DNA from: a virus
Reading direction: 5' to 3' (one strand)
Length of the DNA stretch: 44,033 nt
Virus record (IMG/VR): IMGVR_UViG_3300048876_000028
Coordinates: 1-44,033 of that record
In this document: piece by piece, positions 1 through 44,033 of the stretch
Layout of the letters: the number at the start of each line of letters is the position of its first letter
Position numbering within the stretch: position 1 is the stretch's first letter
Translations under genes and position numbers: made by a program
Notes under the pieces: generated by a model
The model's database searches: none
Seen by the model: only the letters and a program-made list of their open reading frames with translations
What the model was told of the DNA's origin: nothing

Positions 1-222
1 TTAGCGCACATTAGATGCAAGATTGTGAGCAAATGTATACACTACGGCGTTGCAGGCGGGGATGTGTTTACGCAGATCGCGAGCGCCGAATGCGCCGGCG
101 CATTTTGGGCACGGTCGCAGCACTTTGGCGCGAGGAGCGGGCGGCTTGATGCTCTTGGCGTATTCCGCACGGAGTAGATCACGCGGAATAGTGGAGAGAT
201 CCCATTTAGGCGTGTAGATCAT
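1..222 (-). CDS. Small zinc-finger-like protein, last gene of the leftward operon
   Basis: 73 aa, complete: the TAA stop sits exactly at the window edge. The middle holds a CPKC pair followed about 15 residues later by H-x3-C (KHIPAC), a plausible single zinc-binding finger. The N-terminal half is basic and proline-rich. Its ATG overlaps the stop of the gene before it by four bases (ATGA), so it is probably translated by coupling. The zinc site is inferred from residue spacing only. No family is recognised; as part of the only leftward transcript of the phage it may be an early regulatory or host-takeover protein, but nothing proves this. Confidence 0.6.
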   Translation of the reverse strand: MIYTPKWDLSTIPRDLLRAEYAKSIKPPAPRAKVLRPCPKCAGAFGARDLRKHIPACNAVVYTFAHNLASNVR

Positions 223-377
223 AGATCAAACCATCCGTGGCAACCGTCTGAGTCGCGCCAAAATTCAAGTTTGCATCCTGGCCGTGCTTTGCCATCGGAG
301 ATAAGTTTGCGGGCTTGCCGACGTGCGCCCTCATCAGTCTTTGCGGTTAATTGGTGTCCATCATATCCATATGTCAT
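219..377 (-). CDS. Hypothetical 52-aa protein, middle gene of the leftward operon
   Basis: A short complete ORF between two better-defined leftward genes. It is joined to both by four-base ATGA overlaps (start codon 375-377, stop 219-221). This double coupling is the main evidence that it is a real gene. The product is polar, with a basic centre (ARRQARKL) and a tryptophan/cysteine-containing C-terminus (KLEFWRDSDGCHGWF). No signal peptide or membrane segment is present and no family is recognised. Confidence 0.55.
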   Translation of the reverse strand: MTYGYDGHQLTAKTDEGARRQARKLISDGKARPGCKLEFWRDSDGCHGWFDL

Positions 378-619
378 GCCACCACCACGAGATCGTCTAG
401 GTTAAATGATTCTTCCCTGGTCATGGTCATGGGTTTCTGATCGAAAGTCTTGAGCTCACAGAGCACGTTGGCGATAAGCTTTTCGCCTCGCGCTGATACG
501 ATTTTCCTGGTCGCCAGATCATAAACGCCAGTCATATCTGGGGCGATACTGATGACAACGCCGGTGCGGTTGTTGTACTCGTTGCGGACCTTATCTCCGA
601 TTTTAATGTTGTTTGTCAT
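374..619 (-). CDS. Hypothetical KOW/SH3-like small protein, first gene of the leftward operon
   Basis: 81 aa from the ATG at 617-619, chosen because AAGGAG lies six bases upstream; an upstream in-frame ATG at 640 lies inside the promoter. The N-terminal half (IKIGDKVRNEYNNRTGVVISI) looks like a small beta-barrel of the KOW/SH3 kind often found in short phage proteins, where a G-D-x-V start is followed by a G-V-V strand. The C-terminus is acidic (NLDDLVVVA). It is the first gene after a good promoter and is coupled to two more small genes. Function is unknown; the barrel is inferred from pattern only. Confidence 0.65.
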   Translation of the reverse strand: MTNNIKIGDKVRNEYNNRTGVVISIAPDMTGVYDLATRKIVSARGEKLIANVLCELKTFDQKPMTMTREESFNLDDLVVVA

Positions 620-639
620 TGCCATCTCCTTACAAAACA

Positions 640-667
640 ATCATAGCACAACCATGTAATGCGTCAA
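640..667 (-). promoter_or_regulatory. Leftward sigma70-like promoter
   Basis: Read on the minus strand there is TTGACG (662-667), a 16-base spacer and TATGAT (640-645). The ribosome-binding site and ATG of the first leftward gene follow about 20-26 bases downstream. It is one of the best promoter matches in the window and would drive the three-gene leftward operon. Confidence 0.65.
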
Positions 668-695
668 GAGGAATCTTAACTATTTTGGTTCCTCT
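667..695. promoter_or_regulatory. Inverted repeat abutting the leftward promoter, possible operator
   Basis: AGAGGAA (667-673) and TTCCTCT (689-695) form perfect 7-base arms separated by 15 bases. The left arm touches the -35 box of the leftward promoter. A dimeric repressor bound here would block that promoter and could also act on rightward transcription starting between this point and 784. No convincing rightward -35/-10 pair was found in 696-783. Confidence 0.4.
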
Positions 696-783
696 CAGAA
701 CAGAGTGAGAAAACCTGTGACGTAAATACTTGCGTCGGAATCCTCCGTTCGTGATAGCTTGATTTGCTACTTCCACTCAGCTG

Positions 784-1227
784 TTGTGTGCTTCGCTCCT
801 GCAAGGGGGCCGGGCAACTCATGTGTTTACCGGCATTTACTTGTGCCGAGAGAGCACGGCCAGCGCATTCAACGGCCCAGATCCAAAATCAGAGGTGTCT
901 TTTAAATTGTCGAAACCTGCGCGTGCGGTCCTCCGTAACGTGAAGGGTGAGCATCTGTGCACGCTCACTCCCGATGAAATCCAGATGTACGAGGCTCTTG
1001 CCGAAGAAGGTAAAGTCCATCGCGCCCAGAAGATGAAGAAGGGCCGCCTGATCCTGATCTTCCGCCTCACTGAAATTCCCCACCCTGACGTAGATCCATC
1101 ATTCTCCTCTGAATCCAGCTGCTCACTTACTGAGGGCGATTCGCAAGCAATTGCGGGCTGCTTTGGCGAGATCACGCGTGGACAACGGGAACGCTGGATG
1201 GGCTGGGGGTTGGTTGCGTATGCCTAA
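784..1227 (+). CDS. Hypothetical protein upstream of the packaging genes
   Basis: Up to 147 aa if the TTG at 784 is used. There is no in-frame ATG; GTG at 823 or 895 are other choices, and the conserved-looking part begins near the last of these (SFKLSKPARAVLRNVKG). The centre is charged and helical, rich in Lys/Arg, with no signal peptide. The C-terminus ends in an aromatic stretch (RWMGWGLVAYA). The opposite-strand frame is also open, but its composition is less protein-like. It is the first rightward gene after the divergent control region, just ahead of the DUF5681 and terminase genes, so an early packaging or regulatory role is possible but not shown. Confidence 0.5.
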   Translation: MCASLLQGGRATHVFTGIYLCRESTASAFNGPDPKSEVSFKLSKPARAVLRNVKGEHLCTLTPDEIQMYEALAEEGKVHRAQKMKKGRLILIFRLTEIPHPDVDPSFSSESSCSLTEGDSQAIAGCFGEITRGQRERWMGWGLVAYA

Positions 1228-1303
1228 TTCAATACGACTTTAACGGTTCGTGTCTCCAGTTTCCCCGCCTCGGCATTTCAGTTCTAGTCAATTCAATACA
1301 AAT

Positions 1304-1702
1304 ATGGCCAAAACGAAGAAGGTTATCCGGCGGGTTACGACGCAGCCGAACCTAAACACGTCCGGCCTGATTCGGTTCCAGCCAGGTCAGAGCGGCAACC
1401 CAGGCGGTCGACCGAAGAAGCTTCCGGTAACTGATGCGCTGCGCGAGCTGATTGAGATGAAGGCGGTCCCGCTGAGGAAATCGCCAACACTTGCGGGCCA
1501 GCTTGCACAAAGACTTTTACGCCTCGCCCTCAAAGGCAAAATGGCACCCCTGGTTGAGGTAATCGACCGCATCGAAGGCAAGTCTCGGCAACGGATCGAG
1601 CAGAGCGGTCCGGAAGGTGGGCCGATTTCGCTCGAACTGCCAGGCACGCGGGAAGAGATTGACCGGCGCATCAAGGAACTTCTCAGCAAAACCAAGCGCT
1701 GA
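1304..1702 (+). CDS. DUF5681-type protein, possible small-terminase partner
   Basis: 132 aa from the ATG at 1304; an upstream GTG at 1250 would add 18 residues, and neither start has a clear ribosome site. The hallmark is the QPGQSGNPGGRPKK motif near residues 26-40, which defines the DUF5681 domain, followed by helices rich in Leu/Arg. Genes of this family are often found directly before large terminases in phages and prophages, as here. A DNA-recognition role in packaging is therefore likely but not established. The basic N-terminus (KTKKVIRR) fits nucleic-acid binding. Confidence 0.75.
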   Translation: MAKTKKVIRRVTTQPNLNTSGLIRFQPGQSGNPGGRPKKLPVTDALRELIEMKAVPLRKSPTLAGQLAQRLLRLALKGKMAPLVEVIDRIEGKSRQRIEQSGPEGGPISLELPGTREEIDRRIKELLSKTKR

Positions 1703-1721
1703 GATGGGGTTGAGGTCATGA

Positions 1722-1973
1722 ATGACGCTGCTTCTTGCCATCGCGATGTCGATTCCTTTGATGCAGCACCCTCCGCAAGCTGTGCAGAAGGTCACTGAGC
1801 CGCCGCCCAAACCGATCAGCCTCACGCTTTACACGGTTGACGGCACACGCGTTGCAGTCTGCGATCTCGACAAGGACTCAGAAGCGCATCACTGCAAGAT
1901 CGATCAGGGATTCACGCTCGACGATGTGATGACGGCGTGGATGCAGGTCTACCGCGACAAGCCAGCGCAGTAA
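1722..1973 (+). CDS. Hypothetical small protein with hydrophobic N-terminus
   Basis: 83 aa, ATG at 1722 after a GAGG-like ribosome site. Residues 1-14 (LLLAIAMSIPLM) form a short hydrophobic segment that could be a weak signal peptide or anchor, followed by a proline-rich linker (EPPPKP). The rest looks like a small beta-rich domain with two cysteines (AVCDLDKDSEAHHC). It lies between the DUF5681 gene and a small coiled-coil membrane protein, directly ahead of the terminase. No family is recognised. Confidence 0.55.
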   Translation: MTLLLAIAMSIPLMQHPPQAVQKVTEPPPKPISLTLYTVDGTRVAVCDLDKDSEAHHCKIDQGFTLDDVMTAWMQVYRDKPAQ

Positions 1974-1998
1974 TGCGCGGACTGGTAAAGGAGCTGGC

Positions 1999-2253
1999 GT
2001 GCCGGAAACAAGACGATTCGAAGACTTAGCCAGCGAACTCGAGCGACTCGATCACCAGATAAACGGAAATGGCCAAGAGGGAATTCGACAGAAACTAGAC
2101 CGCTTGCTGATCGCACAATCGCGGCGAAGCGGTGCAGACGAGGTGACGAAAGAGATGGAGCAACGCCATCACAAGCAAAACACCTTTCGGCTGAACATGA
2201 TTATTGGGCTTTTGACCATCGTCGCAGCATATCTGGCCCTCTTTAAGCACTGA
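1999..2253 (+). CDS. Small coiled-coil protein with C-terminal membrane anchor
   Basis: 84 aa, GTG start preceded by AAGGAG at a good distance. The first ~55 residues are charged and predicted helical (FEDLASELERLDHQ), and residues ~64-82 form one hydrophobic segment (MIIGLLTIVAAYLALF), giving a tail-anchored layout. This topology resembles XhlA-type haemolysin/holin-associated proteins of phages, but the gene sits in the packaging block rather than the lysis block. The XhlA link is by topology only. Confidence 0.6.
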   Translation: MPETRRFEDLASELERLDHQINGNGQEGIRQKLDRLLIAQSRRSGADEVTKEMEQRHHKQNTFRLNMIIGLLTIVAAYLALFKH

Positions 2254-2270
2254 AAATTGGCGGTTCGCGC

Positions 2271-3965
2271 ATGGAAGGTCTCACGGACAGCGAATCGGCT
2301 GAACTCCTTGCCCTACTAGATCGCAAGCAGCAAATCGAATACAAGGCAGGCCTCGAAGCTTCGCCGTCTGAATTCTTTCGCGAAGCGTGGAACATCCTCG
2401 AACCTGGCAGACCTCTGGTTTGGTCACCGCATTACGACCTGATCGGCGAATATCTGGCTTTGGTGTGGCAGCGCAAGATTCGCCGCCTGATCATCAACGT
2501 GCCACCCAGGACAGCAAAGTCAACAGAAGGCACGATCTGCTTTCCCGCGTGGGGGTGGGCAAGAGATCCGGGAGCACGCTTTCTGACGGCCAGCTATTCA
2601 AGTGATTTGAGTGCGGAGCACAGTTCTAAGCGTCGAAATCTGATCGAGTCAGCATGGTTTCAGTCGCTCTGGCCGATCGCGCTGTCTGACGACATGAACC
2701 GCAAGGCCCAGTACCGCAATAGCGTGCAGGGCGAAATGATTGCGACCTCAGTAGGCGCGACAGGCACCGGCCGCGGTGGCGACATCCTGATTTTGGACGA
2801 TGGATTGAGTGCGGATGAAGCGCAGTCCGAAGCTGCCCGCAAGCAAGCGCATGAATGGTTTCGCGACACGTTTCGGACTCGGTTGAATGATCCAGCTACA
2901 GGCGCGATTGTGGTGATCGAGCAGCGGACAAGCTACGAAGACGTGACCGGCTGGCTGCTGAGAAACGAGCCGGATCAATGGACACAGGTTGTCGTTCCCC
3001 TGGTCCAGGATGATAAGCAAGACAAAGACATCGATTTTCCCATCTCAGGACGGAAGTGGATTCGCCTGATTGGGGATGTGCTTCAACCTGAGCGGCATCC
3101 GCCGCATGTGATCGCAGAGCAGCAGATTCACCGCCGGACCTATGAGACACAGGCTCAGCAAAGACCTGCACCCGATGGCGGAAACATCTGTAAGCGCGAA
3201 TGGTGGCAGTACTACAAAGCAGTTCCAGACGAGCTTGACCTGGTGGTCGACAGTTGGGATTTTGCATTCAAGGATTTGAAGTCTTCGGACTTTGTCGCCG
3301 GATTCAAGTTTGGTGTCAAAGGCTCGCGACGTCTCATCCTCGATTGCATTCATGGGCAGATGAACTTTCCTGCGTCGCGCGATGCTTTGAAGCGTCTGGC
3401 GGAACGGAAGCCCAGGGCAAGCAGGATTCTGGTCGAAGACAAGGCCAACGGCCCAGCCATCATCTCTTCACTGAAGGATGTGGTTTCAGGGATCATCGCA
3501 GTCGAGCCCCAAGGGTCAAAGTATGCAAGAGCTTATGCAGCCTCCGGTGACATCGAGGCAGGCAACATCTTCCTGCCGGATCCAGACGCATTTCCGCAGC
3601 ATCGCTGGTGGGTTGACCGGTTGATCGAGGAGTGGGCAATGTTCCCGTCCGGGCCCAACGATGACACGGTCGACGCAACTGGGCAGGCAATCAACGAAAC
3701 TCGCGCCGGGGTTGAAACGCTTCTCAAGCTCTACCAACAGCTGAACGCCGAGGACAAGGCCAAGGCCGAAGAGAGAGACAATCCCAAACCTCTCGCGCCT
3801 CCAGTTAGAGCGCGTGAATGGTCAGAGACGATTCGCACTATCGGCATGGGCGTTGTTCCAGTCGGAGCAATCGACTCAGGCGAACTTCAGGACTGGATTG
3901 AATTCTGCGAAGCCAATGCTCAGAAAGAGCGTGTGGACTTTGCACGAAAACTACAGGAGGCGTAA
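2271..3965 (+). CDS. terL: Terminase large subunit (packaging ATPase and nuclease)
   Basis: 564 aa, usual length for TerL. The N-terminal ATPase shows a Walker A-like loop near residues 77-85 (VPPRTAKST, the P-loop variant common in TerL) and Walker B DILILDD at 171-177. The C-terminal RNase-H-like nuclease shows acidic clusters at VDSWD (about 326-330), VEDK (388-391) and NDDTVDA (463-469), the expected three metal-binding sites. It cuts concatemeric DNA and pumps it into the prohead through the portal encoded downstream. The gene ends in AGGAGGCGTAA, which also supplies the ribosome site of the next small gene. Confidence 0.95.
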   Translation: MEGLTDSESAELLALLDRKQQIEYKAGLEASPSEFFREAWNILEPGRPLVWSPHYDLIGEYLALVWQRKIRRLIINVPPRTAKSTEGTICFPAWGWARDPGARFLTASYSSDLSAEHSSKRRNLIESAWFQSLWPIALSDDMNRKAQYRNSVQGEMIATSVGATGTGRGGDILILDDGLSADEAQSEAARKQAHEWFRDTFRTRLNDPATGAIVVIEQRTSYEDVTGWLLRNEPDQWTQVVVPLVQDDKQDKDIDFPISGRKWIRLIGDVLQPERHPPHVIAEQQIHRRTYETQAQQRPAPDGGNICKREWWQYYKAVPDELDLVVDSWDFAFKDLKSSDFVAGFKFGVKGSRRLILDCIHGQMNFPASRDALKRLAERKPRASRILVEDKANGPAIISSLKDVVSGIIAVEPQGSKYARAYAASGDIEAGNIFLPDPDAFPQHRWWVDRLIEEWAMFPSGPNDDTVDATGQAINETRAGVETLLKLYQQLNAEDKAKAEERDNPKPLAPPVRAREWSETIRTIGMGVVPVGAIDSGELQDWIEFCEANAQKERVDFARKLQEA

Positions 3966-4118
3966 GTGACTGACGACAAGAAAGAGTTGGACCACGAAAC
4001 ACTCGCTCAGCGGCTTGAGAAAGCGTTCGCTGACGAGAAAGCCAAGCTTGAGCACGCGGGCGTGAAAGTTCTTGACGCGGCCGGCGAAGCAGCTGGCGAA
4101 GCACTCGACAACCGATAA
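3966..4118 (+). CDS. Small acidic helical protein after terminase
   Basis: 50 aa, GTG start five bases after a perfect AGGAGG that lies in the last codons of the terminase gene. The product is highly charged and helical (KKELDHETLAQRLEKAF), ending in an alanine/glycine-rich helix. The very strong ribosome site and tight spacing argue for real translation. No family is recognised; small proteins here sometimes assist head assembly, but that is a guess. Confidence 0.6.
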   Translation: MTDDKKELDHETLAQRLEKAFADEKAKLEHAGVKVLDAAGEAAGEALDNR

Positions 4119-4145
4119 ACCTTTCCCGGCGCACGGGAGAATTCA

Positions 4146-4571
4146 TTGAAAAAGCTTGTATTCGCATTCCTAGCCTTAGCGCTGGTCTCGCCGCTCGCTC
4201 ATGCGCAGTCGGCACACGACGTTCAACTGACTGCAATTCTGGCAACCAGTTGCAATACGGCGACCCCCTGCTATACCGAGATTTATCGTCTCACCGCATC
4301 GGGCCCGACAGCAGCTTGCTCGGCCACGGTTGCCAGCTACACGCTGATCGCTTCGTCTTTGCTCGGCACGACGGTCACAAACACCGGAAGCACGACCGTC
4401 TATGACGATCAAGATCCTGCGCTGACGACTGGATCTAGCTACTGCTATACCGCAACGGTTCACTATCTTGCGAGCACCGGGGGTGAGAGCGGGATGAGTC
4501 CAACCGTTCTCGTAACGTTTCCGCTTCCTCCGTCCCCGCCATCGGCCCTCACCGCCCTTATCAAAAAGTAG
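4146..4571 (+). CDS. Exported FN3/Ig-like small protein
   Basis: 141 aa from a TTG at 4146 behind a GGGAG ribosome site. The N-terminus is a textbook signal peptide: KK, a hydrophobic core (LVFAFLALALV) and an AHA cleavage site near residue 20. The mature part is about 120 residues with four cysteines, a Ser/Thr-rich beta-sandwich pattern like a fibronectin type III domain (CYTEIYRLTAS, SSYCYTATVHYLAS), and a proline-rich tail. The paired cysteines fit export to an oxidising compartment. A signal-peptide protein between terminase and portal is unusual; it could be a moron acting on the host envelope. Domain assignment is from pattern only. Confidence 0.7.
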   Translation: MKKLVFAFLALALVSPLAHAQSAHDVQLTAILATSCNTATPCYTEIYRLTASGPTAACSATVASYTLIASSLLGTTVTNTGSTTVYDDQDPALTTGSSYCYTATVHYLASTGGESGMSPTVLVTFPLPPSPPSALTALIKK

Positions 4572-4580
4572 GGATTGACG

Positions 4581-4766
4581 ATGATGATTGAAGTCGATAA
4601 CGAACGCGGAGAGATCATCCTCGACGGCGTTGTGATCAGCTTCGAGATTCTGAAGGCGCTTGCTCATCCTGACGGCTCTTTCTATCACATGACTCCGACC
4701 GAAAATGACGGCGTGCTGGTTACCAAATATCCGGCCGTCGCCATCATGGTCGACCCAGATTACTGA
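4581..4766 (+). CDS. Hypothetical small acidic protein before the portal gene
   Basis: 61 aa from ATG 4581, with AGGG seven bases upstream overlapping the end of the preceding gene; ATG 4584 and TTG 4575 are alternatives. The sequence alternates short strands and helices (IEVDNERGEIILDGVVISFEILKAL) and ends VDPDY. There is no signal peptide or membrane segment. It stands nine bases before the portal start and is probably co-translated with it. Function unknown. Confidence 0.6.
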   Translation: MMIEVDNERGEIILDGVVISFEILKALAHPDGSFYHMTPTENDGVLVTKYPAVAIMVDPDY

Positions 4767-4774
4767 GGACTTGA

Positions 4775-7009
4775 ATGGCTGAGATCGCAATCGTTCCCGA
4801 CAGGCCGAAGCTGATCGATCGGCTCAAGTCCTCATATGACGGCTGGTTTAATCCAGGCAAGCCGATCGCGGCAGTTGCACCGGCAGGCACTGAGCCCAGG
4901 CAGATCGACTTTACCCAGTCGCAAAACCTGAACTGGACGCCGCGGGCTTACGAGCCAATCGGCTTTGCCAAGCTGCGGATGTTCGCCGATAACTGCTATC
5001 TGATGCGCGTCATCATTGAAAAAATGAAGGATCGCATCTGCTCAAAGACGTACCACTTCCGGCTCAAACCAAAGCCAGGTGAGTATGAAGCGATGACGAA
5101 AGAGCGGTCGAACGAGGATCCGCGCATCGCGCAATTGAGCGAGTTCTTCATTTTTCCGGACTCCATCAACAGCTGGAAGAAGTGGCTGCGCATGGTCCTC
5201 GAAGACCGGCTGGTAATCGATGCCGCTTCGCTCGAGGTTCAACGGACTCGGGACAACCGGATTTACAATCTTTCGCCTGTTGACGGTGCAACGATCAATG
5301 TCCTGATCGATGAGACAGGGCGCAGACCGCATGCACCACTTCCGGCGTATCGCCAGATCATCAAGGGTTTGCCTGCAATCGACTTCTCTGCAGGCGTTCC
5401 GGTCGATGATCAACGCCAGCTGGTCTACATGCCAGCCAACGTTCGCGCGCACAAGCTTTATGGATACAGCCCGGTTGAGCAGACGCTGCAGCTGATGATG
5501 CTGGTGATTTACAAGACTGTCTTCCATCTCGACTTTTGGGCTGAGGGTGATCTTCCCTTGGCGCAGATGCCGATTCCGGAGACGATGAGCATCACGGATG
5601 CCATGCGGCTGATGCGCGAGATTCAAGCACGGCTTACCGGGGACCTGGCAGAACGCAACAAGATTCTGCCTGTCTTTGGTGGCGGCAAGATTGAAGTTAT
5701 CAAGCATGAGCCCTTCGATGTGAAGTTCGAAGAGTGGGCAGCGCGAGTGTTTTGCTACGTCATCGGCGAACCTGCCACCGGCTTTGTACAGCAGAACAAC
5801 CGCGCCACTGCCCAGCAGCAGGACGATTCTCGCGAAGAGTCTGGCGAACAGCCGGTGATGCTCTGGGTCAAGGATGAGTTGGACGCGATGATTCAGCGTC
5901 CTGACCTGTTCAATGCAGCAGACATCGAGTTTATCTGGGACGAGCAAGCAGAGACCGATGCGCTCAAACAAGCGCAGATCGATCAGATCAATGTCGCAAT
6001 TGGCACGCGCGTAGCTGATGAATTGCGTGGGCGCGACGGACTTTCACCTCTCTGGGAAGATTCCGGCGGCAATCCGCCTCAACCTTCCATGATGGTTTCG
6101 AACGAAGAGGAGCAGGACGATCCAGGAGCTACAGGCGGGGATGATAAGTCAAGCAGTGATTCAAAGGTTCCAAACACGCCGCCAAAGAAGAAAGTTTCCA
6201 AAGCCGCTCAAAAAAAAACTCTGAAAATCGACCCTGCAGCCTTCACAAAGGCTCGCCGGGCCGCTACTGACAAAGTCGATGCGGCGCTTAAGGCGTTTTT
6301 CTTCACCCAACGTCATGCGGTTTCGCTGGTCATTGCACCGCATCTTTCCGAAGCGGAAAAAGCTGCTGCTAATCCAGATCCGGATGCTGTTCTCAACTCA
6401 ATCGACTGGGAAGCTTGGTCTGCTTTAATTCCAATCTTCGAGCAGCAGCTTGAGGACACCGGCAAAGATGCAATCGCAACCGTCTTCGCCACGCTGAATC
6501 TTGAGGCTGACGGAGACTTCTTCAAGCTAGCCAACACCTATGCGAGCGATTACGCGCATGCCAGAGCGGCAGAGTTGGTCGGCAAGAAATGGATGAACGG
6601 CGTATTGGTCGACAATCCCAAGGCTGAATGGGCGATCACGCAGACGACGCGCGAACAGTTGAGGGAATTGATTACCCAAGCTTTCGCGGATAAATGGTCG
6701 CCGACCGAACTGGCGAAGCAGATTGATTCAGCTTTCGCATTCTCAGTGGGTCGGGCAACGATGATCGCCGAAACTGAGACCGCCATGGCGCTTACCGATG
6801 CCACCGTCAAGACCGGGATTGAAGCCGGGGCAACAACGAAATCGACGCAGATGTCAAACCTGCATGACATCGATGACGAATGCGATGAGGCAGAGCAAGC
6901 GGGCGAAGTTGCAATCGATGCACCTTATCCAAGCGGCGCTTTACATGTTCCGTTACACCCGCGCTGCCGATGCGTGGAGTTGCTGCATATCGCGAAGGAG
7001 TCGAAGTGA
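4775..7009 (+). CDS. Portal protein fused to a MuF-like head morphogenesis domain
   Basis: 744 aa. Residues 1 to ~430 match phage portal proteins: an N-terminal arm, then long helices with the segment GEPATGFVQQNNRATAQQQ, typical of portal cores. A polar, lysine- and acid-rich linker spans about 440-490. Residues ~490-744 look like the Mu gpF / phage head morphogenesis domain, ending in the family's C-terminal HPRCRC motif (about 730-735) with an upstream CDEAE. The portal forms the dodecameric DNA gate at one head vertex; MuF proteins are minor head proteins, some injected with the DNA. The two are normally separate adjacent genes; here they form one ORF with no sign of sequence error. Confidence 0.88.
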   Translation: MAEIAIVPDRPKLIDRLKSSYDGWFNPGKPIAAVAPAGTEPRQIDFTQSQNLNWTPRAYEPIGFAKLRMFADNCYLMRVIIEKMKDRICSKTYHFRLKPKPGEYEAMTKERSNEDPRIAQLSEFFIFPDSINSWKKWLRMVLEDRLVIDAASLEVQRTRDNRIYNLSPVDGATINVLIDETGRRPHAPLPAYRQIIKGLPAIDFSAGVPVDDQRQLVYMPANVRAHKLYGYSPVEQTLQLMMLVIYKTVFHLDFWAEGDLPLAQMPIPETMSITDAMRLMREIQARLTGDLAERNKILPVFGGGKIEVIKHEPFDVKFEEWAARVFCYVIGEPATGFVQQNNRATAQQQDDSREESGEQPVMLWVKDELDAMIQRPDLFNAADIEFIWDEQAETDALKQAQIDQINVAIGTRVADELRGRDGLSPLWEDSGGNPPQPSMMVSNEEEQDDPGATGGDDKSSSDSKVPNTPPKKKVSKAAQKKTLKIDPAAFTKARRAATDKVDAALKAFFFTQRHAVSLVIAPHLSEAEKAAANPDPDAVLNSIDWEAWSALIPIFEQQLEDTGKDAIATVFATLNLEADGDFFKLANTYASDYAHARAAELVGKKWMNGVLVDNPKAEWAITQTTREQLRELITQAFADKWSPTELAKQIDSAFAFSVGRATMIAETETAMALTDATVKTGIEAGATTKSTQMSNLHDIDDECDEAEQAGEVAIDAPYPSGALHVPLHPRCRCVELLHIAKESK

Positions 7010-8781
7010 AAGCCAGACTGTTCATTATTTGCGGAGCGATTCTAGCCATATCGCTTAGCCTCGGAGGCCAGACCAATACCAGCGCGTTTCTCACGCCCCT
7101 CTTCGGTCTTGGTGCGCCCAGTTCCGGTGCTTGCACTTCTACCAACTTAGGGCAGCTCTATTACGCGACTGCTACGATGCCCTTCCCGCGCTATATATGT
7201 CTGCCGGGCGGTTGGACGCTGCAAGGAAACGCACAGTTCCCGCTCTCTATTCTTGGCGTGCCTGTTCCTCTGGGTTTCACGGATGCGTTTCAGGTGACCG
7301 GCGTCCCTCCCGGCCCCGTTAACGTAAGTTCTCAGCAATCCATACTAAGTGGGCCTCTTGTCTTCGACCACTTTATTCACACAGACAGCACGGCGCTGAA
7401 TGGGTTAACTGCCGAATCTGGAAATTCAACATGGAGCGTGGGGGGTTCAGGAGGCTCGACGATTGCTTCCATTTCCGGAACCCGTTTAATAAACAATGTC
7501 GCGGCCAGCTTGGGTTACGGCTTTTACGCATCACTTGGAAACAGCTCCACCATTGGCGGAGCGCTTCAGCCCGTGACCGAAGTAGGAGTGGTTTATTATC
7601 TCTGTCCATCAACCGCTGGCACATACAATCCTGGCCAACAGGGGGGCGCTCTCATGGCAAACGATGCCGTGGGGGACATTCAAAATATGTTGCATGTAAC
7701 GTTTGGCCCTGAGGGGTGGGTTTTAACCAAATTTGTAGGCGGGGTTACCACACCTTTGTTGACCAATATCTACCCGGCAGAGCCACCAGACTGCATCACA
7801 CCCCGCCAGATGGTCATGAGAATCAACACTGCGGCGGGAACCGTGATGGTCGTTGACCCAACGGGGGCATCGCAATCAGCGACAGACTCGGACATCACAA
7901 ATACGATCAAACCGGTATCGGGTACTTGGGAAATTGTCAGTGCCACAAACTATGTGACTACCCAAATTGGAGAGGTTTGGATGGGTAAGTCGCTAGCTGA
8001 GAAATATGCTAGCCAAGGCTTGAGTGCAACGTCGAGTGACGTAGGTGCTTTGCAAGGCACCTGGGGAACTTCAAGATATGTATATCCCTCCATTACGATT
8101 CCGAATGCGGCGGGGGGAGGCGGGACAGGTTGGTATCGGATTGCTTCTGGGGCAACTCAACTAGGTAGCGAAGATCTGATCGGCACTTTTATTATCTCCG
8201 CCTATGTTCCGGGGACTGGTGGCCAGGTTCTTACTTTTAGAGCGGCCTCGCCACTTGGGGCAGGGTATTCCAACACTGTGGTGCTGGATAACGAACTTAC
8301 CGGGGCAACGCCTATCGATCAAGTAAGAGTCAGCAATGACGGATCGGCCAACGTTGGTCTGGACATCCATCTTAACGCTACTTACACGACCAGCGCGATC
8401 ACCATCAATATGCTTGGTGTTGGCATCTTGACACCGGCTACGGCTTTTCCAGTGGGGGCAACGGCGTACACAAATTCAACTGTGCTTTCCACAACGACCA
8501 CCGGTTACGGTTTTGCTCTGATCCCCATCACTGGACGGACAAATGGGGCCGATGGAGGAACTGCTCAAGCGGCGGGCGCGTGTACATATGATTTTGTTCC
8601 CATGAATGGAACAATAACGTCGGGCATGGCCTTTACGATAAACCCAGAAGCTGATCCCGGCCCGGCAACGTACTACAAAGCTTTCTATTATTCTTCAGCA
8701 GATGCCATCATTTACTGGTGCTCGGCGATTGCGGCAACGCCAAATCCAGTCTTTTACAGAGTGACCGCATCGCTTCCATGA
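7006..8781 (+). CDS. Exported 591-aa structural-like protein in the head region
   Basis: Start is the GTG at 7006, with AAGGAG five bases upstream; it overlaps the portal stop by four bases. Residues 1-21 form a signal peptide (KARLFIICGAILAISLSL). A short module follows with C43, N-x-G-Q and a GW near 69-70, also seen in the 790-aa protein at 28145. The remainder is Gly/Ser/Thr-rich and beta-type: residues ~120-350 resemble a concanavalin/LamG-like lectin fold, and the C-terminal third resembles phage fibre repeats. Its place between portal and protease is odd for a fibre. It may be a decoration, adhesin or secreted glycan-binding protein; fold and role are inference. Confidence 0.7.
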   Translation: MKARLFIICGAILAISLSLGGQTNTSAFLTPLFGLGAPSSGACTSTNLGQLYYATATMPFPRYICLPGGWTLQGNAQFPLSILGVPVPLGFTDAFQVTGVPPGPVNVSSQQSILSGPLVFDHFIHTDSTALNGLTAESGNSTWSVGGSGGSTIASISGTRLINNVAASLGYGFYASLGNSSTIGGALQPVTEVGVVYYLCPSTAGTYNPGQQGGALMANDAVGDIQNMLHVTFGPEGWVLTKFVGGVTTPLLTNIYPAEPPDCITPRQMVMRINTAAGTVMVVDPTGASQSATDSDITNTIKPVSGTWEIVSATNYVTTQIGEVWMGKSLAEKYASQGLSATSSDVGALQGTWGTSRYVYPSITIPNAAGGGGTGWYRIASGATQLGSEDLIGTFIISAYVPGTGGQVLTFRAASPLGAGYSNTVVLDNELTGATPIDQVRVSNDGSANVGLDIHLNATYTTSAITINMLGVGILTPATAFPVGATAYTNSTVLSTTTTGYGFALIPITGRTNGADGGTAQAAGACTYDFVPMNGTITSGMAFTINPEADPGPATYYKAFYYSSADAIIYWCSAIAATPNPVFYRVTASLP

Positions 8782-8987
8782 TCCGTTTCTGGAAGGGCCT
8801 CAACAAAGTCGAGACCTGCGGCGCTGAAATGAAGCTTGGGATTCTTATCCCGCATGGCGTGCGCTGCGAAAAGGCTCCGAATCATCTGGGTGCTCATGCA
8901 TGCGGCTCGCACATGTGGACTCGTACCCGCGAAGAGATGCAGGCGCACATCACTGAACTCAATCAACCTCAGAGGGATGATCTATGA
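8778..8987 (+). CDS. Hypothetical Cys/His-rich small protein
   Basis: 69 aa, ATG 8778 overlapping the previous stop (ATGA). Cysteines and histidines are spaced as C..C-x7-H-x3-C (CGAEMK, RCEKAPNHLGAHAC), possibly binding zinc. Its stop overlaps the ATG of the next tiny gene, so it is part of a coupled string leading to the protease. The family is unknown. Similar Cys/His small ORFs occur elsewhere in this window (1-222, 34117-34290, 41670-41855). Confidence 0.6.
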   Translation: MIRFWKGLNKVETCGAEMKLGILIPHGVRCEKAPNHLGAHACGSHMWTRTREEMQAHITELNQPQRDDL

Positions 8988-9112
8988 CGGTGATGAAGCG
9001 GCTGATTAGGTTTCTAGATTGGCTTTTTCTTGATCGCCGCGCGCGCAGAATTTCCGGGCCTTATGGCTCAAGCCGCTTGGTTTATTTCGGGGAAGAGGGC
9101 TGGGATGATTAA
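8984..9112 (+). CDS. Hypothetical 42-aa basic peptide coupled to the protease gene
   Basis: ATG at 8984 overlaps the previous stop by four bases and follows GAGGG. The ORF ends at 9112, eight bases inside the protease gene. The product starts with a basic amphipathic helix (MKRLIRFLDWLFLDRRARR) and ends EEGWDD. It may be a true small protein or mainly a translational bridge that sets protease expression. The coupling at both ends is the only support. Confidence 0.4.
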   Translation: MTVMKRLIRFLDWLFLDRRARRISGPYGSSRLVYFGEEGWDD

Positions 9113-10268
9113 TCAGGTGAAGCGGCTGTTCTTGCAGATCTCGAAGGTCGATGAGGAGAAGCGCACCGTCACTGGAATTGGTGCTTCAGAAGCTCTCGAC
9201 GCTGAAGGCGAGATTTTCGATTATGCGAGTTCGAAGCCCTACATCGAAGCATGGTCTGCCGGTGCATTTGTGCGCAGCCAGGGCAAGAGTTACGGCAACA
9301 TCCGCGAGATGCATCAGCTTTCAGCGGTCGGCAAGCTGTCAGAGCCAGTCGTTTTCGATGACGCTCAAAAGCTCGTAATTCTTACTTCCTTCATTTCTGA
9401 CGATGCGGCTTGGACGAAGTGCCTCGACGGAACATACACCGGTTTCTCGATCTGCGGTCCGGTCATTGGCGACAAGTGGAGCGACCCCGACGTTTCAGGA
9501 GCGAAGCGCTTTACCTGCTCGCCGATTGAATGGTCAGTCTGCGATCTACCTTGCAATGAAACTGCAGTCTTCACCGCCGTCAAAGCTGGTGGCGCATCAG
9601 AGCAACGCAAATTCAAGACGGCGACTGCCGTAGAAAAGGAGCCCATCGTGGCTAAAAATACTGAAGTCGTCGTGGAGAAGGCTGGCACCAAAGGACTCGA
9701 TGCCATCTCGAAGTGCATGAAGGCGCTCAACAGTGTCTCCGGCTGCATGGATGGCAAATGTGAGCATGGTGGAATCCATGAGTGCGCGGAAGCTATCTCG
9801 AAAGCTCACAAAACCGCATCCGCCGCGATGAACCATTTCGCCGATGACAGCGATGAAGATTCTGAGGGTAAAAAGCCCTCGGAGAAAGCGGCCATCGTGC
9901 CGAAACTCAAGGGCGCGAGCCCGGAAACCGGAGAACAACTCATGAATGAAACCGAGAAGGCACAGCTCGCAAAGGCCCAGGAAGATGCGGCTGCCAGCCT
10001 GACACTTGCAAAGGAAACCAATGAGGCCGTTAAAGCGCTTGGCGAATCTTTCGTCAAGGGCTTTGAGGGCATCGCAAAAGCTCTCGGCAGCGAACCAGTT
10101 GCCCTGAAGAGCGCAGGCGCGGGAGCGCTTGCAGTGGTCACCAAGGAAGGCGAAGGCGGCAAGAAAGATGAAGTAGCCGTCGACCCCAAGGACCCTGCCT
10201 CGATCGCGAAGTCGATCCTATCCAAGCCGAAGGCGATTGCAGCAAACGAGCTTAATATCGGCCGGTAA
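9105..10268 (+). CDS. Prohead protease (XkdF-like serine protease) with scaffold-like tail
   Basis: 387 aa from ATG 9105 (GAAGAGGG upstream). Residues ~1-170 match XkdF-type phage proteases: GEIFDY, then KSYGNIREMHQLSAVGK with the likely catalytic His70, and YTGFSICG with the likely nucleophile Ser115. From ~190 the protein becomes lysine/glutamate/alanine-rich and helical with a short cysteine cluster (KCMKALNSVSGCMDGKC), as expected for a scaffold fused to its protease. During head maturation it would assemble inside the prohead, shape the shell and then degrade itself and the scaffold. No separate scaffold gene is visible, supporting the fusion. The capsid gene follows after 122 bases. Confidence 0.8.
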   Translation: MINQVKRLFLQISKVDEEKRTVTGIGASEALDAEGEIFDYASSKPYIEAWSAGAFVRSQGKSYGNIREMHQLSAVGKLSEPVVFDDAQKLVILTSFISDDAAWTKCLDGTYTGFSICGPVIGDKWSDPDVSGAKRFTCSPIEWSVCDLPCNETAVFTAVKAGGASEQRKFKTATAVEKEPIVAKNTEVVVEKAGTKGLDAISKCMKALNSVSGCMDGKCEHGGIHECAEAISKAHKTASAAMNHFADDSDEDSEGKKPSEKAAIVPKLKGASPETGEQLMNETEKAQLAKAQEDAAASLTLAKETNEAVKALGESFVKGFEGIAKALGSEPVALKSAGAGALAVVTKEGEGGKKDEVAVDPKDPASIAKSILSKPKAIAANELNIGR

Positions 10269-10288
10269 CTCCCGGTAACCAGTCTCAT

Positions 10289-10310
10289 CCGGGCGTCATT
10301 CGGCGCCCGG
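10289..10310 (+). other. Hairpin between protease and capsid genes
   Basis: CCGGGCG (10289-10295) pairs with CGCCCGG (10304-10310), leaving an 8-base loop, followed by TTCGTATTT. The T-run is weak, so this may be a partial terminator or an mRNA-processing stem that separates low protease from high capsid expression. Confidence 0.45.
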
Positions 10311-10390
10311 TTCGTATTTGCGTTGGCGCGCGACTCCACCTCTCAAAAACAAGACCTCCCGGCCTAAACAGCCGTGGGCCTAGGAGAAAC

Positions 10391-11884
10391 ATGAATTACA
10401 CCGATCGGATTGAGGAAATTATCGCCAAGGCCAACGGCTCGCTGATGGCCTCGAAGGCCTCCATCTCCACTTCCACCGGGATCGTTGCATACGATCTGGA
10501 ACCGCTCCTGAAGCAGGTTTATCCGGTGCTCACCCCGTTTCGCAACAAATATCTGCCTCGCCGCGTATCGACAAAGGGCGGCACAAGCTTCAATGCGAAA
10601 CTACTGACCTCGATCAGCCCCGTATCTGGCGGCATTGGCATCCTCGAAGGCAAGCGCGGTCGCGACGTGTCGCTCACTGAGCAGGACGTTGCGGTGTCTT
10701 ACCGCACGGTCGGCCAGGACGGCTCGACCACCTTTGAAGGTGAGGATGCAGCCGACAGCTTCGATGACGCGCGTGCGGTTCTCATGACCACACTCCTGAA
10801 TTCGAACCTGATGGAAGAAGAGCAGCTTGCACTGTTCGGCAACGGCGGCAACATTATGCGCGCCGGCGGCTCTGCGCAGACCGCGCTCGGTACCAGCCCC
10901 ACTCCGGTGCTGACCAACAATGCGGGCGGAGTTGGGACAGTCGCAGCGGCTACCTACAACGTCTGGTGCGTGGCGCTGACCTATCAAGGCGTGCGCAATT
11001 CAAGCGTCGTGAACGGTGTTGCCGGTCAGTTCACGGTGACCACCAATGATGGTGCTTCGCAGACCATCAACGGCGGCAACTCTGCGGTCTCTGCTGCTTC
11101 GAACGCCATCACGCTTGGCGGTGTCGGCTCACTTGCTGCCACGGTTCAGGCGGTTCGCGGTGCTTTCGGCTATGCGTGGTTTGTCGGAACGTCAAAGGCA
11201 GCAGCAGCTCTGGCTGCAATCACCTCCGTCAACTCGATGGTGTTGCTTGCGCCCGCAGCTGGCACGCAGCTCGCGAACGATGCCAAAGTGGCAACCGACT
11301 TCTCAATCGACAGCTATGTCTATGACGGATTGTTCACGCAGACCGCGCAGTCGAACTCCGGTGCCTATTGGAATTCTCTCGACGGGGCAAATCTGACCTC
11401 GAACGGAGCAGCCGGCATCACCCAGATCGACTTGGCGCTGATCAACATGTATCAGCGCTTCAAGCTCGATCCGGACCTCATCTATACGGATGCCGGCACT
11501 TCCACCTTCGCGAACTTCCGCGTGATCTCCGGTGGCGGCGCTCCATTGTTCCGCTTCAACCTCGACGCCAAGTCGGGCGGAGTGGATGTGATTGCCAATG
11601 CCACAGCGGGCTCGTACATCAACCCCATCACAAAGAAGATCATCAAGCTCGAAGTGCATCCGTTCTTCCCGGTCGGGACTATCGGATTTATTTCGACTTC
11701 TCTGCCTTACACCACGCCAAACGTGCCGATTCCCTACCGCCTGCAGTCACGCAGCCGGGACTGGACCGAATACGAGTGGCCGTTGGTCACCCGCACCCGC
11801 GGGCGTGGGCAGTATGGGTCTTTTGGCTTGATCAACTACGTTCCATGGTCGCAAGCCCTGATTCAGAACGTCGGGCAGGCCTAA
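10391..11884 (+). CDS. Major capsid protein with inserted Ig-like domain
   Basis: 497 aa, strong AGGAG site before the ATG. The N-terminal part (helix, then FRNKYLPRRVSTKGGTSFNAKLLTSI) and the C-terminal part (ALINMYQRFKLDPDLIYTDAG, then the strand-rich end) fit an HK97-like capsid fold that does not rely on a cleaved delta domain. Residues ~186-300 form a Gly/Ala/Thr/Ser-rich beta insertion (VWCVALTYQGVRNS, TVQAVRGAFGYAWFVG) looking like an immunoglobulin or FN3 domain that would project from the capsomer. Position after the protease and the isolated, strongly initiated gene with hairpins on both sides support its being the most abundant virion protein. Assignment rests on context plus pattern. 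Confidence 0.85.
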   Translation: MNYTDRIEEIIAKANGSLMASKASISTSTGIVAYDLEPLLKQVYPVLTPFRNKYLPRRVSTKGGTSFNAKLLTSISPVSGGIGILEGKRGRDVSLTEQDVAVSYRTVGQDGSTTFEGEDAADSFDDARAVLMTTLLNSNLMEEEQLALFGNGGNIMRAGGSAQTALGTSPTPVLTNNAGGVGTVAAATYNVWCVALTYQGVRNSSVVNGVAGQFTVTTNDGASQTINGGNSAVSAASNAITLGGVGSLAATVQAVRGAFGYAWFVGTSKAAAALAAITSVNSMVLLAPAAGTQLANDAKVATDFSIDSYVYDGLFTQTAQSNSGAYWNSLDGANLTSNGAAGITQIDLALINMYQRFKLDPDLIYTDAGTSTFANFRVISGGGAPLFRFNLDAKSGGVDVIANATAGSYINPITKKIIKLEVHPFFPVGTIGFISTSLPYTTPNVPIPYRLQSRSRDWTEYEWPLVTRTRGRGQYGSFGLINYVPWSQALIQNVGQA

Positions 11885-11890
11885 CGAAGT

Positions 11891-11922
11891 TTGGACCGCG
11901 CCTCGCGCCGGGATCGGTCCAA
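11891..11922 (+). other. First hairpin after the capsid gene
   Basis: TTGGACC (11891-11897) and GGTCCAA (11916-11922) are perfect 7-base arms around an 18-base GC-rich loop, starting seven bases after the capsid stop. No T-run follows, so it is more likely an mRNA-protecting or processing stem than a terminator. Confidence 0.45.
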
Positions 11923-11928
11923 GCAAAG

Positions 11929-11963
11929 CTGCCGGGGACATCTTCCTCCGGTGTTCTCGGCAG
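11929..11963 (+). other. Second, longer hairpin after the capsid gene
   Basis: CTGCCGGGGACA (11929-11940) pairs along 12 bases with TGTTCTCGGCAG (11952-11963), counting two G-U pairs, around an 11-base loop. It stands just before the ribosome site of the connector gene and lacks a T-run. Together with the first hairpin it probably stabilises capsid mRNA or dampens read-through. Confidence 0.45.
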
Positions 11964-11983
11964 TGTAACGCGCGGAGGCATAA

Positions 11984-12529
11984 ATGGCAGATCTCACCAC
12001 GCTCGCAAACGTCAAGCAGGACGCAGTTATTGTTGAAACCGCGAACGATGCGCAACTTTCGCGACTCATTACCGAAATCTCAACGTGGTTTCTGAATGAG
12101 GCCAACCGCGGCGCGCTCGTCACTGCCACGTATACCGAGAACCGCAACGGTCAGGGCGGCGATTCGATCTTGCCAGCTTATTTTCCAGTAACCGCGGTTT
12201 CAAGCATTGTCGTCAGCGGTGTGACGATTGCTTCGACAGGGTTCGTTTTTGACGCGCTCGCGATCTATCTGACTGGCTGCTATCGCTTCATCAAGGGCAG
12301 GCAGAACGTTCAATTGAACTATACGGCCGGCTTTGCAAATATCCCCGCTGACGTCGAGCGGGCGGTCATTGATCAAGTCATTTTCAGCTTCCGCCGTTTG
12401 CCAAAGCTGGGCACGATTACCCAGCAGATGCAAGGTGTCACAACTGCACAGTTTTCACAGAAAGACATCGCGCCGGGCGTTTTGACGGTCCTCAATAATT
12501 ACAAAAATCATGCTTTGGTCGGCCTGTGA
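11984..12529 (+). CDS. Head-tail connector (gp6-like adaptor)
   Basis: 181 aa, with GGAGG upstream of the ATG. The N-terminus has the helical pattern of gp6-like adaptors (LTTLANVKQDAVIVETANDAQLSRLITEISTWFLNEANR), followed by beta strands and a C-terminal helix (IPADVERAVIDQVIFSFRRL). These proteins form a ring under the portal and receive the tail. Position directly after the capsid gene and before the neck and tail-terminator genes is canonical. Confidence 0.75.
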   Translation: MADLTTLANVKQDAVIVETANDAQLSRLITEISTWFLNEANRGALVTATYTENRNGQGGDSILPAYFPVTAVSSIVVSGVTIASTGFVFDALAIYLTGCYRFIKGRQNVQLNYTAGFANIPADVERAVIDQVIFSFRRLPKLGTITQQMQGVTTAQFSQKDIAPGVLTVLNNYKNHALVGL

Positions 12530-13017
12530 GGGTCGATTACACGATCGTAGGCGTGCAGGAATCTGCCGATAAGTTTGAAGGTGGCTATTACCGCATGTAC
12601 GCAGCGGCTGCCACCGAAATGAAAGCCCAGATGCTGGGGCTCAGAAATTACGCCGTCACCACTACCATGCACGGCCAAGTGATCAATCAGCGGACCGGCA
12701 ACCTTGTCCGCAACGTCATCAGCGAAACCGAAGAGCAGGGAACCTCAATCGTTGGGCGCGTTGGAGTTCCGACGTCAAACACTGCTCCTTATGCGCGGAT
12801 TCTCGAACTCGGCGGCCAAACCCGCGCACACATCATTGAGGCAGTGAACGCAAAGACTTTGGCCTTCACTATGGGCGGCGTGACGATGTTTAGGCGCCAA
12901 GTCAATCATCCGGGCTCAAAGTTTCCGGCTCGGCCTTATCTGGCTATTGCGCGTGACGCCATGATTGGCGAAATTCGGGCAGGCCTGGCAAGAGCAATGG
13001 AGGCAGCCAAGCCATGA
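12526..13017 (+). CDS. HK97 gp10-like neck / tail-completion protein
   Basis: 163 aa, GTG start overlapping the previous stop (GTGA). The segment TGNLVRNVISETEEQGTSIVGRVGV, then APYARILELGG, ending in PARPYLAIARDAM, follows the pattern of HK97 gp10-type proteins (a hydrophobic helix, RTGxL, Y-x-x-xLExGg, RPfl). It would complete the neck between connector and tail terminator. It shares a four-base ATGA overlap with the next gene. Confidence 0.75.
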   Translation: MRVDYTIVGVQESADKFEGGYYRMYAAAATEMKAQMLGLRNYAVTTTMHGQVINQRTGNLVRNVISETEEQGTSIVGRVGVPTSNTAPYARILELGGQTRAHIIEAVNAKTLAFTMGGVTMFRRQVNHPGSKFPARPYLAIARDAMIGEIRAGLARAMEAAKP

Positions 13018-13529
13018 ATCCAGTCGGCCAGGTGAGGGATCTCGAAGCAATTTACGCGCAGCTGTTCATTCTAGTGAACGCCAACCAGCCTCAATGGCTC
13101 GGCGAAGACGGGAATCAACATACGTTTCAGGCCATCAGCCGGGTACCAAAAACGCTGGATCAGTTGGCGCAAGGCGAATTACCGGTTCTCTTCCAGGAAG
13201 AGCTGCCGTTTGAGATGCATCCGGCAGTGCCTACCATCGGCGGCCGGTATCAGTACAAGCTTCGCGTCGATCTCGTGATGGTTCTCGCGAATAACGGCGC
13301 GCCGCAAGTCGTTGGATCGGAAATCACCCTTCCGACCCGCGAGTTGAACCGGGCGATTGTGGCAGTCCTCGAAGCAATCGCTCCTCCGTACCCTGGCGCA
13401 AAGCAGACGCTCGGCGGACTGGTCGATTCGGCCTATGTCGAGGGTAAAGTCGAGCGCACTGTCGGGCTGCCTGGCGACGGGATGCAGCTCAGTGTGGGGA
13501 TTATCCCCGTGAACATTCTGACAATCTGA
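13014..13529 (+). CDS. Tail terminator-like protein
   Basis: 171 aa, ATG overlapping the neck gene stop. Predicted mixed alpha/beta: an N-terminal helix (VRDLEAIYAQLFILVNA), central strands (YKLRVDLVMVLANN), a helix (ELNRAIVAVLEAIA) and a C-terminal strand that includes a repeated 'VGLPGDGMQLSVGIIPV' edge. This matches the size and layout of tail terminators (lambda gpU / HK97 gp11 type), which cap the tail tube when length is reached. The call rests mostly on gene order between neck and tube genes. Confidence 0.65.
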   Translation: MNPVGQVRDLEAIYAQLFILVNANQPQWLGEDGNQHTFQAISRVPKTLDQLAQGELPVLFQEELPFEMHPAVPTIGGRYQYKLRVDLVMVLANNGAPQVVGSEITLPTRELNRAIVAVLEAIAPPYPGAKQTLGGLVDSAYVEGKVERTVGLPGDGMQLSVGIIPVNILTI

Positions 13530-13541
13530 AGGAGCATCCCA

Positions 13542-14276
13542 ATGAATCTTTTTGCAGCAGGCTTTATGGTCGGCAAAGCAGCCGCCACCACCGCCAACCC
13601 CAACCCCACACCCCGCAAGTTCGGGCAGCTTCAGGAAGCCACCTTCGACGATTCCTTCGATAACAAGGATTTGATGTCGACTGGCTCTTCGCCGCTGCGC
13701 AACTTCCGGGGCCAGCGCAAAACGGAAATCAAAGCCAAGTTCGCCCGCATCAACTTATCACTTTTTTCTGATATGTACTACGGCGGAACGGTGAACACCG
13801 GGGCAACGCTCTCGGTTTTCAACGAAGTCGCGACTGTGCCTACGACTCCCTTCCAAGTGACGGTCGCGAATTCGGCGACGTTCACGGAGGATCAGGGCGT
13901 CGACTACGCTGCTACCGGCCAACCGCTAAAGTTGGTGGCAACCTCTCCAACGATCGGTCAGTACTCGGTTGCGGCGGGCGTCTATACCTTCGCCACGGCC
14001 GACGCGGCAGCAGTCGTGCTGATCACCTATAGCTACACCATCACGACCGGCCAGACGGTCAGCGTACCGACGTCCCTCCAGAGCGAAGCGCCCTATTTTG
14101 AGGTAATTCTGTCCAATCCCACAGACGGCGGATACCAGCGCCGCTGCTTCCGCTGCTCCTCGAACAAGCTCAGTTTGGCATTCAAGCAGGGCGAGATCGT
14201 TTACCCGGACTTCGACATGAAGGTGTACGACCCAGGAACCGGCGTGCTCTACGTCGATAACCTCGCAACGCCATAG
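13542..14276 (+). CDS. Major tail tube protein
   Basis: 244 aa, AAGGAG before the ATG. N-terminus begins with a loop region (ATTANPNPTPRKFGQLQEATFDDSFDNKDLMST), followed by the strand pattern KTEIKAKFARINLSLFSDMYYGG, which fits tail-tube subunits that compare themselves against a target property. The middle (TVANSATFTEDQGVDYAATGQPL) looks like an Ig-like addition, and the C-terminus is beta-rich with two nearby cysteines (RRCFRCSS). It polymerises around the tape measure. Gene order supports it: terminator before, chaperone and tape measure after. Confidence 0.78.
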   Translation: MNLFAAGFMVGKAAATTANPNPTPRKFGQLQEATFDDSFDNKDLMSTGSSPLRNFRGQRKTEIKAKFARINLSLFSDMYYGGTVNTGATLSVFNEVATVPTTPFQVTVANSATFTEDQGVDYAATGQPLKLVATSPTIGQYSVAAGVYTFATADAAAVVLITYSYTITTGQTVSVPTSLQSEAPYFEVILSNPTDGGYQRRCFRCSSNKLSLAFKQGEIVYPDFDMKVYDPGTGVLYVDNLATP

Positions 14277-14298
14277 TGGCAATTTGGCTGTAATTTTA

Positions 14299-14320
14299 GG
14301 GAATTACATACTTGACTCCC
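14299..14320 (+). repeat. 22-bp palindromic motif, copy 1
   Basis: Form GGGAnTTA, six bases, TrAnTCCC. It lies directly before the AAAGGAG ribosome site of the small gene at 14342. It matches the reverse complement of copy 2 (14584-14605) at 20 of 22 positions and copy 3 (42849-42870) at 19 of 22. Confidence 0.6.
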
Positions 14321-14341
14321 TCGGGAGCAAAGGAGAATGAC

Positions 14342-14584
14342 ATGCACTATCGTAATGGACGTGAAGCGAAGAACGGCGACAGGATCGTCAAGTTAGAAGG
14401 CGGAACGGTTGTATCTTTTGGTGTCCTCCACAGCGCGACACCGGGGAACGACTACTGCAACGGGAATATCGCGGCTATTCAGCCTCCCAATGACTACGCA
14501 TGTATGTGTGACTGCTTGCACATCGACGACGTATCTGAAATCCTCGCGGAAAAAGGCTTAGACAAGCGTCCCGAGGGCAAATAG
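14342..14584 (+). CDS. Small cassette protein between tail tube and tail chaperone
   Basis: 80 aa. The ATG at 14342 is chosen because AGGAG lies six bases upstream; a TTG at 14312 would start inside the 22-bp motif. The N-terminus (HYRNGREAKNGDRIVKLEGGTVVSFGVL) suggests a small beta-barrel, and the middle has clustered cysteines (DYCNGNIA, CMCDCLHIDD). Orphan genes are rare between tail tube and chaperone, and this one is bracketed by inverted copies of the 22-bp motif, so it behaves like a moron or independently acquired cassette. Function is unknown. Confidence 0.65.
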   Translation: MHYRNGREAKNGDRIVKLEGGTVVSFGVLHSATPGNDYCNGNIAAIQPPNDYACMCDCLHIDDVSEILAEKGLDKRPEGK

Positions 14585-14605
14585 GGAGTCAAGTATATAA
14601 GTCCC
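14584..14605 (-). repeat. 22-bp palindromic motif, copy 2 (inverted)
   Basis: Begins on the last base of the TAG stop of the 14342 gene. Its reverse complement agrees with copy 1 at 20 of 22 positions, including a perfect 14-base inverted match (14308-14321 against 14583-14596). Confidence 0.6.
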
Positions 14606-14609
14606 TTTT

Positions 14610-14643
14610 ATTACCTCCGGGCGGTAATCAAATTCCGCCCGGA
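14610..14643 (+). promoter_or_regulatory. Two competing stems ahead of the tail chaperone gene
   Basis: Stem 1 pairs ATTACC (14610-14615) with GGTAAT (14623-14628). Stem 2 pairs TCCGGGCGG (14616-14624) with CCGCCCGGA (14635-14643), nine perfect bases. They share GG at 14623-14624 and cannot form together. No T-run follows stem 2, so an intrinsic terminator is unlikely; an attenuator-like or processing element is possible. Confidence 0.4.
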
Positions 14644-14666
14644 TTCGCAAATCGGAGGCGCGCGAC

Positions 14667-14939
14667 ATGAAAGAAGTCACTCTCTCAACCGGGCAGATGG
14701 TCAAGATCGAGCCGCTCACGATCAAACAGGTCCGAAACATGGACGCTCTCGTAGCGGCTGAAAAGCACATTGACGCTACGGTCGGTGCCTGCGTCGATGC
14801 TATCCACAACGCCGGAGGCGGTATCACTATTGATGATTTTGAATCTTCCTACTTCATCCCTGATGTCAATGAACTCTACCGGACGGTCGCAGAGATCACC
14901 GGAATCACGTTGTTGGGGGAAGCGAAGGCGAACGGCTAG
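14667..14939 (+). CDS. Tail assembly chaperone, short form (gpG-like)
   Basis: 90 aa, GGAGG before the ATG. A short helical protein (EPLTIKQVRNMDALVAAEKHI) with an acidic C-terminal half (DDFESSYFIPDVNELYRTVAEITG). It sits between tail tube and tape measure, where siphoviruses place the gpG/gpGT pair. It would bind the tape measure before tube polymerisation. The last codons contain TTG-GGG-GAA, where a -1 slip gives the longer form described in the next entry. Confidence 0.75.
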   Translation: MKEVTLSTGQMVKIEPLTIKQVRNMDALVAAEKHIDATVGACVDAIHNAGGGITIDDFESSYFIPDVNELYRTVAEITGITLLGEAKANG

Positions 14940-15109
14940 ATTTCGAGCAGCTCTTCGTTCGCCTGGTTACCGATGGCGGAATCGATCCGCTCTCGGTTTG
15001 GGAAATGCCCTATCCGGACGCTACCGCGCTGCTCAACTGCTGGGGCGAACATCCTCCACTCCGGTGGATGATTTCGAAGTTCTTGGACTTCAATGAGCCC
15101 GGATGGTAG
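14918..15109 (+). CDS. Tail assembly chaperone, -1 frameshift extension (T part)
   Basis: The -1 frame stays open for 63 codons past the point where the short form's GGGGG run (14914-14918) ends, to TAG at 15107-15109. The extension is protein-like (LDFEQLFVRLVTDGGIDPLSVW, then MPYPDATALLNCWGEHPP) and has no start codon or ribosome site of its own. This is the usual layout of gpGT in lambda-like tails, where a few percent of ribosomes slip. The full frameshifted protein would be about 147 aa. The slip site (G run, P-site Gly codon re-pairing perfectly) is inferred; it is not the classical lambda heptamer. Confidence 0.72.
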   Translation, partial: GSEGERLDFEQLFVRLVTDGGIDPLSVWEMPYPDATALLNCWGEHPPLRWMISKFLDFNEPGW

Positions 15110-15119
15110 ACTGCGCGGC

Positions 15120-15236
15120 ATGCAAACGCTGACAGTTGGCAAGATCGCATTGGGAGTGTTTTACGGCAATCTAATGTTCGCGGTTGTCCTTGGGGTGGTG
15201 TTCGGAGTCCTCGCCTACCTCGGAGTCGTCCGCTAA
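15120..15236 (+). CDS. Small single-pass membrane peptide
   Basis: 38 aa. One long hydrophobic stretch (residues ~9-35: ALGVFYGNLMFAVVLGVVFGVLAYLGVV) flanked by single charges. There is no good ribosome site, only overlap in context with the frameshift product ending ten bases earlier, so translation is uncertain. A terminator follows 23 bases after its stop. It may be a minor membrane protein or chance. Confidence 0.4.
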   Translation: MQTLTVGKIALGVFYGNLMFAVVLGVVFGVLAYLGVVR

Positions 15237-15259
15237 CCCCCGTTTCCTCTGCTCTTCAC

Positions 15260-15283
15260 AAGCCGCCTTCGGGCGGCTTTTCT
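15260..15283 (+). terminator. Intrinsic terminator before the tape measure gene
   Basis: AAGCCGCC (15260-15267), tetraloop TTCG, GGCGGCTT (15272-15279) and the T-rich tail TTTTCT. It is the clearest intrinsic terminator in the window and lies inside the late gene order, 21 bases before the tape measure ATG. Confidence 0.8.
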
Positions 15284-15303
15284 CATGTTCGAAAGGATCT
15301 CCG

Positions 15304-17610
15304 ATGGCCGATGACATGCTGATTGGAGTAGGCGTCAAAGCCGACTTTTCGAGCCTGAAGAATGAAGCCAAGTCCGCATCGGACGCTCTGAAGCAGGCTG
15401 AAGCGAATTGGAAGTCAGCATTCGAGCAACTCGGGGCATCGGCAGCGCAGGGCAGTGCGCAGGCACAGGAAGCGCTCAAAGGATACGAAGCCGAACTCCA
15501 GCAAGCCCAGGCAAAGGCAGCGAGTGCAGCCGCAGCCATGGCGGAAGTAAACGCTGGCGCAGCGGCTTCCGCGCGGGCTATGGCCGGAGCGCAGGCCGGT
15601 GCTGGCGCAGCCGCATCTCATACAGTGCCTCAATTCGCTGCGGCCTCTGGCGCACTACGTGAATTGCAAGGGAACTTCGATCACAATATCCGCGCTGGAG
15701 AGCGCTTCCTGACTACCACGCTCGGGTTGGGACCGGCCCTGGAGGCAGCTTTCCCTGTCGTTGGCGCGCTGGCGTTGGTTGGCATCCTGTTTGAAGTCGG
15801 GAAAAGCCTTGTCAAAGTTGGTGACGATGCCGCATCCCTAGGGCGGGAATTGGGCGGCGGCTGGCTCCTCGGTGCGGCTGCCGAAATGCATGGATTCGGC
15901 AACGAGATCAAGCAGACCGATGAAGAGCTGATGAAGCTCGCCGCGGATCGAGACAGGGAAAAAACTCAAAAACAGTCGCTAGATGTTGAGAACGTCCGCC
16001 TCCACACGAACGTCGATACATACAAGCAAAAGACGCAAGGTTTGGGTCCAGAGAATTCGAAAAACGCCTCTGCCTATTCTCGCGCGGCGAGCGAAGCCTC
16101 ATCGGCTGGAGAGCAAGCGGCGGACGATCTTAAGTCCCAGCAGCTACAGGAGCGGATAGACGCGCTCGAAAAGACCAAAGCTCTTCAGGTTCAAATCTAC
16201 GAAGCCATTGAAAAGCAGGTTACCGCGCAAGACGCAGTTGCAAAGCTCACTCATGAAGGCATTGGCAAGCTACGTAAAGATCAGGAAGAGGCGAACGCTC
16301 ATTATAAGGATGCGCTAGGGGAACAGATCAACCTGATCGAGGAGAAAAACAACCTCCAACTCAAAGGTGAGATCGCAGGCCAGCGAGAGACCCGCACCGA
16401 AGGAAAAGGGGCAGGCAACGGTGCCGACGAAGCGCGCATGCGTGCCGACAAGATTGCATTTGATCAGCTCAAAATCTCCCATGAACTCACGCTTGAGGAA
16501 GAGCAGGCGTTCTGGCAGACGCGGCTGGCCAACTATTCGAAGGCCAGTTCTGAATATGCCGAAATCGTCGGCAAGCTCGCGCAGCTATCTGAGCAGGAGC
16601 GCAAAGCGGAAAAGAAGGCTCTCGATGAGGAACAGGAAGAAAGCGACAAGATCGACGAGGAAGTCACTGCCGCATGGGAGAAGGACCTCAAGCAGCAGGA
16701 GGAAGCCGCCCAGGCCGCAACCCGCAGCGCTGAGATTCAGATCGAGGCAGCCGCCAAAGTAGCCGAAGCGCGGGTGCAATACGATCTGGCAACGAGCGCG
16801 ATCACGAAACAGAAAGCGGCATATGAACTCGCCCAGATCAAAGCCAAAGCTTATGGCGATCAAATCAAGGTCCTCGAGGAAGAACTCCGCCGACTTCAGC
16901 AGATCGATGGAATGGGCGGAAATACTGAGAATAAGCAGGCTGAAGTTCAGGACAGAATCTTTAGGCTGCAAAGCGAGCATAACGCCGCGCTGATCCAGCA
17001 GCAGCAGAAAGCCGCCGCTGCCTACACGAAGGACTGGAACAAGGCTTTCGACAGCATGAATCAGGTGTTTGCCAAGAACACCGCCATGTGGATCACCGGA
17101 CAGGAATCGCTCGCGAAGAGCTGGGCGAAGACCCTCGAGGGTATGACTCAAACGTTGATTGAAAATTTGCTAAAGCAAGCAGTCGCTTATGCGACCGCTG
17201 CGGCAACCCAGGAGGCGCAGGACGCGCGCTCAAAAATGGCGGACGCGGCGAAGGCTGCCAGGGGTGCATATACGGCTGTAGTCGGCATCCCGATCATCGG
17301 ACCCGTTCTCGCTCCCGCTGCTGCAGCCGTTGCATTCGCGGCGGTCGAGGCATTCGCAAATGGCGGCGTGGTAGGCGGTCCTTTTGGCTCGGCCGTTCCC
17401 ATCGTCGCGCACAGCGGCGAGCGCGTGATGACATCTGGCATGACAAACACCTTCGACCGCGTAATGAGCAACGCCAGCGCTGGCCAAGGCCCGACCAACA
17501 ATTCGACCGTCAACGCTCGAGTAAACCAGCACTTCTACGGCGGCAAAGCCAGCTCTGCCCAGGAAACCCAGCGCAGCATTCAGAACCTCAGAAAACGCGG
17601 CAAGCTCTAA
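15304..17610 (+). CDS. Tape measure protein
   Basis: 768 aa from ATG 15304 with AAAGGA upstream; the open frame upstream runs through the terminator and is ignored. Long alanine-, glutamate- and lysine-rich coiled coil (residues ~15-110 and ~200-540), a hydrophobic stretch near 590-620 (VVGIPIIGPVLAPAAAAVAFAAVEAFANGG) followed by GGxVGGP-like glycine repeats typical of tape measures, and a basic C-terminus. By the usual rule of about 0.15 nm per residue it predicts a tail near 115 nm. Position after the frameshifted chaperone confirms the call. Confidence 0.88.
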   Translation: MADDMLIGVGVKADFSSLKNEAKSASDALKQAEANWKSAFEQLGASAAQGSAQAQEALKGYEAELQQAQAKAASAAAAMAEVNAGAAASARAMAGAQAGAGAAASHTVPQFAAASGALRELQGNFDHNIRAGERFLTTTLGLGPALEAAFPVVGALALVGILFEVGKSLVKVGDDAASLGRELGGGWLLGAAAEMHGFGNEIKQTDEELMKLAADRDREKTQKQSLDVENVRLHTNVDTYKQKTQGLGPENSKNASAYSRAASEASSAGEQAADDLKSQQLQERIDALEKTKALQVQIYEAIEKQVTAQDAVAKLTHEGIGKLRKDQEEANAHYKDALGEQINLIEEKNNLQLKGEIAGQRETRTEGKGAGNGADEARMRADKIAFDQLKISHELTLEEEQAFWQTRLANYSKASSEYAEIVGKLAQLSEQERKAEKKALDEEQEESDKIDEEVTAAWEKDLKQQEEAAQAATRSAEIQIEAAAKVAEARVQYDLATSAITKQKAAYELAQIKAKAYGDQIKVLEEELRRLQQIDGMGGNTENKQAEVQDRIFRLQSEHNAALIQQQQKAAAAYTKDWNKAFDSMNQVFAKNTAMWITGQESLAKSWAKTLEGMTQTLIENLLKQAVAYATAAATQEAQDARSKMADAAKAARGAYTAVVGIPIIGPVLAPAAAAVAFAAVEAFANGGVVGGPFGSAVPIVAHSGERVMTSGMTNTFDRVMSNASAGQGPTNNSTVNARVNQHFYGGKASSAQETQRSIQNLRKRGKL

Positions 17611-17646
17611 AAACCAAACAATTTAACCCTTTCTTCAGGTGCGCGC

Positions 17647-18363
17647 ATGACAGTACCCATATTTCCCAGCCTGTCCGGGATCACATTTCCGTTGCTCAAA
17701 ACTTCGGAATTCAACACGATCATTCAGGACTCACCAAACAAGATGGACACCCGCATCTCACAGACGCGGAATCCCTACTGGCATTGGGAAGTAGTGCTCG
17801 ACTTCGTAGACGACACCGTTTCGCTCACTCCCACCGAATATCAGAACCTTGTCGGCCTGCAGCTCGCACTCGGCGGGTCTGCAGGCGATTTCCTGTTTAC
17901 TGACACGAACGATCATTACGTCGGCCCGGCTCTGATCTCATCTGCCCCAAACGTGAATGCTGAACTTCAGGTCGTGACGGATGGGACGAACTACTTTTCC
18001 CCGCTCCAGCGAAACATGGGCGGCTTCCTCGAAGACATCACCGACCTGAACGGGGCAATCGTTGTTTACGCGAACGGAGTGCTCGCCACGGTGGGAACCG
18101 GAGCAGGACAGTACACAGTAGAAGGCCCGGGCCTCGCGGTATCTGGCTCATCCTTCATGGGCATGTATCTGGCGTGGGGAGCGGCAACCGCTCCGACTGG
18201 CCCCGTTTCCGCGCAATTCAACTTCTATTTCCGCTGCCGACTCGAAGATGATTCGCTCGACTTTGAGCAGTTCGCCACGCAGATATGGACGCTCGGCGGC
18301 TCGAACTCGCGGCTCGGCTCGCAATCCCTCAAGTTCTGCAGCTCGCGGATTCCGCAGGTTTAG
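17647..18363 (+). CDS. DUF2460 distal tail protein
   Basis: 238 aa. N-terminus (FPSLSGITFPLLKTSEFNTIIQ) followed by a tryptophan-rich segment (RNPYWHWEVVLDFVDD) and L-x-x-F-x-x-GG-x-x-x-D-FLFTD matches the DUF2460 (TIGR02217) family, which includes gp12 of the Rhodobacter gene transfer agent. These proteins form the distal tail ring. The following three genes are in the same order as in gene transfer agents. Confidence 0.82.
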   Translation: MTVPIFPSLSGITFPLLKTSEFNTIIQDSPNKMDTRISQTRNPYWHWEVVLDFVDDTVSLTPTEYQNLVGLQLALGGSAGDFLFTDTNDHYVGPALISSAPNVNAELQVVTDGTNYFSPLQRNMGGFLEDITDLNGAIVVYANGVLATVGTGAGQYTVEGPGLAVSGSSFMGMYLAWGAATAPTGPVSAQFNFYFRCRLEDDSLDFEQFATQIWTLGGSNSRLGSQSLKFCSSRIPQV

Positions 18364-18366
18364 CCA

Positions 18367-19296
18367 ATGAAGAAATTTCTATCAGGCGCCGGCGTCGACA
18401 CGAGCGCGACGGTCTATGCCTACCTCAAAGCCAATAAGCGCATCTGGGCTGCTGACCTGTATCTAATTGGGGAACCAGACGATCCGGCGGCGTTCTGGCT
18501 GACAAACTATGAATCTCCCCTCCAATGGTCACTTTGGGGAACGTTTCAGTCGACAGTCATCAAACGTGGATCCATTCGCAGTGCAATAGGACTTGAGGCT
18601 GAATCACTTTCGCTGACCTGGTCGCCGCGCAACAAGACAATTACGACATCGATAGCAACCGCTTCGCCATATCAGCTTGCCCGGCTGGGCTTCTTCGACA
18701 ACTGGCGGGTGCGGATGTGGCGGACGTACATGCCAACTCCAGGAGATGCAGACACCTTTGGAGCAGCGGAATGGTTTGCCGGCTGGATCGGGGATATTCC
18801 CTCGACGGTTGGATCGATAGATTTTGAAGTTAACTCATACCTCTATGCGCTGAATCAGAAGGTACCCACCGGAATCATCGAGGTGACGAGCACGTTAGCC
18901 AGTTATTCGGGCGGCGTGCCTCCTCCAGAATTCAGCGTGATGCCTCAATTCAGCGTGATTGTTGGGGCAGGCACAACACAATCAGTCATTTACGCAGATC
19001 AGATTTCACCGACTCCGATGTCCGTTCCGCATACGAATGACCTGAACGACGGTTACATCGTGTTCAACGGGGGAGATGGAGCGACTTTGCAAGGTCAGTT
19101 CTCGATCATCGGCCGCAACCTCGGCTGGTACGACGGGAGCCACAATCACACCGAAATTCAGCTCTACTCCCCGTTGCCATGGGCTCCCACTCCTGGAGTC
19201 GACACGTTCTATGTGAGCGTGGGAGCGCCAATCAACCTCGGCGACACAGGTTACGACGGATTTCCCTACGTGCCAGCGCCGGAGACGGCCGCGTGA
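18367..19296 (+). CDS. DUF2163-like tail hub protein
   Basis: 309 aa, starting three bases after the preceding stop. N-terminus KKFLSGAGVDTSATVYAYLKANKRIWAADLYLI, then a tryptophan-rich strand region (WLTNYESPLQWSLWG) and LSLTWSPRN, then the FFDNWRVRMWRTYMP segment, all in keeping with the DUF2163 / phage BR0599 family (GTA gp13). It would bind between the distal tail ring and the long hub protein. It overlaps the peptidase gene (GTGA). Confidence 0.78.
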   Translation: MKKFLSGAGVDTSATVYAYLKANKRIWAADLYLIGEPDDPAAFWLTNYESPLQWSLWGTFQSTVIKRGSIRSAIGLEAESLSLTWSPRNKTITTSIATASPYQLARLGFFDNWRVRMWRTYMPTPGDADTFGAAEWFAGWIGDIPSTVGSIDFEVNSYLYALNQKVPTGIIEVTSTLASYSGGVPPPEFSVMPQFSVIVGAGTTQSVIYADQISPTPMSVPHTNDLNDGYIVFNGGDGATLQGQFSIIGRNLGWYDGSHNHTEIQLYSPLPWAPTPGVDTFYVSVGAPINLGDTGYDGFPYVPAPETAA

Positions 19297-19913
19297 TAGT
19301 TCCACGTGGCACAGCCGTTGAAATCGCGCGCACATGGATTGGCACGCCCTACGTGCGCGCTGGACGGATCAAAGGCGCGGGCGTCGACTGCGGAACGTTG
19401 CTCTCTGAAAACCTGCTCGGCATTGAGAAATGCGGCCCCGTGGAGATGGATCAGCTCATCCGAGATCTTGGATTTCTCTCGAACGACTGGTTTTGCCATG
19501 CCGCGGCCGACAAGTACGAGCAGGCCTTGCGCAAGTTCGCGCCGCTCAAGTGGAAGGGTATATGTCGGGGACACGACATCCCCGCCCTACCGGGTGATCT
19601 GGTTTTGTTCAAGGTTGTCAGCAGCACGCTTTATAACCACGGTGCCATCGTGACGCAGTGGCCGCGCTGTATTCATGCCGTGCACCCGCGCGTTGCGGAG
19701 ATGCGGGCCACATTGCACCCAATGACGGCATTTACCGAAATGGCAATCTTTGATCCATGGGGGGCCGACGCAATGATTTTCGATCAGATGCTGCAGCCTT
19801 CCAGTTGGGGCGAAACGGTTGAGGCCGGTAAATCTCCATGCGCTCCGATCAGCAAAGAGGCTGCGGCGGCCTGGACTGAATATCTGAAGACCACAAAGAA
19901 GAGGCTGCGCTAA
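19293..19913 (+). CDS. NlpC/P60-like tail peptidase
   Basis: 206 aa from GTG 19293, overlapping the DUF2163 stop; a 38-residue upstream extension is out of keeping with the family. The catalytic Cys is probably C33 (RIKGAGVDCGTLL), the His H116 (YNHGAIV) after the ALPGDLVLFK block typical of the fold, with H128 or H131 as third residue. In related phages it sits in the tail tip and cleaves peptidoglycan cross-links at DNA entry. The motif is GVDCG rather than the usual DCSG; otherwise it is canonical. Its stop overlaps the hub gene start by one base. Confidence 0.85.
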   Translation: MIVPRGTAVEIARTWIGTPYVRAGRIKGAGVDCGTLLSENLLGIEKCGPVEMDQLIRDLGFLSNDWFCHAAADKYEQALRKFAPLKWKGICRGHDIPALPGDLVLFKVVSSTLYNHGAIVTQWPRCIHAVHPRVAEMRATLHPMTAFTEMAIFDPWGADAMIFDQMLQPSSWGETVEAGKSPCAPISKEAAAAWTEYLKTTKKRLR

Positions 19914-22900
19914 TGCAAGCGGGCAAGAATCAAGCCTCCCAGCGACCTACAGCCTTCGGATCGATGCTGCAGGCCTCGACCTATGGGCTCGTTATCCCTG
20001 TACCGTACGGACGCTGCCAGACGCCGCTCTATGCGATCTGGGCCAACAATCTGCGTCAGGGCGGCTCAATCAAGAAGTTCAAGCAGATGAAAAAGGGCAT
20101 GACTGCTTTCTGCGAAAACATCAATTTCCTGATAGGCAAAAACCCTATTCTGATGGCGCTCCAAACCTGGAACAACGGGGCGATTCTTCCGCTCAGCGAT
20201 CAGGTTTACACAACGACGGCGACGGCAGGAACTGCGGGCGTTTTCACGGTTCCTGACCCATATTTCTATTCAATCACCGGCGTCACGCTCGAAGTTGCGT
20301 ACAGCGAAACCTTCAACGATTACGGAAGCCATGGGTCACAAACTTTAACGGGTACCTTCGAAGTCCCTTTGTGGAACCAGCTTTTCGCTGGTCCGGACCC
20401 GACCGCAAGCTCAGACCCGAGAAACTTCCCCTATTGCTATCGCTGGAACCCGCTCGCCGATGGGGCAATGATTCACATCGATAATCTAGCCTTTGGAGCT
20501 CTTCCGACCGGAACGCTGCGGATTTACTACACCCAGATGGTGCGGGCCACGAAGTACCAGCCGCCCATCTCCCGCATGCGCCTTGCGTTTGAAAACATTC
20601 TCGGCTCAGGCGACGAATACGACGGCAACGTCGCCGGTACGTCGACACCGCTCGCAACGCAGCAGATCCTTTATCCGCACTACGCAGGTCTTGGATCCTC
20701 CGAAATTGACCTCGGCTCAACCGGAACTATCCCGGCCATCAAGCAGGAAGTGCAAGCCAAGTGGGGCATCTCCTCGGGTGGGGACTGTGATTTTGTTGAC
20801 ATCATTGAGGATGTCGTCAAGAGCGGCATTACTCAGGCTGCGCTAGGAAGCAATCTCAACTTTGGTGCCACGCAGCACGGGACCGGCTGCTACAACCTTC
20901 CGGGCACGATTCAGAAGAAGCTGGCAACGAGTAATAACGCAAGCGGCCTCCCGGCCATGCTTTACGACATGCCGAACACGCAGGGGAATATCCTGGTGTG
21001 CTCGGCAACCGGTCAAGCTGCGCTCTCGATTGCAAGTTCGAACGGCGAAGCCTGGAATCCGATCTGGCCCGGCAGTCTGGCTGCCTATCAGGTTTGGTGG
21101 GCGACGGCCGCGGGCGGAACAAATACGGTTACCGTCTCAGGCGCTGGCCAGCCCTCCGAAGTCTGCATCATGGAAATCGGCGGCGTCGGACAGGCGAACG
21201 TTGCCGTTGATTCCTACACCACCGTCTTTCCAGGCGCGATCACCAACGCATCAGGAACGGTTCTCAAGAATTATTCAGCACCGCTCGGCTTGATCTATGT
21301 CGAGGCTCTCTGGGATACGTTCGAAATGGTGCAGCCGCTGCCTTCGGATGCGGTGATCCAGGGTATTTACCCGGTCATGGTCGCAGGCTACACGGCCAAC
21401 CATGCGCCTTCCGGGATCAGCTACGGAACGAGCCTGGTTCCGACCGACGGCTATACCAACCCAGCCGGCGCATCCGTATTTGGTGGGGGCAGCAGTTCAT
21501 TCAGCTCTACCGAGATGTATGGCGGATCGGTCGGGACGCTTCTTTCGGCACTCACCAATCTGTGCATCAACGCCTATCTGGGCGCGTCGACGGGGCCGAT
21601 CTTCGATTACACCCCGGTGGATGAGATCGATGTCAGCGCGGTGGGCGTAGCCGTCTACTACACTAGCGCGCACGTTCCTTCCGGGACGCCACCGATTCCT
21701 CCGCCGTTTACCATTCCTGGCGGTCAGGGCGTTGCCTGGGCGATGCCGACGCGCTTCCGCAGCGGTGGCCAGTTCAATTCTTATCCTCCCGGCGGAGGAG
21801 ATCCCAACTTTCAGGTGGCCCTCGGAAACACTGGAGGATTCACCCCGGCCACGGTGGTCACCAGCTCCACGCCAATCATTACGGATACCGGTGGCTCATT
21901 CTCAGTGCAGGCTGGCGGCACGACCGCTCGGAAGGGCTCGATCGGGACCACGGTCGCTGCAGGCTGGCCCGCCTTCCTTCTTTCCGTGCCGTTCTATGGC
22001 GGCGATTCTCCAGCCTCATCTCAGGTGGCAAAGTGGGAAGCGCTATTACCGGCCAATTTCTATGCGAAGGCTCTGGCCACGTTCCAAGCTCACGGAAGGA
22101 TCGTCAAGAATCCGGGCAGCTACAGCTTCACGGCACCGGGAACCGACCCGACCGCGCTTGCGATGCTGAGCATCAAGTATCTCGACGCTCCTCAGTTTCC
22201 TCAGCCGGGCGGAAGTTTCATCAATGTCCCTTCGATGGACCTGGTGCGGGCTCAGTGCCGTGCCGGGGGATTGTTCGGGTCTTTGAGTATGACAGCGCAG
22301 AAGGCCGCGCGGGACTGGATTCAAGACCTCTGCGATGCGGCAGATTGCGCACCGGTGTTCTCTGGCCACCAGCTTTACCTCCATCCGCGCTCTGAAGTCT
22401 CTGCAGTAGGTAACGGAGCAGTTTATATCTCTCCGACAGCTTCCGGGCCAGTAGCTGATCTTGATGTCGACAACGGCGACTTCGTTACCCAAAAGGGCCA
22501 ACCTGCTATCAAGGCCACCCGGAAATCACGGGTTGGCGATCAGATTTATACGGTCCTCCAGATGCAGCACGTCAACCGGGTCTCGGCTTATCAGCAAGTC
22601 ACAACGGCTGAGCCAGACGCGGCTGGAATCGTTCGCTATGGGGTGCGCAAGGAAGACCCGACAGTCAATGACGCGGTGCAGGATGTAGTGATTGCACGAA
22701 GTATCTTGAGGATCCTCATCCGGCGCATGAACTACGTCGAGAACATGAGCTATGAGTTCTCACTCAATCAGCGCTGGGCCCCATTGAATTCGATGAGCCT
22801 GGTGACGATCACCGATCGTTCGCAGGGAATTGTGAAAGTTCCTGTCAGGCTGACGAGCTGGGAGGAAGACGACAAATTAGAAATCGCCTGCCAGGCTGAG

Positions 22901-23752
22901 CCGTTTGTGTATGGGATTCATGCTCCGCAGATTCTGCCGGTAACGACTCCTACCCCTTATAGCGGCAACGGCACGGTGAATCTGACGGCTGGCAATGTGA
23001 ACCCGCCAATCATCATGGAGCCGGTCTCGCGCCTCTATTCAGGGACCAAGGCTCAACTCTGGCTGGTGATCAGTTCGAGCGCGACGAACTACGGGGGCTC
23101 TCAGGTTTATGTTTCAACTGATGGCGGGGCGAGCTACAACCCGCTGGGCAGCCCGGTAATCGGCAACGCGACAACTGGAGTTCTAACCGCGGACTGGCCA
23201 GCGGCGACCGATCCAGATACAGCGAACAATTTGCTGCTTGATCTCACGGAATCAAACGGGATGCTCGAAAGCTACGCGGTCTCGGACGAAGACAACTTCG
23301 TTTATCCCTGCTATGTGGCGGGGCAGCAGCTCATCGTGAAGATGAACGGTACGACCATTGCGCTGCTCTCGAACACCACCATCAAAATGAATGGGGTCAC
23401 CATCGCTTCGTCAGGCAACTTTGGCTACGAGTTGATGACCTATGCGAATGCGCTGCTCACCGGCACAAGTCTGTACACGCTCGAAGCCACCGCCGGCAGC
23501 CATCTACGCCGCGCGGTCTTCAATGCGCCCGACAGTATAGGCAACGGCATCGATCATCCTTCCGGCAGCCGCTTCGCATTCCTCTCGCCGGCGGGTACTG
23601 GAATTCTCAAGGTCGACATGGATGCGGTCTGGGTTGGCCAGACGCTTTATTTCAAGGTTCTCAGCTTCAACGAATTCGGCTCGGCGGCACAGTCCTTGAC
23701 CGACGTTCCCGCCTACGCCTACACGCCTACCGGCGTTCCATCTACCGTCTGA
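19913..23752 (+). CDS. Long tail hub / tip protein (GTA gp15-like)
   Basis: 1279 aa. The N-terminus resembles phage central hub proteins. The middle has long Ser/Gly/Thr-rich stretches (about 430-640) that look like beta-rich insertions. Around residues 850-1010 is the conserved hub core: MQHVNRVSAYQQVTTAEP, VARSILRILIRRMNYVENMSYEFSLNQRWAPLNSMSLVTITD. The C-terminal ~250 residues hold fibronectin-like repeats (VYVSTDGGASYNPLGSPV). It follows the DUF2460, DUF2163 and NlpC/P60 genes as in gene transfer agents, where the equivalent protein contacts the cell. The receptor-binding part is probably in the beta-rich insertions. Confidence 0.82.
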   Translation: MQAGKNQASQRPTAFGSMLQASTYGLVIPVPYGRCQTPLYAIWANNLRQGGSIKKFKQMKKGMTAFCENINFLIGKNPILMALQTWNNGAILPLSDQVYTTTATAGTAGVFTVPDPYFYSITGVTLEVAYSETFNDYGSHGSQTLTGTFEVPLWNQLFAGPDPTASSDPRNFPYCYRWNPLADGAMIHIDNLAFGALPTGTLRIYYTQMVRATKYQPPISRMRLAFENILGSGDEYDGNVAGTSTPLATQQILYPHYAGLGSSEIDLGSTGTIPAIKQEVQAKWGISSGGDCDFVDIIEDVVKSGITQAALGSNLNFGATQHGTGCYNLPGTIQKKLATSNNASGLPAMLYDMPNTQGNILVCSATGQAALSIASSNGEAWNPIWPGSLAAYQVWWATAAGGTNTVTVSGAGQPSEVCIMEIGGVGQANVAVDSYTTVFPGAITNASGTVLKNYSAPLGLIYVEALWDTFEMVQPLPSDAVIQGIYPVMVAGYTANHAPSGISYGTSLVPTDGYTNPAGASVFGGGSSSFSSTEMYGGSVGTLLSALTNLCINAYLGASTGPIFDYTPVDEIDVSAVGVAVYYTSAHVPSGTPPIPPPFTIPGGQGVAWAMPTRFRSGGQFNSYPPGGGDPNFQVALGNTGGFTPATVVTSSTPIITDTGGSFSVQAGGTTARKGSIGTTVAAGWPAFLLSVPFYGGDSPASSQVAKWEALLPANFYAKALATFQAHGRIVKNPGSYSFTAPGTDPTALAMLSIKYLDAPQFPQPGGSFINVPSMDLVRAQCRAGGLFGSLSMTAQKAARDWIQDLCDAADCAPVFSGHQLYLHPRSEVSAVGNGAVYISPTASGPVADLDVDNGDFVTQKGQPAIKATRKSRVGDQIYTVLQMQHVNRVSAYQQVTTAEPDAAGIVRYGVRKEDPTVNDAVQDVVIARSILRILIRRMNYVENMSYEFSLNQRWAPLNSMSLVTITDRSQGIVKVPVRLTSWEEDDKLEIACQAEPFVYGIHAPQILPVTTPTPYSGNGTVNLTAGNVNPPIIMEPVSRLYSGTKAQLWLVISSSATNYGGSQVYVSTDGGASYNPLGSPVIGNATTGVLTADWPAATDPDTANNLLLDLTESNGMLESYAVSDEDNFVYPCYVAGQQLIVKMNGTTIALLSNTTIKMNGVTIASSGNFGYELMTYANALLTGTSLYTLEATAGSHLRRAVFNAPDSIGNGIDHPSGSRFAFLSPAGTGILKVDMDAVWVGQTLYFKVLSFNEFGSAAQSLTDVPAYAYTPTGVPSTV

Positions 23753-23759
23753 GGTTCAC

Positions 23760-24077
23760 ATGACAGCTTCGATCATCAACTTCTCTAATACGACGCCTGC
23801 AGCAAGCAGTGCCGGCAAGATCAACGCCCTCTGGCAGAACGATGGCGGCTCTTCGACGGTGAACGTCTCGGCCGAAGTTCCTTATCCCACTCGCGAGACA
23901 GTGACCTTTACCGGAACTGCGGGGACGCTCGCGAACACGCCGGTGTTGATTATCGTGGCGTTCAAGAATGGTCAGGAAATCGAACTCACGACCGACTTCA
24001 CGATTGCGGGGGCGAATATCACTCTAGTTGTCGCTGCAGTCAGCACCGACAAATTCATCTTCGTTTATTACTTCTGA
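23760..24077 (+). CDS. Small beta-type tail tip protein
   Basis: 105 aa, GAGG eight bases before the ATG. Mostly beta strands with Ser/Thr/Ala spacing (IINFSNTTPAASSAGKINALWQND), a TVTFTGTAGTLA strand repeat and an aromatic C-terminus (KFIFVYYF). It could be a short fibre, a collar or a chaperone of the tail tip. No signal peptide, unlike its downstream neighbours. Family unknown. Confidence 0.6.
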   Translation: MTASIINFSNTTPAASSAGKINALWQNDGGSSTVNVSAEVPYPTRETVTFTGTAGTLANTPVLIIVAFKNGQEIELTTDFTIAGANITLVVAAVSTDKFIFVYYF

Positions 24078-24084
24078 GGTTTTG

Positions 24085-27000
24085 ATGAGACGAATTATCC
24101 CGATTTTACTTCTGCTCTGCGCGTCGTCAGTCTTTGGCCAGAGCTGCACGACGGCTACTTGCAATGCCGCGAGTGCGTCCGAGGTCGACATCCTTGCGGC
24201 GCTGCCTTCGACTGGAAACACGAATGCCACGGTGACGGTCAACATCCCTACCAGCACCGCATCATGGACCGGAGGGATTACGTATACCATTCCCTCGGCG
24301 GTGACCACCCTCATCATTCAAGGCGCAACGACGGTCACATGCACAGGCACGTCGGGAACTTCCAGCTATGCCTGCTCCGCAACCGACAACTCGGTCATCG
24401 CGGATAGCTGGAATAACGGCACGGGGCAGGCGTTAATCACTATCAACACAGGAGCGGCCAGCAGCTATTTGCGCATCACAGGCCTCACGTTCAAGGGCGG
24501 CTCTTCGACTCAATCGAAGTACGGCTTGGTGACCATTCAAGGAAACTCTCAGCATGTCCGGCAGGATCACTCTCACTACAACAATGAAACCTATCCAAGC
24601 GGCGTAAGTACCGCGTGGGTGCAGTGGAATGGGCGCAATCAGGGCGTTCTCGATCACAACTTGGTGGACATGAGCACTTGCAACGGCTCTTCGGGGACGA
24701 GTTGCTCGGGCTATACCTCGAACGGCTTTCGCGCGAACAACCCCGTCGGCGATTTCATTGGAAACGGGGATGGAACCTTTATGACCGCGACACCGTGGGG
24801 AACCGCGGCGGCGATGTTTATTGAGGACAATGTATTCAACGGGGGGGCTCCGAACGATTGCGCGGCCGCTGGATTTTTCGTGATGCGCCACAACACCCTG
24901 AATGACAACTATGTTGCAGTCCAGACGCACGGGACAAAAACTCCCGCAGGACCGGCACGCGGATGTCGAGGCTATGAAGCATATAACAACTACTTCACGG
25001 GCCCTGGCAGCCCCTATCAGGCTTCTAGTGTTGTCGGAGCCAAGGGAGGCACGGCGCTGATCTGGGGCAATACGATGGCGGCAAACACCGCCTATCGATT
25101 CTCTGACTTTGGCGGCGACCGCGAATCTGGAGACGAAGGCGAAACCAACACCCCGAATGGCTGGGGATATTGCGGGACGACGGTCAACGGGAACGGCGTA
25201 GGGTCGCCGTGGGACGGCAACAATAATACCGGCACTGGCAAGCCCTGCCTGGACGGGATCGGCAGAGGACAGCAGACGCAGGCGATGAACGGCGCGGCTT
25301 TTCCCCCGGCGTCCCCTTCGAGGCTGAACTCAGTGACCGGCACAATCGCATGGCCGCATCAATATCTTGAGCCGATGTACTACTGGAACAACACCATCAA
25401 CGGTGCGACCTATCTGATCTGGGGCGATCAGAGCGTCAACAATTTAGATTTCTATTACGATCAGTCAGCGCAAAGTGGATCGTTCACGGGTGCAGCAGGC
25501 ACCGGCTCAGGCTTACTCTCTGCGCGTCCTTCGACATGCACGGCGGGACCGGGAGGCACGTATAACTCAAGTCCAACAGGATCTTATGGCGTAGGCTATT
25601 GGGCCACCGATACAAACACATTCTATGTCTGCGACGGTTCCCCCGCGAATCACTGGGCGGCGATCTATCAGCCCTACACCTACCCACACCCCCTTGTGGC
25701 TGGCGGCCCACCGCAAGTCTCGCTACCGTCTTTCTCGCCCTCTAGTGGCGTTCCTCCTCAGACTGTGACCACTACAGACTCAACCGGCGGAGCGACCTTG
25801 TGTGGACGGAATGATGGCGGCACGCCAACTGCAACCACGGCTGGAACCTGCGACGGTTCTCCCACCTTCACCATCACCGGAACTCAGAGTGTCACTGTAA
25901 ATCCCACCACGCTGACGGCCATAGGAACTGAGGCTGGATACGTAAATAGCTCAGTGGCAAGTGCCACATATAGCGGCTCCAGCCCTGCAGCAACGCCCGT
26001 GTGGACGCCCGCGAGCGGCGCATACCCCTACGGGTACGCCATCACTCTTGCAACGTCCACTTATGGATGCACCCCGTATATTTGGTGGGGCGCTTCAAAT
26101 CCGCCGACAACCAGCAACTACAACACACAGGCCTTGAACAATTACTATGCGGGCACCTATTACGCCAAGGTCATCGGATGCCCAGGATACTCAGATTCGG
26201 GCGTAGCTACTGCGACCTACGCGATTTCATCAGGGGCCACGTTCTCGCCTACCTCTCTTTCAGCCCCTGGGTATGTGACGCTCGCAGGAACGGGCGCGAT
26301 CTATTACACGACAGACGGGACTACACCAACAACTTTGAGCGCTGTCTATCAATACCCGCTCTATGTTCAGAACTCCCAAACGATCAAAGCCCTTGCGAGC
26401 GGTGTTGTCGGTTCGCAAGCCTATACCATTCCCTTCCAGGCGACCAACTTTGGTTTGATGCGCGGTGCGAATAGTCAGACGATGCCTACCAGCTCCGGGA
26501 TGCCTGTTGACCCCCTATACGACCGCATGCAGCCGGCGACCGGCGTTGAAGTGCGGCAGATTTCCCCAACTCGAGGAACATATAACTGGACAAACTATGA
26601 TGCGTGGGTTTCCTCCATCACATCTCACGGCGGCAAGGTCTACTTCACCCGGCAGGCAAACCCAAATTGGATGACGGGGTTAAACGACAGCACAACCGAC
26701 GGCCCTCCGACCGATCTCAATACTTCCGCAGCATGTCTGGGAGTACTGACTGGAACCACGACCACTGACTGCACAATGAAGGAATGGGAGACGGCGCACA
26801 TGATGCACGTCACCGGGTTGAGTTCTCAGCCTTCCTCTCCGGTCAGTTGCCCAAACCTGAGCTTCGATGAATCAGGCAATGAGGTCAACACTTACAGCGG
26901 AAGCTATAGCATCGTTGGATGGTCGAGCACTCCAAGCACCTTCGTGCAGATGATGAACGACAGAGCGACAATCATTCACGAGTGGTGCTTGGATACCAAG

Positions 27001-28134
27001 GTTTTGATCGGCTCCGTCTCTTCCATCTGGGGCGCAAACGGAACAGGCAACCCTCAATACGACGTCTACACAGCCGAAGAATTCACGCTGATCGGGCCCG
27101 CGAACGCTGGTCTATATCAAGGCGTGGCCTTCCACAACTACGGCTGCAGAACGACTACAGTTCCCACTCTTCCACCTACCGCAAGCACTGGAACGAATAG
27201 TTGTTACGTCTCGCAAGCGAATCAGGTCACGCAGTTTGAGGCGGTCGCGTTGCAGCAATCGAGCACGGTAAGCTGGTCGGGCCATCTGCCTGTTTATATC
27301 TCGGAAGGCGGGTTTGGCGAAGTCAATCAGCTGAACGGAGACAATACTTCCGGTGTCGCATATATGAGCGAGTTGCCCGCATTGGTCGCGTCTGCGCCGG
27401 GCGCTGGAGCCTCGAATTACTATCCGCCTGTCACGGATATGCTCTACCTAGGATGGGACACGAACCCGACCCCAACAACTAACCAGTGGGGATGCCTCTG
27501 GAAGTGCGGCCCGACAGGAACCGCCTCGCCCTGGTATCAGGCGCTAGTTCAAGTGACGGCATGGGAGGCCGCGGCGACGTCGGCTGGCGCATGCGTCACG
27601 TCTTCAATCACAGGCGGAACGATGTGGCGCTGCCCCCTGAATGGAGGCACCTCAGAGATTGACTGGTGCGCGGTCCCGGATACATCGACGTGCACGACGA
27701 CAACAGCTTTCAACACGCAGCAGGCAGCGTCTTCACTTGTCGGGGGAATATGGACAACCGGAGCTGTCTCGTCCACAGGGGGCGTGCTGACGCTGGGCCC
27801 GATTTCAGAGTTGGTCTACAACTCTGGCGGGAGCATCGCCGCCACGCCAACGTTCGCACCAGCGGCGGGAACCTATCCCTCGACGCGGGCAGTGACCATC
27901 AGCGATACCACTCCGAGTTCAACGATCACTTACTGCACAGATACGACAAACACTTGCACCCCATCCACCACATACACAACGACGATCAGCGTTTCGAGCA
28001 CGGAGTATGTTCGCGCCTCCGCCACGGCCATTGGCTACGCGCCGAGTTCGATCGCGAGCGCGCTCTATACCATCGTTGCGCCGCCGCCCACGGCTTTGCA
28101 AAGCACCATTCTGTACACTTCCGGCGTTAACTAG
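24085..28134 (+). CDS. Giant exported protein: beta-helix, chitobiase-like repeats, glycosidase-like barrel
   Basis: 1349 aa from ATG 24085 (GAGG upstream). Residues 1-19 are a clear signal peptide (RRIIPILLLLCASSVFG). Residues ~40-340 repeat short strands with N/D-rich turns, as in right-handed beta-helix pectate-lyase-like folds. Beta repeats near 542-630, 636-710, 718-785 and 1252-1345 resemble chitobiase/hexosaminidase C-terminal domains (YYTTDGTTPTT, TITYCTDTTNT). Residues ~790-1240 look like a clan-A glycosidase TIM barrel: E933 in DESGNEVN as acid/base and E1074 in YISEGGFGEVN as nucleophile. It probably degrades a polysaccharide. Place and size suggest a tail depolymerase, but a signal peptide makes a secreted enzyme equally likely. 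Confidence 0.75.
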   Translation: MRRIIPILLLLCASSVFGQSCTTATCNAASASEVDILAALPSTGNTNATVTVNIPTSTASWTGGITYTIPSAVTTLIIQGATTVTCTGTSGTSSYACSATDNSVIADSWNNGTGQALITINTGAASSYLRITGLTFKGGSSTQSKYGLVTIQGNSQHVRQDHSHYNNETYPSGVSTAWVQWNGRNQGVLDHNLVDMSTCNGSSGTSCSGYTSNGFRANNPVGDFIGNGDGTFMTATPWGTAAAMFIEDNVFNGGAPNDCAAAGFFVMRHNTLNDNYVAVQTHGTKTPAGPARGCRGYEAYNNYFTGPGSPYQASSVVGAKGGTALIWGNTMAANTAYRFSDFGGDRESGDEGETNTPNGWGYCGTTVNGNGVGSPWDGNNNTGTGKPCLDGIGRGQQTQAMNGAAFPPASPSRLNSVTGTIAWPHQYLEPMYYWNNTINGATYLIWGDQSVNNLDFYYDQSAQSGSFTGAAGTGSGLLSARPSTCTAGPGGTYNSSPTGSYGVGYWATDTNTFYVCDGSPANHWAAIYQPYTYPHPLVAGGPPQVSLPSFSPSSGVPPQTVTTTDSTGGATLCGRNDGGTPTATTAGTCDGSPTFTITGTQSVTVNPTTLTAIGTEAGYVNSSVASATYSGSSPAATPVWTPASGAYPYGYAITLATSTYGCTPYIWWGASNPPTTSNYNTQALNNYYAGTYYAKVIGCPGYSDSGVATATYAISSGATFSPTSLSAPGYVTLAGTGAIYYTTDGTTPTTLSAVYQYPLYVQNSQTIKALASGVVGSQAYTIPFQATNFGLMRGANSQTMPTSSGMPVDPLYDRMQPATGVEVRQISPTRGTYNWTNYDAWVSSITSHGGKVYFTRQANPNWMTGLNDSTTDGPPTDLNTSAACLGVLTGTTTTDCTMKEWETAHMMHVTGLSSQPSSPVSCPNLSFDESGNEVNTYSGSYSIVGWSSTPSTFVQMMNDRATIIHEWCLDTKVLIGSVSSIWGANGTGNPQYDVYTAEEFTLIGPANAGLYQGVAFHNYGCRTTTVPTLPPTASTGTNSCYVSQANQVTQFEAVALQQSSTVSWSGHLPVYISEGGFGEVNQLNGDNTSGVAYMSELPALVASAPGAGASNYYPPVTDMLYLGWDTNPTPTTNQWGCLWKCGPTGTASPWYQALVQVTAWEAAATSAGACVTSSITGGTMWRCPLNGGTSEIDWCAVPDTSTCTTTTAFNTQQAASSLVGGIWTTGAVSSTGGVLTLGPISELVYNSGGSIAATPTFAPAAGTYPSTRAVTISDTTPSSTITYCTDTTNTCTPSTTYTTTISVSSTEYVRASATAIGYAPSSIASALYTIVAPPPTALQSTILYTSGVN

Positions 28135-28144
28135 GAGATTTTCC

Positions 28145-30517
28145 ATGCGTAAGATTCTTGTTGCGGCCTTGGTGTTTCTGTCGGCACTTGCATCGGCTCA
28201 GACCTTGATCAATCCGACCAATCAGATCAAGTGGCCGCTCACCACGATCACCGGTTCCGACTCGCCGATTCAATCCTGTGCGGCCGGGAACTACGGCCAG
28301 CCCTTCCAGCGCACCGATGTGAGCCCGAATAAATACGGGACATGTGGTGCAGATGGTTGGCAGTATCGCGGAACCACGACAGGGAGCGCTGTCAACTGGT
28401 CGATCATCACCGCGAACACGACAGCAACGTGCGGGCAGTTTCTGCGTGACGACGCAACGGGCGCGATCACCATCACCTTGCCTGCGATCGCGACCGGCTG
28501 CTCGGTTGGCATCATGCGCGGGGTTTCTGCCGGCACGCTGACCATTGCGCCTCCCGGTGGCGTCAGTTACGACGGCGTGACGACGCAGCTACCCCAGGGG
28601 GAGACGACTTTGGTCGGCACGGATGGCACGGGCTATCACTCCAGCTCGCCAATCGTCGCCGGATCGGGATGCACGATCACGCCATCGCTTACTGGCAACA
28701 GCTTAACCTGCAGCGGGACCGGCGGGGTGACACAGATCGTCGCAGGAACAGGAATTACTGTCTCGCCGGGAGGCGGGACCGGCGTAGTGACGGTCAATGG
28801 CGCTGCCTTCGGCTACCCGTCGGGGACAGTCGCTCCGTTCTTTGGCAACTCGCTATTTCTGGTAAACGGATATACGACGGTTTTCCCAACAACCTATAGT
28901 TGTACTTCAGGAACCTGCACCATCACTGCAAACAATAACTACGCAGCGGGGCAGTTGATCCAATTCCAAGGCACCGGAACTCCGTCATGCTTTAACAGTT
29001 TCTTAGGCAATGTTACTTCGGCAACAACGTTTCAGTTTGTCATCTCTGGCACATCCTGCGGGACGGCATCGGGTTCGGTAACGGCATTTGCGAACGAAGC
29101 TGGGAGTGCAAGCTCCTGCACTGCGAACCTCTGCACGATCACATCGGGAAATACCTTCACGCCAGGTCAGAGTGTGACATTCAATTCAGGTACCTCACCA
29201 TCGTGCTTAGAAGGGCGCTCCTTTAAAGTTCTCTCCTCGGGTTTGAGTAGTTCGCAGTTCGAAGTCGACACGACGAATTGGGGCAACTGCGGAAGCTCGT
29301 CAGGCTCGGGAATGCTCTATTGGGCAGGTGCGACGAACTGGCCCGACCTTGCTTGCGGTGAGCAATGGTTCTCGAACGTCACCTGTCAGAACTACGGCCT
29401 TTCAGATGCAAACGCGACATACAAGGGAACACTCTCTAGCCTGGTCACAAATTATACTGCGGCCATCCACCCGATCATGGCTGCGATTGTGACGGCTGCG
29501 GGTAGCAATCCTGTTCCGGTTTACCTTTATACAAATGACTCGCTGGGCATAGCAACGGACGAGGCGAATTTTCTGACGCTTGCGCAGGACCTCCATGCCG
29601 AGGGCGCGAATGTGCAAGTGAGCGTGCACACAATTCCTCCTGCTGTTTTTAGCGATCCGAACGGCATAAGCGCAACGCATCAGGCGAATGACTGGCAAGC
29701 AGAATCAAGCTGGATGTGGACGCAGCTAGGTTCGAAGAACGCTCTCGCAACCGGCAAATACTTCGACAGGGTAATCGCCTTGAATGGCGTTATCAATCCC
29801 GGTATGAGCAATCCCGACGGCATTCACTTAAACAACGCTGGAACTCAAGCGGCGGCGGATGTGGACAACACAGAAGCGGGCTTGCGCGGTGCGGGACTGA
29901 AACAGAACTCCGGCTGGCTGAACGCCACAGCGAATTACTGGACCGGCTTCCAGTATCAGGTTGACCCGCTCGACATCACCAAGGTTGCGATGTGGAGATG
30001 GGACCACAATACCGGAGAGTTCAAGCTGACATTCGGCGACCCGCTGGTGACGAGCAATTCTACCGACATCATCAAGGCGTCCACGTCTACGCTGAAGTTT
30101 GAAGTTGCACCGAACTTCGATACCATCACTGGATCGACGCAGTGCTTGCATGTAAGTTCTGCTGGTCTGGTAAGCGGGACGGGGGCAGACTGTAGCGGAA
30201 CCGCGACAAACTGCTCTAGTTCGGTATCCCCAGCAGTCTGCGGCTCGGCGGCGGCGGGGTCTATTCTGATTCCCACCGGGACAACAAGCTCAACGCTTAC
30301 AGTGAACACGAGCGCAGTCACAGCGAATAGCCAGATATTCTTCTATCCAGACGATAGCCTTGGGACGCGCCTGAGCGTGACATGCAACTCAACGCTGGCG
30401 ACTTTGGCGGGCGGTAGTTTCATTAGCGCGCGGACTCCGGGGACTAGTTTTACCATCACGTTCAATGGAACGATTGTTGCGAATGGCGTGTGCGGATCAT
30501 ATTTGGTTGTGAATTGA
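28145..30517 (+). CDS. Exported SGNH-hydrolase-like protein with inserted beta repeats
   Basis: 790 aa from ATG 28145 (GGAGA upstream). Residues 1-19 form a signal peptide (RKILVAALVFLSALASA). Residues ~40-75 carry the module C-x4-N-x-GQ..Y-x-T-C..GW also found in the protein at 7006. The catalytic core looks like SGNH esterases: FFGNSLF with S236 (GNS in place of the usual GDS) and D558-x-x-H561 in PDGIHLNNAG. Between them lie two cysteine-paired beta repeats of about 60 residues (ITANNNYAAGQLIQFQG; ITSGNTFTPGQSVTFNSG). SGNH enzymes in phages deacetylate surface glycans. The serine assignment is inferred. Confidence 0.72.
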   Translation: MRKILVAALVFLSALASAQTLINPTNQIKWPLTTITGSDSPIQSCAAGNYGQPFQRTDVSPNKYGTCGADGWQYRGTTTGSAVNWSIITANTTATCGQFLRDDATGAITITLPAIATGCSVGIMRGVSAGTLTIAPPGGVSYDGVTTQLPQGETTLVGTDGTGYHSSSPIVAGSGCTITPSLTGNSLTCSGTGGVTQIVAGTGITVSPGGGTGVVTVNGAAFGYPSGTVAPFFGNSLFLVNGYTTVFPTTYSCTSGTCTITANNNYAAGQLIQFQGTGTPSCFNSFLGNVTSATTFQFVISGTSCGTASGSVTAFANEAGSASSCTANLCTITSGNTFTPGQSVTFNSGTSPSCLEGRSFKVLSSGLSSSQFEVDTTNWGNCGSSSGSGMLYWAGATNWPDLACGEQWFSNVTCQNYGLSDANATYKGTLSSLVTNYTAAIHPIMAAIVTAAGSNPVPVYLYTNDSLGIATDEANFLTLAQDLHAEGANVQVSVHTIPPAVFSDPNGISATHQANDWQAESSWMWTQLGSKNALATGKYFDRVIALNGVINPGMSNPDGIHLNNAGTQAAADVDNTEAGLRGAGLKQNSGWLNATANYWTGFQYQVDPLDITKVAMWRWDHNTGEFKLTFGDPLVTSNSTDIIKASTSTLKFEVAPNFDTITGSTQCLHVSSAGLVSGTGADCSGTATNCSSSVSPAVCGSAAAGSILIPTGTTSSTLTVNTSAVTANSQIFFYPDDSLGTRLSVTCNSTLATLAGGSFISARTPGTSFTITFNGTIVANGVCGSYLVVN

Positions 30518-30645
30518 TGAAATGGATCATCCTAATTCTTGGAGTAGTGTGGCGAGCGCATCTGCGCCTGTTCTGCTGATGGATACGGTAGCGATCCAAC
30601 AAAACAACGCTCAAACTCCTCAGTAAATCCACAACAGGAGAAACC

Positions 30646-31170
30646 ATGGCAGACACTGCTACAGCGGTGCAGTTTGTGCTGCGCCAAGAAGACTCGCGCT
30701 TATCCGGCGAAGTAACCACATTGCCCGGAGATCGCGGCGGCCGGACTCGTTTCGGACTCGCAGAGCGCTTTCATCCTGACCTGACCAAGAGCGGCTACTT
30801 CGATGACACGGAGTATGACAAAGCATTGACGATTGCCGAGCAAGTCTATGCGGAGCAGTACGCTGGGCCGCTCATGCTCGACGGTGTTCAATCGCAGGAC
30901 GTTGCCAACCGTCTATTGAGTTTCGCCATCAACGAAGGCCCTCCAGAGGCCATCACGCTTGCGCAGAGGGCATGCAAGTCTCTCGGTTGCTCAATTGCCG
31001 ACGACGGCAAGATGGGACCGGCCTCGCTGGCTGCGCTCAACTCGCTCGATCCCCTGGCATGGCTTGCCGCAAACCGTGCTCAACAGGAAGCCTTCTACCG
31101 GCATTTGGTGACGACGCAACCGAAATTACTTCCTGAGCTGCAAGGACTTTTGAACCGGGCCGACGCCTAG
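30646..31170 (+). CDS. GH108-like endolysin (N-acetylmuramidase)
   Basis: 174 aa, AGGAG before the ATG. N-terminal catalytic part: likely catalytic Glu15 in the position of the family's E-GG motif (RQEDSRLSGEVT), then GDRGGRTRFGL (residues 29-38), matching the D-x-GG-x-T-x-G pattern of GH108. C-terminal part (ANRLLSFAINEGPPEAITLAQRACKSLG, DDGKMGPASLAALN) fits the associated PG_binding_3 domain. It would cut cell-wall glycan at lysis. No signal peptide, so it depends on a holin, and a candidate follows 13 bases downstream. Confidence 0.85.
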   Translation: MADTATAVQFVLRQEDSRLSGEVTTLPGDRGGRTRFGLAERFHPDLTKSGYFDDTEYDKALTIAEQVYAEQYAGPLMLDGVQSQDVANRLLSFAINEGPPEAITLAQRACKSLGCSIADDGKMGPASLAALNSLDPLAWLAANRAQQEAFYRHLVTTQPKLLPELQGLLNRADA

Positions 31171-31183
31171 AAAGGGAACTTCA

Positions 31184-31414
31184 TTGACATTCGCGAAACC
31201 CAGCAACGGCATTGATATCCCGCTTTTCTTCGTCTTGAGCGCTACCTACATCGTGACGTTGCTGGTTTTCAAGCAGAACATCAGCGATATCGCGGCGCAA
31301 GGTGCTATCTCAATTGCAACCACCTTTGCTGGGGCCGCGGCCGGTGCCTACATGAAGAACGCTCAGCCAGCTCCCACTTTTTCACCCAATCCACCCTCAA
31401 CCCCAAACCCTTAA
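31184..31414 (+). CDS. Holin candidate, small membrane protein
   Basis: 76 aa, TTG start with AAAGGG upstream, 13 bases after the endolysin. Hydrophobic segments at about 11-29 (IPLFFVLSATYIVTLLVF) and 36-55 (AAQGAISIATTFAGAAAGAYM), then a proline-rich tail. Two segments and position beside the endolysin fit a class II holin, which would let the muramidase out. The assignment is by topology and context. Confidence 0.65.
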   Translation: MTFAKPSNGIDIPLFFVLSATYIVTLLVFKQNISDIAAQGAISIATTFAGAAAGAYMKNAQPAPTFSPNPPSTPNP

Positions 31415-31443
31415 CAGCCGGGAGGACCGGCGAGGAGATTCAC

Positions 31444-31854
31444 ATGGCAACGAATGCAACCAGTTTTCTCAGCACTCTCACGACTCGCTTGAAAAGCTTC
31501 TTCACTAAGTTCCTGCCGATCGCGCAGCAGGTCACAGCGGACGCCGTAAAGGCCGCACCGATCGTAGATATCGCGCTGGCCGCCGCTGGGCATCCAGAAG
31601 CCGCAGCTCTCTACAACACGGTCTCTGCATCGGTTCTTGGCGCCGAGACAGCCGCAGCTGCAGCAGCCTCCCAGACAGGAACTGGCGTACAGAAGTCAGT
31701 TGCCGTGCTTGCAAACCCAACCGTGCAGGCGGCGTTCACGACATTCGAGAACGCAGTCGGCGTGCAGGCGCATTCAACAGCGCAGCAACTTCAGTACATC
31801 AATGCGGTCGTTTCCACGCTGAACACCCTCAACGGCTCGCCCGCAGTAGCCTAA
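31444..31854 (+). CDS. Alanine-rich helical protein of the lysis block
   Basis: 136 aa, GAGGAG before the ATG. N-terminal 30 residues carry basic and hydrophobic residues (TRLKSFFTKFLPIAQQV), then alanine-rich helices (AAGHPEAAALYNTVSASVLGAETAAAAAAS). No signal peptide, one weak hydrophobic patch near 40-50. It stands between the holin and spanin candidates. It may be an accessory lysis protein; no family is recognised. Confidence 0.6.
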   Translation: MATNATSFLSTLTTRLKSFFTKFLPIAQQVTADAVKAAPIVDIALAAAGHPEAAALYNTVSASVLGAETAAAAAASQTGTGVQKSVAVLANPTVQAAFTTFENAVGVQAHSTAQQLQYINAVVSTLNTLNGSPAVA

Positions 31855-31915
31855 CCCTCCCTTTTCCTGAAGGGGCGTGGAGAAGCAGTCTGCGCCCCAC
31901 TTTTTTGAGGCAATC

Positions 31916-32602
31916 ATGATTCGAGCCACATCCGCCGCGCTGCTTCTTTTCCTGCTCACGCTGACTGGAATGACCCTCTGGCTAGGTGCCGAGGCGCACA
32001 AGCTGCTGGTCCATCTCGACGGGGCAACCACGCGCGCCGAAGGCATCGAGACCAAAGCAAACGCCACGCTGATGAACCTCGACAAGGGGACGGCGGTCTG
32101 GGCTGCATCGGCCAAGGATCAAGCCAAGGCCATCACCGACCTGGCCACCGATGCGCATGGCACGCTCAGCCAGGTTAATGCAGTTATATTCTCGTTAGAC
32201 GATTCGGCCCATTCATTGAATAACGATCTAACAGCGCTGCATAAAACCACCGACGCCGCGACTTCTTTGACCGTGGCGCTCACACAGGATGCTCAGACAG
32301 CCAACGTGACCATCGCCGCTGCCCAGCCCGTCCTACAAGGCTTTACGCGCGATTCTGAAGACCTCGACGCGCTGCTCAAAGACAACGCCATTCACCAGAC
32401 GCTCGACAATGTGAGCAGGCTCTCAGGCAATACAGCGGACACGATGGAGAACGTCACCGGCATCACAGCGGACATTCACAAGGAAACGACTGAGCTGGTG
32501 AGGCCGCGCACGCGCAAGGAAAAGATTGTCGGCTATCTGCCCACAGCACTGAAGCTGGGCATGATTGCTGGCTGCATCGCTACGGGTACGACATGCCCCT
32601 AG
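31916..32602 (+). CDS. Spanin candidate: N-terminal anchor with long periplasmic coiled coil
   Basis: 228 aa from ATG 31916 (GAGG upstream); an upstream GTG at 31877 has no ribosome site. Residues ~4-24 are one transmembrane segment (TSAALLLFLLTLTGMTLWLG), followed by ~170 residues of helical, heptad-like sequence rich in Asp, Thr, Ala and Leu (LDKGTAVWAASAKDQAKAITDLATDAHGTLSQVN) and a hydrophobic C-terminus (LGMIAGCIATGTTCP). This topology, next to the endolysin and holin, fits an inner-membrane spanin that disrupts the outer membrane at lysis. No separate lipoprotein partner was found. The call is topological. Confidence 0.6.
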   Translation: MIRATSAALLLFLLTLTGMTLWLGAEAHKLLVHLDGATTRAEGIETKANATLMNLDKGTAVWAASAKDQAKAITDLATDAHGTLSQVNAVIFSLDDSAHSLNNDLTALHKTTDAATSLTVALTQDAQTANVTIAAAQPVLQGFTRDSEDLDALLKDNAIHQTLDNVSRLSGNTADTMENVTGITADIHKETTELVRPRTRKEKIVGYLPTALKLGMIAGCIATGTTCP

Positions 32603-32853
32603 ACGCCTACAGCGACACTGCAGAGGCGATGATGAGAATGAAGGGAATGAAATTGAAACTCTTCATTTTTATGATGCGCAGGTTATCCCCATCAGACCGT
32701 CTCATTTTGACGCACCACCGGTTCATTTCTATTCATCCGTTGCGCCTTTGGTTGCCATGCTTTGCGATGTACCTTAACAAAAAGTTTGCAAGTGAACGGT
32801 AACGAATACGGAGACGAAAGGAGACCGCGGAGAATTCGCCAGAGCAGGATGCG
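32603..32853 (+). other. Degenerate spacer after the lysis block
   Basis: About 250 bases with several short open frames but none convincing. One frame (32593-32802) contains a run of methionines and basic residues and no ribosome site. The stretch is richer in A+T than its neighbours and probably represents decayed sequence left by recombination. Confidence 0.4.
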
Positions 32854-32890
32854 CCTCAAGGGCTTAGCCCTTGGGGCGCTTTTCCTTTTG
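32854..32890 (+). terminator. Terminator after the lysis block
   Basis: CCTCAAGGGC (32854-32863) pairs with GCCCTTGGGG (32867-32876) over ten bases with one G-U pair, around a three-base loop, followed by CGCTTTTCCTTTTG. It would end late rightward transcription ahead of the recombination scar. Confidence 0.65.
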
Positions 32891-33001
32891 TGCACGCAAC
32901 GCTTCACGGATAAGGCGCTGAATGACGACGCTGCGAGTCTCGCCGAGCGATTTTGCGTGATTATCGAGTTCATTCAGGAGCCCGCTGTCGAGCAGCGCAT
33001 G
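32864..33001 (-). pseudogene. Truncated ribbon-helix-helix (CopG/MetJ-type) gene
   Basis: Leftward frame encoding about 45 residues: LLDSGLLNELDNHAKSLG, then ETRSVVIQRLIREALRAQKEK, a textbook ribbon-helix-helix helix pair with the R-S-x-x-I-x-x-L-I-R-x-A-L core. There is no start codon. An in-frame stop (33008-33010) precedes it, so the N-terminal strand that would bind DNA is missing. The break coincides with the start of the recombinase remnant on the other strand. It is the leftover of a DNA-binding repressor or antitoxin-type gene. Confidence 0.6.
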
Positions 33002-33255
33002 AAATCTTCAAGGAAGCCGGCCTAGCTCATTTTGTTCCCTACGACATGCGGAGTTGCGCAATCACCAAAATCTTGTCCGACCCGAGCGTATCCGACCAGA
33101 TGGCGCAGGAGATCATCGGGCATTCGGACACGCAAACAAAGAGACGCTATTCGCGGCAAAGGCTAGAGAAAAAGGCAGTTGCAATGGATACGATGGCACT
33201 GGGGCCGAGGCCAAAGATGGGCGGATTGATTATGTTTATGGGCGGCAAAAAATAA
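32998..33255 (+). pseudogene. C-terminal remnant of a tyrosine recombinase (integrase)
   Basis: About 85 residues. HEIFKEAGLAHFVPYDMRSCAITKILSD has the HxLR-like helix of tyrosine recombinases (YDMRS, the second catalytic arginine region), and IIGHSDTQTKRRYSR carries the GH-x6-Y end, with the likely nucleophile Tyr. The N-terminal ~250-300 residues that an integrase needs are absent. It could still be translated from an upstream start in a shifted frame, but would not be a working recombinase. It indicates that the element once integrated by site-specific recombination. Confidence 0.72.
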
Positions 33256-33269
33256 ATGAGCTATCGCTA

Positions 33270-33299
33270 TTGACATCGTAAGCATTGCGGGCTTACAGT
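33270..33299 (+). promoter_or_regulatory. Promoter of the Cro/CI-like regulator, leaderless start
   Basis: TTGACA (33270-33275), an 18-base spacer, TACAGT (33294-33299). The expected transcription start is around 33306, one base before the ATG at 33307, and there is no ribosome site. This predicts a leaderless mRNA, as for lambda cI from its maintenance promoter. Confidence 0.6.
33278..33296. promoter_or_regulatory. Operator-like inverted repeat inside the regulator promoter
   Basis: GTAAGC (33278-33283), seven bases, GCTTAC (33291-33296): a perfect dyad filling the spacer between the -35 and -10 boxes and overlapping the -10. Bound by a dimeric helix-turn-helix protein it would shut off the promoter, so the regulator encoded next is probably autoregulated. 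Confidence 0.6.
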
Positions 33300-33306
33300 G
33301 TTGTTC

Positions 33307-33525
33307 ATGCCAAAGACCTACACACAAGATGACGTTCTCGCAGACATCCGAAAGGTGGCCGAAAGATCATCTCTCCGGCAGACTGCCGAACGCATCGGCG
33401 TTAGTGCGGCCTATCTCTCAGACATTCTCGCCGGCAATCGCGCGGTGAGCGACACCATCGCAGAAGCCTTTGGCTATGAGCGCGAGATCGTCACTGAAGT
33501 CATCTTCCGCAAAAAGGCAGCCTAA
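33307..33525 (+). CDS. Cro/CI-like helix-turn-helix regulator
   Basis: 72 aa from ATG 33307; a GTG at 33298 lies in the -10 box and is rejected. Residues ~16-45 (SSLRQTAERIGVSAAYLSDILAGNRAVSDTIAEAFG) fit the helix-turn-helix of XRE-type regulators. It has no effector or peptidase domain, as in Cro proteins. The promoter just upstream contains a perfect dyad in its spacer. It probably decides between early and late gene expression or lysogeny; the recombinase remnant upstream suggests a former immunity region. Confidence 0.75.
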   Translation: MPKTYTQDDVLADIRKVAERSSLRQTAERIGVSAAYLSDILAGNRAVSDTIAEAFGYEREIVTEVIFRKKAA

Positions 33526-33535
33526 GCGCAGTAAT

Positions 33536-33580
33536 CCTCGCACCAAAGTGAAGTATTCGGCCCCGCGAGGACCGAATCTT
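33536..33580 (+). promoter_or_regulatory. Pseudoknot-like leader before the next gene
   Basis: CCTCGC (33536-33541) can pair with GCGAGG (33565-33570), while AAG-ATTCGG (33551-33560, bulged T) can pair with CCGAATCTT (33572-33580). The arms alternate as in an H-type pseudoknot. The last arm ends one base before CAGGAG, the ribosome site of the gene at 33597. A translation-control role is possible; the fold is predicted by eye. Confidence 0.4.
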
Positions 33581-33596
33581 CAGGAGCAAAACGCCA

Positions 33597-33884
33597 ATGA
33601 GAACTATACGGGAAGTATATCGCGGATTGGTAGGCGCTAAAGCGCAACATCCGCACAACCCCTACTTTATGTCTGATGACGAGATTGAGGTCGATGCCCT
33701 GCTTTGGGCAGCGCGCCGCCTTGTTGTTGTGACGATTGCCATCCTCATTGGCTTCGCGCTTATCCCGCTGGTGATGCCGTCCGCAGCCCCCGAGCCCATC
33801 ATTCGCTTGCACAAGCCTCAGATGCCAGACGTCTCGGGCCAGATTCAGCGCAGCGTGGACAAAGCTTTGAGTGGCAAGCCATGA
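33597..33884 (+). CDS. Hypothetical single-pass membrane protein
   Basis: 95 aa, CAGGAG upstream of the ATG. A cytoplasmic basic N-terminus (TIREVYRGLVG), acidic patch (SDDEIEVDALLW) and one hydrophobic segment at about 42-60 (VVVTIAILIGFALIPLVM), then a proline-rich periplasmic tail. First gene after the regulator in the rightward early block. It is coupled to the next gene by ATGA. Function unknown; superinfection-exclusion proteins often look like this, but no evidence is specific. Confidence 0.6.
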   Translation: MRTIREVYRGLVGAKAQHPHNPYFMSDDEIEVDALLWAARRLVVVTIAILIGFALIPLVMPSAAPEPIIRLHKPQMPDVSGQIQRSVDKALSGKP

Positions 33885-34120
33885 CCGCGATGAGGGACAT
33901 GACACGCAAGCAGTTCGTAGAGGCCCTGAAGCGTAACGGCATGAGCCTCGAGTTGGCCTGCATGGGCTACGTCGCATTGAATGCCCCCGGCATCACGGTG
34001 AGCGTTTCATATTTCAACGCGCCTAACCGGACGTGGCGCGGGGCCTTGTCTTTCCTCTTGAGCGAGAAGGCTCGTTATGAGAAGGCCCACTCTGACCGTC
34101 ACACAGGCGGTGCAGCATGA
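33881..34120 (+). CDS. Hypothetical small basic protein
   Basis: 79 aa, ATG overlapping the previous stop; a longer upstream extension is in another frame of the membrane gene and ignored. Basic N-terminus (TRKQFVEALKRNGM), then a beta region (GITVSVSYFNAPNRTWRGALSFLLSEKARY). It overlaps the next gene by ATGA. No family recognised. Confidence 0.6.
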   Translation: MTAMRDMTRKQFVEALKRNGMSLELACMGYVALNAPGITVSVSYFNAPNRTWRGALSFLLSEKARYEKAHSDRHTGGAA

Positions 34121-34290
34121 CCTCCTACACCGTTCTTTCTGAGCGCCCGCTTTGCTTCGAGACCGAGCAGCCAGTCCCCTGCGATGACTGCGGAGAGCCG
34201 GTCTCGATCCTCACCGACACCATCGCAGGCTACCTATGCGACGACTGCTCCAAGAGGCTGTGCTGCCCCAAAGGATGCGCCAATGATTGA
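34117..34290 (+). CDS. Small zinc-ribbon protein
   Basis: 57 aa between two coupled genes (ATGA overlap with 33881-34120; eight-base overlap with the pentapeptide gene). Two CPxC-type knuckles, CDDCGEPV (residues ~22-29) and CDDCSKRLCCPKGC (~42-55), make a likely rubredoxin-like zinc ribbon. Such proteins in phages often bind nucleic acids or other proteins. The zinc site is inferred from spacing. Confidence 0.6.
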   Translation: MTSYTVLSERPLCFETEQPVPCDDCGEPVSILTDTIAGYLCDDCSKRLCCPKGCAND

Positions 34291-35155
34291 CATCAAGAAT
34301 ATTTACGACGCGATCATTTTTACTTCGGCGGCGCTCACACTGAAAGATGCGCTAGTTGAGGCGGTCTCTAAGAAGGCCAATCTGCGCGAGGCCAATCTGC
34401 GCGGGGCCAATCTGTACGAGGCCGATCTGGGCGAGGCCAATCTGCGCGGGGCCAATCTGTACGGGGCCTATCTGCGCGAGGCCAATCTGCGCGGGGCCAA
34501 TCTGCGCGGGGCCAATCTGCGCGAGGCCAATCTGCACGAGGCCGATCTGCGCGAGGCCGATCTGCGCGAGGCCAATCTGCGCGGGGCCAATCTGCGCGGG
34601 GCCAATCTGCGCGAGGCCAATCTGCACGAGGCCGATCTGCGCGAGGCCGATCTGCGCGAGGCCAATCTGCGCGGGGCCAATCTGTACGAGGCCGATCTGG
34701 GCGAGGCCAATCTGCGCGAGGCCAATCTGCACGAGGCCGATCTGCGCGAGGCCGATCTGCGCGAGGCCAATCTGCGCGGGGCCAATCTGTACGAGGCCGA
34801 TCTGGGCGAGGCCAATCTGCGCGGGGCCAATCTGTACGGGGCCTATCTGCGCGAGGCCAATCTGCGCGGGGCCAATCTGTACGGCAAAAAGATTGCGACC
34901 CTCCGCGCTTTTTCTTCCTCTCTCTATCCCTACGACGTCTGGGCGGTCGTCTTTGGGGATGGCACCCAAATGGTTCGCATGGGATGCCTCTGGAAGACGA
35001 TTGAAGAGTGGCAGGCGGTTGGAATTCGCAATAGCAACACAAGCGAGTTTCCTGACGACGGGTCGGAGAAATCAGAAGACCGCGCAGCGATGTTTGAACT
35101 AGCAACAGCTGCTGTGCTCCGCATGGCCGCGCAAGAAAAGACGGAGGCCGCATGA
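34283..35155 (+). CDS. Pentapeptide-repeat protein with uniform 15-bp units
   Basis: 290 aa from ATG 34283. After an N-terminal helix (DIKNIYDAIIFTSAALTLKDALVEAVSKK) residues 32-201 are 34 pentapeptides of the form A-(N/D/Y)-L-(R/Y/G/H)-(E/G), giving a right-handed quadrilateral beta-helix. The C-terminal ~90 residues are a separate globular part (LYPYDVWAVVFGDGTQMVRMGC). Pentapeptide-repeat proteins can mimic DNA and inhibit gyrase or restriction enzymes. The DNA repeat is unusually regular (see the repeat entry). Coupled to the zinc-ribbon gene before it. Confidence 0.85.
   Translation: MIDIKNIYDAIIFTSAALTLKDALVEAVSKKANLREANLRGANLYEADLGEANLRGANLYGAYLREANLRGANLRGANLREANLHEADLREADLREANLRGANLRGANLREANLHEADLREADLREANLRGANLYEADLGEANLREANLHEADLREADLREANLRGANLYEADLGEANLRGANLYGAYLREANLRGANLYGKKIATLRAFSSSLYPYDVWAVVFGDGTQMVRMGCLWKTIEEWQAVGIRNSNTSEFPDDGSEKSEDRAAMFELATAAVLRMAAQEKTEAA
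34376..34885 (+). repeat. Tandem 15-bp repeat, 34 copies, in the pentapeptide gene
   Basis: Units of the form GCC-(AAT/GAT/TAT)-CTG-(CGC/TAC/GGC/CAC)-(GAG/GGG). GCC and CTG are identical in all 34 units, so variation is confined to three codons per unit. Blocks of several units recur, for example near both ends, which suggests expansion by unequal exchange. The array leaves other frames open on both strands; these are by-products. Confidence 0.9.
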
Positions 35156-35178
35156 GCACACTGAAGGATCAACTAGAG
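35152..35178 (+). repeat. Partial duplicate of the Erf gene start
   Basis: 27 bases beginning at the ATG that overlaps the pentapeptide stop match 35677-35703 at 25 of 27 positions, with two synonymous differences. Both copies follow a GGAGG ribosome site. This copy opens a 26-codon ORF ending at 35232. Confidence 0.7.
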
Positions 35179-35232
35179 AGCAGCATTACTTCCCAGCGCG
35201 GCCCCGTTCAAGGAAACCACAAAGAGGGTTAG
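35152..35232 (+). pseudogene. 26-aa stub resembling the N-terminus of the Erf protein
   Basis: Encodes MSTLKDQLE followed by unrelated residues and TAG at 35230-35232. The first nine residues are identical to those of the annealing protein encoded at 35677. It has its own GGAGG site and overlaps the pentapeptide stop. It is probably a remnant of a duplication in which about 500 bases of new sequence came to lie between the two copies; a role as a leader peptide is possible. Confidence 0.6.
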
Positions 35233-35390
35233 AGATGAAGGGCTTCAAGGGCTTCGCCAACACGGGGAGCCTGTAACTTGCATGAAATTCGGGAATTTTC
35301 TCGGTTAAGAAATGCACAGCGTAAGAAAACACTGAGTTTATTGCGCGATTTATCAACTTGGGTATGTGATTAGGTACAGGGAAGGAATAA

Positions 35391-35588
35391 ATGCCGAAAT
35401 TTGACAAGGGTTTGGAGCGCAAGAGAACAAAGAGGCAACTGGCCGCCCAATCAAGGTTTGACGAATACCGCCGATTTGACGATGCGTTTAGCTGCACTTT
35501 CAAGGTATGGCTCAAAATCAGAAAAACGCAATGGTATGACGATCTAAAAAACGACCGCCTAAAACCGTGGTGGTTGGCCGAATGCTAA
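35391..35588 (+). CDS. Hypothetical small basic protein
   Basis: 65 aa, AAGGAA seven bases before the ATG. Lys/Arg-rich first half (LERKRTKRQLAAQSRFDEYRR) and a tryptophan-rich end (KTQWYDDLKNDRLKPWWLAEC). The stretch between the duplicated Erf start and this gene (35233-35390) is A+T-rich and holds no gene. The protein may bind DNA. Its stop overlaps the next tiny ORF. Confidence 0.55.
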   Translation: MPKFDKGLERKRTKRQLAAQSRFDEYRRFDDAFSCTFKVWLKIRKTQWYDDLKNDRLKPWWLAEC

Positions 35589-35680
35589 CCATCAACAAAA
35601 TCAAAGCGTTAGAGCCAACGAAACATCGGAGGCTCATCCATTTCTACATCACGCGCGAGGAAGCGGAGGCTCACTTATGA
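35582..35680 (+). CDS. 32-aa peptide coupled to the Erf gene
   Basis: ATG overlaps the previous gene and TGA overlaps the ATG of the Erf gene (ATGA). The product is basic (LTINKIKALEPTKHRRLIHF). It contains the GGAGG site of the Erf gene, so it may serve chiefly to couple translation. Support is positional only. Confidence 0.4.
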   Translation: MLTINKIKALEPTKHRRLIHFYITREEAEAHL

Positions 35681-36537
35681 GCACACTGAAGGACCAATTA
35701 GAGGGCGCCATTGTGCTGCAAGACAAACGAAGCGCCAGCATTGAACGCGCCGCGCAAGACAACAACGCTCTACTCTCTCTCGTGGAACGCTTCGCTTCAA
35801 ATCACGACCTTGATCCAGTCAAGGCGGAGAAATTGATAGACATCTTCATCACCGGCCAGCGAAGGATGCTTGAAATGTCAGACGAGCAGGCGTTCGCGCA
35901 TGCGATGGCGGATTTCAAAAAGACGCCGCCTGATGTCATCAAGAGCAAGGTTGCGAAGATGGTCAAAGATGGCCGGAAACTCTACTCCTATAACTTTGCC
36001 GATCTTGACGCCTATGCTTCGGCTGCGCAAGTAGGCCTGGCTGAGCGCGGTATTACTTGGTCCTTCCCGTTCTCTGAGGACGACAAGGGAGTCATCACCG
36101 TAAGCTGCATCCTGCGCTATGGCTTATATCAGCACACTCCCACAACCATGCGCGCGCCGGCCGACCAGACGGGCGGAAAGAACTTCATCCAAGCGAAGGC
36201 GTCGACGCTCACTTACCTCGAGCGCTACACCTTCTGCGGCGCGACCGGGCTGACTGCGGGCATGCCTGACAACGATGCGGCCAAGATCACGCCTGCCGAA
36301 GCTGATTCCTGCATGGAAGTCGGGTTCGCTGCCGATTTGAAGTCCTTGATTGAGGGCTCAGGTGATCACGACGAACTACGGCGCAATTACTTCAAGGCAC
36401 GCGATGCCGCCGCTGCAGCCAAAGATGTGAAGGCTACCGAGGTCTTCGCCAATGCCAAGAACATCCGCCTCGGGCAACTGAACAGGGCGAAAGGAGCCTC
36501 CCGTGCCAACCGAGACAACCGCACTCGCTGTGCTTGA
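35677..36537 (+). CDS. erf: ERF-family single-strand annealing protein
   Basis: 286 aa, coupled start with GGAGG nearby. The core at ~60-190 shows the ERF pattern: AFAHAMADFKKTPPDVIKSK, YSYNFADLDAYASAAQVGLAERGI, and FIQAKASTLTYLERYTFCGATGL. C-terminal region helical, then basic. Such proteins form rings and anneal complementary single strands during phage recombination and genome circularisation or concatemer formation. With the YqaJ-type exonuclease two genes downstream it makes a Red-like pair. The coiled-coil gene starts inside its last codons. Confidence 0.88.
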   Translation: MSTLKDQLEGAIVLQDKRSASIERAAQDNNALLSLVERFASNHDLDPVKAEKLIDIFITGQRRMLEMSDEQAFAHAMADFKKTPPDVIKSKVAKMVKDGRKLYSYNFADLDAYASAAQVGLAERGITWSFPFSEDDKGVITVSCILRYGLYQHTPTTMRAPADQTGGKNFIQAKASTLTYLERYTFCGATGLTAGMPDNDAAKITPAEADSCMEVGFAADLKSLIEGSGDHDELRRNYFKARDAAAAAKDVKATEVFANAKNIRLGQLNRAKGASRANRDNRTRCA

Positions 36538-37582
36538 GAAATGCTCTGCCGTTCAAATCTTCGAGCCGGGATTCATTGATCCAGTTATCGAGCAGATTGA
36601 AGCAGAGGCCCGCGCCGCCGCCGCAAGGCTCGACATCTCGACCGAGGCAAACAGACAGGCTCTGAAGTCGCTGGCTTGGAAGGTGGCCCGGTCGAAAACC
36701 TTTATCGACAACCAGCGCAAGGCTCTGGTGACGGATGAGAAGAGGCGCCTCAAGAGAATTGACGAGGAAGGCTCTCGCATCTGGGACCGCCTTGAAAACC
36801 TGCAAACCGAAGTGCGCAGGCCGTTGACAGAGTGGGAAGAAGCCGACAGAGCCCGCATCGCCAGCCACGAGAGAGAACTCGGCGAGATTGAAAACGCTGG
36901 CCCTCAGTCTCTCCAGAACTGGCAGATGCTTTCCGCCGAGGCAATGCGGGACCGGCTGCGCGAGATTGAAACCGATCCTCACAACTGGGAAGAATTCGGC
37001 GTGCGTGCGGCTGGAGTCAAGGCTGTCGCCAAAACGCAGATCCTCGAAGCCATCGGCAAACGCGAAAAGTATGACGCCGAGCAAGCCGAGCTTGTTCGCC
37101 TCCGGGCTGAAGCTGCAGACCGTGAGCGCAAAGAGCGGGAAGAGCGCATCGCCCGCGAAGCCACCGAAAAGGCCGAACGCGAAGCGAAAGCGCGGGAGGA
37201 GAAAGCTGCGCGCGATGCTGAGTTCCAGCGCCTAAAGATTGAGGATGACAGGAGGGCAGCGGAGCAACGCGCTAAAGACGCGGAAACGCGCCGAATCCTC
37301 GCCGAAGAAAAAGCTCAACATGACGCTAAGGCTGCCGCAGAGCGGGCGGAACGCGACAAGCAGGCTGCCGTTAAGGCCGAACGGGAGCGGGCGGCGGCGA
37401 AGGCTCAACGCGAGAAAGAGGAGCAGGAACGCCGTGAGTCCAGCGCGCGCATTCGGGCGAAGGTGCTCAAGGAAGCTAGACTGGCGCTTCAGAATCACTG
37501 CCAGATCGAACCTGAACAGTCAGACGTAATCCTCGACGCCATCATCAAGGGCCTCATCCCGCACGTCATGGTGGTGTTCTGA
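36503..37582 (+). CDS. Long coiled-coil protein between the recombination genes
   Basis: 359 aa, GTG start with AAGGAG upstream, overlapping the end of the Erf gene by 35 bases. Residues ~25-130 form helices, and ~190-310 is a highly charged Glu/Arg/Lys/Ala coiled coil (REERIAREATEKAEREAKAREEKAARDAE). A short helical domain closes it (IIKGLIPHVMVVF). Similar coiled-coil proteins are common in phage recombination loci; its role is not known. Overlaps the exonuclease start. Confidence 0.7.
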   Translation: MPTETTALAVLEKCSAVQIFEPGFIDPVIEQIEAEARAAAARLDISTEANRQALKSLAWKVARSKTFIDNQRKALVTDEKRRLKRIDEEGSRIWDRLENLQTEVRRPLTEWEEADRARIASHERELGEIENAGPQSLQNWQMLSAEAMRDRLREIETDPHNWEEFGVRAAGVKAVAKTQILEAIGKREKYDAEQAELVRLRAEAADRERKEREERIAREATEKAEREAKAREEKAARDAEFQRLKIEDDRRAAEQRAKDAETRRILAEEKAQHDAKAAAERAERDKQAAVKAERERAAAKAQREKEEQERRESSARIRAKVLKEARLALQNHCQIEPEQSDVILDAIIKGLIPHVMVVF

Positions 37583-38385
37583 TGAGAAACACTTACGGCT
37601 CTCAGCAGAGCGATGCGTGGCTGCGAAATAGAGTCGGCAGAATCCCCGGCTCACGCATTGCGGACGTGTGCTCTTACCTTGTCATCAAATCCCGCGCAGG
37701 TGAATCCTCGGCCAAGCGCAACAACTACAAGATGGAATTGATTGCGGAGCGGCTGACGGGCAGGGCGAAGGATCATTATGTCTCGCCTGCCATGGAGCAC
37801 GGCACGGCAACAGAGAATGACGCACGGCTCTACTATGAAGGCGCTCTTCGTGTGATGTGCGAGCCGGTCAGCTTCGTGCTTCACCCAAAGTACGACTTTA
37901 CGGGATGCAGCCCTGATTCCCTCGTTGCGGCGGAGGGCGTGCTCGAAATCAAATGCCCTGAAACGACTACCCATCTGGAGTATGTCGAAGGCGGCAGAAT
38001 CCCCGACGAGTACCTGCCCCAGATCGCATGGGAGCTGGTTTGCACAGAGCGCAAGTGGGCTGATTTCGTCAGCTATGACCCGCGCATTCAAGATGACCTG
38101 CTCCGCTTCTTCTATCGCCGTATTGGACGAGATGAGTTTGAGTGGAAGGTTGGGGAGCGTCTGCTTACCGGAGAGGCAGTGCTCGACTACTTCACTTCCG
38201 AAGTGATCAAGCTGAACGCTGAAATCGAGTACTTCTTTGCCTCGCACGACGCGAAGCCAGTTGCCCCCTATCCCGTCGAGTTGATTACAGAAGATGGCGA
38301 GATTCAAGACGCAGCGGAGCTTACCGAGTCCGAAGCCTACGACTCAGCAGCGGCGGTGATTGATCAGATGGAGATGACGCCATGA
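37582..38385 (+). CDS. YqaJ-type phage recombination exonuclease
   Basis: 267 aa, ATG overlapping the previous stop. Shows the YqaJ/lambda-exonuclease signature: MEHGTATENDARLYYE (residues ~71-86), GCSPDSLV with the metal-binding D112, GVLEIKCP with E122-x-K124, and DEYLPQIAWELVCTERKWADFVSY. It degrades one strand of double-stranded ends, feeding single strands to the Erf protein. Typical length for the family. Four-base overlap with the next gene. Confidence 0.88.
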   Translation: MRNTYGSQQSDAWLRNRVGRIPGSRIADVCSYLVIKSRAGESSAKRNNYKMELIAERLTGRAKDHYVSPAMEHGTATENDARLYYEGALRVMCEPVSFVLHPKYDFTGCSPDSLVAAEGVLEIKCPETTTHLEYVEGGRIPDEYLPQIAWELVCTERKWADFVSYDPRIQDDLLRFFYRRIGRDEFEWKVGERLLTGEAVLDYFTSEVIKLNAEIEYFFASHDAKPVAPYPVELITEDGEIQDAAELTESEAYDSAAAVIDQMEMTP

Positions 38386-38771
38386 AGCCGCGTGCAGGTT
38401 TGGTGACTAATGGCCGGAAAGTTATGGACATCCGCGAAGCCTCCGATTATCTAGGCATCTCGCCTGACACGCTTTACAAATATGCGTCATCCGGGTTTGT
38501 GCCGGGATTCAAGCTTGGTAATCGCTGGCGTTTCAAGCGTGCACTGCTAGACGCGTGGATGGATGATTTCGACGGATACAACAAGCTTCAGGACCTGCTA
38601 AGCCAGAAAATCGCAGAGGTTCAGAGCCTCAGAGAATCAGCCGCAGAACAAGCTAAAGACATTCGATTTTGGAAAAATGCCAAGCATGACGCCGATAAAT
38701 ACAACGCCGAAATGCGCTCCATGATTGCCTCATATTTGCGGGACTTCTTCTGGAGCGCACAACATGAGTGA
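38382..38771 (+). CDS. HTH_17/excisionase-like DNA-binding protein
   Basis: 129 aa, ATG overlapping the previous stop. Residues ~16-62 fit the winged helix of excisionase/MerR-like proteins (MDIREASDYLGISPDTLYKYASSGFVPGFKLGNRWRFKRALLDAWM). A helical, Gln/Glu-rich tail follows. It could be an excisionase partner of the lost integrase or a transcription factor of the recombination operon. Its end overlaps the HNH gene. Confidence 0.78.
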   Translation: MKPRAGLVTNGRKVMDIREASDYLGISPDTLYKYASSGFVPGFKLGNRWRFKRALLDAWMDDFDGYNKLQDLLSQKIAEVQSLRESAAEQAKDIRFWKNAKHDADKYNAEMRSMIASYLRDFFWSAQHE

Positions 38772-39102
38772 GTTCTCGGTACCCATGCCCAAATTTAGCT
38801 CTATAAGCCGGAAGGCGAAGCGCAAGCCGCAAGTGGTGATCGGACGTGTCACCGGCAAGGTTCGGCTCAGTGGGCAGGCCCTAGAGGACTTGCGCAAGAG
38901 GGTTTATCGCAGGGATGGCGGGCGTTGCCAGTGGAAAGACTGCGGAATCTGGCTACCCTTTTACGGCTCAGTATTCAACCGGGCTCACATGGCGCATATC
39001 AAGAGTAGAGGCGCTGGTGGGTCTGATGAGCTTTCAAATGTTCGCCTGCTTTGTCCTTGCCATCACTTAGGGGCCGAGCACACCAAAGGCTTGCAAGGCT
39101 AA
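38764..39102 (+). CDS. HNH endonuclease-like protein
   Basis: 112 aa from ATG 38764. Basic N-terminus, then LRKRVYRRDGGRCQWKDCGI and the HNH core AHMAHIKSRGAGGSDELSNVRLLCPCHHLGAEH: H, N and H with the CxxC/CxxH zinc pair. Sequence and size suggest a free-standing nuclease that may assist packaging or recombination. Phage HNH proteins often act with the terminase; here the gene is 35 kb away from it in this linear window, so a recombination role is as likely. Confidence 0.82.
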   Translation: MSEFSVPMPKFSSISRKAKRKPQVVIGRVTGKVRLSGQALEDLRKRVYRRDGGRCQWKDCGIWLPFYGSVFNRAHMAHIKSRGAGGSDELSNVRLLCPCHHLGAEHTKGLQG

Positions 39103-39152
39103 CACCCACGAACGAACAAACGGCGACGGAGCTGTCGCGGAGGAGATACAAA

Positions 39153-39341
39153 ATGATTAAGCCAACAATCGGAAGGGTCGTTTACTATCACCCGGCTTTT
39201 GAATCTGGCAGCGGCTCAAACGAGAGAGCTCTGGCTGCCATCATTTGCCATGTCCACTCTGACGACATGATCAATCTCGCGGTGTTCTCGGAACCAGCCG
39301 CTGATTCCCTAGCTGGTCAGCGGCACAAAGGAAAGGGCTGA
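39153..39341 (+). CDS. Hypothetical small protein
   Basis: 62 aa from ATG 39153, AGGAG seven bases upstream. N-terminus (KPTIGRVVYYHPAFESGSGSNERALAAIICHVHSDD) resembles small beta-barrel proteins repeatedly found in phage early regions, with a basic tail (GQRHKGKG). Followed one base later by the next ORF. No family assigned. Confidence 0.6.
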   Translation: MIKPTIGRVVYYHPAFESGSGSNERALAAIICHVHSDDMINLAVFSEPAADSLAGQRHKGKG

Positions 39342-39342
39342 A

Positions 39343-39531
39343 ATGATACGGACTTTCAACGCAAACATTGGGGCCGAGGGTGTCGTAAAAGTGGTTCGCT
39401 ACTGCGATTACTTGGTCGAAGTCCGGCGCCTGCAGCGCGAGATGCAAGAGGAAATCCGCGATACCGTTCGCGGTGCGCCAGAAGAAGCCACATGGAAGGC
39501 CATTCAGGGCGACGATTACGGAAGTTTTTGA
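39343..39531 (+). CDS. Hypothetical small helical protein
   Basis: 62 aa, starting one base after the previous stop. Helical and charged (CDYLVEVRRLQREMQEEIRDTVRG) with an aromatic C-terminus (DDYGSF). No ribosome site of note; GAAAGGGC lies 10 bases upstream. Coupled to its neighbours by spacing only. Function unknown. Confidence 0.55.
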   Translation: MIRTFNANIGAEGVVKVVRYCDYLVEVRRLQREMQEEIRDTVRGAPEEATWKAIQGDDYGSF

Positions 39532-39567
39532 ACGCAGGGCTAACCGTTAGAGATCAGGGGCAGGTAA

Positions 39568-40647
39568 TTGGCAGCTAAATGGCAGCAGTGGATGCCGCTG
39601 GATGTGAATGAGTGGCGGGGAAGTCCGACAGTGAGGGCGATGCATCCCGCGGCCCGCTCAGGGTATCTCGACCTTCTCTTGACGCAGTGGCAAACAGAGG
39701 ATTGCTCCATCTCCGCTGATCTTTTTGACTTGGCTGAAACGAGCGCACTTGGCGACAAATTGTGGGCGCAATACGGCGCGCGTATCTTACGTAAATTTGA
39801 GCTTTTAGAAGATGGGCGCTTGCGAAATACAGTCTGCTTTAAGAAGTGGCAGGAGGCTAAAAGGATCTTCGAAGCGCGCCAAGAATCGGCGCAGAAAACG
39901 AACACCGCACGGTTAGCGCACGGTCACCGTAACGGTCAGCCAGGCACACCGTCACGATCAGCCGACACACGTACAGGGACAGAGACATTAACAAAAGAAC
40001 AAAAGCAAAAGCCTTCTCGCCGCAAAGCGTCGAGTGACGGAATGAAACACTCGACTGATCCGCATCACATCGCGTGCAAGGAACTCATCTTTGTGGCATA
40101 TCAGCACAAGAACGGCGGGGCAAGTCCTGAGTGGGATGGTTTTGAGGGCGGGGCTCTAGGAAAACTCCTGAAAGCGAACCCTGAGTTTAACGCCGAGACG
40201 ATCAAGCCGTTGTTGCAGCATTGGGGACGCAGCGATGTGAACCATTCCGACCGGCCTGGTATCTGGATTCCCAAGTTGAGCAGTTTCCGGATGGCACCGA
40301 TCGACCGATTTAACAAGCCTATCGATGGAGGAACCGATGGACCGCAACAGAATGCAAACGGATCTGGAAAAAGTAACGGAAGCCCAGCTAAACAGCGCAT
40401 TGACGGCGCCCGACGCAAGCTTGCCGAAATCGCTATCGACCGAGGACTCATCGATCCTTTTGGCGGAAATGGATCTTCTAATCCAGCGCTACCCCTCCCA
40501 GGATCAGGAGTATTCGATAGAGGTGTATCACAAGGACTTCGAAGTCCTAGCGCTGAAGTACTCGCTCCCGAAAGTCAAAAAAGCACTCGAAGCGCTACGC
40601 ATCAAGCCGGGCCAGAACTTCTTCCCGAAGCCAGACGAAGTGGCTGA
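39568..40647 (+). CDS. DUF1376-type replication-initiator-like protein
   Basis: 359 aa from a TTG at 39568; the ATG at 39592 would drop eight residues, including part of the conserved start (KWQQWMPLDVNEWRGS). Residues 5-115 fit DUF1376: W-x-x-W-MPLDV-x-x-W, then SGYLDLLLTQWQTEDCSI, and ILRKFELLEDGRLRN. A low-complexity linker follows and a C-terminal region with QRIDGARRKLAEIAIDRGLIDPFGG. Such proteins act like replisome organisers or ssDNA-binding adaptors in phage replication. Its last 311 bases are also read in another frame by the next gene. Confidence 0.8.
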   Translation: MAAKWQQWMPLDVNEWRGSPTVRAMHPAARSGYLDLLLTQWQTEDCSISADLFDLAETSALGDKLWAQYGARILRKFELLEDGRLRNTVCFKKWQEAKRIFEARQESAQKTNTARLAHGHRNGQPGTPSRSADTRTGTETLTKEQKQKPSRRKASSDGMKHSTDPHHIACKELIFVAYQHKNGGASPEWDGFEGGALGKLLKANPEFNAETIKPLLQHWGRSDVNHSDRPGIWIPKLSSFRMAPIDRFNKPIDGGTDGPQQNANGSGKSNGSPAKQRIDGARRKLAEIAIDRGLIDPFGGNGSSNPALPLPGSGVFDRGVSQGLRSPSAEVLAPESQKSTRSATHQAGPELLPEARRSG

Positions 40648-40834
40648 AGAGATCGAACTCCGGCGGGAACAAAGTTTGGCAGCTGCGCGGAATCAAGACG
40701 GTAAAGAGTTTTTGGATCGTCAGCGCCGCCTCATGGAACAACTCGCGCAGCCGGAAGAAATAGCCTGGCGCAAAGAAAGAATCCGCATTGCAGAAGAGCG
40801 GGAAGCGCAGAAAAAAGAGCAAAAACGCGTATGA
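40337..40834 (+). CDS. Helicase-loader-like protein, overlapping the DUF1376 gene
   Basis: 165 aa from ATG 40337, with GGAGG five bases upstream; ATG 40325 is further from any ribosome site. Residues ~65-110 (VYHKDFEVLALKYSLPKVKKALEALRIKPGQNFFPKPDEVAEEI) follow the pattern of phage helicase loader proteins: a helix, then A-L-x8-FFPxPxEv. A glutamate- and arginine-rich helix closes it. The gene overlaps the DUF1376 ORF by 311 bases in a different frame, yet both products look protein-like in the shared stretch. With the previous protein it would assemble the replicative helicase at the phage origin. Confidence 0.75.
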   Translation: MDRNRMQTDLEKVTEAQLNSALTAPDASLPKSLSTEDSSILLAEMDLLIQRYPSQDQEYSIEVYHKDFEVLALKYSLPKVKKALEALRIKPGQNFFPKPDEVAEEIELRREQSLAAARNQDGKEFLDRQRRLMEQLAQPEEIAWRKERIRIAEEREAQKKEQKRV

Positions 40835-40844
40835 AAGGGAACAG

Positions 40845-41225
40845 ATGAATCACGATGAGTTAGTTGAGAAGATGCTGGTGCCATTCATGGCTGAGTTTGA
40901 ACGCCCCGATAAAGGCTTCTATGCGGGCATGTCCGCCGCTCTCTGTGTGGCTGTGGAGGAGTTGCTACAGAACCCAACACATGAAGAGATTGCAACGCAA
41001 AGTGGATTCGGAGAACACTTACGCTTCCTTGCAAATCGCCACTCCCACTACCTGAAGCCCAAGAGCGCAGAGGAGAGGGTGACGACCTACGAGGGCGACC
41101 TTAGTTTTAGCTTCCCATTCGATGTTCGTTTAGATGGCAAGTGGAAACTGGGATTCTCTTTGCGCGAAGACGCTGAAACCTATCTCCTCGGCCTCATCCA
41201 GCAACTCAAGGACGGCCCCAAGTGA
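40845..41225 (+). CDS. Hypothetical protein of the replication block
   Basis: 126 aa from ATG 40845, AAAGGG upstream; an upstream extension overlaps the previous gene and has no ribosome site. Helical N-terminus (DELVEKMLVPFMAEFERPDKGFYAGM), then a beta region (TTYEGDLSFSFPFDVRLDGKWKLGFSLRED). No motif recognised. Its stop overlaps the next start (GTGA). Confidence 0.6.
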   Translation: MNHDELVEKMLVPFMAEFERPDKGFYAGMSAALCVAVEELLQNPTHEEIATQSGFGEHLRFLANRHSHYLKPKSAEERVTTYEGDLSFSFPFDVRLDGKWKLGFSLREDAETYLLGLIQQLKDGPK

Positions 41226-41389
41226 GCACCCCTCATCCGCTGTACCACGTAGAGCCGGAAGAATGCGTTGAGACGCACTGGAACTGGCCCATGATTGGCG
41301 GCATCGTGTTCTCACTGGCGTTCTGGTGGTGGTTCTTGCCGCATGCATGGGCGTTTATTCGGGCGGCATGGAGGGGGTTGTTCGCATGA
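41222..41389 (+). CDS. Small single-pass membrane protein, tryptophan-rich
   Basis: 55 aa, GTG overlapping the previous stop. Acidic N-terminus (VEPEECVETHWNW), then one hydrophobic segment at about 24-47 (MIGGIVFSLAFWWWFLPHAWAFI) with an unusual triple tryptophan. The gene ends inside the next start (ATGA) and supplies its GGAGG ribosome site. It may be a minor membrane component; no family. Confidence 0.55.
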   Translation: MSTPHPLYHVEPEECVETHWNWPMIGGIVFSLAFWWWFLPHAWAFIRAAWRGLFA

Positions 41390-41673
41390 AACCTAAGCGT
41401 ATTCAACGCAAGCGCACGAAAGGCTGGAAGATGCCGGAGGGCGCGGTCTATGTGGGCAGGCCGACTAAGTGGGGCAATTCATTCTCTGTCTTGGAATACG
41501 GGCAGCGTCTAGCAATCGCAAACTATCGCAAGCGTGCTGCAGGGATGCTGGGAATCGGCGTTGATTTCTCAGAGCTTCGCGGCAAAGACCTCGCTTGCTG
41601 GTGCCCGCTTGATCAACCGTGCCATGCCGACGTGCTACTCGAGATTGCAAACGCGCCCGAGGCTACCGCATGA
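41386..41673 (+). CDS. DUF4326 protein
   Basis: 95 aa, ATG coupled to the previous stop. Shows the complete DUF4326 signature: RKRTKGWKMPEGAVYVGRPTKWGN and, near the end, LRGKDLACWCPLDQPCHADVLLEI with three conserved cysteines and a histidine. The family is widespread in phages and bacteria and may bind nucleic acid or a nucleotide; the biochemical function is not settled. Coupled to the next gene by ATGA. Confidence 0.85.
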   Translation: MKPKRIQRKRTKGWKMPEGAVYVGRPTKWGNSFSVLEYGQRLAIANYRKRAAGMLGIGVDFSELRGKDLACWCPLDQPCHADVLLEIANAPEATA

Positions 41674-41855
41674 CCACCCTAGCCACCAAGCGCACCGAGC
41701 TCTGCCACTTTCCGCTCTCTGAGGCCTACATCTGCCTCGAACTGGATTGCGGCCGCGTGCATAACTCCAACGCCTATTGCCCTTGCTGCGCATCGTGTCA
41801 GATTCAACCGTTAAGCCGATGGATTGCTGAGTTGGCAAAGAAGGTGCAGCCGTGA
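41670..41855 (+). CDS. Small Cys-rich protein, possible zinc ribbon
   Basis: 61 aa, ATGA overlap with the previous gene. Cysteines and histidines are grouped as ELCHF, CLELDCGRVH and AYCPCCASCQ, enough for one or two zinc sites. Short helical C-terminus (SRWIAELAKKVQP). Its stop overlaps the GTG of the nuclease gene. Function unknown. Confidence 0.58.
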   Translation: MTTLATKRTELCHFPLSEAYICLELDCGRVHNSNAYCPCCASCQIQPLSRWIAELAKKVQP

Positions 41856-42166
41856 GCGAGCATAGCGACCTAACCTCCCCGCTAATCAAGATGCTACGGC
41901 AGGCTGGAATCCTTGCTTTGCGCATGAACTCCGGCAAGGTCAGAGTCCGCGGCGGGTTCATGCAACTCCACGACAAAGGCACAGGAGACATCCTCTGCTT
42001 CCCTCAGGGGCGTCCCTGCTGGATAGAGACCAAGGCAGTCAAGCGTGATTACCACAAAGAGCAGTACGAGGCCCAGAATGCTTTCCGTGAGCGTGTAGAG
42101 GCTCTGGGACATCGCTACATCGTGGCCCGAACGATCGATGAAGGGCTGGAGGCGCTGAAATGCTAG
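41852..42166 (+). CDS. VRR-NUC domain nuclease
   Basis: 104 aa, GTG overlapping the previous stop. The whole length is a VRR-NUC domain: KGTGDILCF (D46), WIETKAVKRD (E59-x-K61) and HKEQYEAQNAFRERVEALGHRYIVAR (Q71 region). It belongs to the PD-(D/E)XK superfamily. Stand-alone VRR-NUC proteins in phages can resolve branched DNA; here it complements the Erf and YqaJ proteins. Confidence 0.88.
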   Translation: MSEHSDLTSPLIKMLRQAGILALRMNSGKVRVRGGFMQLHDKGTGDILCFPQGRPCWIETKAVKRDYHKEQYEAQNAFRERVEALGHRYIVARTIDEGLEALKC

Positions 42167-42327
42167 GACGCAAGCCAGATGAACGTAGAAGGCAATACGT
42201 GCGCACCTATGAAATCAAGGGAAAAGGCCTAAAGCAGGCATTCATGGACCAGTTGGACGCCTGCAAAGACGACGAATCACGCAGGATCTTGCTCGGCGTA
42301 ACGCAGCAGAGAGAGTTGGAGCCATGA
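42160..42327 (+). CDS. Hypothetical 55-aa protein after the VRR-NUC gene
   Basis: ATG 42160 overlaps the VRR-NUC stop by seven bases, and its stop overlaps the next ATG (ATGA). Basic N-terminus (GRKPDERRRQYVRTYEIKGKGLKQAF), acidic middle (DACKDDESRR). No ribosome site of its own beyond GGAGGCGC 8 bases upstream. Probably real, because it is coupled on both sides. No family. Confidence 0.55.
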   Translation: MLGRKPDERRRQYVRTYEIKGKGLKQAFMDQLDACKDDESRRILLGVTQQRELEP

Positions 42328-42887
42328 CGCTGACATCGATCATTCACCGCGAGCCCCAGGGCTGCATCATTCTCGACCTGCGCTGCGAGAACTGCGGCCC
42401 TGTACGTTTGGCAATCGGTTCTGAAGAACCAACTCCAGACCAGATGGCCTGCCCGTACTGCGATGCGCTTTCAATTGCAACGCTCCTCGGCTACGGATCC
42501 ACGCGGAGGATTCTGCCTTACTTCGACCTCGCACCCAATCACGCCAATCTTGAACAACTGCAAGTGCTCTCCGCCAATTGCCGACCGTTGGCGCGTGGGC
42601 AAATCGTCTGCTTCTCCGAAGAGCCCGACATCTACCACTTCGCAAAGATTGAGGACGTTTACACCAACCGCGCGCACATCAGTTCAGCCGGGCGCCCCGC
42701 GGTTAGTTTTCTGATCGCCAACGTCGATACCGGGCCAATCCCTCACATCACGGGAGCAGAGACGCGGCCCTGGTGGTGTTGGACGGATGAGCTGCCAAAG
42801 ACAGAGCAAGCGATGCCAGAGAAAAAAGCAGTGCGTAAAGCAAAGAAGGGGAATTACGTAGTTAACTCCCTGAAAGGAAAATCATGA
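42324..42887 (+). CDS. Zinc-ribbon-containing hypothetical protein
   Basis: 187 aa. N-terminal zinc ribbon CENCGPVRLAIG..CPYCDAL (residues ~21-47), then a mixed fold with the segment PNHANLEQLQVLSANCRPLARGQIVCFSEEPDIYHFAKIEDVY, and a Lys-rich C-terminus (PEKKAVRKAKKGN). The end of the reading frame contains copy 3 of the 22-bp motif. The protein may bind DNA or RNA; no family is recognised. Coupled to the next gene. Confidence 0.65.
   Translation: MTLTSIIHREPQGCIILDLRCENCGPVRLAIGSEEPTPDQMACPYCDALSIATLLGYGSTRRILPYFDLAPNHANLEQLQVLSANCRPLARGQIVCFSEEPDIYHFAKIEDVYTNRAHISSAGRPAVSFLIANVDTGPIPHITGAETRPWWCWTDELPKTEQAMPEKKAVRKAKKGNYVVNSLKGKS
42849..42870 (+). repeat. 22-bp palindromic motif, copy 3
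   Basis: Same form as copies 1 and 2 (GGGAnTTA, six bases, TAAnTCCC), here with exact arms. It lies within the last codons of the 42324 gene, two bases before the AAAGGA ribosome site of the gene at 42884. As with copy 1, it sits immediately upstream of a ribosome-binding site. Confidence 0.6.
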
Positions 42888-43273
42888 GCTACCGCGAAAT
42901 TCGAGTGTTCTGCATCGGTATAGACGGCACTGAAATCTTTGCCGGACCGAACGAAGCTGCTGTTCGCCGCTATTACAAAGAGCAAATCGGAAAAGAGGAC
43001 GCCGCCGAAGACCTAAAAAACGACTTTTCTGAGCTGAGTAACGCGGAAATCATGAAGCCACGGACCGATTCGGGAAGCCACTTCACCGTGAGCCGAGAGC
43101 AAGCCATACGAGATGTGGAGGAAGAGATTGGGTGGCTATTGGAGCGCATTGACGGTGACGTAGCTATCGTGCAGCGCATCCTCGCGGCGGTCATGCTTCC
43201 AAAAGATGAGGCGTTGGCACTAGGCGCAAAAATTGTCGAATGGTTGAGCGGGGAGAATACGAATGGCAAATGA
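42884..43273 (+). CDS. Hypothetical small acidic protein
   Basis: 129 aa, AAAGGA site preceded by the 22-bp motif, ATG overlapping the previous stop. N-terminus with short strands (YREIRVFCIGIDGTEIFAGPN), then helical, charged segments (DAAEDLKNDFSELSNAEIM) and a long helix at the end (LLERIDGDVAIVQRILAAVML). No motif recognised. The only gene besides 14342 with the motif directly before its ribosome site. Confidence 0.6.
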   Translation: MSYREIRVFCIGIDGTEIFAGPNEAAVRRYYKEQIGKEDAAEDLKNDFSELSNAEIMKPRTDSGSHFTVSREQAIRDVEEEIGWLLERIDGDVAIVQRILAAVMLPKDEALALGAKIVEWLSGENTNGK

Positions 43274-43320
43274 ATGTTCCGCGCCATAAGCCGCACACCA
43301 GCCGGTGACAAGGTGCATTG

Positions 43321-43788
43321 ATGCAGATTCGGAGAGCGCAGCCGAGCGAAGTTGTCCAGCTAAAGACTTGGATTGCGGCGCGTCACTACTTGCACTGCTG
43401 CCCTCCGGGTGCAGTTTGCCTGTATGAGTTTGCTGATGGTGCGCGCGTTATTGGGGGGATGCTGATTGGACGGCCATGCGCAAAGAGCTACGACGCCGAC
43501 AGAATACTGCAATTACATCGCATGTTCTTTGTGGATGAGACAGACCCATTTGTAGAGAGTCAAGCGCTGAAGCAAATGAGAAAGCATATCCGAGTTTGGT
43601 TCCCGCAGATTAGAGGCGTGCTCTCGTATAGCGATCCATCGCAGGGGCACCAGGGAACCGTCTACGACGCAGACAACTGGTGCCCACTAGGTTTCACGAG
43701 GGAGCCGTCGGGCCTTGGATGGAACTCGCGTAATGGAAGAATGTTCGCCCCAAAAACTTCAAAGATGAGGTGGTTTCGAACACCATGA
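43321..43788 (+). CDS. Mom-like DNA-modification protein
   Basis: 155 aa from ATG 43321 (AAGGTG upstream). Fits the Mom family of Mu-like phages, a GNAT-type fold that modifies adenines to block restriction: N-terminal TWIAARHYLH (residues ~16-25), GGMLIGRPCAK, the LQLHRMFFVDE block (~64-74) and the family's SYSDPSQGHQGTVYDADNW (~102-120). In Mu, Mom adds a carbamoylmethyl group to adenine N6. Whether this protein makes the same modification is inferred. Position at the end of the early block suggests expression with DNA metabolism. Confidence 0.82.
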   Translation: MQIRRAQPSEVVQLKTWIAARHYLHCCPPGAVCLYEFADGARVIGGMLIGRPCAKSYDADRILQLHRMFFVDETDPFVESQALKQMRKHIRVWFPQIRGVLSYSDPSQGHQGTVYDADNWCPLGFTREPSGLGWNSRNGRMFAPKTSKMRWFRTP

Positions 43789-44033
43789 TCGACATCGAGC
43801 AATTCAAAGTCCGCGGCAAGGCACTCTGGGCAGTGAGCCAATGGGCTCCCATTGCATTACTGGTTTATATGACATGGTTCATATGGGCCCCTAAAGTCGT
43901 ATTGGGCGCTCTGGGAACTACTTTTCATAATCGAATACTGGCGTCCAGCAAAAATAGCTATTGCAAAAGCCAACAGAAGTTCAATGTGCCTATCCGGCCC
44001 TGCATCCCGCAGCTTAATCAAGTAGCCTTTCGA
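43785..44033 (+). CDS. Membrane protein, truncated by the window edge
   Basis: At least 83 codons, ATG overlapping the Mom gene stop (ATGA), no stop before the window ends. One clear hydrophobic segment at about 18-40 (WAPIALLVYMTWFIWAPKVVLGAL), then a Ser/Lys/Gln-rich region with two cysteines. The C-terminal half is unlike the rest in composition and may be a frame artefact. Family not recognised. Confidence 0.5.
   Translation, partial: MIDIEQFKVRGKALWAVSQWAPIALLVYMTWFIWAPKVVLGALGTTFHNRILASSKNSYCKSQQKFNVPIRPCIPQLNQVAFR

Follow-up and report, generated by a model that had tools for sequence, protein, structure and literature searches.

Signal peptides on fibre-type proteins of tailed phages suggest host-recognition parts made outside the cytoplasm

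A set of tailed phages, mostly from acidobacteria or soil, encodes fibre- and spike-type proteins with Sec signal peptides in the virion block, suggesting that synthesis of their host-recognition parts is completed outside the cytoplasm, with late addition to the particle or independent action. The starting point is a 44,033 bp virus sequence without end repeats, analysed over its whole length and referred to here as the window (Table 1). An initial annotation had singled out four of its proteins, which we call A to D, as bearing signal peptides although encoded among head and tail genes. Their starts had been placed correctly, each with a Shine-Dalgarno-like sequence (GGGAG, AAGGAG, TGAGG and AGGAG, respectively), and the gene neighbourhood is as described: A and B belong to the head block, the start of B overlapping the portal stop by 4 bp, and of the four only C and D occupy the fibre slot between the tail tip and the lysis genes of the same operon. 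TerL gives no clear host call for the window phage: the closest acidobacterial match has 39% identity, and cultured phages of other hosts reach 36%. The 744-aa product of 4775-7009 unites portal and Mu F-like head morphogenesis parts. At 34184-35155 the window also encodes a repetitive 323-aa protein, which several PHROGs of unknown function match strongly over multiple stretches (phrog_7713, E 4.5e-63).

Table 1. Virion-block features of the window, in order along the sequence; a slash marks the predicted cleavage site.
Feature	Coordinates	Strand	Remarks
Terminase large subunit (TerL)	2271..3965	+	No leader
Protein A, 141 aa	4146..4571	+	TTG start; signal peptide MKKLVFAFLALALVSPLAHA/Q; 4 Cys; between TerL and portal
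Portal with Mu F-like domain fusion	4775..7009	+	No leader
Protein B, 591 aa	7006..8781	+	GTG start; leader MKARLFIICGAILAISLSLG, cleavage site weak; 6 Cys; flanked by portal and prohead protease genes
Prohead protease, capsid and tail genes			Downstream of B, upstream of tape measure
Tape measure	15184-17610
Tail tip (Phage-tail_3, J-like)	19913..23752	+	No leader
105-aa protein	23760..24077	+	No leader; between tail tip and C
Protein C, 1349 aa	24085..28134	+	Signal peptide MRRIIPILLLLCASSVFG/Q; CHB_HEX_C modules; 30 Cys; fibre slot
Protein D, 790 aa	28145..30517	+	Signal peptide MRKILVAALVFLSALASA/Q; C-terminal K1-lyase_C-like domain; 22 Cys; fibre slot, just 5' of endolysin
GH108 endolysin	30646..31170	+	No leader; end of virion block

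Leaders were predicted with a weight matrix of the classical type for prokaryotic signal peptides, together with charge and hydrophobicity rules for the n-region and h-region. All four leaders had been described as textbook examples. This holds for A, C and D, where a basic n-region, a hydrophobic h-region and an A-x-A-type site are clear (A 14.8, cut AHA/Q; C 6.7, VFG/Q; D 9.1, with ASA/Q scoring 7.3). The n-region and h-region of B are also clear; its cleavage site is weak (4.0 at residue 20) and we therefore grade its leader as probable rather than textbook. None of the 17 other window genes checked was called, and the false-call rate was 0.4% (77 of 20,000 N-termini shuffled at constant composition). 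Sec export of the leader-bearing proteins is well supported by inference. The leader scan also flagged the protein at 31877-32602, 3' of the endolysin, in which an N-terminal hydrophobic helix is followed by a long coiled-coil-like stretch and which resembles a membrane-anchored protein.

Mature cysteine counts are even in all four proteins (4, 6, 30 and 22), amounting to 3.3, 1.1, 2.3 and 2.9% in A to D, set against a mean of 0.8% for the other 15 window genes counted. The proposed beta-rich folds find partial support. Two CHB_HEX_C modules in C score above the Pfam cut-off; D matches K1-lyase_C (PF24146) at 22.1 bits, below the curated cut-off of 27 (L005 scores 18.3), and A and B have no Pfam match. 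SGNH-like motifs can be seen by eye in D, to which Pfam GDSL gives no match. No recognised fibre/spike family or virion-docking domain was found in any of the four. Neither tblastn searches of 50,697 phage records with B, C and D nor a search of viral contigs with full-length B and C returned a match, and PDB sequence searches with C and D gave nothing useful. An AlphaFold model of D alone was of low confidence (pLDDT 36).

A sister phage (L002/L226) has a TerL 76% identical to that of the window. In L002, TerL is followed directly by the portal and the portal by the protease, with neither A nor B between them, and A and B are therefore accessory. In L226 an 802-aa protein directly 3' of the tail tip combines a leader (MRKLLLLLSLAAPACVLA/Q) with collagen-like GPT repeats and a GDSL domain (PF13472, 1.7e-11) and, barring one marginal match, is no homologue of C or D. 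Between window and sister, the fibre slot retains the leader while the protein changes. The reverse complement of L226 (1308-2180) encodes an additional leader-bearing protein of 290 aa (MKKRVLLSLLLAVLATAAQAHA), directly 5' of the tape measure gene. Ten acidobacterial prophage regions with TerL 30-39% identical to that of the window contain no clear fibre-like leader-bearing gene.

Other phages also have leaders on fibre-type sequences. The C-terminal 106 residues of D match, at 82% identity, the end of a 589-aa protein from an unrelated 89-kb phage; in that protein a leader is followed by fibre-type repeats. In L010, which comes from an Acidobacteriaceae genome, a protein with matches to tail-fibre families begins with a leader, and L003 encodes two leader-bearing fibre-like proteins between TerL and portal. 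Similar genes lie downstream of the terminase, on the same strand, in L024, L029, L034, L078 and L090. The 105-aa C-terminal domain of D also occurs at protein ends in two Parcubacteria-labelled MAG contigs (L007, L009) and a Chloroflexi MAG (L008), some of them with leaders; as L007 sits among glycosyltransferase-type rather than phage genes, this domain is not phage-only.

One docking domain serves as a natural comparison. A phrog_26190-type head-binding domain lies a few residues after the start codon, leader-free, in 9/9 annotated phages (of Xanthomonas, Rhodoferax, Vibrio, Pseudomonas and others), and 79 of 80 IMG/VR contigs with this domain are likewise leader-free, so that the leader is absent in 88/89 surveyed phages. 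The exception is L187. In Acidobacteriota, however, a leader stands before the head-binding domain in all three clear cases, namely L048, L059 (Terriglobus albidus) and L060. The fusion is thus present at four loci, of which L059 and L060 are related. One further acidobacterial domain match (L061) was dropped since no recognisable domain appeared in the frames read. Together with L010 and orf035 of phage PBR31, these four loci are the relatives in which a recognised fibre/spike family or docking domain is present.

L187 and four relatives, podoviruses represented by IMG/VR contigs of ~42 kb each, have leader-bearing genes in runs, with four consecutive genes from the head-binding spike onwards where fully covered and more in L234; the L233 sequence ends after two genes of its run. 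In the L231 spike, whose frame was read manually, the hydrophobic leader ends in SSVSSA/Q. The leaders of L230 and L232-L234 change quickly in sequence and keep their signal-peptide character: 10 of 18 leader codons differ in amino acid between L230 and L233, and both are still signal peptides. A CxxC pair has been gained in the head-binding domain of L187, L231 and L233. Within the L230-L234 family, some head-binding domains show CxxC where other members have the usual LxGG.

These observations bear on whether the leaders are used at all. To our knowledge, tailed-phage assembly is cytoplasmic in every case studied, and the hydrophobic N-terminus could instead be an uncleaved, virion-internal or membrane-contacting helix of a protein that stays in the cytoplasm; the weak cleavage site of B would fit. 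We consider this improbable given the full n-h-c architecture with A-x-A/Q sites, the retention of leader character while sequence varies, the cysteine enrichment described below, and the fact that the same head-binding domain works without such a helix in 88/89 phages.

The same trait is present in a cultured acidobacterial phage, the podovirus Tunturi 1, which infects Tunturiibacter and is lytic (PMC11924767). At the GenBank-annotated starts, leaders are found on its gp12, gp13, gp14 (tail spike), gp16 and gp17 (virion structural protein), and on 0/14 of the other virion-block genes tested. Tunturi 2 keeps all five; its gp17 leader has three amino-acid changes and retains leader character. 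We found no large fibre-like gene without a leader in Tunturi 1, and since none remains, its spikes are very probably among the leader-bearing proteins, as judged from gene content. Cysteine contents are 2.05% in leader-bearing and 0.49% in leader-free proteins of this phage. Although unrelated to the window phage, Tunturi 1 and 2 resemble it in having leader-bearing virion-block proteins, five each, and in the CHB_HEX_C modules that Tunturi 1 gp17 has in common with C. The fibres of Tunturi 4 are leader-free, as are those of Tunturi 3, a phage that shares its host strain with Tunturi 1; the Tunturi 3 case indicates that the host does not require the trait. The paper describing these phages mentions neither signal peptides nor virion proteomics (PMC11924767).

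The distribution is patchy: Tunturi 3, Tunturi 4 and the ten TerL-related prophage regions are without the trait. Outside Acidobacteriota it is present but looks rare, since among 295 large ORFs of ten cultured control phages only one was both leader-bearing and fibre-like. This is orf035 of the cultured Xanthomonas phage PBR31 (L140:24674-25483), which has a leader and a tail-fibre family match (1e-15) and lies directly 3' of the tail spike orf034, itself leader-free. As expected, the scan also detected lambda lom, between J and orf-401. The initial annotation knew of no standard phage module of this kind. Single leader-bearing genes beside tail genes are in fact known, lom being one, but for runs of leader-bearing fibre genes we found no description in the open papers searched.

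In a curated set, leader-bearing fibre-type proteins are richer in cysteine than leader-free spikes. Thirty leader-bearing fibre-type proteins, hand-picked by phage context and leader before the set-wide count and not fully independent because some share one phage, average 1.83% cysteine, compared with 0.80% in 58 IMG/VR spikes that have no leader and 0.47% in 16 such spikes from cultured phages (p=3.6e-8). Even counts are found in 24/29 leader-bearing proteins (p=2.7e-4) and in 28/46 leader-free spikes, a difference that is not significant (Fisher p=0.07). The enrichment is not universal, as the leader-bearing proteins of L003 are Cys-poor. A survey by composition only, covering 49 terminase regions, found leader-bearing fibre-like genes in 10, at a density no higher than in random host DNA, and showed no significant cysteine difference (p=0.2). 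As this survey was not decisive, we relied on domain homology and complete phages.

Secreted proteins whose composition resembles that of fibres also occur in random acidobacterial host DNA (6 in 400 kb), which raises the possibility that the window genes are captured host genes, that is, secreted acidobacterial cargo unrelated to fibres. The GC3 of B deviates accordingly (0.52, the lowest among the genes checked). Such an origin nonetheless seems to us quite unlikely: GC3 of A, C and D is in line with phage genes, C and D hold a fixed fibre-slot position, starting 7 and 10 bp after the preceding gene, and tail-fibre family and head-binding domains occur at comparable positions in other phages.

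The main rival is that these proteins are free secreted effectors, exported before lysis and acting without the virion, either as depolymerases or esterases that loosen slime or as receptor decoys that block superinfection, for which T5 Llp and lambda Lom offer a comparison. The GDSL/SGNH, CHB_HEX_C and K1-lyase_C-like parts would suit such a role, as would the dispensable nature of the A and B insertions and the precedent of secreted-type genes beside tail genes, e.g. lambda lom. Against it, Tunturi 1 forms plaques with no other large spike candidate, and leaders are fused to a head-binding domain at the four loci, two of them related. Overall we judge free effectors rather unlikely. Of the two readings in the initial annotation, glycan-active proteins that are secreted and fibres that are handled in an unusual way, the latter is the better supported, because other phages have leaders on domains recognised as those of spikes or fibres; the former may still apply to the window itself, because its four proteins have no recognised virion-docking domain. 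Nor do A to D show features of Lom, Bor or Llp, there being no Pfam match to the Ail/Lom barrel and no lipobox seen in the leaders.

We give about an even chance to the reading that C, D and their equivalents are fibre- or spike-type host-recognition proteins, exported by Sec, disulfide-matured in the periplasm and probably joining virions at lysis. Four kinds of evidence in the genes argue for it: the leaders themselves, the cysteine enrichment in the curated set, the recurring link to the fibre slot and the leader before a docking domain in other phages. Late in infection, C, D and equivalents would pass through Sec to the periplasm, where the leader would be cleaved and disulfides formed. 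At lysis, mature spikes might dock onto tails that already bear a leader-free adaptor made in the cytoplasm. P22 tailspikes are able to join tailless particles in vitro. A candidate adaptor for C and D is the 105-aa protein between tail tip and C, for which no family match was found; L230 has a candidate at 3440-4267. A and B would be accessory exported proteins of similar style, inserted in the head block. That disulfide-bonded spikes exported in this way meet the capsid-tail complex only at lysis would be a two-compartment route not described for tailed phages, and we put it forward as a possibility that falls somewhat short of an even call.

Should spikes indeed pass through Sec, the final assembly step would take place outside the cytoplasm, disulfide-stabilised receptor-binding proteins would become possible and particles could carry mixed spikes from co-infecting phages. 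Tunturi 1 and its Tunturiibacter psychrotolerans host, with the leader-free Tunturi 3 on the same strain as a control, make the question directly testable. There is also a consequence for annotation: leader-bearing fibre genes resemble host secreted proteins or contamination and may drop out of phage gene calls.

The textbook view places tailed-phage assembly entirely in the cytoplasm, and the proteins described here compare with known systems in different respects. With podovirus tailspikes and fibres (P22/PBR31-like, K1 lyase-type) they share the slot before the lysis genes, a beta-rich low-charge composition, esterase or polysaccharide-active parts and, in relatives of the window phage, the head-binding domain. 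Known members, however, are cytoplasmic and begin with the head-binding domain, whereas the present proteins are rich in cysteine and start with a Sec leader. Lambda Lom and Bor and T5 Llp, known from lysogenic and lytic conversion, are likewise encoded by leader-bearing genes adjoining receptor-binding genes in the tail block, but these are single small outer-membrane proteins or lipoproteins, in contrast to the runs of large fibre-type proteins without a lipobox seen here. PBR31 gp40 is an SGNH esterase, tail-hydrolase-like, whose signal peptide was noted by the authors, who suggested a role in lysis (PMC10975493). PBR31 is therefore similar in having leaders on gp40 and orf035 and differs in that its main tail spike, orf034, is leader-free. 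Finally, pIII and pVIII of filamentous phages are virion proteins that are likewise made with a Sec signal peptide, but assembly of those phages takes place at the membrane, whereas the present phages are tailed, with portal and terminase.
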